A DNA stretch of 64,000 nt from Ulota crispa. Taxonomy: Eukaryota > Streptophyta > Bryopsida > Orthotrichales > Orthotrichaceae. The stretch lies in contig OY987248.1 of NCBI GenBank assembly GCA_963920765.1, forward strand, positions 7,288,539-7,352,538, written 5' to 3'. Made by a program: the position numbers and the translations under genes. This document shows, piece after piece, positions 1 to 64,000 of the stretch; positions within the stretch are counted from its first letter, which is position 1, and every line of letters begins with the position of its first letter. The notes under the pieces are model-generated. The model worked only from the letters and a program-made list of their open reading frames with translations, did not search any database and was not told the DNA's origin.

Positions 1-617
1 CCTCCAAAGTAGCCTCCAAAGAATCCTCCAAGCAATCCTCCGAGCAGTCTTCGAAAGAATCTGCAAAACAAAACTTCGAACAGTCTTCAAAGGAATCCTC
101 AAAGAAATCCTCCAAGTCCGACTCTCTTGTTACCTCGATCTCTGACTTCGGGAACAGCACCTGCTCAACGGCGAGCTCCAACAATCAGTCCGTTCCAGAA
201 GTCCCAACTCCAGTGTTCTGCCTGTGCAGCCTCTGTGGCAAATGCGAGAGCATCAACGACGATTTCCAAGACTCCAGCGCCGCCATATATAGGAACAATC
301 CCCTGTACAGTCCTGCACGAGCTATGACAGCCACAACGGTGCAAAACAGCAACACCACCTCCTCGAGGTGGAAATTTTTGTACACATCTCTAGAGATTCT
401 GTTTTTGGTGGTGCTCGCAGGCGTTTTGACAGTTGCGATGATACCGTATGTAGAGACGGTATTTAGGGCTCACGTGGCGGGTTATTGTAGGTCTTCTGCT
501 GAAGGAAAAGGGGATGGGGGTCCTCAGGTGACAGCGGATGGGATGCAGAGCGGGGTTGTAAAGTGGGTTAACTGTATGATAGACGACACTAGGTCTACTT
601 TGACTCCCGTGAGATGA
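1..617 (+). CDS. C-terminal part of a Ser/Lys-rich membrane protein, unidentified (5' end outside window)
   Basis: An open frame runs from the window edge (codons start at base 3) to a TGA at 615-617, giving about 204 residues. No start codon is chosen because the frame is open at the edge. The first ~45 residues are repeats of the type SKESS/SKQSS, rich in Ser, Lys and Glu. A cysteine cluster follows (CLCSLCGKC, codons from base 216), which could bind a metal. Then comes one strongly hydrophobic segment of about 25 residues (around bases 390-470, core LEILFLVVLAGVLTVAMI) that looks like a transmembrane helix, and a polar tail of ~55 residues. This suggests a single-pass tail-proximal membrane protein with a disordered N-terminal region. 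I do not recognise the family. It is convergent with the NUP88 gene. Splicing inside the visible part is not evident. Confidence 0.55.
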   Translation, partial: SKVASKESSKQSSEQSSKESAKQNFEQSSKESSKKSSKSDSLVTSISDFGNSTCSTASSNNQSVPEVPTPVFCLCSLCGKCESINDDFQDSSAAIYRNNPLYSPARAMTATTVQNSNTTSSRWKFLYTSLEILFLVVLAGVLTVAMIPYVETVFRAHVAGYCRSSAEGKGDGGPQVTADGMQSGVVKWVNCMIDDTRSTLTPVR

Positions 618-1448
618 ACATTTAACTTGAGAACTCATGGCAGGAGTTCGCTTGCGGAGTTAATTGATGTTTAAGGAACAGGATTCTAGACGTTATCTAC
701 TGTTTGTTGACACCATGCAATCAAAGGTTGAAACTTGAAAGTTTGCTGGTTCTAGTTTGTAAGCATGCAGATCTACAAAAGCGAGGAAATTGCAACCAAA
801 ATTAAGAGCTAGGGTTCTAGTCTCAAGTCTCTGAAGTCTCGAAATAATTTTGAACAAATCTGCGGCTAAATCAAATGGGATTTATGATAAGCTATCATTT
901 GTAATGACATACCAGTGATTTTATTCAACTTGCAAAGCTTAATGCTCCCAGATTATCACTATTTCATAAAAGAACCGCACCTGATTATCCCACCCACACC
1001 AAAATTTCAGCATTCATGGTATAAACAGCGTAGTTTCTCAAGATCAACGTGCAGGATTAGCAACCCAAGAATTGAGTAAAGTACAACAAAGCCTAGTTCG
1101 ATTAGAAAAGCAAAAGTTCCGGAACTACCTCCAGCGAACATGAGGCGCATTATCATTATCTCCAGAGAAATTACCTGTAACTGGTAAAGATAACGACAAA
1201 TGGTACACCGCTCATGGTGTCAACCCTAAACCCTAGACCTTAAAACCACTAAGAAGAACAAAATTCTTTTTACATTTCCTGTTAATGCGCACAAGGAGCA
1301 CCTCAATTACTAGAAACTCATCACTGACGTATTGGGTCCAAATTCTATCCTGTCCAGTCTAACTGGAGACCAGTACTGAATTACCAACAATTGTCGAAGG
1401 TGCCGATCTACAGTGTAATGGCTACAAGTGTCCACTTTGTGAGCGCTG
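618..1448. other. Convergent intergenic region / 3'UTRs
   Basis: AT-rich DNA between two convergent genes, presumably containing both 3'UTRs. A short run of plant telomere-like units (ctaaaccctag) lies near 1224-1238. No other coding or RNA signal is seen. Confidence 0.5.
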
Positions 1449-4400
1449 TCATCGATCTAAAAGTCGCTCCCGCTGAACCAGAGTATCATCAATTAGGTCA
1501 AGATTTGAAATCGTAGTACTAACTCGTCCTACTAGTTGATCTACAGCTGCCTGCACACATGTAAACACAAAGATTAGCGTTAAGCGGGAACAAAGATGCA
1601 ATGTACAATCCTCCACAACGTCGACGTGCTGCCAATCACTCATATATTACGTCATGCACTAAAGCAAACAAGCAACAATGGCTTCTCTTCAGCAGATATT
1701 TCCTTACAACTCTCTAACACTTCTCAAACAGCTGCGATGCACAACCAAAATGTAGAATCAGCAACTGAACCGTAATTATCAGGTCTCCCATAGGTTTCCC
1801 AATTGATTGCAACAAAAAGACTTGAGCAAGGCACAACGACATGATGCTTGCGAACATTTCAATAACTAAACAAAAAACGCCACTTCAATTCTTGCAGATT
1901 AGAGTGATGCAATAAGTTCAGCACTAGCTTCCACACCTTCAAATGGTACATCTGGGAGCTTGATACAACCGGAGTTGAAGGCTTCCCTCTATAGGGAGTC
2001 ATCTTTCGGCTTCCTGGAGAGGACATCCGGCTTGGGCTTGCAGCAGATCCTTTAGATAACTCCTGCGACTCAGCTAGAACTCGTTCACAACGATCTGACA
2101 GCACGTCTATGACCGAGCGGAAAATTTCATGGTTTTGAAATCTCATTGTATCTGCCAAAGGAAAAAAATTCAATTTTTGTCAGAGCAGTACAAGGTCACG
2201 TCATAATTTAAAAAATCCAAAAGAATTTTCAGAGCAACTAGAATTGTTGCAACAAGATTTACTGACCCAGCTCGGATTTAAAACTCAGCTCCGCTTCAGT
2301 AAGAGGTTTGTGCCGTAAACCAGGCAGATTGCTACAAGCTTTGATTCGCTGCTCAAGCTGCCAAGTTTTCTCTAAAGCCTGCTCAATACGTCCAGCGAGA
2401 GCACCAGTTCCTCGCTGAGCTTGTTTCACTGAATCCTGAACCTGCTGTAAACGTCTATGTTGATCCTCCACGTTTTGATAAAGTCGGGTTCCAAATGAAG
2501 TGAGTTCCACATGAGCCTAAAATTCCAAACCCAAAACTAAATAAGCAAATAGATAAATTTTGTGTCTTTCATTGAATGCAAAGAATCGACAATATTCAAA
2601 TACTGCAAATCGAGAAATGGAAGGAATGACTTTCAATGAAACGAGATATTTAGCATACAAATCACCCTCGAAAGGAGATCTGTACTAGGTATATCGAAAT
2701 AAAATAGTTTGATGTTGATACAAAGGTATTTTAATGAGCAACATATGAAAAAAAAATCAACACTATTTCTAAACTCAACTTTCTGTTATATTGAGCTATC
2801 ATGTACATGCTTACTGCACAACACACTTTGTAAAAATACACTTTGAAAGACTCGAGGCATACCCGATGAGCATATTGAACGTATTTTTCATGCAGCAGCT
2901 TGCACTGATCATGGAGGAATGCACGTCCCTCAACACTGTCCACTGTTAAGGGAGTGCCAGATGATGCAATCTGCAAAAGAGATGTCTCAACAACTTATTG
3001 AATTTTCAAAAATACCAGCTAGACACGACACCAAATTCTTAACTTTACAAAAATTTCAAACGTTGAGCTAAGAAAGGAATGAAAGGGCTTAGAGCTCGCT
3101 AAGTTCTTATAACTAACTAAAGGGCTTACCTGGGAAATGGGAATATCTTTTGGTCCAACAAGCAATTCTCGGCTCAATGTCTGGAAAACCCCAGTCTCTG
3201 CTACTTCATCATCACTTTGCTTAGCTCCTTCCAAATAAAGTGGAGATGCTTGAAGACGTTGTGGCTTTACTTCTACCACGACACAATCGCCACGTGAAGT
3301 AATTGCGACTAGCCACGTTTCTCCCAAAGGGTCCAAGATAGCAGCCACCCCAAGCAATGGCGAAGGGACAACGCTGGGACTAGGACATGTGTCCAAAAGG
3401 GGAACTAATGATGGAAGCGGGTCCCCTGCAACCAGGCAACAACGTGACTTGCTCAATAAAGCCTAGCCAGCACTCTGTTATATAATTCAATCACTCCAAC
3501 AGCGAAGACTTAAGTTTGTCAAGAAATGCGTTACATACTTACCAGTAAATCTCTTGTTCACAGAATCATCCGAAAATGGTAACCACTGCAGAATAATGGC
3601 ATCCATACCAGCTCCATGGTGACAATATAGCCTTTCGGGAACTACCGGATCCACCAAAAGAGAGGCAGTAGCACAGGATAGCACTGACGCCTGAAGTGAG
3701 AGCTCCACGTCTGCAAGACCCACCAATGGAGCTGGTTGACCTGTCCAAGGAGTGCTAGCATATTCATCAGTAGCACCATCCCCACGTTGGTTGGCAATAC
3801 CGAGACGAGTTGTTGAAATTAACGGCTGATCTTGTTGAACAACTTGAGCAAGCATGCCTACTGATAAGATGTGACCATCGTCATCCACTGTCAGTCGTGG
3901 AGGATTGGCGGTGTTCCACATTGGCTGCATCTCATCATCCACGCCATAGAGATGAACACAGCTATCTTTTCCACTCACAGCAAGTATGCTGTCTGAGCCT
4001 ACAACTGTATATGCTATATTTTCAGCCTGCTTTGCCACACTACCGGTGATACACAAGGGTCCCTGCAAGACGGTCAATAAAAGTGAACAACCTTTTTGCG
4101 GACTCCAAGGAAAATGAACGTTGCAGGATTCTCAAAGCCTTAAAAGAGATGAGTCAGATGTATTACAAACTAGAGTACTCACGATTCTATTGATGGGTTT
4201 GTGATTAAATACAATCTCGGCAACATCCCATGTACTCTGTAATTCAATATGTCCCAGTAATAGACAAGAGAATACTGACCTGGAGTAAAACAGAGGCATC
4301 TAAAGGAACGTGGGCATGAGCCTTTAACATGAAGGAGGAAAGTGCAGGTTCTTTTCCTGTACTTTCCGACCATGCTGAGAGTCCAGCGAAGACTGATTCA

Positions 4401-7132
4401 AGCCAAGCGAGTGCCAGACTAGCGTTGCGAACCACCGTTAAATCACACGCGCTTGCTGGTAGTGTAAAATGCATGGCATCCTTCACCAATTCGTCAATTG
4501 CTACTCCATTAAACATACTGTCAATCACACAAATCATTATGAACCTCTTAAAACATATTCTATCAACGCATTAAATAACGCTTTGGTGCTGGAATGTCAC
4601 ACTGCCCTTCAAAAGAGAGTGCAGGAGCACAGAATCCGAAGTTTTATATACAATCTACATTGGAAAGCAGTGAAAGCATATCGGAAAAGCTTGTTGGATA
4701 ATACCTTCCAAACGGTACAACAGGACAAAGAACATAGATAGAGCCGTTGCTGAAAAGAATGAAGACCTTTGCATCAGAAAACACAAGAAGCTCATCAGGA
4801 ATATAAAATCCCGCAATTACCCCTCCAACTGAGGCAGAATCCCTTAAAATCAAATTTCTTCACCATATTAAATGAGGTAAGAGGAGCTTCGTCATGTGGT
4901 TATACAGAAATTATTCATTGACGTTTTTTGAAATAGCTTTAAAAACCAGAAATTATCGATGCCAAGCGACAACCGACAGCAAGCGTATTCTGAAAAATGC
5001 TCAATCGAGAAAGAGTGTGGGGATAAAACAATGACAATAAAATAAGACATAAGTTCAGAACGCACTGTAAACCGATCCCAAAGATGTTCACCACCAAAGG
5101 CAAAGCCAACAGCTCGCGCAAGAGGATGTGATCCTGGACGAGAAGGTAGTTCAGCTTGCAAGTGATACTCTTGCTCCGCCTCCTCAACATCCACTGACAA
5201 ATCAAATAACCTGATATGACAATAAGATGAGCCCGGGGATGTCGATATGAATACAAAAAGCGCTTCAGAAAGCACTCATTTCAACTGGTCAGGTAAAGCC
5301 AACACTATTATCGACAAAACAATCGAAACGAAACATGATCTAAGACTGCTCAGACAAAAATCGCTGAGATATATGGAAAGTTGAGCGAAGTAATGAAAGC
5401 ACAGGAACTAACCTCAAAACACCATCTGTTGAGAGAACTCCCAAATGAGTGTCGCTGTAAGGATGCCATTCAACTTGCAGAATGCGCAATCCATTCCAAG
5501 CCTTCTTGCTAAAGAACTTGCCGCCTCCCACCTTGCTAGGCCTGCCACGTGTATGACCCCCGGCAACCGACACTTCAAAATCATGAGCGACATCACTTGC
5601 GGCAGCTCTTAGATTGTAGGAGACCTAAATCACTCTTCCCATAGCTGTCCGTTATCATATAATTACGGTATACCAATTAATTACGTCGTCCTAAAAACAA
5701 GGACGACACCAAATAGTCGTGCAGGCCTCTGCTTGCAAATACTAGAAGAAAATCAAGACAAAATGCGAGTGACAAGTCCCAGTACCTGCAAACGGTCATG
5801 CTTCCGGAAGAACTCGAAGGAGCTGAGAGGTGAGGAACTAAGTCAACTACAACCAAGCCAGTGTCTCCAGCAATGGCTAACGACCGTCCTGTTCTGTTGA
5901 ACACGATACATCTCACATTGAAGTCGATCTCTGGACTCGTTTTGAGAGTCTGCACAAAGCCATAACCTCGCAAATCAATAACATAATCTCAACAAGAAGA
6001 TTCACACATTGCTCAGCACGGCTCAATATAAAATAATCTGCTATCAATTAAAACGAAATAATCTTGGCAAAGTGAACGATATATGAAGTCCTTCTGTACA
6101 GATCCTAGAAAACTACACCTATTTCCAACACTTTCAGCGCCGTGCATAATTACTGTTACAAATGTTTAATACACTACTACTAGCAAATCAAAGAGGATCT
6201 CAACGCATCAAAGAATGCGTTATTTACATACTGCATTCCAAAATTACAAGGTTTCAAAGTCTTATTGACAGATAACCTAAAACCGGTACAAGTTCTTGTT
6301 GCGCATTCTCAAAATCAATGTACACTCCTTGTGCAAGATTTTAGGGCGTTGCATTCAGTTCAGAGTCTCATTTAGATGCCTCTACCTTAACTTGATTTCT
6401 ATGTTTTCAATCGGTGACTGCAAGACACAACCAAAGCTAAAACAAAAGAAACGAAACACGTTTTTTCTTTAAAATCCACTGTATTGCTCGAACCTTGAAG
6501 CTTTTCGAGGCGAACAGCGATGGAGTACCACCAGTAGCATTCAACGAATCGGAATGCTGCCTAACCTAAAACGGTATAAGTTCTTGTTGCACGTTCTCAA
6601 TATCAATGTACACTTCTTCTGCAAGATTTTAGGGCGTTGCATTCAGTTCGGTGTCTCATTTAGATGCCTCTACCTTAACTCGATTTGTATGTTTTCAATT
6701 AGTAACTACAAGACACAACCAAAGCTAAAAAGAAACGAAACAAGTTCTCTCTTTTAAGATCCACTGTATTGCTCGAACCTTGAAGCTTTTCGAGGCGAAC
6801 AGCGATGGAGTACCACCAGTAGCATTCAACGAATCGGAATGCTGCACGTCCACGTAATGCAGCAGCTTCTCCGCGGAGTTCCAAACAAACAGGTGTCCTC
6901 TGCCATCCGATGCAACAAGGTTGAGACGTAGTCGTGGCCGAGGAGCCGTTTTGCTCTCCGCCTCTGTTTGGAGCAAGCACGCCTTCTTGAAGATCGGATT
7001 CGATTGCAGCTTCTCCAACTCCCGGGATTGAGACGCACTCTCTGCTGCTGCTGCTGGTGTTCTTCCTCGAGACAGCTTGGAGCGCTTCTCCCCGCCTCCG
7101 TCCTCTCCATCCCTCCCCCTCTCTCGAGACAT
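1449..7132 (-). CDS. NUP88: Nuclear pore protein NUP88 (plant MOS7), 12 exons, ~905 aa
   Basis: Reconstructed exons (minus strand): 7132-6779, 5949-5786, 5607-5413, 5210-5073, 4842-4705, 4517-4280, 4062-3543, 3425-3130, 2970-2863, 2516-2267, 2151-1937, 1550-1449. The phases join without a break (2718 nt, TGA at 1451-1449), so the gene looks intact. The family forms an N-terminal beta-propeller and a C-terminal coiled coil in the NUP214/NUP88 subcomplex on the cytoplasmic pore face. In Arabidopsis, MOS7 controls nuclear protein retention and immunity. Recognisable blocks are the VFNRTGRSLAIAGDTGLVV blade (exon 2), VEWHPYSDTHLGVLSTDGVL (exon 3), the YCHHGAG region (exon 7), SVEGRAFLHDQCKLLHEKYV (exon 9) and the helical LTEAELSFKSEL segment (exon 10). 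The length is slightly above Arabidopsis MOS7 (about 810) because of low-complexity inserts in exons 1 and 3. The exon 3 acceptor (AAG) and the exon 1 donor (AAG|GTTCGA) are the least certain junctions. The ATG at 7132-7130 starts MSRERGRDG. Confidence 0.93.
6276..6840. repeat. Partial tandem duplication of the NUP88 exon 1/intron 1 junction
   Basis: About 280 bp at 6276-6555 are repeated with a 285-bp period at 6561-6840. The repeat includes roughly the last 60 nt of exon 1, its donor site and the first ~220 nt of intron 1. The downstream copy (in the direction of transcription, 6555-6276) lies inside intron 1 and so carries a decoy exon end with the same donor sequence but no obvious acceptor. 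The copies differ at scattered positions, so the event is not very recent. Confidence 0.85.
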
Positions 7133-7500
7133 GGCTAATGTAAAACCCCAAGGAGAAGTGCAAATCCTGGAGACTAAAGAGCTTCTCCGGTCCTGAAAAT
7201 GTTTCTATAACTTTTTGTAACGGAATGCATCAGATTACGGCTGAATGGACATGAAAGTGATTCATGTCCGTGGCTCTTTGCGATTGATGCACCAGCGAGA
7301 CGTCATGACGCTGGAAGCTTGAAGCTCACAGCAATTTTGTGAGAGAGAGGGTCGGGCAGCCGAAGCTATTCTCTTGTGGATGAATGTCGTCGTTCGGATG
7401 AAATATATTTCATCATTATACTCTGCGTTTGGAATTATCAAGTGTTTGGGGCTGCACTCAAGTGGCAGGGTTTAGGGTTTTAGCTTTCCAGTTTTGTTGC
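7133..7500 (-). promoter_or_regulatory. NUP88 5'UTR/promoter zone with telomere-box
   Basis: Sequence just upstream of the NUP88 start codon. At 7467-7483 there is agggtttagggttttag, the reverse form of the plant telo-box (AAACCCTAAA), a common promoter element of plant housekeeping genes. No convincing TATA box was identified and the transcription start is unknown. Confidence 0.35.
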
Positions 7501-10052
7501 AGTGCAGTTTTAACCCCAGAGCGCCCAAGAGACATTCTAATGTTTCTCAAAAAGTTGGGTCAATTCAATTGTGACCCATATAATCTCATTGCACATTTGG
7601 TGAAATCACTTTCAATTGAATTCAGAATGATGGAAACGTTTTCCATTAACAATTCATATGGTTTGATTTTCTAAATCATATTTTTCAATCTAGAGTGGTA
7701 TTTTGATTGCAAACAAGTCAAGCTTTTTTTGTGTCAACCCTAGGCCCTCAAGGGTTAACCTTTAATCCTACTTGCCCAAGCCATTTTTACCAAAATCAAG
7801 GTTTTTGGAAACTGACAACTTTGATGCATCATATCTCAGTTAATTAGATGATTCACAAAAAGTGACCATTGACCAAACACTAGAACACCTACTTGGAAAA
7901 TGGCTTGCAAATTTTGGGAACAATTGACCGTGGGAGATGGGAGATTATAACATTTGATCAAACAGCACGTGATGGCAAAATCTCAAATTTTGGCAAGTAA
8001 TTGCTGTTAATTGATTTTTACAAAATTCTATAAGCCCTTGATCCATCTCAGATTTTGTGAGTAGCAAGATTAGATGTGTATGCACACACCTGTAAATTAT
8101 TGAAGATTGTACTTCTTTTTATGTCAAGTTTTAGGACTTCAAATTGCTAGTGCACAAAAAATAATGACTAGCACAATTGATGAGGGTTGCCATGATAAGG
8201 GTCTAGAACATGCTTGAACCCTTGCCAACAAATCTCCCACCACAAAGCACGCACAAGGAAGCTTGCAAGGACTACTGACTGATTGCAACCTGTAAAATGC
8301 TGCTTGCCACCACGTCCTGTATGGTGTTTCATCTAATCAAATCTCTTGCAACACTTGTACAACGTTTGACTTGCCTTGCCATTACTCCATTGGAATGGAC
8401 AACTTGAATGCCTTCATAATTGTAGTTTATAGCAAGATCAAAAAGTTAGATTGAGTGCCTCAAAGAAGCCTTTGAAATCATGCAAGGACATGCACTTTTG
8501 GTCCTTTGGGGCATTCAGGGGTTAACCCTTTAAAGACCACCAAACCATATTTTGGTTCAAGAGAGTGGTTTTTGGCCTATAGAGTAAAGTCACTCAACAA
8601 TTTGGAAATCGGTCTTGAAGAACTCTTGTGATTACAAGAATTTTGCATCCAACCAAAAAAACAACAATGAAATCTAGTATGTGAGGACAAATACTAGCAT
8701 TTATACATCATGGCCTCAAAATATGTATCCATTATTGGTCAAAAATGGATTAAAGCAACAACGCAATACATTAAACATCTAAGAAGAATGTCACATTTCA
8801 ATTTGTGTGGTCCTAAAAAATTTCAAATTACTAAAGATATACGCTTGTATTGTTTCTTTATACAATAGTAGTATAATTGTAGTTTTTGAAAATCTATTGA
8901 AATGGTGTTATCATTCCATTTTTTAAACTTTTCATCCCACATTTAAAGCTAATTCTTGATTGTTTTCACCAATTGGATTTTTAGTAGAATTTATCAAATT
9001 TCTTACAGAACCATTTTAGAGTAGCAAAGAAAGTGGGATTTATGACCATTTTTGTCCACTTAGCTACACCTTGTGATTTCTATTTTTATCCATTTTGAGT
9101 GAAACTAGGCTTCTTGGAAAGGTGAGAAAGCTTAATTTCTAGAAATATAAAGCTCTTCTTGAGATGGATGCATGGTTGGATGGACCAAAATGTGTGTCCC
9201 ATCCAATTTTCAAGAACATGTTTGATTGCATGGCTTCTTTCTTATAGAAGAAAGACCTTGGAAACATCCTAAATTAGTGAATCTATTCTATACTTGTTTA
9301 TAAAACAAAATATGTAATCAATGTTTGTTAAAAATGATAATATAAGAAATAAGGGACTTTTCAATGCATATATTTGGACCGTCCCATTCATAGCATCCTA
9401 TGAAAATGATAGACATAATATATCAAGTTAGCTATAATGCATACATAGGGACTACATATGTGATTTAGCATCTTTTAAGTATTTCAAAAACGTGCTATAA
9501 TTTTAGAAAAGTGATATACAATAAAAGATATGGACTTTTTAATGCCCAAGTTAAGGCTGAATGTTTAAGCGACAATATCTTAATGATTTTAAAAAAAATT
9601 TAGTTTATTTTTTTTCTTTTGCAAAAGCTTTCCTAATGGCTACATGGGCTTGGTCCTATCTATTATAATGCACATATTTTTATAAAAGAGAACAAACACT
9701 TTGTGATCCATACTCACAGAAATCTCAAAATTATGGACTTTTTATGGCATTTTATCCGCCGTTTTTGGTCCACTAGACCATGCAAATGCCCCTCAAGCAA
9801 AGCTTGTATGAAGGTAGGATCCAAAACCACACAAGCATAAAAAACTAAAGATTTACCACCTACAACTCACTCAATCATTCTCACCTCCAATAGTATATAG
9901 ATCTAATTGAAATCTTGACACTTTATAGTAAACAAAGTGTTCTTCCCATTTGTACAATTGGATTATCAAAATTGAGTTCATATTTGATTCAATTACACAT
10001 CTAAGTTTATTGCCTTGGTTTCTAGTGAATTTTGTGAAAATGTGTGTGGTCT
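7501..10052. other. Intergenic DNA with fragments of TTAA-type elements
   Basis: AT-rich, no coding signal. Ends of the TTAA-bounded element family are visible at ~7746-7765 (caagggttaacctttaatcc) and ~8519-8540 (caggggttaaccctttaaag). In each place a right end (GGGTTAA) and a left end (TTAACC) share one TTAA, as if elements had inserted side by side. Whether 7757-8529 is one element is unproven. Confidence 0.4.
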
Positions 10053-10633
10053 TTAACCCTTAAACAATGGGTTGGTCTCTGTGACCAGCCCAACTACAAT
10101 ATTTTACACTGTTCATCTCAATGCCCAGCAATTATAATATGATTTCCTAAAATTGCAAGAGTCAGCAATGCATGGTGCCCTCATGAAAATTGCAAGATGT
10201 GTAGTTTGGGACCTAACAACGTGTTTTTGAATCTTCTCACTATTTGAATTACCTAAAAATATGAATACATCTGATGAGTTAATATTTTGCATTTTCATGA
10301 TGGACCATGTGTTTATGATCACCTCTGAAATTAAATTAGATGAAAAACAACTTTTTTCTGTATCATAGAATCATAAAAGGTGAAGAGTTAGTGTTCCAGT
10401 TTGGGATATTGAATTTGAGGTTGGAGCCTAGGGTCAACCATTCAAAAAATTTGAGGCGCCCTTGCGGGCACCACAAGGGGGGTTGGAAATATTTTCAACC
10501 AGCAATTGACGCGTCTCAGTATAATCTCACTAACTGCGTCATTGCCCCAAGCGCAAAGATGCTAACTTATTAACCATTTTGCCTTCTTGTAGCCTTTGGA
10601 GAGAAGAGGCGCTGATTATATTTAAGGGTTATA
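10053..10633 (+). mobile_element. Diverged TTAA-type element, relative of the copy at 47382
   Basis: The left end TTAACCCTTAAACA at 10053 and about 350 bp inside it resemble the element at 47382-47744, including a shared stretch ending catgtgtttatgatc. The right end is uncertain; a weak tttaagggttat at ~10621 is the best candidate. A GC-richer segment at 10450-10560 interrupts the similarity. Confidence 0.45.
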
Positions 10634-10639
10634 TGCACT

Positions 10640-11227
10640 TTTCATGCTCTTGTAGGGTTTTACGTGAAGGAGTCTATACAAGTTGCACATCCATGTTTTA
10701 TAAGGGGGCAGGCAGCGTTTAAACTTCTGGCAAATTTTTACCAAAATCTTACCTCAAATTGTGATTTGTTACCATAACACTAGAAAAATCGGCTGAAAAA
10801 ATGGATGAAATTGTTAGGGTCCTTCCAAGCACATACCAGACCTGCCAAAATTTGAATGAAAGCTACTAATATTAGTTGATTTTGTGGATGAACATGTACT
10901 CGTCGCTAATTCTATCCATTTTTGTTCAAGTTTTTCTTTCATGCTTGCATTGTTGGGTGATTGTCGCGAAACCAACAAAAAACAAAAATTAATGGCTAAA
11001 GGTGGTGTCAAAAATCCAGCTAAATTTTGGAAAACTTCTAAGAGCATCTCTAGCCAACATGTAGTTTTTCATCCTTGCAAATTGCAATGTTTCTTGTTTG
11101 CAAAGTTGAATAATGTTTCCTCCTATTTGTACAACTAGGTAGAATAGTGTTCAACCAATAATTAAGAAGCCTCTTTGTTTGAAAAGTAGATAGATTCTTC
11201 ATCATTGCTTACTCAACCTATTTACCC
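10640..11227. other. Intergenic DNA, nothing recognised
   Basis: AT-rich sequence with no credible gene. A CACTAGAAAAATCGG motif near 10778 resembles a CACTA terminus, but no partner end was found nearby. Confidence 0.4.
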
Positions 11228-11461
11228 TTAATCCTTAAAAAACCATAGGGCAAAGTAAATACATTGCCGTAAAATTAACATTTGCTACCAAAATGAAGTT
11301 TTAATTTGGGATCTCCAATAGCTCACTAGAACGGCTTTGATCTATTCTCCAACTTCTTTGTTGATCTTAACTATAGTAAAGGTGTGAATCTAGTCCAAAT
11401 ACAAGAAAAACACCTCGTATTCTATTGGTCGCACCAGCACGCTATGTCCTTTAGGGGTTAA
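11228..11461 (+). mobile_element. TTAA-bounded MITE (piggyBac-like), 234 bp
   Basis: Begins ttaatccttaaaaaacc and ends gtcctttaggggttaa, both with TTAA at the outer edge. The body (ttttaatttgggatct..., ...ccaaatacaagaaaaacacc) recurs at 11458, 52783, 53436 and 60692. Confidence 0.7.
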
Positions 11462-11674
11462 ACGTCCCAAGGGCATAGTAGATGCGTTGGGCATTTGCTA
11501 CCAACATGAAATTTTAACTTGGGATCTCAATTAGCTCACTAGAGCTGCCTTTAACTATATTCCAACTTCTTTGTTGATCTCAAATGTAGTAGAGGTGTGG
11601 ATTCATTCCAAATACAAGAAAAACACCTTGTGTTGTACTAGTCGCAAAGGGCCTTTCTGACATTTAAGGGTTAA
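11458..11674 (+). mobile_element. Second TTAA-bounded MITE sharing a TTAA with the first
   Basis: Same family as the preceding element and in the same orientation. It starts in the same TTAA (11458-11461) that ends the upstream copy and finishes acatttaagggttaa at 11671-11674. The left end has diverged (ttaaacgtcccaaggg). Confidence 0.7.
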
Positions 11675-11890
11675 CAGATCAAAGAAAAATAGTTTTTAGA
11701 GGAATTTTCATGCACTAGGGAACTATAAATTTTGTAGCATAGGAGGTAATTCTTTGGCAAATCCAAGCATTAACTGCCTCTTTTTCATCCAAAAATGCAT
11801 CTCGTATGGTGTTTTGCCATACGAGTGGAGATGCTCTAACAACCTCATTTTTAACTTTGCTTCAAAAGAACAAGAACATCCTAGAATCTA

Positions 11891-12043
11891 CACTAGAAGA
11901 AATCTTGTCCTAAACGACTAGGTCACAATGACTGCAAATGTCCTAAACAACTAAATTCTAGTGCAATTGGGTCATTGTATAGTCGTTTAGGACATTTGCA
12001 ATTGTTGTGAACCAGTCGTTTAGGACATGTTTTTCTTCTAGTG
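11891..12043 (+). mobile_element. 153-bp non-autonomous CACTA MITE with 3-bp TSD
   Basis: Starts CACTAGAAGAAA and ends TTCTTCTAGTG, with inverted arms of about 40 bp. It is flanked on both sides by CTA (11888-11890 and 12044-12046), the 3-bp target duplication expected of CACTA elements. Internally it repeats TCCTAAACGAC/TCCTAAACAAC four times, a motif also seen near the right end of the 27.5-kb CACTA element. Confidence 0.88.
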
Positions 12044-12735
12044 CTACTTGAAATTTCTAACACGTTAAGTCATGCTTTTGACCACTTGAACCAACAATCA
12101 AAATCAAATATGGGATTCCTAGTCATGGGGGTGATTTGCACTATATCCTACAACCACTTGAGAAGAACCAATTCCCAACTTTTGTTGAGATATAAAGTGC
12201 AAAAAGGAACATTAACAAAAGGTTTGAATATTATCAACAAAGGTTTAAGTTCCTGGAAGATGAAACTATTGCTCATTTTTTTCTCATTTTTTTGGAGGTT
12301 GCCCAGTATTTGTCATGTGTTAAATGTTTTGCTTTCAACAATTCAAGTAGTATTTTTTTGCCAATTTTGAAGTCTAACAATTTATTAGACGTTAATATTT
12401 TTTAACATTTGTTACTGTATGTGCTAGTTTAAATTTCTTTCTGTAAAGTATAATTTCAATTAGTTGGGCTCTTAAAAATTTAGGAACTTGGTTTAGATTT
12501 GGGCTTGTATGGATGTGTGGGCATAGCTAGCTATTTATAATTTTGGAACAAACCAACACCTTCCAAATGATGTTTGGTGGTTCCTCATGCTTTGCTTGAG
12601 GCACACTCCATACTTCCATTCCTAGTATTGTTTGTAACTTACTCCTACTCTTGCACCTCTTGCATGCAATGCTTTTAAAGACTCCCATATTTAGTGCCAC
12701 TAGCACTTTCATTCATAGCACTTGCACCTCTCAAG
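12044..12735. other. Intergenic DNA, nothing recognised
   Basis: AT-rich. Short open frames present here have no coding character. Confidence 0.4.
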
Positions 12736-12967
12736 CTAACCCCTAAACGGCCCATCAGCCATTTGTGGCCGTATGTATAGCTGTATGTATAGCCGTATTT
12801 GAGCTGCTATGAGGGCTTTCCAAAAAAAATTATGCACCTACCATTGTACAACCCTTCAATATGTATGGTTGTAACACTTAATTTCCAACTAATTCAAACT
12901 TCTGAATATTGGTTGCAATTGTATTTGGTACTGTATCTCTAGAGCCCAAGGGCCCTTTAGGGGTTGA
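12736..12967 (+). mobile_element. Degenerate TTAA-type element, ~232 bp
   Basis: Ends ctaacccctaaacggccc and gggccctttaggggttga form an imperfect inverted repeat. Both outer tetranucleotides have drifted from TTAA by one base. Confidence 0.55.
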
Positions 12968-13127
12968 AAAGTCATTTTTGTACAAAATTGCATCAAGCTC
13001 AAGCATCAAAATGGCATGACAACCACAAATTTAGAGAATGTGATGTGGTTAGCTATAGAATGAAATGCAATAATTGTTAATTTGGAAAAAAAAATGCAAT
13101 TTTGGGACTTTAGAATTTCATGTTTTT

Positions 13128-13247
13128 AGGAGATGTCTGGTGATTTAAAGTGAACTTTATGATGATTTCTTCAAGTCCTTACACCAAGGATGAAATTTCT
13201 TGAAGCAATTATCAAAAAACTCACTTCTAATCACTAAAATGTCCTCA
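13128..13247. mobile_element. Small foldback element, related to 34722-34848
   Basis: The arms ggagatgtctggtgatttaa and tcacttctaatcactaaaat (inverted) pair imperfectly around a short centre. The shared core ggtgatttagagtgagtttt-like sequence is found again in the foldback inside the big CACTA. Confidence 0.5.
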
Positions 13248-13349
13248 CAAATGTAAAATTCAACATATACAAAATTGGTTTTGGGAGAGGTTTTTTTTCC
13301 AAATTAACACAAATATATCATGTTTGACCTTCCCAAACCTTTGAGTGTA

Positions 13350-13428
13350 TAGTGGCCTCCAACAAGTCCTTGGGTTCTTGAAATTGAGTACTTGTGTTGA
13401 GAACCCAAGGACTTGTTAGAGGCCACTA
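13350..13428. repeat. Near-perfect 29-bp inverted repeat (hairpin, 21-nt loop)
   Basis: The arm 13350-13378 (tagtggcctccaacaagtcc...) and the arm 13400-13428 pair at 28 of 29 positions, the one mismatch being C against T-complement in the cctccaac region. Flanking bases extend the stem weakly. The shape would suit a miRNA-like or siRNA precursor, or a very small foldback element. Confidence 0.75.
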
Positions 13429-14281
13429 CACACCAATGGATGCCAAGCTATAAATATTTGGTATTTGTTATAAATTCAAAGAGCTATCTTGTGCACTAGC
13501 ACAGCAAAAGATCCATAGAAATAAAAGTGAAAATTTTAAATGCCACAATTACTTAAAGATGGATTATTCATGTAAATATGGACTTTCTATGCTCTCGAAC
13601 ACTAATTTTTTCAATAATTTACATGTGTTTTGATTTAGACATACTTCTAGATGATATGCAAGTATCTTCTACTGTGTTGTTGGCAATTCCAATGAGTGTT
13701 TTGCAAATCAAAGCAAATTTAGGGTTTTCACTTATGGAATTTGAAAAGTCCATATTTAGTTAAATGTAACATCTAAAGCATAAATTCTAAAATGTGGAAA
13801 TCCCTTATTGTCAATCTTTGACTTAGTGTTGGTTGCTTGGAGAGTTGCCACAAGATCTATGATTTGCACGTTGTAGTCTTTGATTTCTAACCTTTGTATT
13901 TGCAGTCATAGGTTTTCAAATAGTGAAAAATTATGCTTAAAGCATCTCTAGGTGACCTCAAAAACTCCATCATTCACAAATACTGTTTTTTTGTTTCCAA
14001 TGTGAACCATTTGAATTGAAAAACAATGTAATTAAAAAAACCAAAAATGGTGTTTCAACAAGTTTCTTGCAAGAAGCACATAAATTTTGGAGATTTGAGT
14101 TTTTCAAAGGTGAAATACTTTGATTACATTGTCCAATACTAATACCTCATGAAAGTTTACTCCTACACTTTAAAACTCTATTTTTTTTTAACAAGAAACA
14201 TCCAATACATTTAGTTGTTCAATAATACAACATATGTTAAATGCAAAAGGGGCTTATTTTGTAACTGTTGAGTTGTTGTTT

Positions 14282-14654
14282 AGGGAAAACTTCATGGATT
14301 TTCTTCAAGTTTGCAATATTTTCACAGATAACCTTGCTTTTTTAGAAATATCACAAATACCTTTGGACCTAAAAATTTAGGCATTTGTTATGTTGTACAT
14401 GCCACTTCCCTTCTTCCTTGTGTGCATGCATAATAAGAAAGAAACAATGTGCACACAAAAGGAGAAGGAAGTGACATGCATAGCAAAACAATTGCCTAAT
14501 TTTTTTGGTCCAAGAGTATTTATGAAATTTCTGAAAAAGCAAGGATATCTATGAAAATATTGCAAACCTCAAGGATATCTACAAAAATATTGCAAACATT
14601 GGAGATACCTACAAAAATATTGCACACTTCAAGGGTACCCATGAAATCTTCCCT
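14282..14654. mobile_element. Foldback MITE with AGGGAAAA...CATGG ends, ~373 bp
   Basis: The left arm (agggaaaacttcatgg, gcaatattt, gccacttccc) is mirrored by the right arm (ggaagtgacatgc, aatattgca, atgaaatcttccct). The inner right part also contains three tandem diverged copies of (a)aggatatctacaaaaatattgcaaac. A related element lies at 61313-61638 and half copies at ~46185-46250, ~61225-61310 and ~63085-63140. Confidence 0.7.
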
Positions 14655-14912
14655 TGTTTTTAAATTGCAGAATCTGCAAATAAAGATCAATTGTGCAACA
14701 TGGATTGATTTTTGCATGGCAAATCAAACTTGTTTCATTTTCAAAGCATGCAAAGAGCCGCTTGATCTGCCACTTGGACTGTTGCAAGTCTCACCATGTG
14801 CTACTAGATTTGACCTGCAGCCTTGTGCAAAGGCTTTGTGCACACGCTCTGTGCTACAAAGTCAAGTAAATTAGCGGAAAGCCATCACCAACATTCCCGT
14901 CTCAAGATCTTC

Positions 14913-15101
14913 TCACTCCAAAAACAAAAATTGGCAAGAATCATCTAAGCCCTTGCTTGTAGACAAAGCCTCAAGTATGTCTGAAAGAAACTTAGAACAA
15001 ACAAAGGTTACCCAACTCTCTGCAGCTTCTTCTTCAAGCTTCAAGTTCACCAAACTACAAAAGACCCACCATCTTTCACATCCATTCAAGTGCCAAGCCA
15101 A
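14913..15101 (-). other. Conserved open segment upstream of and divergent from the degraded gene
   Basis: The reading frame contains AWHLNGCERWWVFCSLVNLK followed by LEEEAAESWVTF, and the homologous frame in copy 2 (58126-58353, +) reads AWHLNGHERWWVFCSLVNLK and so on. Amino acids are better conserved than expected for random DNA, but the segment is short, lacks a clear start and is not recognised. It could be an exon of a second gene sharing a divergent promoter or simply conserved repeat sequence. Confidence 0.35.
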
Positions 15102-15423
15102 TGTTAGCAGAGATTAATGAGTTTCCACAACTTTGTCACAAGCCTTTGTTGAAGCTCTGGCCGGTTTTTTTTCCTATAGTTTCAAATTAGCTACAGATCT
15201 CAAGAGGGCGCTTAAACATTTTGTTTGCCAGTGCTAGAGAATCAGTTGTCCTAAGACTGGGGTATTCCTCCATGTAGGGTCCTCAACTCTTATTGCAAGA
15301 TTACGCGACTTGTTTTCCTTTAAACTCTAGAAAAATCAAACAATTGCAATCCATTGCTTGTAGAACAAAACGCGCACTCTTGACATTACCTTTAGAAGCA
15401 CGGGATTTCCCATTGATTGAGCA

Positions 15424-15486
15424 GTAGGGTTTAGAATTTAGGGCTAGGGTTCACGGTTTAGGGCTAGGATTTAGGGTTTAGGGTGG
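15424..15486. repeat. Degenerate interstitial telomere-like repeat
   Basis: Several copies of TTTAGGG or close variants (tagggtttag, ggtttagggctaggattt, agggtttagggt) run up to the start codon region of the degraded gene at 15489. The plant telomere unit is TTTAGGG. Confidence 0.6.
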
Positions 15487-15488
15487 CA

Positions 15489-16190
15489 ATGAGGATGTGG
15501 GACAAGTACTGTTTGGTGTGTAGGGGTCCTTCCGCCGTGTTCTTGCTTGACTAGGGGAAGCAACAATCCAAGGCTGCGGACTACACATGGCTCAAAGTCT
15601 TTGTGGGCATTTCTCACATGGAAGAAGTGATTGCTTTGGGTTCCAACTCTAGCTATGAGAGCTTCAACCCTCATCCAGACAAGAAGAAATACAATTTGTT
15701 TGTTATTGGGTGCCAACAAGATAAATATGATGCGGATAAAGCTCACGGGTACGTGTGCCACATGGCATGCTATAGCTTGCTGTAGAGAGAGCTCGGCTAC
15801 ACTCTTTGGTACCAAGATGTGCGGCCGCTGCTTGCTGATGCGAAATGGTGCGCGCTGAATAAGTTTGCAAGGAGTGATTATGGTGGCTTGTCAGAGTATC
15901 ATGACTAGAGCTTTGGTGAAAGGCAATTACTGGAGGACAGCAAGCTGTGGATGATTGAGGATCCCAGTGTCAACGTTGCCAATGTCCAACGCATTCTGGC
16001 ATTGTGGCAACCTCTTGTGCACAGCGGCTTTCACAAGCCCAATTCCGGTGATGCCTTGCATCGTGTTGACGATGGTGCCAATGTTGCTGCTCCCGTGGTT
16101 GACCTCCGTTGTGAAAGTGTTGGCCTTGCAAATGCAACCGCCATTACCGATGTGCAAGAAGTGGTGACTAGGTTAACTTTGAAACAATAG
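15489..16190 (+). pseudogene. Intronless degraded copy of a ~235-codon gene (giant-virus-like CxxC/HGYxCHxxCY protein)
   Basis: From ATG 15489 to TAG 16188-16190 there are 702 nt with no frameshift but with in-frame stops: one near codon 17 (after the CLVC motif), a TAG between CYSLL and RELGY, and a TAG after SEYHD. Motifs in order are CLVC, DYTWLKVFVGISHMEEVIAL, HGYVCHMACYSLL, YQDVRPLLAD, SDYGGLSEYHD, SFGERQLLED, DPSVNVANVQRILALWQPL. The homologue at 57043-55721 has a 615-bp intron exactly between CYSLL and RELNY; here that intron is absent, so this copy may be a retrocopy or an ancestrally intronless form. Function unknown. The motif order resembles an uncharacterised family common in giant DNA viruses; that link is from memory of the family and is not proven. 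Confidence 0.75.
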
Positions 16191-16447
16191 GAAAAAAAAA
16201 AGCCAAACAACTGCTCAAATACTCAAGGTGACTTATATTTATAGTACAAATGTACAAAGATAGGCAATATATACAAAGATAGACATTATGTACAAGTATG
16301 GACAATACTTACATTGAATATTGCATCTACGTTGCCTTATCAATTAGGTTGGATTACCTTAGAAAGTCACCTCATGATTCATCCTTTGGTCACTTGGAGG
16401 TGTGTACAATTGTCTAAATACTAGGCTTTCTTATGGTTTACAACATA

Positions 16448-17178
16448 AAAGAAAATTGTTTCTTTTTTATGTAGCGTCATCATTGTTGCCAAATTGTTTA
16501 TGAACTATTTATTGTAGTAAGTTTTAATAAAAGTTATAGTGAGATCAATATGTATTTATATAGCGTAAAATGTCAAGAAATCAATGTAGGGCAACTTGTA
16601 AGCAATATCCACTATAGTGCATGCTCGTGAATAATTGGTTGAAAATAGAAAATGCTAGTGGATGATCTCAAAAGTCTCTTGCAACACATGCAATGATGTT
16701 GCAAGTGAGTTGACAAGTAAACACACAAGTGTTTTGGGGGTTGCAAATTGCAAATACTTAGCATGACATTTTAAAACTTGCTCTTGCTTGCCAATAGAAT
16801 TCCTCCCTAAACTTGCATATAGAACCTTTTTTGCAAGTATTGCATTTCTCCTCATTAGAGACAGTGGTAAGAGATAGGGGTAGGAGAGCTTGATATGTTG
16901 CACAAATACACATATGTATTTGTGAGCTTGGTATGGAAAAGCACAAAGTTTAATTTATGTACAAAGATAAAAGCTCAAAATTTGCCGTTATCTTGGAGTT
17001 GGTCAATTTGATTGCCTTCCATGGGTTCAACTAAAAAGTAAAAGTCTTTGAATGAATAACAAATCTTAAACTCCCAATTTCCTTTCTTCTCATGATAAAT
17101 CTCTAAAACTTTCTTGCTAGGTGGAGAATTTGAACTTTTGAACCCCGGCCCACAAAACATGTATGATTGTATGTGCAG
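16448..17178. other. Intergenic DNA, nothing recognised
   Basis: AT-rich stretch with no convincing coding or repeat structure beyond short runs. Confidence 0.4.
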
Positions 17179-17180
17179 TA

Positions 17181-17580
17181 AGGTGGAAGCACCCATTGCT
17201 ACCACCGTCCCATTCCCAAGCAATAGGGTGTGCTATTTCCACCATGAATAAAGATAGGTGCTTTGGAATGTGTTTTTTTGTCCTTTTCAAGGTTGGGGCT
17301 ACTTAAGTCATGCCACATGTCCCAAAGTGAGGTAGGAAGTAATGAGCTGAAAATAGTTTGGCTAGTATTGGAATTGCATACATCTACACATTGGTAATGG
17401 GTGCAGAACACTTTTTGACTTCTAAAATTCATACGAATTTCAATTTTGCAAATAAAATTATGAAAAATTTGCAATTCCCAATATTTCTTATCTTGTTATA
17501 CGGGAATTTTTTTTTGCCTCAAACTCCTTGTAGCTTTTTTGCAGAATTGCTTAAGTTATCAAATATAGGTGCTTCCACCT
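17181..17580. mobile_element. TA-flanked MITE (AGGTGGAAGCACC ends), 400 bp
   Basis: Perfect inverted ends AGGTGGAAGCACC / GGTGCTTCCACCT, with TA on both sides (17179-17180 and 17581-17582). The same ends and TA flanks are found at 57307-57731 and 62739-63052. TA duplications are typical of Tc1/mariner-related elements. Confidence 0.8.
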
Positions 17581-17954
17581 TATAACGAGCCCCAGTGGGA
17601 GAAAGGAAGACTGTATGGTGTGGTGTGGCCGTAGCTGGGGCTGAAATTACTAGTTACATACATTAGTAATTTTAGGGATAGTTCATACTATGTCTTATGC
17701 CCCACATCCCACTAAAATCTCAAAACTCTCTTGGTGAGAGTCAAAAAGCTGGGACTAGGCAATTCACACTAGGTCCCAACTCCCACATGCATCTTGGTTC
17801 AATGCATTTTGCTTACATGGCAACATTTATTGAAAGTTTTGGTGCCAAAAAGGTCGGACTTCATTTAAAGTTTAGGTTAATCAATTTGCTATATCCAACA
17901 TTTAGCCCAAGTGCTACCAATATTTATGCACAAATATTCATTGCTCTCTCTAAT

Positions 17955-17966
17955 CACTACGAAAAA
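17955..17966 (+). mobile_element. Possible terminus of an older CACTA-like element split by the big CACTA
   Basis: CACTACGAAAAA directly precedes the big element. Joined across it, the empty site would continue into AAAAGGGCCATTTTTGACTG (from 45470), which looks like an ordinary plant CACTA terminus. The other end of this presumed outer element was not found. Confidence 0.35.
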
Positions 17967-17999
17967 CACTAGTGGAAAATGAATTTAAAAATTAATAGA

Positions 18000-20900
18000 T
18001 TCATGACTGCAATCAATTAATTGCATCTGTGGCCTTAGACGTGTTACTGTGGATACTGTGGTACTACAATTAGTTGTTAAATGAACATAAATGTGTTCAT
18101 TTTGTGTTACTTTGCTTATTTTGCTGTTGTTGTTTAGTTATAAACCAATGCATTATCTGCTCTCAAGTACGATGGTATGTTACTATTTCTATTGATTTCA
18201 GGTTATTTACTACTGGCATGAGCATTGCTTAATTACACGCTTTTCAAGAGTTATTATGCACAAATTTTTGACGTTATGCTCCTCATTCAAATTTTCACAA
18301 ACTCTATTTTTTCAAAGCTTCTTTAACTTCTTGCAATCACTCCCTCCTCGTGAGATTCAGTTCATTGTAGGGTGTTCAATTGTAGGCAAACTTTGTTTTT
18401 AATTAAAGATCATTACACACTCCTTTATTAAATTAAAATGTCTCTTCCTCTATTTACCTGCATACATTCTCCTAAATTCCAAACACATCAGTCCTATGCA
18501 AAAACAATCAAAAACTAAAAGATTACAACCAGTTCAATAACCACTAAATAAAAAATGATTGCTCTCATTCCTCATGCTATTTACTTTATTCATTCTACCT
18601 ATAGAAACTTTGAGATGTGACAGAATTAGAGCCCTATATATACATATCTCTCATACACAATTATTTTACGGAACACACTTATCCACAAAAAGGGTAGTTT
18701 GTTTTGCATTATTTCTGGATTCTTCACTATTATTTCAAAGTTTAGGGATCACTAAACAAGCTTTTCTATGATAGCACAAATAGGATTATCCTAGAGTCCT
18801 TTCCCAAAGGGAGAGTGACTTGGATGTGAAACTTGTACATACAAACACAATCATTTCCTACAATAATACTATAATACATATTGCATTGATACAGACAAGA
18901 ACAAATGGACAATTACCTTAGAAAAAGATTAAACATCAGAGCTTCCATTTCCACATAACTACCTTTTGTCTATTTCACGTAAAATTACCACTACTATTTC
19001 ACAAATATACCCGGAGGGTACCTTCACAAAGCCCATCTTCTACTCTATAAAGAAAGGATTCTCCAATGCAAATAATATTTGCCTCTGCGTTGATCCGTAC
19101 CTCTTGCCTACAAAATTCTACAAACAAATAAAGCAATAACTTCTACATGTGCACTCTACAGATGAAGCAAGGTAGACAAAACAAACTAAGTGTTATGCTG
19201 CCTAAAAAAATCTTCCTTCATTGCCAAGTTCTTGAGGAGACACCCAAATCACTAACACCCTGCAAATGATATGACAACAGTGATATTCAAGACATATGCT
19301 TCTTAGCACAAAAATTTCCTGATTTCTCTAAAATAGATGACTATCACAAATGTCTCAAACTACAATTGAAAAGGTGATCATGTGCTTCCTGTGTTTCACA
19401 TCCGCCCTTCTAACCAAATATTATTACGGAAGTAGACCATGCCTCCTTCAACCTTCAAAAAAAAGGTTTGTTACTTACATACACATGAACAACTATAGAA
19501 ATATTTCTCTTATTACCATTTGCTAACATTGAACTCCTACTTGACTTTGATTCACTCGAAAAGTCAGAAATCCTAAGGGGGCTACCTGTCAAAGCTTTGC
19601 CTTCTCATACATTGTGATCACGCACCTCTGGCATTTCATGCAAAAAACCTCCTAGATCATCAATACTAGCTGCAGTGCACACAATACTGAACAAAACAAA
19701 TTGTCATTCCATTCCGCTTTACAACTTGCATCAACATTGCAAAGTGGTTACTCTTGCTACAAAGCTCTCCAATGTACGCATTATCACAAATATAGAACAC
19801 TCAAACTTCCAGAATTTGTGATGTGAACTCTACGACAAAGCATAAAACGGATCCCTTTCGGTTTGTTCAAACATTCCAATATAAGGGATTAATAAACCTT
19901 CTATTTTGTATATCCATAGTTTTCAAAAAGTTCACATGTATCACATTGACTACCTCACCTTTGCCTCCTCCTCCCGACTTTCTCCCATAACTACAAGATT
20001 TGACTGTTACCAACATTATAATGTCCTCTTTCACAAGGAAACTATGAAAACATAGAGACACACTATCACCATAAATTGCATAAGGACATTCTCTCCATGA
20101 GTGCAATCAATTACTACTATATTCCTATAATAATATTCCAAATTAAGCAGTGTAAAAACAACAGTCACTTCTCTGCCAAAATTTCAAATAATATTCATTG
20201 ACTTTTCTAATGACGTTGCTCAACACCACCGCCCAACACCCTCACCTCCTCCAAAAACAAACCACAATACAGTCAATACCAGTTGTAGAGTTTCTTGAAT
20301 TTCTTCTTCACCTTTGCAATCCTCTCTCTGTCACCTTCTCCTCCTACCCAATTCAATTGCATATAATAAGCGGCAGAATCAGCTCTCTGTCTGCAATCAC
20401 TTATGGCTGCATACTAGTACATTTTCAATTTCAATCCATTCTTACCTATGATTTATTGTTAAATGAACTTTTTACATTACCTACCATAAATTGGAAGTGC
20501 ATGACAAAAACTTGAACTAAAACATTGTACAACAACTGTGCTCACACACTGTATGTATAACTTTCCTTCTTTGACACATGAGGTCCACATATGTGTAAGC
20601 ACTGAGGTTTCTTCACTACATTATCTTGAGTCATTACACTACTACTGTCCATACATTGGTCTCCAACATTAAACACTCTACTTGTTCATCTGCGACAACC
20701 TACTCTCCATAACAAAGATTGGAGTGTTAAAATCACTATTTCCAAGAATCATCAATTAATTATAAAGATACCTCTTCATAACTTTTATTCATGCTTTGTC
20801 AGCAAAGACGTCATACCTAAAAAAAAATTCACCACCTTCACTATAAATCTTCAACAACCTCTTACACCTACAAAAACATTTAAGTGAAATTTGTTCCTTA

Positions 20901-23726
20901 GATCTTGAATTATTAACTACCCCGTTAATAGCAACAAATGTCACTGTTACCGTGATGTTTTTTCAGATTTTACTTTGTAATAGAAAGTTATCAACAACCT
21001 TTAGCAGTATATAATACGGAAAATTGCATTGCCTATTTCAACCACAAATGAGACTCATAACCTATAGCTTTTCCATGGTCAACATCTCCACTTCCATACA
21101 CATGATGATAGACATGTGCAGAGAAAAAAAAAAAGATAGGTGGAAAACAAGGTCACCTGCACATCATCACTGTTCACGGACTACACTTACATATTTTTAC
21201 TTCAAAACGCCTAATAACTTACTGGTAACTACCATTTCTATTCAATGTATTTGCTGCTGTTCAAACCACATTCTTTCATATACCAATACCAAAGTCACTA
21301 AACCATTACTTTGCAAACAGCCTCATTCTTCATAATGCTCTCAAATTCTAGTATTTCTCATAATAGGAAAGTCACTATGCTCTACCATAGGCATTCAAAA
21401 CAGAAACATACTTGCAAAGAGTGGACAGTACTTCGATCATTCCACAAGGTCTGAAGATTCTTCTTGTACTTACCTCTGCAAAGCGTTTCTGTACAGCATG
21501 AAAGGGCAAATATTAAAACAAATGGAGACCTACAATGCATGCCATCACATCATTCCCAAAGTTTTCCTTCAGAAAAATATAACTATACACTCCTCAACCT
21601 TTACACCTCCTTCTCAATTAAACCACACTATTTACTACATGCAACCCTAGCTACATAACAAGCATACTACACTAGACAATCATTACAAACTTTTATATAT
21701 TTGTTCCTCATGTCATGCACGCCTTCGTTTAGTACTTCACAATTGATATAGACAACTCTCATAAAAAACATTGACAACACCAACACAACTTTTATGAGAA
21801 ATACCAACTGTATATGAAACTTTCACTTTTTTGGACATTGCATACAATGCACCCAATTATCACTGCAGCTTACTTAACATTTTCGAATTAAATCCCTATA
21901 GTGCTGTACTTTTCCACCTTCAATGAATTGCTTCTAATAAAGATCTTCCCTCTTAAAAGCATCATTTTTTAGTAACCTGGAAATACGCATTGTTATCAAC
22001 GACATATTTTTCCCGCACATAATTACATCATTGTACTCTTCACATACACATTCTCGTAAATGCCACTATTATACTATAAGATGAATTCATGTGATTCCCA
22101 TTAAAGAAATTATTAATTCATCACGCACTTCAACATTTATTGAAAAAGAAACAACATTCAATACTTGTCCTTGCTACTCCTCTTGACCATTACTCTAGCA
22201 TAATTTCTGAATTAAAAGTAGCAAGAGGCATTGTCACGTCATCATAAAAGCAAATGCAAACGGGTTTTCCTTCCCTAGTGCAGTAGCTTTGCAAAAGAAC
22301 TCCAGTATTTGAGACAACCTACTCCCATCTCACCATTGTTAATCGCCACCTTCCAATAGGTGTATTTTGACCCAATTCTTGAATATCACCAAATTCAAGG
22401 TCCACTCACAAAACCATCACACAACTGTCAAACTTACCTTCTCCAGTGCTATATAAACTTTGATATATGATTAACAAACAAGCAGACTCTACTAACATCC
22501 AAGACAATCTCAATTGCCAGATTCATCTGCATCTACACAATCCGTACTTGTAATTCTCTCTAGACTTAATTGAAACAGTGATTACATAACAAGCACATCT
22601 TTCTTTATAGACATGTATTCTTATGCGGCTACTTATCACATGCTTCACACCTACATTACTTCCAAAAAAAAACGTACATATCTAAACTCAAAACACTCAA
22701 TTCTCAATACACAGTACTTCCATATTATCTTTTTCCTTCACGCATGCCTTTTAGAAAGCAACAACTAGCACTAAGCTTAGAGATTGTAGTAATACAATAA
22801 GTACCTCACTCATTCTTTTGAAGGCAGTTGTCTTGTTTGAGGGATTTCAAATTCACTAAAGAAATAAGCGGTTCTGAAAGCATACTCTCCCATAGCTGTA
22901 ACGTCAACTCTACTAAATGTCATATATACATTACTCATCTTGTAAAAATATTCTGAAGAAATAATAAGTCTGCATGAGTTAGGAGAGAAACTGAATTACA
23001 TTCACCATTGTTGTGAAGACACTTACAAATTGAATCTATGAATTATGTAAAAAACAGTACAAAATATAGCACCAATTACAGTAATAACTGCATCTGCAAT
23101 GCATTGCTCAAAAAATAGGCAAGAGCTCCAATTGTAAAACTACTTTGCTCCATGGTTCTTGAGTAAAATTCATTTGTACCATTTCAATTCACAAACCATC
23201 AAAACATCCTACACTCTCATTTCCTCCTTCAGTTTTGAATAAGCTAATCTTGTAATGATACTTCCACAAACCAAGGTGACCACTTTATTCCTTGAATCAT
23301 GAGAAATAGGAAAAAATTACATGCTAAACTTAAAATGTCTGCTCGAATTATGCTTCTAGCTTTAGGAAACAAGATTGTATATACTTCACGTAAAACAAAT
23401 TGTCATCTGACGGGAATCCAGTGCTACAATTTCTATTGTTCTCTCTCATTCGCTTGAATTTTACATTGCACGGTTACGTTACTTGCTCTTTGCGCACTTT
23501 CATTAGTCAAATTCTGCCGCAATTGTCTTCCAAGTATTTTATGCACGCAAGGACAACAAGCATCTTACAAAACCGGAAAATTCCTAATGCAATACAATTT
23601 CCGTGATGAGATCCATCAATTGTGACCATCTCCAGCATCTGCCACCACATTCTTTTCCAATCCAAAATCCTTTCCAGACATGGATATTACTACTGAGTTC
23701 AGGCTTACAATATCTAATTTTATAAA
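18000..23726. other. Left interior of the CACTA: long G-poor non-coding DNA
   Basis: More than 5 kb in which the plus strand is rich in A, C and T and clearly poor in G. Many short frames exist but none has credible coding structure or recognisable motifs. It looks like old spacer or amplified non-coding DNA within the transposon. Confidence 0.55.
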
Positions 23727-24148
23727 GGGCATTGATATGTGTACCACACCCTTTGAACAAATGTCCCACACCTCTGGGACAAATTATAGATTTTTACAAT
23801 AAAAATATTTAATTTGAGAATTTTGAATTCAAATTTGGACTCAGAGAGCATGATTTTGTCTAGAACCATAAGAAAAGTTACAATTCAACAACACCCAATG
23901 AAAAGGTTTCTCTTCTTTTACAAATAAAAGTAAAAATAATATTTTTTTCCCTAGCTAAACATTTTCATTGTCTGTTGTTGAATTGAAACCTTTTTTTATA
24001 TCTCTAAACTAAATCATAGTCTCTAAGTCCAAATTTGAGTTTTAAATTCTTGACTTCAATATTTTCTTGGTAGAATTCTAAAATTTACACCCGGGGGGAG
24101 AAGGAGTGATATAGTAGTTGAGAGGGTGTGGTACACATATCCATTCTC
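23727..24148. mobile_element. Mutator-like foldback MITE, copy 1 (422 bp, 9-bp TSD), nested in the CACTA
   Basis: Outer 9-bp direct repeats TTTTATAAA at 23718-23726 and 24149-24157. The ends gggcattgatatgtgtacca and its inverted partner share GATATGTGTACCACACCC. The interior is a long imperfect hairpin with arms containing caacacccaatgaaaa and its inverse. Homologous copies are at 46385 and 61648. Confidence 0.85.
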
Positions 24149-26114
24149 TTTTATAAAACCTCCACATTCTCTAGCTGATGTTGTACTAGTTCACCAAGGT
24201 CATACTATAATGATATTACATTAAAGTTTTTGTCAGTGAATAATCTAAAACTAGCATAATCGGCTATTTAACAAACATCCAAAGACAATATTGTCAGGTT
24301 GAGAGAAAGGCGCCTTGGGAACAAGCAGGATGTCTTGCTGCAATCGTCCGTCACTGACTAAAATCGTTGTAGGTTTTGATTTTCACTCTTCAAATCTTCA
24401 GTCTTCAGTCTTCCGTTGGCTTATCTTGTAACTGGCTGTAGGGATATAAGGGTCAAGGTAAGAATAGGAGCCCATTGGATACGGGACGAGTAGATCAGGA
24501 CAGCAGACACGAGCTGCCGTCTGTATGACGGGATTCTAAAATCAAATTCACGATCTGCTGGTCAAAATTCCAGATTGTGAGATCAAAGCAAGTCTTAACC
24601 ATATGAGTGATCAATCTTACTTTGTCATACGACAATAAATGGGGTTAAGTTTGGTTAAATTCAAACTGCTCGCAACAAGATTTATAAAATAGAATAGAAA
24701 TAAATTGACAAACGAGCTTTTAAAACCGGCTAGGAATAACAAAGTTACATTCCATACATATATAAAGAGTAAATCCAAAACATTCTTTTTGAAGTCTTCA
24801 TATTTTTAGATCTCCAAATTTTCATGTCTCCAAATTTTCATGTTTTAATAAAAACAATGGGAAAATCACAAATAACAAATCCTAGAAAGGCTGCAATCTT
24901 CTATCTAGTGCCACAGATGGTTTAAAGATCCAAATGCTATACGTAATAGCAATTTGAAAAGCTCTTCTAACCTTTTAACATCTATTCAAATTTCAACTCA
25001 ATCTAAACTATTATTCAAAAGTTATGTGGAATCAAAATAGAGGCTTTTCTTCCTCCTTGCAAACTAAGCACTGCCTTTTTGAACCTCTATAATTTTTGTT
25101 TTACACATTATCCATAGAAATGTAATATTAATTTAGAAAGATGATATCACTAGCTGCAACTTCTAAAATTTTCACTTCAAAATAAAATTCTATCCAAAAG
25201 TTCTAGTCAATCAAAGTGTGGGTTTCAATTTTTTAAATAACACCCAAATTCCCAACTTCTACTCACTATAACTTCTTTAATAAGACTCCAAATGGAATGA
25301 TTGAAGATAATTAAAAAAGTTATGATAACAAAATATCATTTTTATAAATTTGGAAAGAAAATTTCATACTATTCAAAAGTTGTAGCTCTTCAAAGTTTCA
25401 GCCTTCTCATAATAAAAAAGCGGCCATCTTCAATCATTTACACCTCCATAACTTTTTCTTCCAAGCTTCAAATCTTGAGTTTAAAAACTTTCTAGAAAGC
25501 TAAGACTAAGATGAAGTTTTCGTTTAAATCTTGTTACAAAATGATATATAAATTATAAGCTATAACTTGTCGAAGTCTCAGCTTTTTTTATAGTTTGGTT
25601 TTTTGACTCTAAAATTCAAACACTCATAGCTTTTGCATCACAACTCCAAATCAAACTTGCAAACTCATTTTGGAAAGATAATCACATAAGAAATAACAAT
25701 TTAAAATTTCAATTCAAAATCATATATACACAGAAAGTTCTCTCATATTAAAGTTTTGAGATTTCTTCTTTCTTTCCACCAACACTCATACACTAATTTC
25801 CAACAATTAAGGAATCTCTCCTCCTTAATTTTGACCCTATCCAAAGTAGAAAAGTAAGGCACATCAGCCCATGCTCCTTTCTATCTTAACCTCACTATAG
25901 ATGTCAAATCTTTTTTCCTTTTACACCATTTTCATACACTTTTAAATCTTTAGTATTTTTTATTCAAACAAAGGCAAAATATATGAGTCTTCCAAAACAT
26001 CTAAATAAACATATAAAAATAATTAAATTATAAAATAAACACCACTGTAAAATGACCATATGCCTTTGCAAGCATATAATAGCATCAAATGCTTGCCTTT
26101 AATTGCTAAATTGT
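24149..26114. other. CACTA interior, no gene; short GC-richer island
   Basis: Mostly AT-rich. A GC-richer island at ~24300-24560 (containing cgagctgccgtctgtatgac) stands out but shows no recognised gene or RNA. The rest has repeated short motifs such as caactcc..aaatc and tttcaattc, without coding character. Confidence 0.4.
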
Positions 26115-26356
26115 AGATTTGGTTGGTTGGAGAAGCGGTCATCTTTAGTCGCCTGCCGGTCCAGATTCAAATCTCATCGAACTCGTCGAGCGGTAATGAC
26201 GGCCTATGGCTTGGCAGCTACTGAAACAAAAATTTGGTCCAGCCAACCCGTTACCTATCCATCTGAGCTGTGCATGTGACAAGACCGCGTAATGCACTGG
26301 AATCTATAGCCACTGCGTTGTCACCAAACCGTGATCCTCACTAGGACCACCCTTTT
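26115..26356 (+). mobile_element. Possible tRNA-derived SINE
   Basis: A GC-richer block inside AT-rich DNA. TGGTTGGTTGG at ~26120 resembles a pol III A box, and ccagattcaaatctc at 26161-26175 resembles a B box (GWTCRANNC); the ~40-nt spacing fits a tRNA-like promoter. The block ends in a T run (ccctttttg) near 26353. No flanking duplication was established. Confidence 0.35.
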
Positions 26357-27077
26357 TGCTTCAATTGTTGATTTATTGAAATCAACACAAACATAAATAA
26401 ATAATGAGTATTTATAGGATGGAAGAAACTCCATCAAAATAACGTTTGGTATTCCACCTTCATTGCACATGTACTACATGTATTACATGTATACAAAAAA
26501 CCATTTTTAGCTTAAACATTCCTGAAATTCTGATAGGCAAATAATGAGACTTGAATAATGTATAAGACAATGCATGCTTCAATTTGTTTTAAAATTAAAT
26601 TTTGGCGATTCAAATACAGAAAAAATAAAACAAATAAAATTCGGGGTCATACTTTCACTTCTATTTTGCATAAACAGATGTACAAAAAGAGTTTTTACCA
26701 CTTGTGACTGCCATTAATGTCAATCATGTCTTCACAACCTACAAAAATATAAATAGAGATTTCGACGTCAATGCATGACGTATTTGAATGACTTTCTCTA
26801 CAACATATATGGAATATGAAGATACTATATCAGCTGCCATTTTTGAAACTGTCGTCCATTAGATAAAACAATATTTCTCCTCTATACTTTTGATATAGAG
26901 TGAAACAAATAATATTACTCTCCAATATATGCACTAAGCACATGTTAACAACATAGAGTACTAGAAATACTTTGTCAAAACCACTGTACATAATACTTTA
27001 TGTATTTAAAACATTTCTATTACTACAACACAATACATTGGACAGACCCTGTGAACTCTAACTAATTTGATTCTTCA

Positions 27078-27316
27078 CATAAAAACTATAAACTCCACAA
27101 ACTAAAAACATGTTCACACACCCCCTGGAGTTATGCTACTTCTCCATTGTTTTCTTAAAATTAAACCCTTCACAAATCATGGTCTCCTTCATTGTCTCAT
27201 AAAAACTATAAACTCCACAAACTAAAAACATGTTCACACACCCCCTGGAGTTATGCTACTTCTCCATTGTTTTCTTAAAATTAAACCCTTCACAAATCAT
27301 GGTCTCCTTCATTGTC
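27078..27316 (+). repeat. Exact tandem duplication, 119 identical bp, period 120
   Basis: 27078-27196 and 27198-27316 are identical base for base. The surrounding DNA is old and diverged, so this duplication is recent, or it is an assembly artefact. Confidence 0.95.
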
Positions 27317-28879
27317 AGACGAATTCACAGTACCTCCATAACTCCTACCCTTAAAATTCTTAGTCTCCACTCTATTTTCATTGCCACATGTTGCGCTGCA
27401 TGGAATAGTATATTTAAGTTTTAGAGGTCATCAAATCAAATGGAATGTTAGTAACAATTTATAGCACATTATAAAAATTTCATCAAAGACAATGCTTATT
27501 GAAATTGAAATGATACACATAAAAATGGACATTTGTGCATACTATTTGCTTTTTGCTGTTATTGCACGCAATATAGCTTGTCACCTGCGATTGAAAGCCA
27601 GAACTTGATATTGACGCCTTGCTTTTATGGGATTTTAGCATCTCAATTTCTATTTTCAGCCTTATGATGTACTCATCTTTTGGATTGTTTTTGCCTTTGC
27701 TTTTATCATAACTTACTTATATGCCATCCATGCTGCAATTATCTGAAGGTATCTTCCTCTCTTTGTAGTCTCTGCCTATTCCACTTTTGTCGGCCTGAAT
27801 AAAACATTTCCACTACATACTTACTTTTATGATTATAGTTAAAGATTAATAGGTCTTCTTCTCTCCACACCTTTGAAACTAGAAATTCATCCTCTGTTCT
27901 CACACACTCCACATAATGCACCCATACAATGGTATGCAATGGCATATTATTCTCCTAACTTTGACTGACAGCTCTCAATCATTATAATCCCATTTGTTTA
28001 GTAACAATGCAAAATTAATAAGAAGCATCAGAGCATGTGTAAAAACAACTAATATACACTCCTATATATAAACTTGAAGGACACACTCTGTTGTAATCCA
28101 ATGGTTTCTTCCATGTCCACATAGGCATATGTAGACATACTCTCTAAAAAGAAAAAAACCAAAAAAAAAAGGTTTTGAATAAGAATTTTGCATAGTTGTT
28201 AAGTTGTTAAAGTTTCCAAAACAAATATCTTAATAGCTTACCACAAGTAAAATACGTAGTAAACTAATATGTATTGATTTAATATCCAAAAAATCATTTC
28301 ATTCTAGCAAATTATGAATAAAAGCATATATTCTGTATCATTATCCTTTGCATGTTTTGTTACTTATTGAAAGAAATAACACCCTTCACAATTTTTACAA
28401 GTTCCGGCTTCCTAATCCAAAAAACATTTTGCAACTTTCCACATACAATTTCCGTTCACTGAAGACCTCAAACAGCTTCTAAGAACTCATTCCAAGGAAC
28501 CACAATTTAAAGCATATAGTGAAAACTCACAATAACCTCATATTTGATAACTCCCATATTCTGTTGCTTATACGGCAAAGTGTGAATACTATCTGCATGT
28601 CTTGCATCTGAGTTGTTTCCACCACATTGCAAATCATTGGATAGCAAAATTTTTGCAGTGCTTTATTGTTTTGATCTCAGACTTTGCATTTCCTTGTTAG
28701 ATCCTTGAGAAAACTTGTTCCTCTGCATTTCCTCTCTTGTATCATCCGGATCTGGTGATCTCCCCCATATTGAACAAAGTTTCTCTCTCACACCATGCAT
28801 GCCACTTGCTCTTGCTCTGCTTATAGTCCTCCGACAAGCATTGGTGTACCGACCCTGCTGAGATTTCTCCTCCGTTTGC

Positions 28880-29600
28880 TTATTGTATGCTAACTACTGC
28901 AAACAATGCCAGACATCGTTGCTAATGTGCAGCAGTTGTTCTCCATGGGCTTTGATCAACTTTATCAGTGCTGTCCTCTTCTTTGAAACTGCCTTGTCCA
29001 TTTAGCCCATGAGATGATCATCACTTAGCCGTCCAACATAGTGAAAACTTTCATCTAGCCTTTCCTTGAATGTTTGCATGTCTTCATAAGATTGATTTCT
29101 GATGTGGGTGCAGGAAGGGTCTAGTCTTACGGCTAACTTAGTAATTTCAGCTAGCCAGAATTTTCTAACTCCCCCAAATGGAATTCCATCCCTGTCTCCA
29201 AAGTAAAAGATTTGTTACCAAATTTTTCTCTTCTAGCTAATTTGTCCTCACAAGTGCAAAGATCAAGTTTGTGTTCCCTCCTTCCAATGGCTCCAGCTAT
29301 CTGAGCCAATCATTCCTCTCTCACGTACATGCTGCCCCTTCTTGCTGGTGATCTAGAGGACGTGCGGCTCTTGCTCTGCATGCACCGTCTCTTAAAATGG
29401 GGTGAACGAGAAGGAGATCTCCTATGCCATAGTGATGGAGATCTTTGACACACTGATGAATCATAGATCCTCTGCCTTGGAAATTGTTCAAGAAATGCTG
29501 TATTGTAATTTGGACGACGTGATGTACCCTTCTCTGGTAAGGTTCTACTGGACCAGTACTCTGCAATGCATAAAACTTTTACATATGAGTATGGAATAGG
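28880..29600 (+). other. Exon-like islands inside the CACTA, unidentified
   Basis: Two short stretches look more coding than their surroundings. One, near 28920-28975, reads VANVQQLFSMGFDQL. The other, 29402-29536, reads EKEISYAIVMEIFDTL followed by SALEIVQEMLYCNLDD and ends at a good donor (CTG|GTAAGG). They could be captured gene pieces. No upstream or downstream exon could be joined with confidence. Confidence 0.25.
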
Positions 29601-31538
29601 GAAAATAAAGTCATGGTATGTGATGCTACAAGTTATTTATATTCTCTGCAATCAACTAGAACAACCGTGCATAAAAATACATTATAGGCTATGAATTGAA
29701 TGAAAAATCATTGCAATGATTCCATTCATTCAAAAATGTTAATTTAGGTTGCAAACTTATGGAATGCTCATCTATCATTACAAATATTACAACTATGTTC
29801 ATGGCATACACAAGTGAAAGTATGCTCACTATCATCACAGTCGTAAGCTACAGACTTTCCATGGTAAGACTTCATCACCATCTGAGCACTATGGTCAAGC
29901 GGACGTTGTGAACAAGTTTCTTGGCTCTTTGACTACCTATAGAGTGAGGCTGAATGTCTTTGCTTAAGGCTTTCAATCATCGTATTCACATGAGAGCTCC
30001 GCACTCTAGAGTCATATTATTGATTCATAGGGGATGTATGAGCAATGGATGGTGATAGCCTCTGCCCTGATTTCCTCCCTTGTATTCCTACATCATAAAA
30101 CTTCATGTAGGCCATCTATAAGACAACAACGCAACCTAACATTACTCTTGCCATCAAAGAAAAGCATGGAATGTATAGAAAGCATCCGCATGCCTTATTT
30201 AAAACAAAAGGGAACTTCCAAAATGGTTGACAACTTGACACAGCCTTTAAAAACAACCCTTTAGCATGAAGAGTTGTCAAGGTTGCTCAAAGGTGATTAC
30301 AAATTTCCATTCTACTCCAAGAGCCCACCATATTCCTTGGATTTTGCTTATGTTTTCATAAGTTGGTAGGACACGTATTCATAAATAAATGCATTTACAT
30401 ATATGTGTCTAATACAGAAAGATTTAGAATTACACAAACATTCCAAGAAAGCACAAAAACTGATGAGAACACTTGCCTTACATGTGGCATGTATTTGTCA
30501 TTGACATATAATTAGAGTAAAAGTCTCCTAATCTTAAAAGCCATTTCAAAAGCATGATTGTTATTGAAGTGACAATTTCCGCCAAACTACGTTATGTGGC
30601 TATGCCCTTCTAATCTCTACATTATTGGATGGATGATTCAAAATTTTACATGTACTGATAATCATTTATAAACTAATACCATGTATAGACGGAATATTGT
30701 GAAGTTCAAAGGTTGCAAAAAATGACTTACAAGCTCTAATTCTCTCTTGCTGCATGGCGGAGTACCTCTCTGTTTCAAAGATGAAGCTATTCCTCCTACA
30801 TGTTTGGAATACCCATAATTGTCACGTTTTACCACATTCCCCTAGCACAATTCATGTTCTTGTACTGTTTTGGATGCATGCACTGAGTCCATTGAATATT
30901 GGTTGACTGGCTCTTTCTCCAACAAGTATACATGCAATGGTGGAATGACTTTGGCGGGAGATTCCATGGATTCATGCATAGCTTCTACTACATCATTTTC
31001 ACTCTTTGCATATAACAAGAATTTGTCAATGTTTAAGTAACATTAAATTACCAGAAGATTAATTTAACAATGACAAACCTCAATAGGTGCAATGCTGTTT
31101 ATTGTGCTAAATTTTTAAGTTTTGCTATCAAAAATGTTATACATCTATAAAGATTATGAACTTTATAGTGTTGAAATTGAGCATTGCATGTCATTAGAAC
31201 TTGCAATGATGTTACATAATTCAGCTCAAAGTAAGAGCCTTGTTACGGAATACAACCACGATGTAAGACATATGAAAAACTGCGCACATTACAAAAGCAT
31301 ACATGCAATTACTCTACAGTTATTTAGCAACATGAAGTGAGCAACAATACAGACCCATGAGCCGTTCAATCCTACAAGGAAATTATGCTTATGAAAAGCA
31401 TGAATTTCAAGACTATAACAACTTTTTTCAACGGAAACCTACGTTCATGAATTTTAACCATACTGGGAACCAAAAACCAATGCCGCTTTTGATTTGATTC
31501 AATTGTCGCATTGCACTACACAATGTAACAACATCACT

Positions 31539-32138
31539 TCAAACAAAATTGACCACTTTCCTGTTTGCAGCAACTAATATTATCTTCTTATTATGATGTT
31601 TATCCATCATGCATATGAATTCCAAATATAGCCTTGACTGTTCACTTGCCCTTGATTGAATTTTGGAGGATTCCATGGGGACAATTGTCCCTTGACATGC
31701 GTTTTCTGCCAACATTTGGTTGCCCCTATTGTGATCAGCTGCAACCACTGCTACAATGGTTTGACCACTCTCAGTAATGGGAGGATCATTGACTGACCTA
31801 ACTTGCTGTCCACAAGCGAGAGCATCTTCCTCCTTCTTCTTACAAAGGCTATCCACATCTGGTACCGCTTTGTCTATACGTCCAAGGACAGCATCTGCAT
31901 ATGATGCACGCAAAGTTTTAGTTTTTGGGTTGCCGGTGCTTGGAATTGGTGCTTTTGATGTCAATTTTGGTCAGCCTTGACCCCGCTTCGGAGTACCCTC
32001 TAGAACATTATTAGAATTGCATTGTCTTGCAACTAGGATTGCCATTGTACTTTTCTTCATTGTAGATGTTGTCATTGACGACTTCTTTCATGCAGTCCAT
32101 GGCTTTGGGAGATTTGCCTCCTTCAGGCGAGTAGCCAT
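31539..32138 (-). pseudogene. Unidentified reading-frame remnant in the CACTA
   Basis: Minus-strand frames with plausible coding composition: an open stretch from 31964 to 31539 (containing LRASYADAVLGRIDKAVPDV), preceded by further protein-like sequence (MDCMKEVVNDNIYNEEKYNG, near 32090-32030) after a possible acceptor (taatcag at ~32145). Stops or frame changes separate the parts. This might be what is left of the second (TNPA-like) gene of a CACTA element or of a captured gene. No homology is recognised. Confidence 0.3.
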
Positions 32139-33827
32139 GTCCTGATTACTAACATGGCACAAGTTAGTACACAAAGTAATATCCCACAAATATTAACAAT
32201 ATCATACGTAAAATACATGAAAATAGTATGCTGCATGACCATTGTAAGTGCATAGAAATTTGGCAACATACAGATTTTTTTTTACTTGATGTACTTGCAC
32301 AATAAGAAAGCCTTATGCTAATGAACATGGAAAGACAAGAAAATTTTCAATGCATGGGAAGCATTACTAAACATCAAATCTCGTGTGTCTAAAGCATTCC
32401 TAGAGAATGCAATTGTATACGTCTACAATACTAACTTCCTCTTGATTCCCATTGTTTTTTGAAAACCTAGTTATACATTTAGCATGTGTTGCATGTAATA
32501 AGAACATAGAGTGAGGTAGTTTGAGAGGTCAATATACTCTCTCACTGATTAACACAAACAGAGGGGGTTATAATTACTAGATCTACTTATGTTTTTACGG
32601 CATGGAAGCAATACTAACTAAGTGTGATATTCACTATTACCTTTGAGCCAACTCTCACCGTGTCTCCATTTGCAAAATTTGTACTTCACTATTGTCTTAC
32701 ATAAGGATGACACTACATTGCAGTTCATAGTATTTTTCAGAGAGCACTAAACATCATTCTCATTAACTTGGAGACTAGAATAGATTTTGATACTTTTGAA
32801 TATTGCATTTCTAGAGTATTGAGGACCAAGAATATTTGACTTCCCTTTTGTTCTTCACTGATTCTTCATGAGTATGATATAAAATCCAACAATCAGAAAC
32901 TATATCTTCCAAATACTTACTTCTAGTTAGGCTAAGAAAAAAGGCTAGTGTCTTTTTGGAAACATGCATTCACTACAGCTTGCAGCACATGTTCTTATAC
33001 ATTTGTATTCTCCTAAAGTCGTTAGAGAATTATGTAGACATTTCAAGAGTGAAGAATTGTGTGCAAAATCAACACTTTAGTATACCATGCCTTGAGTACA
33101 CTCTCTGAGTTGTACTCATCATCACTTTCCTTGCTTTGTCTACTGCCAAACATTAGCAAGTACTTTTTTTTTTTGACAAACGTACACTTACCTACAATTA
33201 TTTTCATTGTACATGTCTACGGAGTCTCTGCAAAAGACCTCCATGTATTCCTCATGCACAAACAACCTTTGCCGCCAAAGTACTTTCTAATACAATGGGT
33301 TCTTGAAACATACCTTCAATTTGCAGACTTTGATTCTGCTCCAAAGGAAGAAAGTAGAGGCAACACTGAAACCTGTCATCAAAGTTTGTTTGAGCGCCTG
33401 CATTGTTTAAGAAGGCATGACGCTGTGAAGCAAGGATGAAATCCTTGCGCCTATCACGTCTACTAAGGATGAGTTTCATCCATCCAAGGAGTTAGGGTTT
33501 TGATAAGGCACTGCATTCAAGAAGACGGAATGCAAACCTTGTTTTATATGACACGTAACGCGGTCTTGTTTTCAAAGCATTTTGCATTGTGTGCAAGATT
33601 ATGGAAGACTACTACTTTTTTTATACTCTTGCTGCCAGATCTTGGCACACGCATCATCACACTATGAAATGCAAAGGGAAGTGCATGCATATACGGGGAC
33701 CACAATTGGCCTTCATAATCTTCAAGACCATTTCCTCTTAGGCACGTGGAAAAGTAGCAGAACTATGCAGTAAGAGCTGTAACCTTACATGGCAAGTGCA
33801 TAAAGAGTTTTTGTTTTTCTGGAATAG

Positions 33828-35369
33828 AGTTGGAACCACAATCAACAGCTGCAACGTCGAGGCTGTTTTTCAATACAATTTGAATCTAATGGCTTCCATA
33901 TTGAATGTAAGTGCTTCCATCCAATTACATTGATGTGTGCAAAACGTAGTATGCCATGGCAGTTGATATTCCCAAGCTTAGAACTCTGTTCCTTTCAAAA
34001 AAAATTCCAATTTTGATGGTATATTTTTCCCTTTTTATCAACCCCAGGGTGTTGTGCAGAGCGATTTGTTTGATTGGATCCTTAGAGGAGGATTTGACAC
34101 CTCCATCACAACTCTAAAAGAGCAAGGTGCATAGAAGTTCCAAAAACAATTCATGCTTATAGATTTGGCATGCTCTCTGCAACTTGCAGTTGAGGTAACA
34201 AACGTCAATCTTAACTTCAAACATTTTTGTTGCTATTCATTTGAGCTTCAAATTACGCATATATGTATGAGCATAATTGCACAGAGCAGTTTTACAAACA
34301 ACTGGTGTGTAAACATAAATAAGATGTAATGAAGTGTCAATTTACTTTGTATTCAACTAGATCAATAACAATGTTGGTAAGGCAAAGGATTTTATAAATC
34401 ATTGAATTCAAATAAAAAGTAGGTTGGACTTTGAGGCCTCTGCAAGAACACAAACTCACTATATCCATCAAATTTCAAAAGCAATAGACAGGAATTTCTC
34501 TGAATATGAAAGTCACCCTAACAATGCATTGGTTGTTAATTTCATGACCGGCTTTAATTAAAAGTCACTGTTGCAAACCCAAATTTGTTATTACATATAA
34601 TTTTATTCCTTGTAATTCAATTCCTTTGTCTTATGTTTGTTGATATGACATCGATGAACTTCTAACACCATATTCATTAAATTGGGAAGAATGATACATT
34701 TAGGTACTTTTCATTTTTCCATTTTTGAGAGTATTTTGGTGATATAGAGTGAGTTTTATGGGGATTCTTTTGGTAATTGACATCATTGATGTAAGATCTT
34801 GAATAAATCTTCCAAAAACTCACTCTAAATCACCAAAGTACTCTTGAAAATGCAAGATTCAACAGTCTCAAAATGTATTATTTTGCCCAATTTCACAAAT
34901 ATGACGTTTTATGTGTAGGAGGTGATGGACTATTTAGTAATTTAACAGTGTTAGTTTTTACTCCTAGAGTGTCGCACCAATTTAGTATTGGGCTTGTATT
35001 TTACGAACATCATTACATAATATTGTGCTTTCTCTGACAATGCTCATATCCAACTGTTAATACACATGATTTTTTATATTACAAATAGGGAAATGAGCAT
35101 GAAGATTTGTAATGAAAAAGGATTTTATCAATTTTCAACCTTTTTTTACCACTCCCGTCTCTCAAGTGATGACCCAGACTGTGTTCTTATTCCTTATTTT
35201 TGGTTGGAGTGCATGTTAATAAGTTCTAGATACATGATTCATGGAATCAGAGTTGTATCTCACTATTGTGAACAATGAATTTGTGTCCAAGTAAAACAAT
35301 TGAATTTGCAGAAGGATCTACAGGAAGGTGTAATGCTCAAAGGGACTACCATTTCTTTGCAGTTGCCAA
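33828..35369 (+). pseudogene. Three phase-matched exons of an unidentified gene within the CACTA (captured gene or accessory gene)
   Basis: Exon a 33828-33906 (VEAVFQYNLNLMASILN), donor GTAAGT; exon b 34060-34194 (SDLFDWILRGGFDTSITTLK, then IDLACSLQLAVE), acceptor gttgtgcag, donor GTAACA; exon c 35312-35369 (KDLQEGVMLKGTTISLQLP), acceptor tttgcag, donor GTAAGT. The a-b and b-c junctions are both phase 0, which is unlikely by chance. Exon b has one in-frame TAG (near 34129), so the gene is probably dead. A possible earlier exon with acceptor tttgcag at 33326 reads LFERLHCLRRHDAVKQG. I do not recognise the protein. It lies upstream of the transposase on the same strand, a position where CACTA elements often carry host gene pieces. 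Confidence 0.5.
34722..34848. mobile_element. Small foldback element inside the CACTA
   Basis: The left arm (atttttgagagtattttggt, gatatagagtgagttttat) pairs with the inverted right arm (aaactcactctaaatcacca, aagtactcttgaaaat) with few mismatches. It is related to 13128-13247. Confidence 0.65.
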
Positions 35370-36021
35370 GTAAGTCTTCCTCTTGTGTCTTCAAACTATA
35401 ACATTTGGTAAGGATATGCAATTATATATGTCAAGTAAGCTGATTTTTCATAAAGATATTTGGAAACATAGTGTATTGTTGTTTGATGTTCTTCGATAAG
35501 TAGGAATACGCTATTTTCCAAAATTCATTTTAATTTGACTAATCTCTGCATTGGAAAGAATACTTTCTCGAAATAACAAGATTATTTTGTGAATACATTC
35601 AATGTGATTAATCACATGTGTAGATTTCTTTAGAAATCATTAATCCATATACTTCACTTTAAATGACATATACATTCTTCAGTACTAGAAATTCAGAAGT
35701 TTGGACACTCTTAGTTATTTCCCTAGTTACCAAATTCTGTCATCTCCAAAAAAGAATGAGTACTACCAGCTGATTAATTTTCTAAGAATTCTTCATGTAC
35801 TTTCCTGTTACATGTCACCAACGTGTAGGTTTTATATTTTTGAAAAACAGCAATGCAGAATATGTACTTGATTGCCTTTGTCCTACATAAAATTAAGAGT
35901 GCCACTCTGGATTGTGAAAAGCATAAGAGCGTTCAAAAGCTCATGTCCCCACATGAGATCCAGTACAACAATTTGTCAAAGTAGAGTACAATGATTTCAA
36001 ATTAAAAACATAACACCATAA

Positions 36022-36300
36022 TAGGTAAATTGGGAAAAATGGAGGTACCATGTTGTACCTCACCTCAATCCAAAATAGTCCCTTCAATTTGAATTGAGGA
36101 GGTCACCTCAAACCTAGCTAATGAACTTTGTCCAAAATTTCAGAAGTTAATGAACTTTTTGTCCAAAAAGAGCATATTTCTAGAAGATATATATCTCATT
36201 TCAGTGGAAAACAATCAACAAATTTCCAATAGAATGAATAGTGCATTCTTTAGAAAAAAGCCAGAAGTCCCACTTTGTATGATTTGGCCCAATTTACCTA
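36022..36300. mobile_element. TIR MITE, ~279 bp, inside the CACTA
   Basis: Perfect 13-bp inverted ends TAGGTAAATTGGG / CCCAATTTACCTA. The body also contains short self-complementary stretches. No clear target duplication was fixed. Confidence 0.6.
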
Positions 36301-37809
36301 ATACGGCGTTACATGCAGTTGAACTAAACAACTTCCTCTTTAAAATTCTTCTAGATATTCTTTATCTATTACTTTTTTATGTCCAATGTAGTTCGGCAGT
36401 TTGCTTGAATATGTGTTTATGAGTTTCTTTTATTTTTCTTTACATTACTGCTTGGATTATTGATTTGTATCATACATATTCCTGACAACAGTAACAGTAT
36501 CTGCATGGATTACTAAAAAATGAGTCAAACTAATTTGAGGACATATTATTGGCTACTTGGTTTTCTTCTTCTTATTTTGCCATTATGGTTGTTGTGCTTC
36601 AATTATCAATGCATTCAATTAGTAGGTTCCGTCACATACATAATTCACTAATAAGCATTTGAAATTACTAAATGTTGTAAGCCTGTCTTGAAGTACTGCA
36701 TTACTACTCAACCATTGAAATTGTTTCCTAGCAGTATTAATGTAACAGTAGAGATTAATTATTATCCTTTAGAGGACATGCAATTCATCATACATGGAAA
36801 ATTTAGCCATAATCCTGCAGCAAGCTTGTCATGTACACTAACTTTTTTAGCAATTGTATCATGAGTTACAAATTCTTTAGAAATAGTATCTCCATAATTG
36901 TGGTTAGCTTTTTATACATTCTTTGACATATAATGCCGTTCTCTGCGTTTTATCTAAACTAGCAGATACTTACAAGTTAAACAGTGAGTAGAAGAGTCCG
37001 TTGCTTTTGTAAGGCCCACGTATTTAGCCACTGCTGCTTTCTAGTGCAAAGAATTGTTGACTATGTAAAGATGTGGGTAATTGAAAGTGTTAAGTGATAA
37101 TAGTGATGGTATACACTTGTGACTATGGGAGATGCAGATATTAGGGAGTGAAAGTATGTGCTTATGTTTTTTGTTCACACTAGAATTTCTTTGTCTTTGA
37201 AGAATCTTTGTTATGCAACTTGGGGGCTGTCATGTTGCTGTACTAATAGTATGATTGATAAACAAACAACGGTGATAGAGGTGAACACCACCTGAATGGT
37301 GCTACAGTAGCCTATGGCAACTACAAATCTTTATTTTGAGTCTCACATAACACATTTTAGTGAGTTACATGCAATATCTGAAGATGGTGTGCTTCCATGC
37401 AGTCCATGTAGTAGTTGTTGTGGAAAGAGAAAGGAATTGATCTTGCATTACATAGACACTTAACTATGTCTATCAGAGTCTTTTATGCTTTCACAGTGTT
37501 AGGCTTGTGATAAAGCATGGAGATTTGGCTTCCAAGGCATGTCTCATGTCCTTGCATGTTCCATACTATAGTTTGTGTACTCACGCACTCATATTAAAAT
37601 AATGTTTTTGGTTTACATTCACTAACAATTGAACCGCTATTTTCCACCTCAGACCGACAGCACAATACGACATTTTCTGTACCTATCATTTCTGAGGATA
37701 ATTGTTTTGATACATCAGCAAGTAGGAACGCACCTGCCCTTTCTATAGAGCAAGCAACATGCGTTGAAGGCAGTGTTCAACATATCATATTGAGCGCTCA
37801 GTAGCAAAT

Positions 37810-40800
37810 ATGTTGGGGTTGGCTGAGTACCCTTGTGCTTGCAAACGATGCAGGGGGGCTTATGTGAAGAAAATTGATGTTATTGCCAGGCATCACATCA
37901 GACATGGACGTAATCGATTCTTAGTGTACCCAATGATGGTAAATTCTAATGTCTACACTTGTAAAATTGTCTTTTCAAGTAATAGTACTCACTTTTGGAC
38001 AAGCATGTTAAGTCGGTTCTAGGGTGCCAAACTTTTTGCTCCTGTCTAGATTGTCATGGGTAATTTGTTGTTTATTGTAAATAGGCTTATCATGTTTAAT
38101 TTCCCATAAATTCATACTCTTGCATACATTGCTTGTATACAAATTAGTATTAATGAGTGTAATTACTTGGAGTATGACAAAGGTACTTTTTTGTAACTCA
38201 TGGCAACCAAATGTTGTTGTGTCAAATTATTGATGGGGAGCATGTTTGTGGTCCTGTCAAATAGAGGGACATAGATGGAGAGCATTATTGTGAAAGTGAA
38301 AGGGAAGATTCTGGAGATGAGTTAAGGTGGCTCTCGAGGGTTCCTGTGGATGTGGACCACATGGCCAGAGATGCATTTGGTAGAGTCGACAACATTCACA
38401 ACAAGGTTATGGATAGTGACTACCATGGAGAGTTTGACTTCACTAACCTAGAAGAGGACCAACAGTGGAATGAAACAAACTTGGAATATTTGGAGCAAGA
38501 ATCCATTGAACAAGTGTATGAAGGTAGCATTCAGAATTGTCTGCAGTGCGCAATTGTACTATACTCCCTATACAATTTATACTCAGTTCCACAAACATTT
38601 GTGGACGCATTGCTAAAGTGGATTGTTGGAGACCTTTTTCCCAATTCAAACCGCTTTCCTAGAATGTCGTACGAGGTGAAGACTATGCTGATGAAGTTGG
38701 GATTGCAGCATCGCCAAGTGCACTGCTGTCCTCATGGCCACGTCCTATACGAGGGGGAACAAAAAAACCTCATAAGATGCCCGACTTGCTTGGAGAGTTG
38801 TTATGTTGCAGGATCAACTTCAATTCTTCAACGAGTTCTTCAATGTTTTGATTTCATCAAGCATATTGTTTGACTGTTCAAATGTCCGGAGATTGTGAAG
38901 CATATGACGTGGTACAACAACCACAAGTCTACTAATGGATTGATGAGGTTTGTTGCAGATAGTGTGCAATGGAAGACTGTGGATCAGCTATATCTAGATT
39001 TTGCAGATGTCAAGACAAATTTGAGGCTTGGACTAGTTGGAGATGACATAATTCCGTACAAGAATAATGCTATTAAGCATTCGACATGGGTTTTTCTAAT
39101 TGCGATTTATAATCTTCCACCCTGGCTATTGACAAAGAAGTTCTTCATTTCTTTGGTTCTCCTCATTCCCGGCCCAAAAGCTACTACTGCTAAAAATGTA
39201 GATGTCTTCCTAGGGCCTGTAATTTGTGATTTGTTGACGTTGTGGAGAGGTGTTCTAGTAGTGAACGTTTCCAAACAAGAGGGCAAAAGAAGGTTCACAT
39301 TGAGGGCGATGTTGATATTAACAATAAATGACTTACCAGCATACGGGCTTTTATCTAGGCAACAAGTCCATGGTTACAAAGGGTGCCCCCTTTGTGGTCC
39401 AGAGACTTGTGCCGAACATGCAAGACTTCTTGGAAAAATGTTATATCTTGGTGGGAGGAGGTATTTGGATGGTACTCATCCAATTCGGAAGGATAGAGCA
39501 GCATTCAACAATCACCAGGAGTGGCACATGGCTCCACAAAGACCAACAGGAGATGAAGTTTTGCAATGGGAACTTCAAGAGAGGAGTTCATAAGATAAGG
39601 TGGAGTTGAAAATAGCAGTGATGATCTAGTCAAACTCCATGGTGTGAAACAAAAGATAATTTTCCATCAACTCCCTTACTGGACGGTAAGTTTTTTTTAT
39701 CTTTTTCTTAGTAATGACTTCCTTTTAGGAATTCATTCCATTCACTTGTATTACTTGTAGAAAATGAAGTGGCACAAATTTTGTTGCTTGAACAATGCAT
39801 AGAGAAATGGGAGAATGAGGTCATTTCCGTATAGGAAGGAAGGAAGAGGGGTTCATATTATGAGGAAATTGCATTGTTGTTTTTGTAATTGTTCATAGCT
39901 AAAACACTGTAATTCACGTAATGTAGGTACATCAATGTGAGCTCTGATAACTGAAATGGACCGGTAGCTTCATTGAGAATGAATAAGAAGTTACATTTTG
40001 TGGACCAATTGAACTAAAGAAAAGATCTTCAATTCTTTTGGATAAACTGAACAGAATATCTGGTTTTCCATTTTTCTTTACAGGTTCCAAGGTTAGGGTT
40101 TCTAAGAAACGCATAGTGAGAAATATTTGTCTAATACAAAGAAATTTTAGAAATCAGAAGCATTTCAGAAAATGTTCAAATAATAAGAAAGAAAATAGTG
40201 TTACACGTGACATTGTGTTTTATCAAAATTTAAAAAAGGCGTGAACTATTCATGCTTTATAAATATCCGGGAAAATTGAATGAGCTATTGAGATAATTAT
40301 CTTTGAGCTAACTACCTTAGGCATATTCTGGTATTAAAAGAGTCGTGAGTAGGGCCTTGGCTTTTTGTGAAGAGGGAAGGGAGGTTTCAATGCACGTTAA
40401 TATGTATTGTTTCAGTAATGAGTCTAAGGAAAATTTTAATTATAAATCATTGACTTAATGTATGTTAGGATGTTTTAACCACAAGTCCGCCATGTGTATT
40501 CGTTTGAATATGCAGACCAGCATATTCTCGGAATTTCTTACATCAGCTCATGTTAATGTTTGAAAAGTATACGTCTCCAGTTAGGTGAAGTGTTAAGAAT
40601 GATGGTGGGGATATACTTTCTAACATGCAATTTGTTGTTTCATGAATGAATTGAGTAGTTACTTTAAATGCTACAAACACTGTTGCTAGTTTGGAATGCT
40701 AGTATAGCATCCTACAGTGCCCATGTAATCGATGGCTGTGGGCATCATTAGAATGATACCTTTTCTTGCACTTACACTTCAGATTTTTTATATTATGCTT

Positions 40801-42974
40801 AGTGTATCAAATCTTTAAATCTAGAATGAAACTACCTTTATTAGGGTTTCAGAACTTCTAACTTATGATATTGTCGTACATGTGTTTGCAGAAGCTACAT
40901 GTATGTCATGGTCTTGATCCCATGCATTGCAAAAAAATATTTGTGAAAACATTCTAAAGACAACGTTTGGAGAAAAAGATTCACCTACGGTTAGGGCACA
41001 CATGCAGGCAAGATAAATTTGACCTAATCTTCATTTACAAATAATTCCTGGTCATGTGGACAAGTATTATATGCCACACGTCCCTTATGTGTTAACTCAG
41101 GAAGATAAGGGGAAGGTGCTATCTATGTTGAAGTCTCTACACACTCCTACTCATTATGCAAGCTCTTTACACACAAAAATCAACAAGGGGAAGTTAAGTG
41201 GTATGAAATCCCATGATTTTCATGTTCTACTACATCAAATATTGCCCTTGTATTTTTGAACTATATCTAACAAATCTCTAGCGCAAGCAGTACTTTGCTT
41301 GAGTAGAGTTTTTTGGAAAATATGCAGTAAAACAGTGAATTATGAAGATAAAGACCAGCTGGTGGCCGAATGTGCGGAGACAATATGTGTATTAGAGGAG
41401 GAGATGCCTCCATCATTTTTTGATATTATGTCTCACCTGCCAAACCACCTGGTGGAAGAGCTTTTTTTGCTCGGGCCAGTACACACCAAATGGATGTATC
41501 CATACAAGCGCTATTTCAAGACATTAAAGGGCTATGTTAAAAATTTAGCTAAACCTGAGGGAAGCATTGCTCAAGGCTATCAAATAGAAGAAGCCCTTGG
41601 TTTTATAACTAAGTATATGTTTGAGTACAAAATTACATCTAGAAGAGTGTGGGACAACAAGGAGGACCCAACAATGGTAGACAAGATTGTGGAGGGGAAG
41701 GGGAAGAAGAGATAGTTGTCACTGGAGTTACGGAATGCAATGCATGAATTTGTTTTGGACAACTCAGCCCATTTAGAGCCTTACTGGAGGTGAGGTTCTC
41801 TTTATTATTGCACTATGTGATTTCTGTGTGTTGGTAGGAAGAACACACATCAGTACACCAAGGAGATAAGGCAATTTACAAGTGAGTTGTAATGAATACT
41901 TTTGAAGAACTAAGGAATCATTGATGAATGAAGCAGCAATCATGACACAAATTTTCTATGTGTAGCTGTAGTTACTGTAGTGAATGCAAGCCGTACTCTA
42001 TTTTTGTACAAAATTATTCATGTTTTTTTAATGGTTAGTTCTAAGGATTTTTTGGGTTGTGATGAAGGATATAAGAAGAAATTTGGCAGCAAAGAGCTAC
42101 TGCAAGAGCAAAGTTCCGTAATATAAATCCACAAAGGACCAACCGCAGATGGGTGCCATACCCTATAGATTTGGAGGAAATCCCACCATTTTTAGAGTGG
42201 ATTAAAGGAGCAATACAAACCGATCAAGGGAATGGCATAGCAATTCCTGAAGAAGTTGTGGCATGCTCTATAGAACCGTTCTTAAGCGCACAAAAATTTA
42301 GAAGTATGTACGCTTATGGATACCACTATAGAGTGAAAAGTGCTAAAGAAAATATTACGAAGACCTGCAATTTTGGGATTGCTACTGTTTTTTAGAGACC
42401 TTGTCAATCTAGCAAACGCGATTTGAACCTGATTGATGCATCCCTTGAGTATATAGGACAAATATTGGAGATTGTGGAATTGAACTATGGACAACATTGT
42501 ACCCTATTGCTAGTGTGTGAATGGGTAAAGGCAAATTATAGGGGAAGAAATGCAACCGTGAAGAAAGATGACTGGGGATTCACCATGGCCAACTTCAATT
42601 CACTTGTACTGTTTGGCTATGAGTCTTTTGCTTTCCCTGTGCATTGTGACCAAATCTTTTTTTTTGACATCAAAGAGGAAGCAGGTTGGAAGATAGTCCT
42701 ATGCAATGAAGTTTGAGGGCGTCGAGTGGAGAGTGCACAAGATGAAGATTGGGAACCAGAGATGTTTAGAACGGGAGAGAATGCAAACTTTCCTAGGCTT
42801 TGAGACCTTCCAACAGATCTTGATGTAGATGCGGCCCCCATTCAAAATGGGAAAAACATCCAGATTAATGAAGTATTCAGAGAAGCAACCAAGGAGGAAG
42901 CTGCAAGTTTTGATCGTGATGTCAGGAATCCTCAAAGGACGACTAAGAATATTTCATGGAATAAAATCAATTGA
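37810..42974 (+). pseudogene. TNP2-like CACTA transposase gene, degraded
   Basis: The order of parts matches plant TNP2 (Transposase_21) proteins. There is an N-terminal zinc-binding exon (37810-37938, YPCACKRCRGAYVKK and a His pair) with a donor at 37939. The core follows from ~38265 (MTWYNNHKSTNGLMRFVADS, LRLGLVGDDIIPY, IYNLPPWL, LIPGPKATTAKNVDVFLGP, INDLPAYG, GYKGCPLC), then LPYWT up to a donor near 39687. Another exon begins at 40892 (LHVCHGLDPMHCKK), then SGMKSHDFHVLLHQILPLYF, the DUF4218 region (41299-41715: MPPSFFDIMSHLPNHL, WMYPYKRYFKTLKGYV, KPEGSIAQGY) and a DUF4216-like C-terminus to the TGA at 42972-42974. Premature stops lie at 38871, 39591, 40955, 41257, 41713, 42393, 42714 and 42801, and a frame change lies between ~40958 and 41056. 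Most stops look like point mutations in an otherwise well-kept protein, so inactivation is moderately old. The encoded enzyme would cut and join the CACTA ends. Confidence 0.92.
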
Positions 42975-45450
42975 GTGCCTCGTTACTCTTACACTTTGGA
43001 AAAGTATTCTTGAATTTTCTGTGTATTACTCTATAAGATCGTATATGCAAATTATGACTCACCATGGTCACAGCTGTCATGACTCACTAGAAAAGTGCGT
43101 TTGTTTTAGACAGCAAAAATATATACGGTAGAATTGATGAGAACAGAAATGGTTGTGTGAATTAGAGACATGTTGGTTATTTGGATGCTAGGGACTGGGG
43201 GTAGGCGGCAACAAAACGTCTGATACTTATGTGGTAATTTTGTCTGACTAGTCACAATGGGACAGAGAGAGAGGTGAGGATTTTGCAGGAAATAGCGCTA
43301 CCAAAATCAGTTATTTTTGCAAATGCCGGAGTTTGCAAAGATTGTGTGAGATGTTGGAGACACAACATTGTGTATTGCAAAGTGACAGTAAGTTGTGGAC
43401 TGATCCTGTTTTCTTGAGTCACAATTTTGTACAGTGCATGCATTTCAGATTTCCATATGAAGTGCATTCACTCAGTACATGAATTCAATGTGATAGATAA
43501 TCATAAATACATTTGCAATGAGTAGGGCTGGCTATGGGTAAAATATAGAAAGTACAGAGTAATAGACTTTGTATGTGGTCGTGCAAAGTGGGATGAAATC
43601 GCATATACATGTGGGAGAATGCTCAGAATGACATTTGTTTTTCTATGAAATCGCTTACTTGAGCAGCAAACTTTTCACGTGACAAATTATACAAGTTCAC
43701 TATTACGTTGAAGTAGGTTGTCAAGAGTCTATATGTACTTATTCCTCAATGTGGTTTTGTCAAGGAGCCAGTCTAAAGTTCACCACAATGCAAAAGTATT
43801 TGAGTTTGAGAAAGCATGGAATGTATGGAGGTCATAGTTGAAATGAGATAACAACCAAAAAGGTTATTCTCTAGTTGAGACCTTATTGTTTTTGTAGGTA
43901 ATTTTTGCACCATGTGATTAGTAAATGTAGATTCTTTAATGATTTGCGTTGCTTTTTATGGTCGTGATATATTGTTGCAGAAATTGACTAGGATGAGTTT
44001 AATACTGGAGGGAGGTACGGGATTTTGTTCAAGGTTAGTGCATGAGCGGCGTCTTTAGGTATGGATATTGCCAACACAGTCTTTGGTGATGGTAAATTAC
44101 ATTAAATTTTTTTTGCTAGTTAAGTAGAGGAGGTAGGAGAGCATCGCTTACGATTTCCAAGCATGTAAATCGGTGTGTTAAACGAGGTCAACTCTAGAAA
44201 ATTGGAAGTGCAATTGTACAATCATATATCAGTTGCTGTTAGTTAGCATACCTAGTATGATGTAATATGAAGGAATGAATGACATTTTTTGAGTATATGT
44301 TGTTTATCTCATCTTGGTGCAATGGAATATGCAACTTGAAGTACAACTATTTGCAAGAAGAAATGGAGTTATACACGACAGTGTGCTTTGCAAAGAATTC
44401 CGTGCACATCAAGTAGGGGCTGTAATCTACCCACTCTTGTGAGTATCGACAGTTGATTTCAAAATCCTTCATCTGTGAATGTGGTTGTAACATTCCTTGA
44501 GTTGTATGTTGTGTCCTGAGGTAGTATTTTGTTTTAGCGTTGCAAAAGCCATCGTGAGAAGTTGTAGTTAACTACTTGTTGTAGTACTTTCCTATTTTCT
44601 CAAAACCAATATTCTTGTAGTTGGGAACAAGTATTGTCAAGGAATGTTGTTTGGGAAAACACAGTGTTGTGGTTGCGAGATAATGTTGTTGAATTGAAGA
44701 GAGGTTTGTGTTAATTGCTGTCTTGTATTTCATCATTCATGCATGGTGTTGAGGAAAGCATCGTAGGATTCACTCTGAAATCCTTGAAATAGTTTGAGAC
44801 AAAGAAAAGCAGGAGTTGAAGTATGATTGTAGTCCTCTTCCGAATTGAAGAAAAACCGCAGTCTTTGCTATTATTCTTGTGTGCACTAAGCAATGAAGTA
44901 ATTGGGGAGGGTTTTTCTTGTTGTCCAGGTTAAACAGAAATCAGCATAGGAATGTGTGAACGTGCGAACAAAGCAGCGTCAATTCCATTACCAAATTAGA
45001 AGAAACGGCAACTCATTTTTCTTTGTGAATCGACAAATTTAGGCATATATGTGAAGAAGTGTGTAGGTGTTAAGGGAGAAGAGGAGAAGCTGTAGTGTAG
45101 GTGAAGTCATTTATAATTTCAAATCTGCAATTTTATGAGAAATTCTATACTCACGCATTTTCAAATGCATGATGTCAATACTTTCTATGAAAGTAATTGT
45201 TTTTATACTTGAAACTATAATTTCTAGCCCTCTTATTTGAAGCAGCCACAAAGCAGTGTGAAAAGTAGAGAAAATGATATGCACATTATTCTCTGATCAG
45301 AGTTTCAAACTATTGAAATCATTTTAGTATCCTAAACAACAGAGTAGAGGCACCATCTGATGAAGCTAATGCAAAAATCAATAAAAATACTAAGTTTTCC
45401 AATTTCACTGTCCTAAACAACAGAACATAGTTGTTTTTTTGTTGTTTTTT
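42975..45450. other. Right interior of the CACTA, non-coding
   Basis: About 2.5 kb after the transposase with no credible gene. The plus strand here is richer in G and T, the mirror image of the G-poor left side. Near the right end, cctaaacaacaga repeats (~45331, ~45411) are likely subterminal transposase-binding repeats. Confidence 0.5.
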
Positions 45451-45472
45451 AATTCAGTTTCTACTAGTGAAA

Positions 45473-46384
45473 AAGGGCCATTTTTGACTGAGGATTTGGA
45501 TTACAAAAAAGGCTAAAACAACTAAGACTTTCACAAATGAGACATATTTGTTATATGTTTGCAACACTTGCAGATGCAAATGCAGATGTGCACTAAAATA
45601 TCATTTTGATTTTATTTCATATTTTTGTGTAATATTAATCTTAGATTTAATAAGTTGGGCTATATGGGTGTCTCCCTAGCAACTGGGGGTGTTTCCCTAG
45701 TCATTTTTTTTTTATATTTCAAATAATATAGGGGTATATTTGATATTTTGAAAGAATTCAAGGGCATTTTTTATATTTTCCCTAAAATATATCTAGTACT
45801 TTATGAACAAGGATAAACGTAAGAATGAGCTTGTTTTTTGGAGTTGATCATTTAATTTGCTTTCAAATATTTTCTCAATGAAGCATGGTCTTTGAATTCA
45901 AATGCAATTTCAAATTTCTCAAATTCAATCTCGTAATGATAATTTCTTGAAACGCTTACATTTTTTGGCATGTAAGAAAAAGAAGCTCTTTCACCTTGGC
46001 CCCACAAACAAGGTGTCAGATTCATTAAGACCAGCATGAGTTTTAGTATGCTCCATGCTAGAGCTTAAGGAGGGGGATGCTGAAAAAGTACTCAAGGTTG
46101 ACGGATTCGCAAGAATTGCAAGAAAGAGAAAGAAACCCGGAAGGAGGAAAGAAATTGCTTCGGTCAAAGGGCATTTGTGATATTATTGAAAAAGCAAGGA
46201 TATCTATGATATTATTGCAAACTTCACGGGTATCCATGAAATTTTCCCATGATTTTATCACCTATTTTCAAACTATTTCTTTGACCTCTCAACAAAATTT
46301 GGCCACTCAATTCCACAACCTCTCTACTTAACTGGGCTTAATGTGAAGTGCCAGAAGCATCATAAGCTGTTGGAAAATTTATTT
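45473..46384. other. Intergenic DNA with partial foldback repeat
   Basis: AT-rich flank of the CACTA element. At ~46185-46250 lies a half copy of the AGGGAAAA/CATGG foldback (aaagcaaggatatctatgat... to ...ccatgaaattttccc). Confidence 0.5.
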
Positions 46385-46796
46385 GGGGATTCATATGTCT
46401 ACCACACCCTTTCAGCTATTCTACCACACCCCCAGAGTAAATTTTAGATTTCTACCATCAAAAGGCTGAATTTGAAAATTTGGAATTCAGATTTGGACTT
46501 AGAGACTATGATTTAGTTTAGAATCACAAAAAGGTTCTAATTTAACAACACCCAATGAAAAAGTTTATCTTTTTTATAAACAAAAGTAAAAGTTATACTT
46601 TTCCCCTGAGCTAAGCATTTTCATTGGATGTTGTTCAATTAGAACCTTTTTCATATGGTTCTAGACAAAATCAAGGTCTCTAAGTCCAAATCCGAATTCC
46701 AAATTCTCAAATTCAACTATTTGATGATAGAAATCTAAAATTTACCCCGGGATGTGGTGGAATAGTTGAAAAGGTGTGGTAGACATATCAATCCCC
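46385..46796. mobile_element. Mutator-like foldback MITE, copy 2 (412 bp, 9-bp TSD)
   Basis: Ends ggggattcatatgtctacca and its inverse ...ggtagacatatcaatcccc. Flanked by exact 9-bp repeats AATTTATTT (46376-46384 and 46797-46805). The interior is a long hairpin (aacaacacccaatgaaaaag paired with tttcattggatgttgttcaa). Confidence 0.9.
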
Positions 46797-46949
46797 AATT
46801 TATTTTTATGTTTTTACAAATTTAGCAACTTTGGGGACTCTAAAAAATAGAGACATATTTTAAAGTGTGAACCCTATGGAGTAATGGGCAAGTATAAAGT
46901 TCTCAACCAAAACAAACCCGAGTTGAAAAAGAGAAAAAAGAAAGAAAGA

Positions 46950-47179
46950 AAAAGAGATTCCTTGACCAGTTGATCCCATTCTTCTCCACAATCACCGACG
47001 CTGTCTTTTCTGTCCCCTTCCCCGAAACCCTAAATTGCTCCCCGGCTGCTACCACAGCATTAATGTTGCGGTATCCGCAGCAGATCGCTCTTCCCCTCGA
47101 CTCTTTTTTTTTCTCACAGTTTACGTGCTCCTCCGCCTTACAACAACGAGGCGCTGTTGGCCAACTCGCTTCCAACTCG
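46950..47179 (+). promoter_or_regulatory. Promoter / first non-coding exon of the STMP1-like gene
   Basis: A local GC-richer block upstream of the micropeptide gene with a plant telo-box AAACCCTAA at 47025-47033. A good donor (CTCG|GTATGC, intron from 47180) matches the acceptor tttgtacag ending at 48556, giving a 5'UTR intron of ~1.38 kb. The transcription start is not known. Confidence 0.5.
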
Positions 47180-47381
47180 GTATGCTTTTCTCCCGCGGCC
47201 GTTCGTGCTTTTTGTTCAGCTGCTGGATCCGCGCTCTTCTTAGGGTTTACTCGTGTTTTACATCGAGCGCATTGGAACTGCTTGGCTTTTGTTGTATGAA
47301 TCTGTTGATCGCACTAAAAGCATTGAATGTTGGCGTCTTACATTGTAATTTTTTTTTCAAATAATAGAATTCCTATTGTCC

Positions 47382-47744
47382 TTAACCCTTAAACGTCAAG
47401 CCCATCCCCGTGGCCTGCCCAACACAGTGACTTCTACTACAGTGTTTTTCAAGGATTTTAAAACTATGTTGGTGTAACAAGTGCCCAGCTAGCTAGCTGC
47501 AAAAGTGAATAGTCCTAGTTGACCTCACAAAAATTGTAGGAAGGACAGTATGGATCTTCTCACAATTTGGATTGTCTGAAAATATGAGTGTATTTGATGA
47601 AGTTATTTTTTGTCTTCTATGATGGAGCATGTGTTTATGATCGCTGTTGGGAAAAAATCAGATAAAATATGCTTTTTTCTACCATACAAAATGTTTTTTC
47701 AGAGGCAAAGACGAAAAACATCCTTCTGGACGTTTAGGGGTTAA
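47382..47744 (+). mobile_element. TTAA-bounded element inside the STMP1-like 5'UTR intron, 363 bp
   Basis: Left end TTAACCCTTAAACGTC; right end GACGTTTAGGGGTTAA; together a near-perfect 16-bp inverted repeat with TTAA at both edges. A diverged relative starts at 10053, and an inverted end fragment lies at 55397-55444. Confidence 0.78.
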
Positions 47745-48577
47745 GATTATCGTTGGTGGTGTGCTTAAAGTTGTTTACGCGAGAGCTTTTATCTGTTTTC
47801 AATTAGTGTCTGTTTTGAATTCGTGCAAGGTTGATTATTGACATCGGCAACTTAAGGAGTGTGATCGGTATTATATTCCTGGAGGCGGTATGTGATATTA
47901 GAAAGGTGCCGATGTGATAGTACAGAGGCTATTGTGATTTTTAGTAGTATGATTGTTTCAATGAGAATTGTTGACTCGTGGTTGTGTCGTGTTAGGGTTT
48001 GAGAGAGGAATGAGCATGTGAGGGTGAATGATTTTAAGCTGTCGTCGTTGTGGCAGCTGGTGTTTGTTTGATTTTTATTGAACTTTTAGGAGACACTCTC
48101 CACAAGTGAACAACCTGTGAGTTGGATATCCAGGTTGTAGATTAGGGTTTAGTTGTTTGTCAATGGTACTTGGATTTTCATAGTTGGACCTAATCAATGC
48201 TCATGTGACCTGAATGATTAAATTTCAAGTTTAGAATTGTGGGTTGAGAATTTCGTAACATTCTTGGAAGGAGTTCCTAATATCTTGACTCCATCTGCTA
48301 GTTGAAGGAAGAATTAGGGTTTCCAGCATGGTCTGATCCTCTTACATCTTCTTTTGGCATGTATCCTCTCACATCTTTTTTGGTAGCCTTTACTTTTAAT
48401 CCTCTTACATCTTGTGGTTTAATAATTTTAGAGAAGGAAGCTCTTGACATCGATCGAATTCAAATCATATCCTTTAAAATCATGTGTTTGTCAAAATGAC
48501 CAGTATTTGGGCGCACAAGAATTTTTTTGTTGATGTTCCCCGTTTGTTTTGTACAGGGAAGAGGCAGGAGCAACAAC

Positions 48578-48748
48578 ATGGGGATTTTCAGAAGCAGTTT
48601 TTCGTTCTCACTTGGCGCGATGGCTGGGGTGTACGTAGCCCAGAACTACACCATCCCAAACTTGAAGACTTTCGTCACCACTGGGCTTGTAGTTGCCAAG
48701 CAGATGGAAAACCAATTCCGAAAGCCTCCTAAAGATGGAGAGCAGTAA
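48578..48748 (+). CDS. STMP1/DUF4535-family mitochondrial micropeptide, 56 aa
   Basis: ATG at 48578 (MGIFRSSFSFSLGAMAGVYV, then AQNYTIPNLKTFVTTGLVVA, then a Lys-rich tail ending PPKDGEQ), stop at 48746-48748. The family (human STMP1, Pfam DUF4535) consists of very short proteins of the inner mitochondrial membrane with one N-terminal transmembrane helix and the signature G-x(2)-AQNY-x-(I/V)-PN; in animals it is linked to the respiratory chain. Both signatures are present and the length fits plant members. The frame is also open upstream to 48527, but that part precedes the splice acceptor (tttgtacag, ends 48556), so the ATG at 48578 is chosen. The CDS appears to be within one exon, with a 5'UTR intron in front. 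Confidence 0.9.
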   Translation: MGIFRSSFSFSLGAMAGVYVAQNYTIPNLKTFVTTGLVVAKQMENQFRKPPKDGEQ

Positions 48749-49589
48749 AGGTTCATGGCATATGTTTTGGGGGTGTAAACCAAGGTTTGTAGTGTTCTGT
48801 TTTTTTTCTGTTTTCAACTCTCATCCAGCGTTGTATTACGACTCATTCAAGAAAGATCTCAACAGCTCTCTTCAGTGGGTTTAGGGTGAGGTTCATATTT
48901 GAAGCTTGGTTTTGATTTGCTCAGCTGAGGTAGATGCTATAAGATTTATCGAAGGATGCATTGACGTTTATCCTTTCGTGAATTTAGGCTTTTGCGTGTT
49001 TGCAAATGCTGATTTGTTGCAAAGATAGAAGCTACTATTTGCGTCATTTTATAGCATTTGAACATATCCTGGAGTGTGAATTTTGAAAGATCACTACAGG
49101 ACTTCGAGTGCCAAACCTTTTGAGATCAAATTTTGATTGCTATTTGAAGTATGGATTTTTTCATACCGTTCTATGTGGGAGGTTGTAAATCAGTACTTAG
49201 TATAAGTGACCAAATAATCTTATTTTCTTTGAAACACCTGTGGTTACATGTAGCCAATTCATGCTTTTGTACCATTTGCTTAAAACTTCCAGCATATGCT
49301 ATGTACAGATGATTCGTTTTTGGTAACAATATTAAGACAGAGCTCCTTTTTTGGAACTTACTATTCTAGAAGGGATTGTGAATTAGTTTATTCAATGTTT
49401 ATCAATGCTCAAATAGGTATGTTATGTGCAATATGGTCTGCAAATTATTTCACTGAATTGTACATTTGAATTATACAAGACAAGCGTGCAAACCTTCTTG
49501 AATTTGAGAGCAATTGTAATATTTGGTCTTGGCCCAACATGATGAGTGAGTGTGAAGACTTGTCTTACTTGCTCTTTGATTATGTTATA
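48749..49589. other. 3'UTR and intergenic DNA
   Basis: Presumed 3'UTR of the micropeptide gene followed by AT-rich intergenic DNA. The polyadenylation site was not determined. Confidence 0.4.
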
Positions 49590-49895
49590 TGGGACAGTCA
49601 CCAATATTTCTATTTGTCACAAAATAAGTTGCTTTGTGTGAGTGCGCACTCGGTAAGGATGTGATGTGCACTTGATGAAGTCACAAGAGCTACTAAAGTT
49701 TTCTTATTTGCCACATAGTAAGCAATGTTTAATTGGTTTGCATGTGCAACAAGCATAACTTTGACACAATGAAGCATACATGATAATATTGTTTAATGTC
49801 AAACAATAAGAATTTGATAACATTATAATTAAGAATGTGATTGTCAAATTTGCAAGTATGACATTTGTAAAGCTCTTTGCAAGTGATATATTTGT
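49590..49895 (+). repeat. Dispersed repeat, copy 1 (partner at 53716-54013)
   Basis: Aligned blocks shared with 53716-54013 in the same orientation: gggacagtcaccaatatttc / gggacaatcatcagtattct, ggcaaggatgtgatg-like, cttgcatgtgca-like, aagctctttgca. Identity is moderate (roughly 75-80% by eye). Confidence 0.65.
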
Positions 49896-52044
49896 AAGGG
49901 TTTTATTCCCATAATTTCCAAAATATCAAGAGTAGAGTGTAGACATCAGAATATTGCAAAATATAAAGATACCAACCAAAAATTTCTTTAAAATGACTCC
50001 TCTTTGAAATGGCATATTAATTAGAGATGTAGACAAAATTATCCATACTTCACTCAAATCCTTCCCATGTAGTAATCAATTCTTCTCCAAATCTAAAACC
50101 AACTACATATTTTAAAAGCTTATGACAAGGGACAATAACTTGAAATGGAGACTATTCTAACTCAATACTTTTAACCCATGTCAAGTGTAATTTTGCATTA
50201 TCAAATATGCTAAATTCATCAACTTTTAGTCTTCCACTAACAACTTTTTTAGCTTTTAACCACCTTTTAGAGCTTGAAATTGCCTCAACTCAAGCGAGCT
50301 TCTTGTAGATAGAAAGAGGGACACAATGCACTAAAATTTGATTTGAATCAAATTAGGAAAAATGATAATTTTTTTCTTTGAAAAAAGCATCAAATTATGA
50401 TTAAATTGCATTTAAAATCCTTACAAATCTATCCTCAATCTAATACCTATACATTCTCAATCTATTATTAGAACTTTTGAGATATATGATTTAAAATTTT
50501 GAATTTAATGAAGTATTGAGTGCATGGGAGGGGTGTGATGTAGGAGTGGATCTTTGTGTCCCCATCTCTATCTATATGAGAAAAAATTGTATTGAAAGAA
50601 AATATATATACTAAGCATCCTTCTAATAAACTTATTTCAATATCATACATCAATAATTCTTTATAATGTTCAAATAATTGTGTTCATAGGTTCATTCTTT
50701 GAATTGAAAAAATAATCCAATTTATAAAACCTAACATATTAAACCTTATTTATTTTGTAAGGTATAGAATAATCCTAGAAAGAAAGCTTTGAAAAGAACC
50801 ATCTTTGTAAGTAATGAACAACTTACAAATTTCTTTAAAGAAACTTCAAACAAATTTTAAAAATCACCTTAGAAGATATTCATAAATTGTAGGATTAGCT
50901 AAGATGAGATACATACCCTTTTGTACAAGTGATGGGCATTTTCAAAATTGAAGCAATGTAGAAATAAGAATTTAGAAAATTAGTAGGTCATGATTATATT
51001 CTTCAAACTTGTGTTTTCATATAACATCTAAATATAGGAGAAATTTAAAGTTTTGAATGCAAGTGGACATTGAGTTTATTTATCTCTTTTAAATCTGTTT
51101 AGTGCAATTACAATTAGAATCATTTTGAAATAAAAATGGGAATTTTTGTACAAAAAAAAGAAATAAAAGAAAGTAGAAGGTTGAACTTCTTAATGGAATT
51201 TTAAAATTACAAGACTTTTTGTTTCACACTAAATTTAATAAAAGTAGGTCAATATTTCTTGTTGTTGCATATGTCATAAATGTATTACATGGTTTTTAAG
51301 AATCATTCATATAAGGATTTGTTGTGCTCTTCCACACCTTAAATGACCTTAAACTTTATTTGCCTATTTTTGAGAAAGTATTTTTTCCATACTACAACAT
51401 ACAACATACTTTGTTATGGTAGATTTAAGAGCCTTGACGTTATATCTTATGTTGAGGGACTTTGTGTATCAAACTCCCAAAAGTCAAAACTGAAATTTCA
51501 AGTCACTTTTTTCTTCTAGGTTGACTCTAAAAAGCACTATAATAATTGTTTGGTTTCTCATGGAATTTGGTTAGGACTTGTGTTTCACTACTAGGTTCTA
51601 GTTCTAGAAACTTTAAAGCAATTTTGATTGTGGTTCAAATTGTAACCCTACTAAATTTTTCTTTTGAATTGGGGCCCAATATTTTGACACACTCTAGATA
51701 GTAGGGAAGGTTAGGGAGGCAGCTATATTGAACAAGAAAGTAAAAAATGTGCACCTTTTAAGATCTAATACAGGTATGAAAAAACTTATAAACCACTTTG
51801 TACATATGACTAATGTGTGCAACTGATATGTGTTATTTCACACATACTCTCAACACACTTATGCAACATAATCTCAAGTGCTATAAGTGATACAAAGACA
51901 TGATTTAGACTTACAAGCGCCCCTCCAATTTTTTTGCCCAAATATTGAACATTCCCTCTTTGAATGATGTGTTCTTGTCAACAGGGATTGAGGATCTTCT
52001 TTTTTTCCTTTGTTTCCTTTTCACAAAATATTATTAGGATGACC
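49896..52044. other. Intergenic DNA, nothing recognised
   Basis: Over 2 kb of very AT-rich sequence without coding signal or clear repeat ends. Confidence 0.45.
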
Positions 52045-52685
52045 TTAACCCCTAAATGCATGCGGCACCAAATTTTGGTGTCGGCAATACTCTGAAGCTC
52101 AATAAACATGACTAAGCTGCTAATTTTAGTAGTTTATATTTTGGATTTATTCTTTGCAAAATTAAGTTTTACGATCAAAAATCTGATTTTGAAAATGATT
52201 GATTATGAGTTTTCTCATCAAGCTTTTGTGCAAGGATCTTGACTTTCTCTAGTGTTGAGTGCTCTTGGAAATGAGCCTCAAATACACTATATCTTGGAGA
52301 AAAATTTACACTAAAAATTCATTTGAAAAAATTGTAGAAGAGATTTTGAAAAACCGTAAAGTGATTGAGGTTATGTGTGTTATTTCCTTTGACCTTATAT
52401 TTTTTTGATGACCATTTTTGAGATCCAATATGTGAAAAGAGGATTCAAAGGCTTCAAGTCATTTTTGTAGTTTTAACACCCTCATGATCAAACATTATAA
52501 TCTTTCAATCCATAAACAAAACTGTTGTGTTTTCTTTTCCTATGTAACCTCTAACATATATAGTTTGAATTTGTATGGTTACAATTTAAATGAACTTGAT
52601 GCAACTTATTATAATGTTGCCTTTTTGTTTAGTTTGAAGCAAATTCCTAGAAGCTCAGAAACGGCCTCAATCATTTAGGGGTTAA
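52045..52685. mobile_element. TTAA-bounded element, 641 bp, perfect 14-bp ends
   Basis: Starts TTAACCCCTAAATG and ends CATTTAGGGGTTAA, an exact inverted repeat including the TTAA. The interior is AT-rich without a transposase. Confidence 0.75.
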
Positions 52686-52782
52686 AATTGTACAAGCAAA
52701 CATATTAAAATGACCCCAACTAGTAACTATATAAGGCTATTCTTCAAAAGGCCTCATACTTTAGCACAACAAAACCAGGGGG

Positions 52783-53022
52783 TTAACCCTTAAAAGACTG
52801 CTCTACATATTACATAGTATATACTCTATTGTATAATTGGCATTTGTTACCAATAAAGAGTTTTAATTTGGAATCTTCACTAACTCACTAGAACCGCAGT
52901 GCTCTATATTCTAGCTTCTTTGTTGATCTCAAATATAATAAAAGTGTGAATGCATTCCAAATACAAGAACATACCAAATATTGTATTGGCCGCAAAGGGC
53001 TCCTTGGTCCTTTAAGGGTTAA
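52783..53022 (+). mobile_element. TTAA-bounded MITE, 240 bp
   Basis: Starts ttaacccttaaaagactg and ends gtcctttaagggttaa with TTAA at both edges. The body matches the copies at 11228, 11458, 53436 and 60692. Confidence 0.78.
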
Positions 53023-53072
53023 TGCCCGGGTTAATGCCCGGGTTAATGCCCGGGTTAATGCCCGGGTTAATG
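53016..53072 (+). repeat. 12-bp tandem repeat GGGTTAATGCCC (4 full copies plus part of a fifth)
   Basis: The repeat begins in the last 7 bp (GGGTTAA) of the neighbouring element. Each unit carries one TTAA, so the array seems to have grown by slippage or repeated cut-and-fill at the element's right junction. Translated it gives LTRA repeats, but there is no sign of a gene. Confidence 0.95.
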
Positions 53073-53435
53073 ACGACACTAAATCCTGCAATGAGAGGGA
53101 CTCACTATTTCAACAGCCCAAGAGATGAACACAAGTGTGGAGATTTCTTACGATTACAAAAAAATTAAAAATTTGGCCAAAGTAAATTTTAATCAGATTA
53201 CAAGTAAGAAAAACTTTTGGCATTGTTATATGAAAAGAATAAGTTAAAACCCCAATTATAGTGTTCTCTTTCAAGTTTACCTAACATCATACCATTTTGG
53301 CATTGCTTTATGAAAAAACAGCAACTCGTTCAGTGTTCTCCTTCAAGATTACACCGATGAATACAAAAAAGTTTACTAAGCAAACATATTTTTATAAAGG
53401 AAAATTTGATTGGTACTCCTAAAGCTTGGGATACT

Positions 53436-53658
53436 TTGACCCTTAAATGACCATAGGGCATAGCATATACGGTGCCGTATAATTGGCATTTGCTTCTACG
53501 AAGAAGTTTTAATTTGGGATCTCAAGTAGCTCATTAGAATTACATCCAATTTTTTTGTTGATCTCAACTGTAATAAAGGTGTGAATTTATTCCAAATACA
53601 AGAAACACACATGGTATTGTATTGGTTGCAACGGCACGCTTAGACATTTAGAGGTTAG
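53436..53658 (+). mobile_element. Degenerate TTAA-type MITE, ~223 bp
   Basis: The ends ttgacccttaaatgacc and acatttagaggttag have drifted, but the body clearly matches the 52783 and 60692 copies. Confidence 0.65.
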
Positions 53659-53715
53659 TGAATACCCTTGATTTTTTGGAAATTGTAAAGGTGGCCTTGT
53701 ATGGGTTTTGAAAAT

Positions 53716-54013
53716 GGGACAATCATCAGTATTCTAATTTGTCACAAAACAAGTTGCCTATGTAAAGGCACCCTTGGCAAGGATGTGATGCATGTTTCAT
53801 GCACTCCAAGAGCTACCCAAGTTTTATTCTTTGACATGTAACAAGTAGTGCTTAATTAGCCTTAATGCTTGCATGTGCACCAACTGCAATTTTGACATAA
53901 TGATGCATGCATGCCAATACAAATGACAATAGATAGAAAGAATTTCACAACACTATGATTAAGGATGATACTGCCAAAACTTGTAAGCACAACATTTCTA
54001 AAGCTATTTGCAG
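53716..54013 (+). repeat. Dispersed repeat, copy 2 (partner at 49590-49895)
   Basis: See the partner for the shared blocks. This copy is followed by pieces of the AGGGAAAA/CATGG foldback family (aagcaagggtatctatcaaa near 54080 and ggaaaatttcatggatacc near 54140). Confidence 0.65.
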
Positions 54014-54243
54014 CCCCTATGTTCTCAAGAGTATCCCCACAATTTCCAAAAAAACAAGGGTATTTATTAAAATATCCCAAAAGCAAGGGTATCTATCAAA
54101 TTCTCCCTTTTTATTTAATTAGTAAATTAAAATTTTCACCGGGAAAATTTCATGGATACCAAACTTTTGTTCTATTGTGCATGGCACTTCCTTCTCCTTG
54201 TACGCACATTGGTTGGTCATGAAAGAAATAGAGTGTGTAACAA

Positions 54244-54585
54244 ATGAATCTATATTCAGAGGAGAATGAAATTTCCAAGTTAGAATTTATATTAGTTGGG
54301 CCCCATGAAGGGCACTCCAAAAAAAGGAGTATGCCGGTCAATGTACCTAGCGCACGGTATTCTTTAGTAAAAGGCGAAAGAATAGTTCGCTCTGTGCTGA
54401 GCACCCGACAGATTGAAATTACTAGCCTACGAGCTTTCTTTATATACCGCATTGTGGATGTAGACCGTCCAAGCCTTATGGGTTATACTGAAATTTGCAA
54501 GTTCTGGCCGGGTTTTACTACTTACCTTTGCAAAACAGTGTTACTGAATAAACAGGGTTACTTCAAAATCGTTCTTTTGACTTAA
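54244..54585. other. Compositionally distinct island, possible foreign or organellar fragment
   Basis: Roughly 300 bp (about 54290-54560) have higher GC and a different codon-like texture from the AT-rich surroundings, with long frames open on both strands (113 codons +, 100 codons -). Neither translation is recognised. A mitochondrial DNA insertion is one possibility. Confidence 0.25.
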
Positions 54586-55396
54586 CTTATCACAAGGATA
54601 ATTCAACATTCCCTACTTTGAAACACATATACAAGTAGAATGCTGCTTTGAGTTAAATGTAAAGTTGCAATTGGACACTACTACGTCAGGGATGGCTGGC
54701 TTCTGTACCTGCTGTAGGGGGATTTTAAAAGTAGCAAATTCATTGTATTCTCATGTAGCCCGGTTTAAGCTTGCATTTGTTTGGATTTATAAATGTTGTG
54801 GTATTTGTAGTGGGCCTTACAAACCTGTCATACCTTATCATTAGCTAGTATCAAGTTATATTAATCTATATTGTCAATTCTTTGTCCGTTTTCTCTCTTC
54901 TCTTGTCCTTGAGAATGGTTATTACATACCACTAATTACAAATGCTAAGGGTCCCATTGCCTACAAATGATACGATTTTGTTTTTATTTTCCAGGACATG
55001 AGGAATTTCTTAACACTTAGAGAGACCTCTCAGGTTCTAGACTTTTCTCAAGAATATGCTCAAGAGCTTGGAATTGATGAAATGCAACTCAAAGAATCGG
55101 CCACATTTGTCCTCCGGCTCCGGAAAAACATTCTCTATGACAGAAAAAAAGCCGTTCTTCATTTGATTTTTTAATAAAGTGATCGTAAACACATGATTCA
55201 TCATGTAAGGTAAGAATATCTCATTTGATGCACTCATATTTTGAGGTAACTCAAATTGTGAGGAGATTTAGAGACATAGTGTTGGATCCCAAGTTGCCTT
55301 TGTAGAAAATTTCATGAAGTCAGCATACTGTTGACTTTTGCAGCTTCTTGGGTACTTTAGGCACAACAATGAAAAACTTAAATCACACTGTAAAAC
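54586..55396. other. Intergenic DNA, nothing recognised
   Basis: AT-rich DNA with no supported gene or repeat ends. Confidence 0.4.
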
Positions 55397-55444
55397 ACTG
55401 TAGCCAGGCTGGTTGCGGTGACCAGTTTGGTGTTTAAGGGTTAA
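55397..55444 (-). mobile_element. Inverted end fragment of a TTAA-type element
   Basis: Read on the minus strand it begins TTAACCCTTAAACACC and continues like the element ends at 10053 and 47382 (gtgaccagc-like, cagtgttttacag-like). The other end was not found. Confidence 0.5.
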
Positions 55445-55720
55445 AGAGCTTGACAACAACAACAAAGCTACAAAAAAAATAAACTATTGACTTCCAAGTT
55501 GTAAGCCATATGAAATCCTAATATCTACAAAGTTACATGTGCCTCCAAGTGGCTCAGCAATGACTCATGAGAATACTTTCTAAGGTAAGGCAACCTCAGA
55601 GTAGTAATTGCCTATATTTGTACATATATTTGTTCATACTACCTATCTTTGCATGTACACTTATACTATAATTATAAGTTTTCTTCAAAATTTGGCGGTG
55701 GTTTGGCTTCTCTTTTTTTC

Positions 55721-57043
55721 CTATGATTTCAAAATTAACCCAGTCACTTCTTCTTGCACATCGTTTGTGGCGACTTCATTTGCAATGCCAACACTCTCTT
55801 AACGGACATCACCCCCCAAAGCAGCAACGTCGGCCTTGGCGGGCTGTGACGCATCATCACCAAAATTGGGTCTTTGGAAACCGATGTGCACAAGAGATCG
55901 CCACAACGCTAGAATGCGTTGAGCATTGGCAATGTTGACGCTGGGATCCTCAATCATCCACAGCTTGGCGTCCTCCAGCAATTGCCTTTCACCAAAGCTC
56001 TGGTCATGATACTCTGACAAGCCACCATAATCACTCCACGCAAACTTATTCAGCGCGCACTCCTCTGCATCAATGAGCAATGGCCGCACATCCTGGTAGC
56101 GGAGAGTGTAGTTGAGCTCCCTCTGCATCAAGCTATTGTGAGATGATATTCAACCATGACATTCATCGACATTGGACTCAAAGTTTTCATCTCCTACTTC
56201 ATGTGTAGATTATTAGTCTTCTACCAGTAGCGTTAGTTTAATTCTAGTTTGTCTCGTTCCAATTACAGTAGAGAGTGTTTGCGAGTAAGAGAGAGTAAAG
56301 CTCTTCAGGTAAGAGGCTAGAACTCAGTTAGGGTAGTAATACCGCTCACCTCCCCAAATGAACTCCACCGATACATGCCCTTATTCATAGCCTTTCAAAA
56401 ATGTATAGCAGGCGTACATCAGATGAAGTGATCCATTTTAGAGCCCTATGACCTTTCCACTTCAAAATTTCATAACTAATTCCACATTGCTCTAAAAAAA
56501 ATACAAAATAACTTGCGTTAGATGTCAATTTTTCTTGTCTTTCAAGGAAAATTTACTGAAATATTCCCAAAATTCAGTTTCAGCTCTTAGATGGTCGGCT
56601 TATGAGCCTCTTACCTTAAAGCTCCGAGGAACGTTAGGGAATTAGTAACACGACTTTGTTTTGTTTGCATTAATTAATAAAGTGATTCATGTGTTTGATG
56701 AGATCTGTGTAACTGATAATAAAATTAGATAACTTACAACAAGCAAGCTGTAGCACGCCACGTGGCACGCGTACCCGTGCGCTTCGTTGGCATCGTATTC
56801 GTCCATTCTGCACCCGATATCGAACGAACTGTACTTCTTCTCGTCTGGATGAAGGTAGAAGCAGCCCATGCCAGAGTCGGAACCCAAAGCGATCACTTCT
56901 TCCGTGTGAGAAATGCCCACAAAGGCTTCCAGCCATGTGTAATCTTCGGCCTTGGGTTGCGGCTTCCCCGAGTCAAGCTCATCGTCGAAGAACACGGCGG
57001 AAGGACCCCCACACACCATACAGAACTCGTGTCACGCTCCCAT
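55721..57043 (-). pseudogene. Degraded ~235-codon gene with one intron (giant-virus-like CxxC/HGYxCHxxCY protein)
   Basis: Exon 1 57043-56738 (ATG at 57043-57041), intron 56737-56123 (GTAAGT ... gatgcag), exon 2 56122-55721, TAG at 55723-55721; 708 nt in total, in frame. Two stops break it: codon 4 is TGA where the other copy has TGG (Trp), and a TAA near codon 210 sits where the other copy has TGT. Motifs: CMVC, DYTWLEAFVGISHTEEVIAL, GSDSGMGCFYLHPDEKKY, HGYACHVACYSLL, LNYTLRYQDVRPLL, SDYGGLSEYHDQSFGERQLL, DPSVNIANAQRILALW. Most of the protein is well preserved, so the gene was functional until fairly recently or is still read from a downstream Met. CxxC and CHxxC suggest a metal-binding fold. 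Function is unknown; the motif order resembles a giant-virus family (see the finding). Confidence 0.78.
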
Positions 57044-57306
57044 TGCCACCAGAATCAAACCAGAATCCTACCGAGGAATCAACAGAAAAACCCGCGTGCT
57101 TCTGAAGGGAACGCTGATGCCGGCGGGGCTACACAGGCGACAACCAGTTTGAAACGTATGAAGAAGTAACTTGTTTTTTTGGAAAATTGGGACACACCAA
57201 CCACTTTTCTAAGTTTTCATTTGCTGTCCTACTGAAGATAGCCTCTCCACCATTCTAGGGAAGGAGGGCGGTTTCTAAACTTTCATATACGTCACTACAG
57301 TCAGTA

Positions 57307-57731
57307 AGGTAGGAGCACCCAATTGCAACACCAGCCGTTCTCTAACATCTAAAATTAAACCTAAAACAAATAGATTTGCACCCAATCAAGATATGAATGC
57401 ACCCAAATAAGACAGAAATGCACCCAAATCAGACACTCAAGTTGACATAAGGGAATAGAAATTGTGTAAGTGGCAATTATTAATTGGGTGTGACATGCGC
57501 ATGACACGGTCTTGTTGTTGTTGCTTTTTAAGGGGTCTAGTGTCTACAATAGGCAAGTCAAGGGAGTTGTTTTCAACAATTCATAATTTATTCATATGAT
57601 CTCAGAAAATTCCAAAAACAATTTTCCTTGCATCTGTATCCATTTCCTAACAAACCCATGCCATCAAATTCTCAGAAGACCCTCCCAATTACCACATCTG
57701 AGGTAAGTGTTGCATTTGGGTGCTTCTACCT
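57307..57731. mobile_element. TA-flanked MITE (AGGTAGGAGCACCC ends), 425 bp
   Basis: Ends AGGTAGGAGCACCCA and TGGGTGCTTCTACCT-like, flanked by TA at 57305-57306 and 57732-57733. It lies inside repeated unit copy 2 and is absent from copy 1. Confidence 0.8.
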
Positions 57732-58125
57732 TATTGAACAGACCAAACAAGTAGGAGTAAAATGTCAAAGAATCTGATTTTCTACCTGGAAGTAATAGCC
57801 GCCACCTATTTTTAACAAAACCGAATGTTTTGAAATGCGAGTTTGGTTTGGTGTGGCCTGGCCTTGAGAGTGCGCGTTCTATTCCACACGCAGTGGATCG
57901 CGAGGGTTCAATTTTTCTAGGTATTGAAGGAAAACCAGTCGGGGAATCTTGCAATAGGAGTTGAGGACCCTACATGGAGGAACAGCTCAATCTCAAGACA
58001 ACTGATTCCTCAGCAATGGCAAAACTAAAATGTTGATCTTTCGAGATCTGCAGCGCACTTGAAACTGGAGGAAGAAAACCGGCCAGAGCTTCAACAAAGG
58101 CTTGTGACAACGCTACTAAAACTCT

Positions 58126-58353
58126 ATGCTAACAAAGGCTTGTGAAAAAGCTATGGAAACTCATAAATCTCTGCTAACATTGGCTTGGCACTTGAATGGA
58201 CATGAAAGATGGTGGGTCTTTTGTAGTTTGGTGAACTTGAAGCTTGAGGAAGAAGCTGCACAGAGTTGGGTAACCTTTGTTTTTTCTCTAATTCTCTTTT
58301 CAGACATACTTGAGGCTTCGTCTACAAGCGAGAGCTTAGATGACTCTTATTGA
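58126..58353 (+). other. Conserved open segment in unit copy 2
   Basis: Reads TLAWHLNGHERWWVFCSLVN followed by LKLEEEAAQSWVTF, homologous to 15101-14913 (minus strand). An intron-like GTAACC...ttttcag stretch follows SW (only ~40 bp). Unknown; could be an exon of a gene divergent from 57043-55721. Confidence 0.35.
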
Positions 58354-58478
58354 TCTTTGTATCACAGAGCGTGTGCACAAAGCCTTAGGCTGCAGGTCAA
58401 GCCCAGTACTGTAGCACATGGTGAGACTTGTAACTGCTCATAAGGCAGAACAAGCGGCTCTTTGCATGCTTTGAAGAG

Positions 58479-58727
58479 TGAACCCCTGAGCGTCCCAGTG
58501 ACCAAATTTTGGTAGCTCTAAATAAAAAGAGTTCCTTCTTTTGTTTGCTATAATATTTTCATTGGCATAGTAAAATAGTTGCCCTTTCTCACGTACCTTG
58601 GGGCCTCTCTCCACTCCTTATCGATACGGTCAATTTCTACAAATCTTGTTTTTGGTAACAATTTAATTTGAATAAGTTTGTATAGGTTTAGATTTTAGTG
58701 AACACAGGCTCCGGGCTCAAGGGTTAA
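58479..58727. mobile_element. TTAA-type element, ~249 bp, abutting unit copy 2
   Basis: Left end tgaacccctgagcgtccc and right end gggctcaagggttaa form an imperfect inverted repeat, with TTAA kept on the right and TGAA on the left. The similarity between the two repeated units stops here, so the element may mark or have created the boundary. Confidence 0.5.
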
Positions 58728-59029
58728 GAAAGAAACAAAGTTTGATTTGTCATGCAATAATCAGCCCATGTTGCACAATTGATGCTTGTTTGCAGATTTT
58801 GTAATTAAAAAAAAACATAAAAGTAACAAAATAAGTTCTTTTAGTGTTGAACAACCTAATGTATTGGATATTTCTTGCAAGAAAAAATGGATTTTTGAGT
58901 GCAAGGGCAAGTTTTCATGAGGTAGTAGCATTGGACACTGTAATTAAAGTATTTCACCTTTGAAAAACTCAAATCTCCAAAATTTATGTGCTTCTTGCAA
59001 GAAACTTGTTGAAATACCATTTCTGGTTT

Positions 59030-59911
59030 TTAACCCCTAAAGGACCAAGGAGCCCACTTTAGGCTTTATGAGAACTTGGGCAGGCTCTATTGACTTCATG
59101 ATTTGGAAATTTTTCATGAAATTTTTAGGATGGATATATGCTCCTCATCATTACCTACATGTGAAGTTTTATTTCATGTCATTCCAATAAGTAATGCAAA
59201 AGTTATAAGGTATTTTCAATTTCAATGTCAAATTGGGCAACAAAAAATATATTCTAAATTTTTATTTTTATTTTTTATAGAATTGTATAGATTGATACTT
59301 ACTCAAAAAAAAATTGAATCACTCAATTCCAACTAATGAAGTAAGCGTTAAAATGAGTTTTATTTTGCAGGCAATGAAGGTGAAAACATGGTAGAAAAAA
59401 CATATAAATTTATCTTTTACTCTCAATTTCAAAAAATTTCAAATAAAAATGAAAGTTATTAATTTTTTGTTAGAGCATTCTCACCAAAGGGATTGACATT
59501 TTTCAAATTCTTCCAAATACCTTTCGCTTTACAATTTTTGTAAAAATGAATCCAAAATTGTTTTTGGTCAATTTTTTTAATGTATGCTTTCAACCCATTT
59601 TCCAACATATTGCCAAAATTGCACAAGAAATACAACACACGTATTTTGTTTAGAAAGTTTGAAAAACAAAACTTCACCTTGTGGAAGGACTAGAAAAGCT
59701 TACATTTTGAAGTTTAGGCACATTGATCTTGCAATTGGTGTGGATATTTATTTTGAAATTTTGGGATAATTTACTTGTGCAAGCCAACCAAAGGATCTTA
59801 TGGTTGGATTTGTTAAAAAGTAAGTTTCAATGAAGATTTTGACCCTAATTTGAGAACTAGTAATTTGAAGCAATTTTGAGCCTCTAAACACAAAAGAATT
59901 TTAGGGGTTAA
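59030..59911. mobile_element. TTAA-bounded element, ~882 bp
   Basis: Left end TTAACCCCTAAAGGACC, right end TTTTAGGGGTTAA, TTAA at both edges. The interior is AT-rich with no transposase frame. The largest member recognised here. Confidence 0.6.
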
Positions 59912-60691
59912 TTATGTACTTTTCCAATACAATTCCATGCATGGCTCCATACCTTGTTTGTTTTTTCCTAATGTTTTCAGTTCCAGATCACCATGAAAGG
60001 TTACCCTAAGAGCTAATTGCATGCTAGCTTGGAGTAAAAAAAAACTCAAAAACAACAAACAAATTTGATGCGTAAAATGATTTATCATTTTGGGTTTTTT
60101 GATTTTGGAGTTAGCATGGGGATATGCCTAAGAAGACAAAAGAGAAGAGGAGATGTTCATGAGTGGTTGAATTTAGTGAAGGGAAGACAGACAAGAAAAG
60201 TGTTGATCCATGTAAAAGGGTGGTTAGTTGATAAAAAAACAAGAGTTCTGTACGCAAGTAGGCATGATTCAAGAATGCAGCTTCTTTTTTAAGGATTTTT
60301 GTGAACATGTATTTGGAAGAGTAAGTTTGATGAAATTGATTTAGAATAGAAGCTTGCAATTAATATTAAACTTGTTGCTTTAGAGAAAAAATCTTGGTCC
60401 AAGCGTAGAGATAGTTTGTTATGAAGAGCAGTGTTGTCATGAAAATACAAAATACTATTCTTTTTAAATCACCAACCTCCTTAAAACACTAACCTCCTTA
60501 AATGCCAAATTGTGCAATTCATGAAAAAAATGGTCAATGAACACTCTCACCAACTTGACAACATTTCCATACTTGGACGGTTCATGAAAAAATTGAAACT
60601 ATAATTCTATATCTTGAGAGGCTTCAAGGGCCAATGAACAGAATCTCCAAGTCTTGCAAGCTAAATAAATATTAGCAACCACTTGTAGTCT
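59912..60691. other. Intergenic DNA, nothing recognised
   Basis: AT-rich. A 75-codon frame at 60065-60292 has no recognisable motif and is not called a gene. Confidence 0.4.
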
Positions 60692-60932
60692 TTAACCCTT
60701 ATAGGACCATAGGGCATAGTATATACATTGCCGTATATTTGGTATTTGCTACCAAAAAGAAGTTTTAATTTGGGATCTCAAGTAGTTCACTAGAACTATT
60801 TTGATCTATTCTCCAACTTCTTTGTTGATCTCAAATATAGTAGAGGTGTGGACTGTGGATCCATTCCAAATACAAGAAAAATACCCCATATTGTACTGGT
60901 CACAGCGGCACGCTCAATCCTTTAGGAATTAA
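60692..60932 (+). mobile_element. TTAA-bounded MITE, 241 bp
   Basis: Starts TTAACCCTTATAGGACC and ends CCTTTAGGAATTAA. The body matches 11228, 11458, 52783 and 53436 closely (gaagttttaatttgggatct). Confidence 0.78.
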
Positions 60933-61312
60933 AGTCTACCAAACAACCCAAGCTGAGGTGGTATCCACATTGTATATAACTTACTTGAGGCAATTGAACC
61001 TTTTCCAAACCAGAATTTCATTTTTAAATTTGCAACCTTAACGCTTAAAAATAGAATAAAAAAAAAAAACCAAAATTTGGATGAAAATTACTAATAATAA
61101 CTCAATATATAAGTGTACTTGTACAATTGAATGATTCAATCCATTTTCCTATACATGCATCCATTATAAGGTATCCGTTGTTTGACCAATTCAAACGTTT
61201 AAATACACAATTCTTAGTTCACTGAAAAAGAACTATGTCAAGGATATTCTGAAAAAGCAAGGGTATCTATATAGCGTAAATTTTGTGGGCATCCATCAAA
61301 TCCTCTTTTTTT

Positions 61313-61638
61313 AGGGATAATTTGATGATCAACTCACAAAATTTGCACTATTTGTATAGATACCCTTGATTTTTCAGAAATTACTCAAATATCCTTGGAT
61401 CATAATTTTTAGGCATTTATTTGTTGTGCTTGTACTTTCTTCAAGATCAATGTTGAAGAACGGAATGTAATGAAACAAAAAAGAAGCAATGTGCGCACAA
61501 AGGAAGAAAGGAAGTGACATGCACAACAAAACAAAAGCTTGAATATTATGGTCCAAGGGTACTTGTGTAATTTCTTGAAAAAGCAGGGGTATCTATGTAA
61601 ATATTGCAAACTTCAAGGGTATCCATGAAAATTTCCCT
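61313..61638. mobile_element. Foldback MITE with AGGGATAA / TTTCCCT ends, ~326 bp
   Basis: Left and right arms pair (atagatacccttgatttttc with gaaaaagcaggggtatctat; cacttcc-type and ggaagtgacatgc inner parts). Related to 14282-14654. A half copy lies directly to its left (61225-61310). Confidence 0.7.
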
Positions 61639-61647
61639 TCTTTTTTA

Positions 61648-62063
61648 GGGAATTGATATGTGCACATTGGGGGGTTGATATATGCACACCCCCATGGAGG
61701 GTAGATTACATATTTCTACCATCAAAAAGCTAAATTTGAGATTTTGAATTCAGATGTAGACTAAGAGACCATGATTTTGTCTAGAACCATAAAAAGGTTG
61801 CAATTGAACAACACCCAATGAAAAAGCTTATCTTTTTTTACAAATAAAAGTAAAAGTAACACTTTTCTCCTAGCTAGCTAAGCTTTTTCATTGGGTGTTG
61901 TTCAATTGCAACATTTTTTTTATGGTTCTAGCCTAAATCATGGTCTCTAAGTCCAAATCTAAATTCAAAACTTTGAAATTTAGCTTTTCAATGATAGAAA
62001 TCTAAAATTTACCCCCCTGAGGGTGTGCATATCTCAATCCCCAGTGTGCACATAGCAATTCCC
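61648..62063. mobile_element. Mutator-like foldback MITE, copy 3 (416 bp)
   Basis: Ends gggaattgatatgtgcacat and atgtgcacac-type inverse (...agtgtgcacatagcaattccc), with a second inner pair (ttgatatatgcacaccc / gggtgtgcatatctcaatcc) matching copy 2's ends. A 7-bp repeat TTTTTTA flanks it (61641-61647, 62064-62070). The interior hairpin has a near-perfect arm pair caattgaacaacacccaatg / cattgggtgttgttcaattg. Confidence 0.85.
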
Positions 62064-62270
62064 TTTTTTAATGGTTTCTTAGGGCGGCTTCACACTATGG
62101 CTGAAGGTTGAGAGGCCGTCGGTCTGCACCAATCAGATTGCACAAAACCGAGAGTCTGGCCACTCAAGCCTTCACGTTAGAGGCCAAACTCCAAAGGCCA
62201 TCATCCACCATTTGCCTACATGGTAGCACTTTATCATCTAAGGTTGACGGCCTCTCAAAGGGAAGTTTGG

Positions 62271-62594
62271 GGCCCGATTCAGACTAGCATTTGGCCAAAA
62301 ATTTCTCAAACGTGATTGGTTGAAATTTGGTTTTTCTACGCTGATGGGTTCAAACTACAAGTTTGTCTGGTACTTTTACATCCATCTTCACCACTATGGG
62401 GACCACTCGATATAGTCATGTTAGCTGCCAAGATAGTGAAGATTTGGGGCCTGCTCCAAGGGTGGTACCAAACTTGTTCAGCAGAGGCACACTCTTGGAT
62501 GACAAGCGATTACACTGAAAAGTTTCTATCGGGCGAAACACTAGACGGGGTGCCAATTTTCTTGTCTCGGCCGACTGGTAGTCTGAACTGGGCC
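62271..62594. mobile_element. Possible TIR element, ~324 bp
   Basis: Imperfect inverted ends GGCCCGATTCAGACTAGC and (inverted) GGCCCAGTTCAGACTACC. No target duplication could be fixed. The preceding ~180 bp (62085-62270) share similar words (gaggccgtcggtctg) and may be part of a related element. Confidence 0.4.
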
Positions 62595-62738
62595 TAGGTC
62601 CAACAAAAATGGGAAACCCAAATTGTGGGCTAGAGGCCATCAGTTTCAGCATTTATTGTCTATTTTCAATAGATTTTCTTGGCCTCTCGGCAAAGTTTGG
62701 CCACTCAATTTGAAGGCCTCTTGACTTGGCTAGTCATA

Positions 62739-63052
62739 AGGTAGGAGCACCCATAAGCGTCTGTGTCCCCATAACTGTCACCTTTGAAATCTTGGCAAAT
62801 ATGTGGAAATGGATAGATGTAATCACAAGGATGTACAACATGTGAACATGAAACCTTAGTGTTGGTTATGGATGCAATGGCAGTTTGTTTTTTAAAAATT
62901 CACAATTTATTCTCATAGTATCCAAATAATATATTCAAAAATGCAAACTTAGTATTATTTTGTTCCTAATAGGATCCTATAATTTGTTAGCTGTTTATTA
63001 ATACTCACCAGGTTCAAAACCCTTAAACTGACGCTTATGGGTGCTCCTACCT
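62739..63052. mobile_element. TA-flanked MITE, 314 bp, perfect 23-bp ends
   Basis: The ends aggtaggagcacccataagc... are perfect inverted repeats for 23 bp (62739-62761 and 63030-63052), flanked by TA (62737-62738, 63053-63054). The best preserved copy of this family in the window. Confidence 0.9.
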
Positions 63053-63329
63053 TATGTCAACGATATTTGTGCAAATTCTTGAATATCAGAGGTATCTATA
63101 CAAATAGTGCAAATTTCAGGGGTATTCATCAGAAACTCCTTATTTATTTACTGGTTCTTATCAAACTTGGAGTTGTGTTTTTTGAGCATCGGCCTGGAAA
63201 CTAGCTCCACTTCACTGATTTTTGTGAGAGCACTTGGCATCAAATGGTTGCTGCTGCTTGGGGGGTGGGGGGAGAGGAGGCAAGCCTGCAGCGCTGAGAG
63301 TACCACGACGACGGACATGGAAGGTTTGC

Positions 63330-63338
63330 AAACCCTAA
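63330..63338 (+). promoter_or_regulatory. Telo-box AAACCCTAA upstream of the F-box gene
   Basis: Exact plant telo-box about 75 bp before the start codon, in or next to the 5'UTR of the F-box gene. Confidence 0.45.
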
Positions 63339-63411
63339 TGGTGCTCTGCTGCGCTCCCAGGATGACCACGACGATGGACATGGACATGGAAGGCCGGTGG
63401 TGAGAGAGGCG

Positions 63412-64000
63412 ATGGCGATGGAGGGGGGAGCGAGGAGCGCAACCAACTCCACAAGCTTGACCAGTTTACCGCTGGAGGTGCTGGTGCGCGTGCTGGTGCC
63501 ATTATCTCCGCAGGACTGGGCGCGCGCGGCGCAGGTGTGCACGGTGCTGCGCGCGGCGTGCATCAGCGTGCTCGGCACGGTCACCGCGCTCGACCTCAAG
63601 AACGCGGGGGCGTCCTTGGACGACTCGTGCTTCGCCTTGCTCTGCACTCGATTATGCAGCAATCGCCTGCGCCGCTTGGAACTCGATTGCTGGCACTTGA
63701 GCGACGGTGCCCTAACAAACCTCCCCGAGGGTTTGGAGGAGCTCGCGCTATGCGGTTGCTATCGCCACAGCGACGACCTGCTCGCAAATGTGGCCCGGAG
63801 GACGCACGCGACGCTGTGGCGCTTCGCGTGGTCGGGCTTCGGAGGGCGCGTGACCTCATTAGGGTTTCAACAAATAGCTCGCCAGTGTAAGAACATCACA
63901 TCCTTCTTGATTGACAGCGGCGCTGGCACCGATGTGAACGCCGTAGTCTGCGCCGTAGCCAGCAATTGTCCTGCGCTTTCGGAACTGAATGCGTACGATC
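63412..64000 (+). CDS. F-box/leucine-rich-repeat protein, N-terminal part (runs off the window)
   Basis: Open from ATG 63412 to the window end (196 codons), GC-rich unlike its surroundings. The only in-frame upstream stop is TGA at 63295-63297 and no other ATG lies between, so 63412 is the start (context gcgATGG). Residues ~14-60 form an F-box (LTSLPLEVLVRVLVPLSPQD, then AAQVCTVLRAACISVL). Leucine-rich repeats follow (LRRLELDCWHLSDGALTNLP, LEELALCGC, CPALSELNAYD). Such proteins are the substrate-binding part of SCF ubiquitin ligases, joining SKP1 through the F-box and the target through the LRRs. The subfamily cannot be decided from this part. Confidence 0.9.
   Translation, partial: MAMEGGARSATNSTSLTSLPLEVLVRVLVPLSPQDWARAAQVCTVLRAACISVLGTVTALDLKNAGASLDDSCFALLCTRLCSNRLRRLELDCWHLSDGALTNLPEGLEELALCGCYRHSDDLLANVARRTHATLWRFAWSGFGGRVTSLGFQQIARQCKNITSFLIDSGAGTDVNAVVCAVASNCPALSELNAYD

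Follow-up and report, generated by a model that had tools for sequence, protein, structure and literature searches.

The piggyBac transposons are best known from animals. Plants are included among their hosts in general statements (passages of PMC10140906, PMC10813416 and PMC10794571), and a fern repeat table gives piggyBac 1,230 copies and 0.00% (table in PMC6890710). The inverted ends of piggyBac elements are described as 12–19 bp long and as starting CCYT (passages of PMC10175614 and PMC2872659). The system is valued because footprint-free excision is possible, and a passage of a 2023 review states that every DNA transposon so far found in plant species leaves a footprint (PMC10905368). No paper describing moss elements of the kind reported below was found among the matches listed in open-licence full texts.

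The window analysed here, a stretch of 64,000 nucleotides, contains a series of short elements bounded by TTAA. Judged from sequence comparison, these very probably belong to the piggyBac superfamily, as non-autonomous elements of the MITE type in a moss. The original prediction of a piggyBac-like signature in a plant genome is upheld both as to the host, which is a land plant, a moss, and as to the superfamily, through TTAA empty sites, PF13843 transposases, and like ends 3′ of some of these transposases. The superfamily is a known one, the host group is poorly documented, and the copy number is striking.

Within the window the motif TTAACCCYTAAA, with up to one mismatch, is present 21 times, a count attained by none of 100 shuffles that preserve dinucleotides (1.33 ± 1.04 per shuffle). 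The 275-Mb host genome contains 24,290 exact TTAACCCYTAAANNNNC ends (12,150 + 12,140) versus 54 (27 + 27) for the reversed pattern, used as a control in the same genome. The predicted family of TTAA-bounded elements therefore exists; it is genuine, genome-wide and well above chance, and such short elements number in the thousands across the moss genome. The most abundant end is CCCCTAAAGGACC. Next to TTAA the ends start CCCT or CCCC, the latter departing from CCYT at base 4, and in 20 paired elements the inverted ends match over 14–30 bases including TTAA (10–26 without it), mismatches allowed. The family of the 59030 element falls short of the 12–19 bp rule, its inverted match extending over 8 bp only (CCCCTAAA) when TTAA is not counted.

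The locations of the elements and related sites are given in Table 1. Seven elements had been considered strong, and exact motifs are present at both ends in four of them (47382-47744, 52045-52685, 52783-53022 and 59030-59911), whereas those at 11228, 11458 and 60692 deviate. The lengths given for them, 217 bp (11458-11674) to 882 bp (59030-59911), are correct, and the sharing of one TTAA by neighbours is borne out by the abutting ends at 8514-8533; ends abutting on one TTAA are also present in L028 near 6601 and L023 near 8903. The pair at 11228 and 11458 is a tandem repeat of 213 bp. With 59030-59911 as query, 35 of the 40 matches listed (from 1329 candidates, its own copy counted) align over bases 1–882; with 60692-60931, 40 of 3719 candidates were scored, and the copies are 77–89% identical. 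A reading as a 580-bp element at 10053-10632 that had captured a U4 RNA gene was abandoned, the family alignments stopping by base 323; because none of the 42 other matches (3471 candidates) aligns past that base, the 10053 copy is classed as a truncated member of a ~360-bp family.

Table 1. TTAA-bounded elements and related sites in the window.
Feature	Position	Strand	Remarks
Two abutting ends	8514..8533	.	one common TTAA (TTCAGGGGTTAACCCTTTAA)
Truncated copy, ~360-bp family	10053..10372	+	sequence beyond, including U4 RNA gene, not part
~240-bp family copy, first of tandem pair	11228..11461	+	left end TTAATCC
217-bp second tandem copy	11458..11674	+	starts TTAAACGTCC; TTAA shared; without CCCCTAAA on left
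232-bp element	12736..12967	+	decayed outer bases (CTAA ... TTGA); pairs with L004:1501-1732
Unoccupied relative of 59030-59911 site	14011..14137	-	one TTAA; joined flanks match at 90.6% over 127 bases
363-bp element	47382..47744	+	exact ends
641-bp element, ~650-bp family	52045..52685	+	exact ends (TTAACCCCTAAATG); 7-member family
240-bp element, ~240-bp family	52783..53022	+	exact ends; 6-member family
Decayed ~240-bp family copy	53436..53670	+	left end TTGA; right limit approximate
Solitary exact end	55433..55444	-	63 bases related to end at 10053
882-bp element, ~920-bp family	59030..59911	+	TTAA both sides; empty site in window at 14011-14137
~240-bp family copy	60692..60931	+	right end GGAATTAA

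As had been anticipated, different interiors lie between ends of the same type. A library of 43 elements (four mispaired ones were dropped and seven added by hand before families were counted) contains 18 families under a rule of 60% mutual coverage. A single common interior was rejected: single linkage chained 26 of 40 elements, and the mutual-coverage rule gave the 18 families instead.

The comparison with empty sites, suggested in the original prediction as a check, was informative for the target. The occupied site of 59030-59911 has two copies of TTAA and its unoccupied relative in the window has one, and an empty site with a single TTAA, with two relatives, is seen for L030 (compared with L018 and L022). 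Eight elements had an unoccupied relative, and a clean empty site is available for two elements only, because in the relatives of the other six, one to four of the bases differ from TTAA. Each of ten further copies compared from the 59030 family is flanked by TTAA on either side. From these alignments TTAA appears as the duplicated target, present as a single copy in the unoccupied relatives.

The search for transposases that accompanied the same prediction found many candidate genes. The PF13843 profile (DDE_Tnp_1_7, piggyBac) identifies at least 116 loci (116 scored of 528 candidates) with 120 matches, all above the cut-off; the best match, of 254.5 bits, covers positions 2–349 of 349, and stop codons are present in 110 of the 120 match rows. 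The 14 control genomes of this search give little information on plants, because the plant family SAM_LFY was also found in none of the 14. Two moss frames match the solved structures of piggyBat (9c0f; E 2.4e-25 and 2.6e-24) and piggyBac (6x67; E 6.4e-24 and 7.6e-20), and three aspartates, which we take to be the catalytic residues, are aligned in both frames in the piggyBat alignments. The predicted piggyBac transposase is thus borne out, but as several lineages and not a single one: there are at least four, 32–55% identical to each other. A Pfam scan of 20 open frames, picked from many in the window and the sample, found no piggyBac domain. Among the domains that it did find were those of a CACTA transposase and DUF4218, the others being ordinary ones.

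Where an element carries a transposase, its right end reads TTAACCCTT..., as in the window elements: TTAACCCTTCATTGCC at L039 and L048, TTAACCCTTCACCGCC at L044, TTAACCCTTTAGCGACC at L051, TTAACCCTTGCATGACCAAAGGG at L052 and TTGACCCTTTAAGGACC at L053. Searches with transposase-type right ends, permitting up to three mismatches, gave 985 matches versus 9 in the control, 265 versus 0, 137 versus 0, and 39 versus 3. When query copies are excluded, and the end places of the 265- and 137-match searches are left out, six of 217 end places fall in the 3 kb on the 3′ side of a transposase gene and point towards it, compared with approximately 0.14 expected, and the other three classes of position and orientation contain none of the 217. 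Such ends thus adjoin transposase genes on the 3′ side, facing them, far above chance. The ends read at the transposases differ from window ends at two or more of 17 bases; the most abundant end was not found in its exact form at the transposase loci read, and none of these elements was read at both of its ends. Left ends were sought in L051, where a right end only was found, and in L054, which has an N-terminal exon of the C1 gene and no matching TTAA end. A query with the last 300 bp of the C1 element matched only itself and one 69% relative; this element end is low-copy, and the element is no more than a candidate driver.

Kolobok and Sola3 are also TTAA-duplicating superfamilies, and this common property would accommodate elements of either type, with the piggyBac genes present by coincidence. 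Kolobok elements with TTAA MITEs are described in Xenopus (PMC6004289). Nonetheless, piggyBac transposase genes have ends of this type on their 3′ side, oriented towards them, and these ends begin CCC as in piggyBac, so that an origin in one of these superfamilies is unlikely. MITEs of Tc1/mariner (TA) and PIF/Harbinger (TTA/TAA) are common kinds in plants, and with a preference for TTAA their 2- or 3-bp duplication within this sequence would yield identical letters; TTAA on either side of all ten copies compared from the 59030 family, together with the linkage of the ends to piggyBac transposases, makes this less probable still.

The resemblance of the end TTTAGGGG to the plant telomere unit TTTAGGG, together with a TAGGGTT array in the window at 15425-15484, raises the question of whether these are telomere-like sequences or simple repeats and not transposons. 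We consider this extremely improbable given the dispersed copies with fixed boundaries and paired inverted ends, the empty sites (59030-59911 and L030), and the reversed-pattern control (54 versus 24,290).

If the elements are non-autonomous members of the piggyBac superfamily, transposases of several lineages would bind common ends in trans, cut an element out at TTAA and, in the cut-and-paste manner of piggyBac, insert it anew at a different TTAA; abutting elements with one TTAA may represent insertion into the TTAA at a neighbor's end. We suggest more tentatively, and at somewhat less than an even chance, that there has been an old, diversified piggyBac radiation in moss, with non-autonomous copies contributing about one-twelfth of the genome, several lineages with compatible ends, some stop-free frames, and a native, TTAA-based plant system with possibly footprint-free excision. 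A native moss piggyBac group with thousands of non-autonomous copies would offer an endogenous plant system in which footprint-free excision could be examined, and would make the superfamily a large component of the genome of a land plant.

Stowaway and Tourist are plant MITE classes with their own transposases and other target duplications. They resemble the moss elements in being high-copy, short, non-coding and with inverted repeats, and both classes are named in a passage of PMC2872659. Characterized members of the piggyBac superfamily (6x67; piggyBat 9c0f) have the DDE_Tnp_1_7 domain, the TTAA duplication and CCC-starting ends in common with the moss system, which differs in its host, in the non-coding nature of the window elements and in the 8-bp inverted match of some families. 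Kolobok in Xenopus (PMC6004289) has TTAA and long-lived MITEs like those of moss, but its transposase belongs to a different superfamily. The coral CMITEs and AmiPB, as described in passages of PMC2872659, similarly include small non-coding TTAA elements with several end families and piggyBac-like genes alongside; CMITE family III starts CCCC, like some moss ends, and the AmiPB2 left end CCCTTTAACGCCC resembles CCCTTTAGCGACC of moss L051. However, the coral CMITEs are ~100 bp long with a conserved interior, whereas the moss elements are ~80–1450 bp with unrelated interiors and are present in far higher numbers.

The pattern of TTAA-bounded elements described in the original prediction is real. 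The window contains 21 copies of TTAACCCYTAAA (allowing one mismatch) where 1.33 are expected, a number reached in none of 100 shuffles, and across the 274.8-Mb host genome, in which the window lies at 7.29–7.35 Mb of a 22-Mb contig, exact TTAACCCYTAAANNNNC occurs 24,290 times against 54 for the reversed control. Nineteen sample stretches of 10 kb, with positions fixed before their content was seen, hold 21 exact ends and no reversed motif. Of the seven elements called strong, however, only four carry the exact motif at each end, and the feature at 10053 is a truncated copy.

Features of the window, with coordinates in window positions
Position	Feature	Strand	Remarks
8514-8533	Junction of abutting elements		one common TTAA
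10420-10560	U4 spliceosomal RNA	-	full-length Rfam match, 87.2 bits
14011-14137	Unoccupied relative of the 59030-59911 insertion site		90.6% over 127 bases; single TTAA
14036-16500	Long inverted arm		
23776-24097	~420-bp repeat		
27075-27314	Direct tandem duplication		120 bp, 99–100% identical
38874-39590 and 41260-41712	CACTA-type transposase (PF02992) and DUF4218 frame		between the inverted arms
46374-46807	~420-bp repeat		
52783-53022	TTAA-bounded element		
53016-53072	Perfect 12-bp tandem array		GGGTTAATGCCC, 4.8 copies; begins at right end of 52783-53022, repeating its GGGTTAA
54298-54410	U5 spliceosomal RNA	-	full-length Rfam match, 80.8 bits
55442-59031	Long inverted arm		
59030-59911	TTAA-bounded element		TTAA on both sides
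61644-62063	~420-bp repeat		

The final library of 43 elements, drawn from the window and from loci fetched from the same genome (four mispaired elements removed, seven put in manually), was grouped by interior with a required mutual coverage of 60%. This gave 18 families, seven of which have at least two members, the largest being of ~920, ~650, ~240 and ~955 bp. First-look candidates number 1329 for the ~920-bp family (that of element 59030-59911, here the 59030 family), 3719 for the ~240-bp and 3471 for the ~360-bp family, which are not copy counts because only 40 were scored per family. Identity among the listed copies, queries excluded, is 77–89%, a range that gives no hint of very recent amplification. 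Matches to the library account for 7.5% of the window and 15,838 of 190,000 sampled bases (8.3%), the latter figure being rough because the library contains elements from that sample, whose stretches all lie within 5.5 Mb of the start of six contigs. A second repeat family of ~420 bp with long self-complementary arms, present also in fetched loci L042, L013, L003 and L016, has no relation to TTAA ends as far as seen.

Unoccupied relatives indicate that the TTAA is a duplicated target, as the original prediction held, rather than part of the element end. Element 59030-59911 is located in an inverted duplication, within one of its two arms; the opposite arm is unoccupied and has a single TTAA. 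All ten fetched copies of the 59030 family (L029–L038) are flanked by TTAA at either end. For L030, one of these ten, unoccupied relatives occur in L018 and L022, again with a single TTAA. Under fixed matching rules, which the window arm narrowly fails, 8 of the 46 elements having both flanks have an unoccupied relative; in six of these eight the relatives show one to four base differences from TTAA, and one of the six, L033, sits within another element of the same kind. These comparisons of occupied and empty sites show insertion into TTAA with duplication of the TTAA; two elements give a clean case of it, and the others are compatible with it. A shorter duplication within TTAA would leave the same letters. 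Elements abutting on one common TTAA, in the window and near positions 6601 of L028 and 8903 of L023, fit a course in which an element would insert into the TTAA at its neighbor's end.

The two long inverted arms of the window, ~39 kb apart and 72–94% alike in pieces, may stem from an inverted duplication of genes or belong to a giant inverted-repeat element; GC skew changes from negative in the left half to positive in the right. For a VIT/VWA-domain protein of the sample, the closest named relatives are those of Ceratodon purpureus and Physcomitrium patens (55–63% identity; other database proteins reach 67%); the host is a moss, but one close to neither. A LEAFY-type domain is present in the genome (103.6 bits).

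Transposases of the kind predicted as the source, piggyBac with the DDE_Tnp_1_7 domain (PF13843), are encoded in the genome. The 116 candidates scored, of 528, gave 120 matches, all over the curated cut-off, the best at 254.5 bits and covering positions 2–349 of 349; ten match rows have no internal stop. Two moss frames align with the solved piggyBat and piggyBac transposases, with three aspartates aligned for both in the piggyBat alignments shown. Six moss frames share 32–55% identity and, in a tree of 18 of the 25 homologues of one query, form one clade (99/98) with four database proteins, separate from two named insect proteins. Long open stretches upstream of the domain (L043:1-1497 and L051:729-1790) have the words LSFRDVVA and KPKRKY in common, so a sizeable N-terminal region may be present in some of the moss transposases. 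Opposite-orientation pairs of hits 15–109 kb apart with equal or near-equal scores (genome G000, contigs C2:36765124 and 36779670, C7:18203169 and 18223004, C10:676128 and 785346) suggest inverted segmental duplications.

Right ends can be read at several of the transposase loci. Loci L039 and L048 are 90% alike over 4 kb, and the match ends within one base of a TTAA with the inward sequence CCCTTCATTGCC; further right ends are found at transposase loci L044, L051 and L052, and at L053 with TTGA in place of TTAA. With up to three mismatches, the ends of L052, L051, L044 and L039 have 265, 985, 137 and 39 matches (controls 0, 9, 0 and 3, respectively). Among 100 listed places of the L052 end the commonest form is TTAACCCTTAAATGACCATAGGG, from which the window end at 53436 differs by one base. 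When listed places from three end searches, query copies removed, were compared with the 116 transposase intervals, ends within 3 kb past the transposase 3′ end and facing the gene numbered 4 of 99 (L051 end), 1 of 37 (L039 end) and 1 of 81 (third search), where ~0.14 is expected by chance for the three lists in all; the remaining three classes of position and orientation hold none. The ends read at transposases do not include the exact one of the most abundant families, and no 5′ ends were found, which leaves every candidate source element incomplete.

Most likely, the window elements are non-autonomous members of piggyBac that depend for movement on transposases of this superfamily encoded elsewhere in the genome; these, by analogy with the superfamily, would recognize the element ends in trans and excise the elements cleanly. 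The inverse match in 20 paired elements is 14–30 bases, TTAA included, and in the 59030 family only CCCCTAAA outside the TTAA. By the published rule, inverted ends of 12–19 bp starting CCYT (PMC10175614, PMC2872659), the 59030 family is short, and the CCCC start deviates at the fourth base, a departure in common with coral CMITE family III as described in the latter.

The piggyBac superfamily and its MITEs are already known. Plants are listed as hosts in general statements (PMC10140906, PMC10813416, PMC10794571) and piggyBac appears in one fern repeat table (PMC6890710); among the open-licence full texts listed by the literature searches, none describes such elements in a moss. The notable aspects of the moss elements are their host and scale, and the closest described parallel found is that of the coral CMITEs (PMC2872659).
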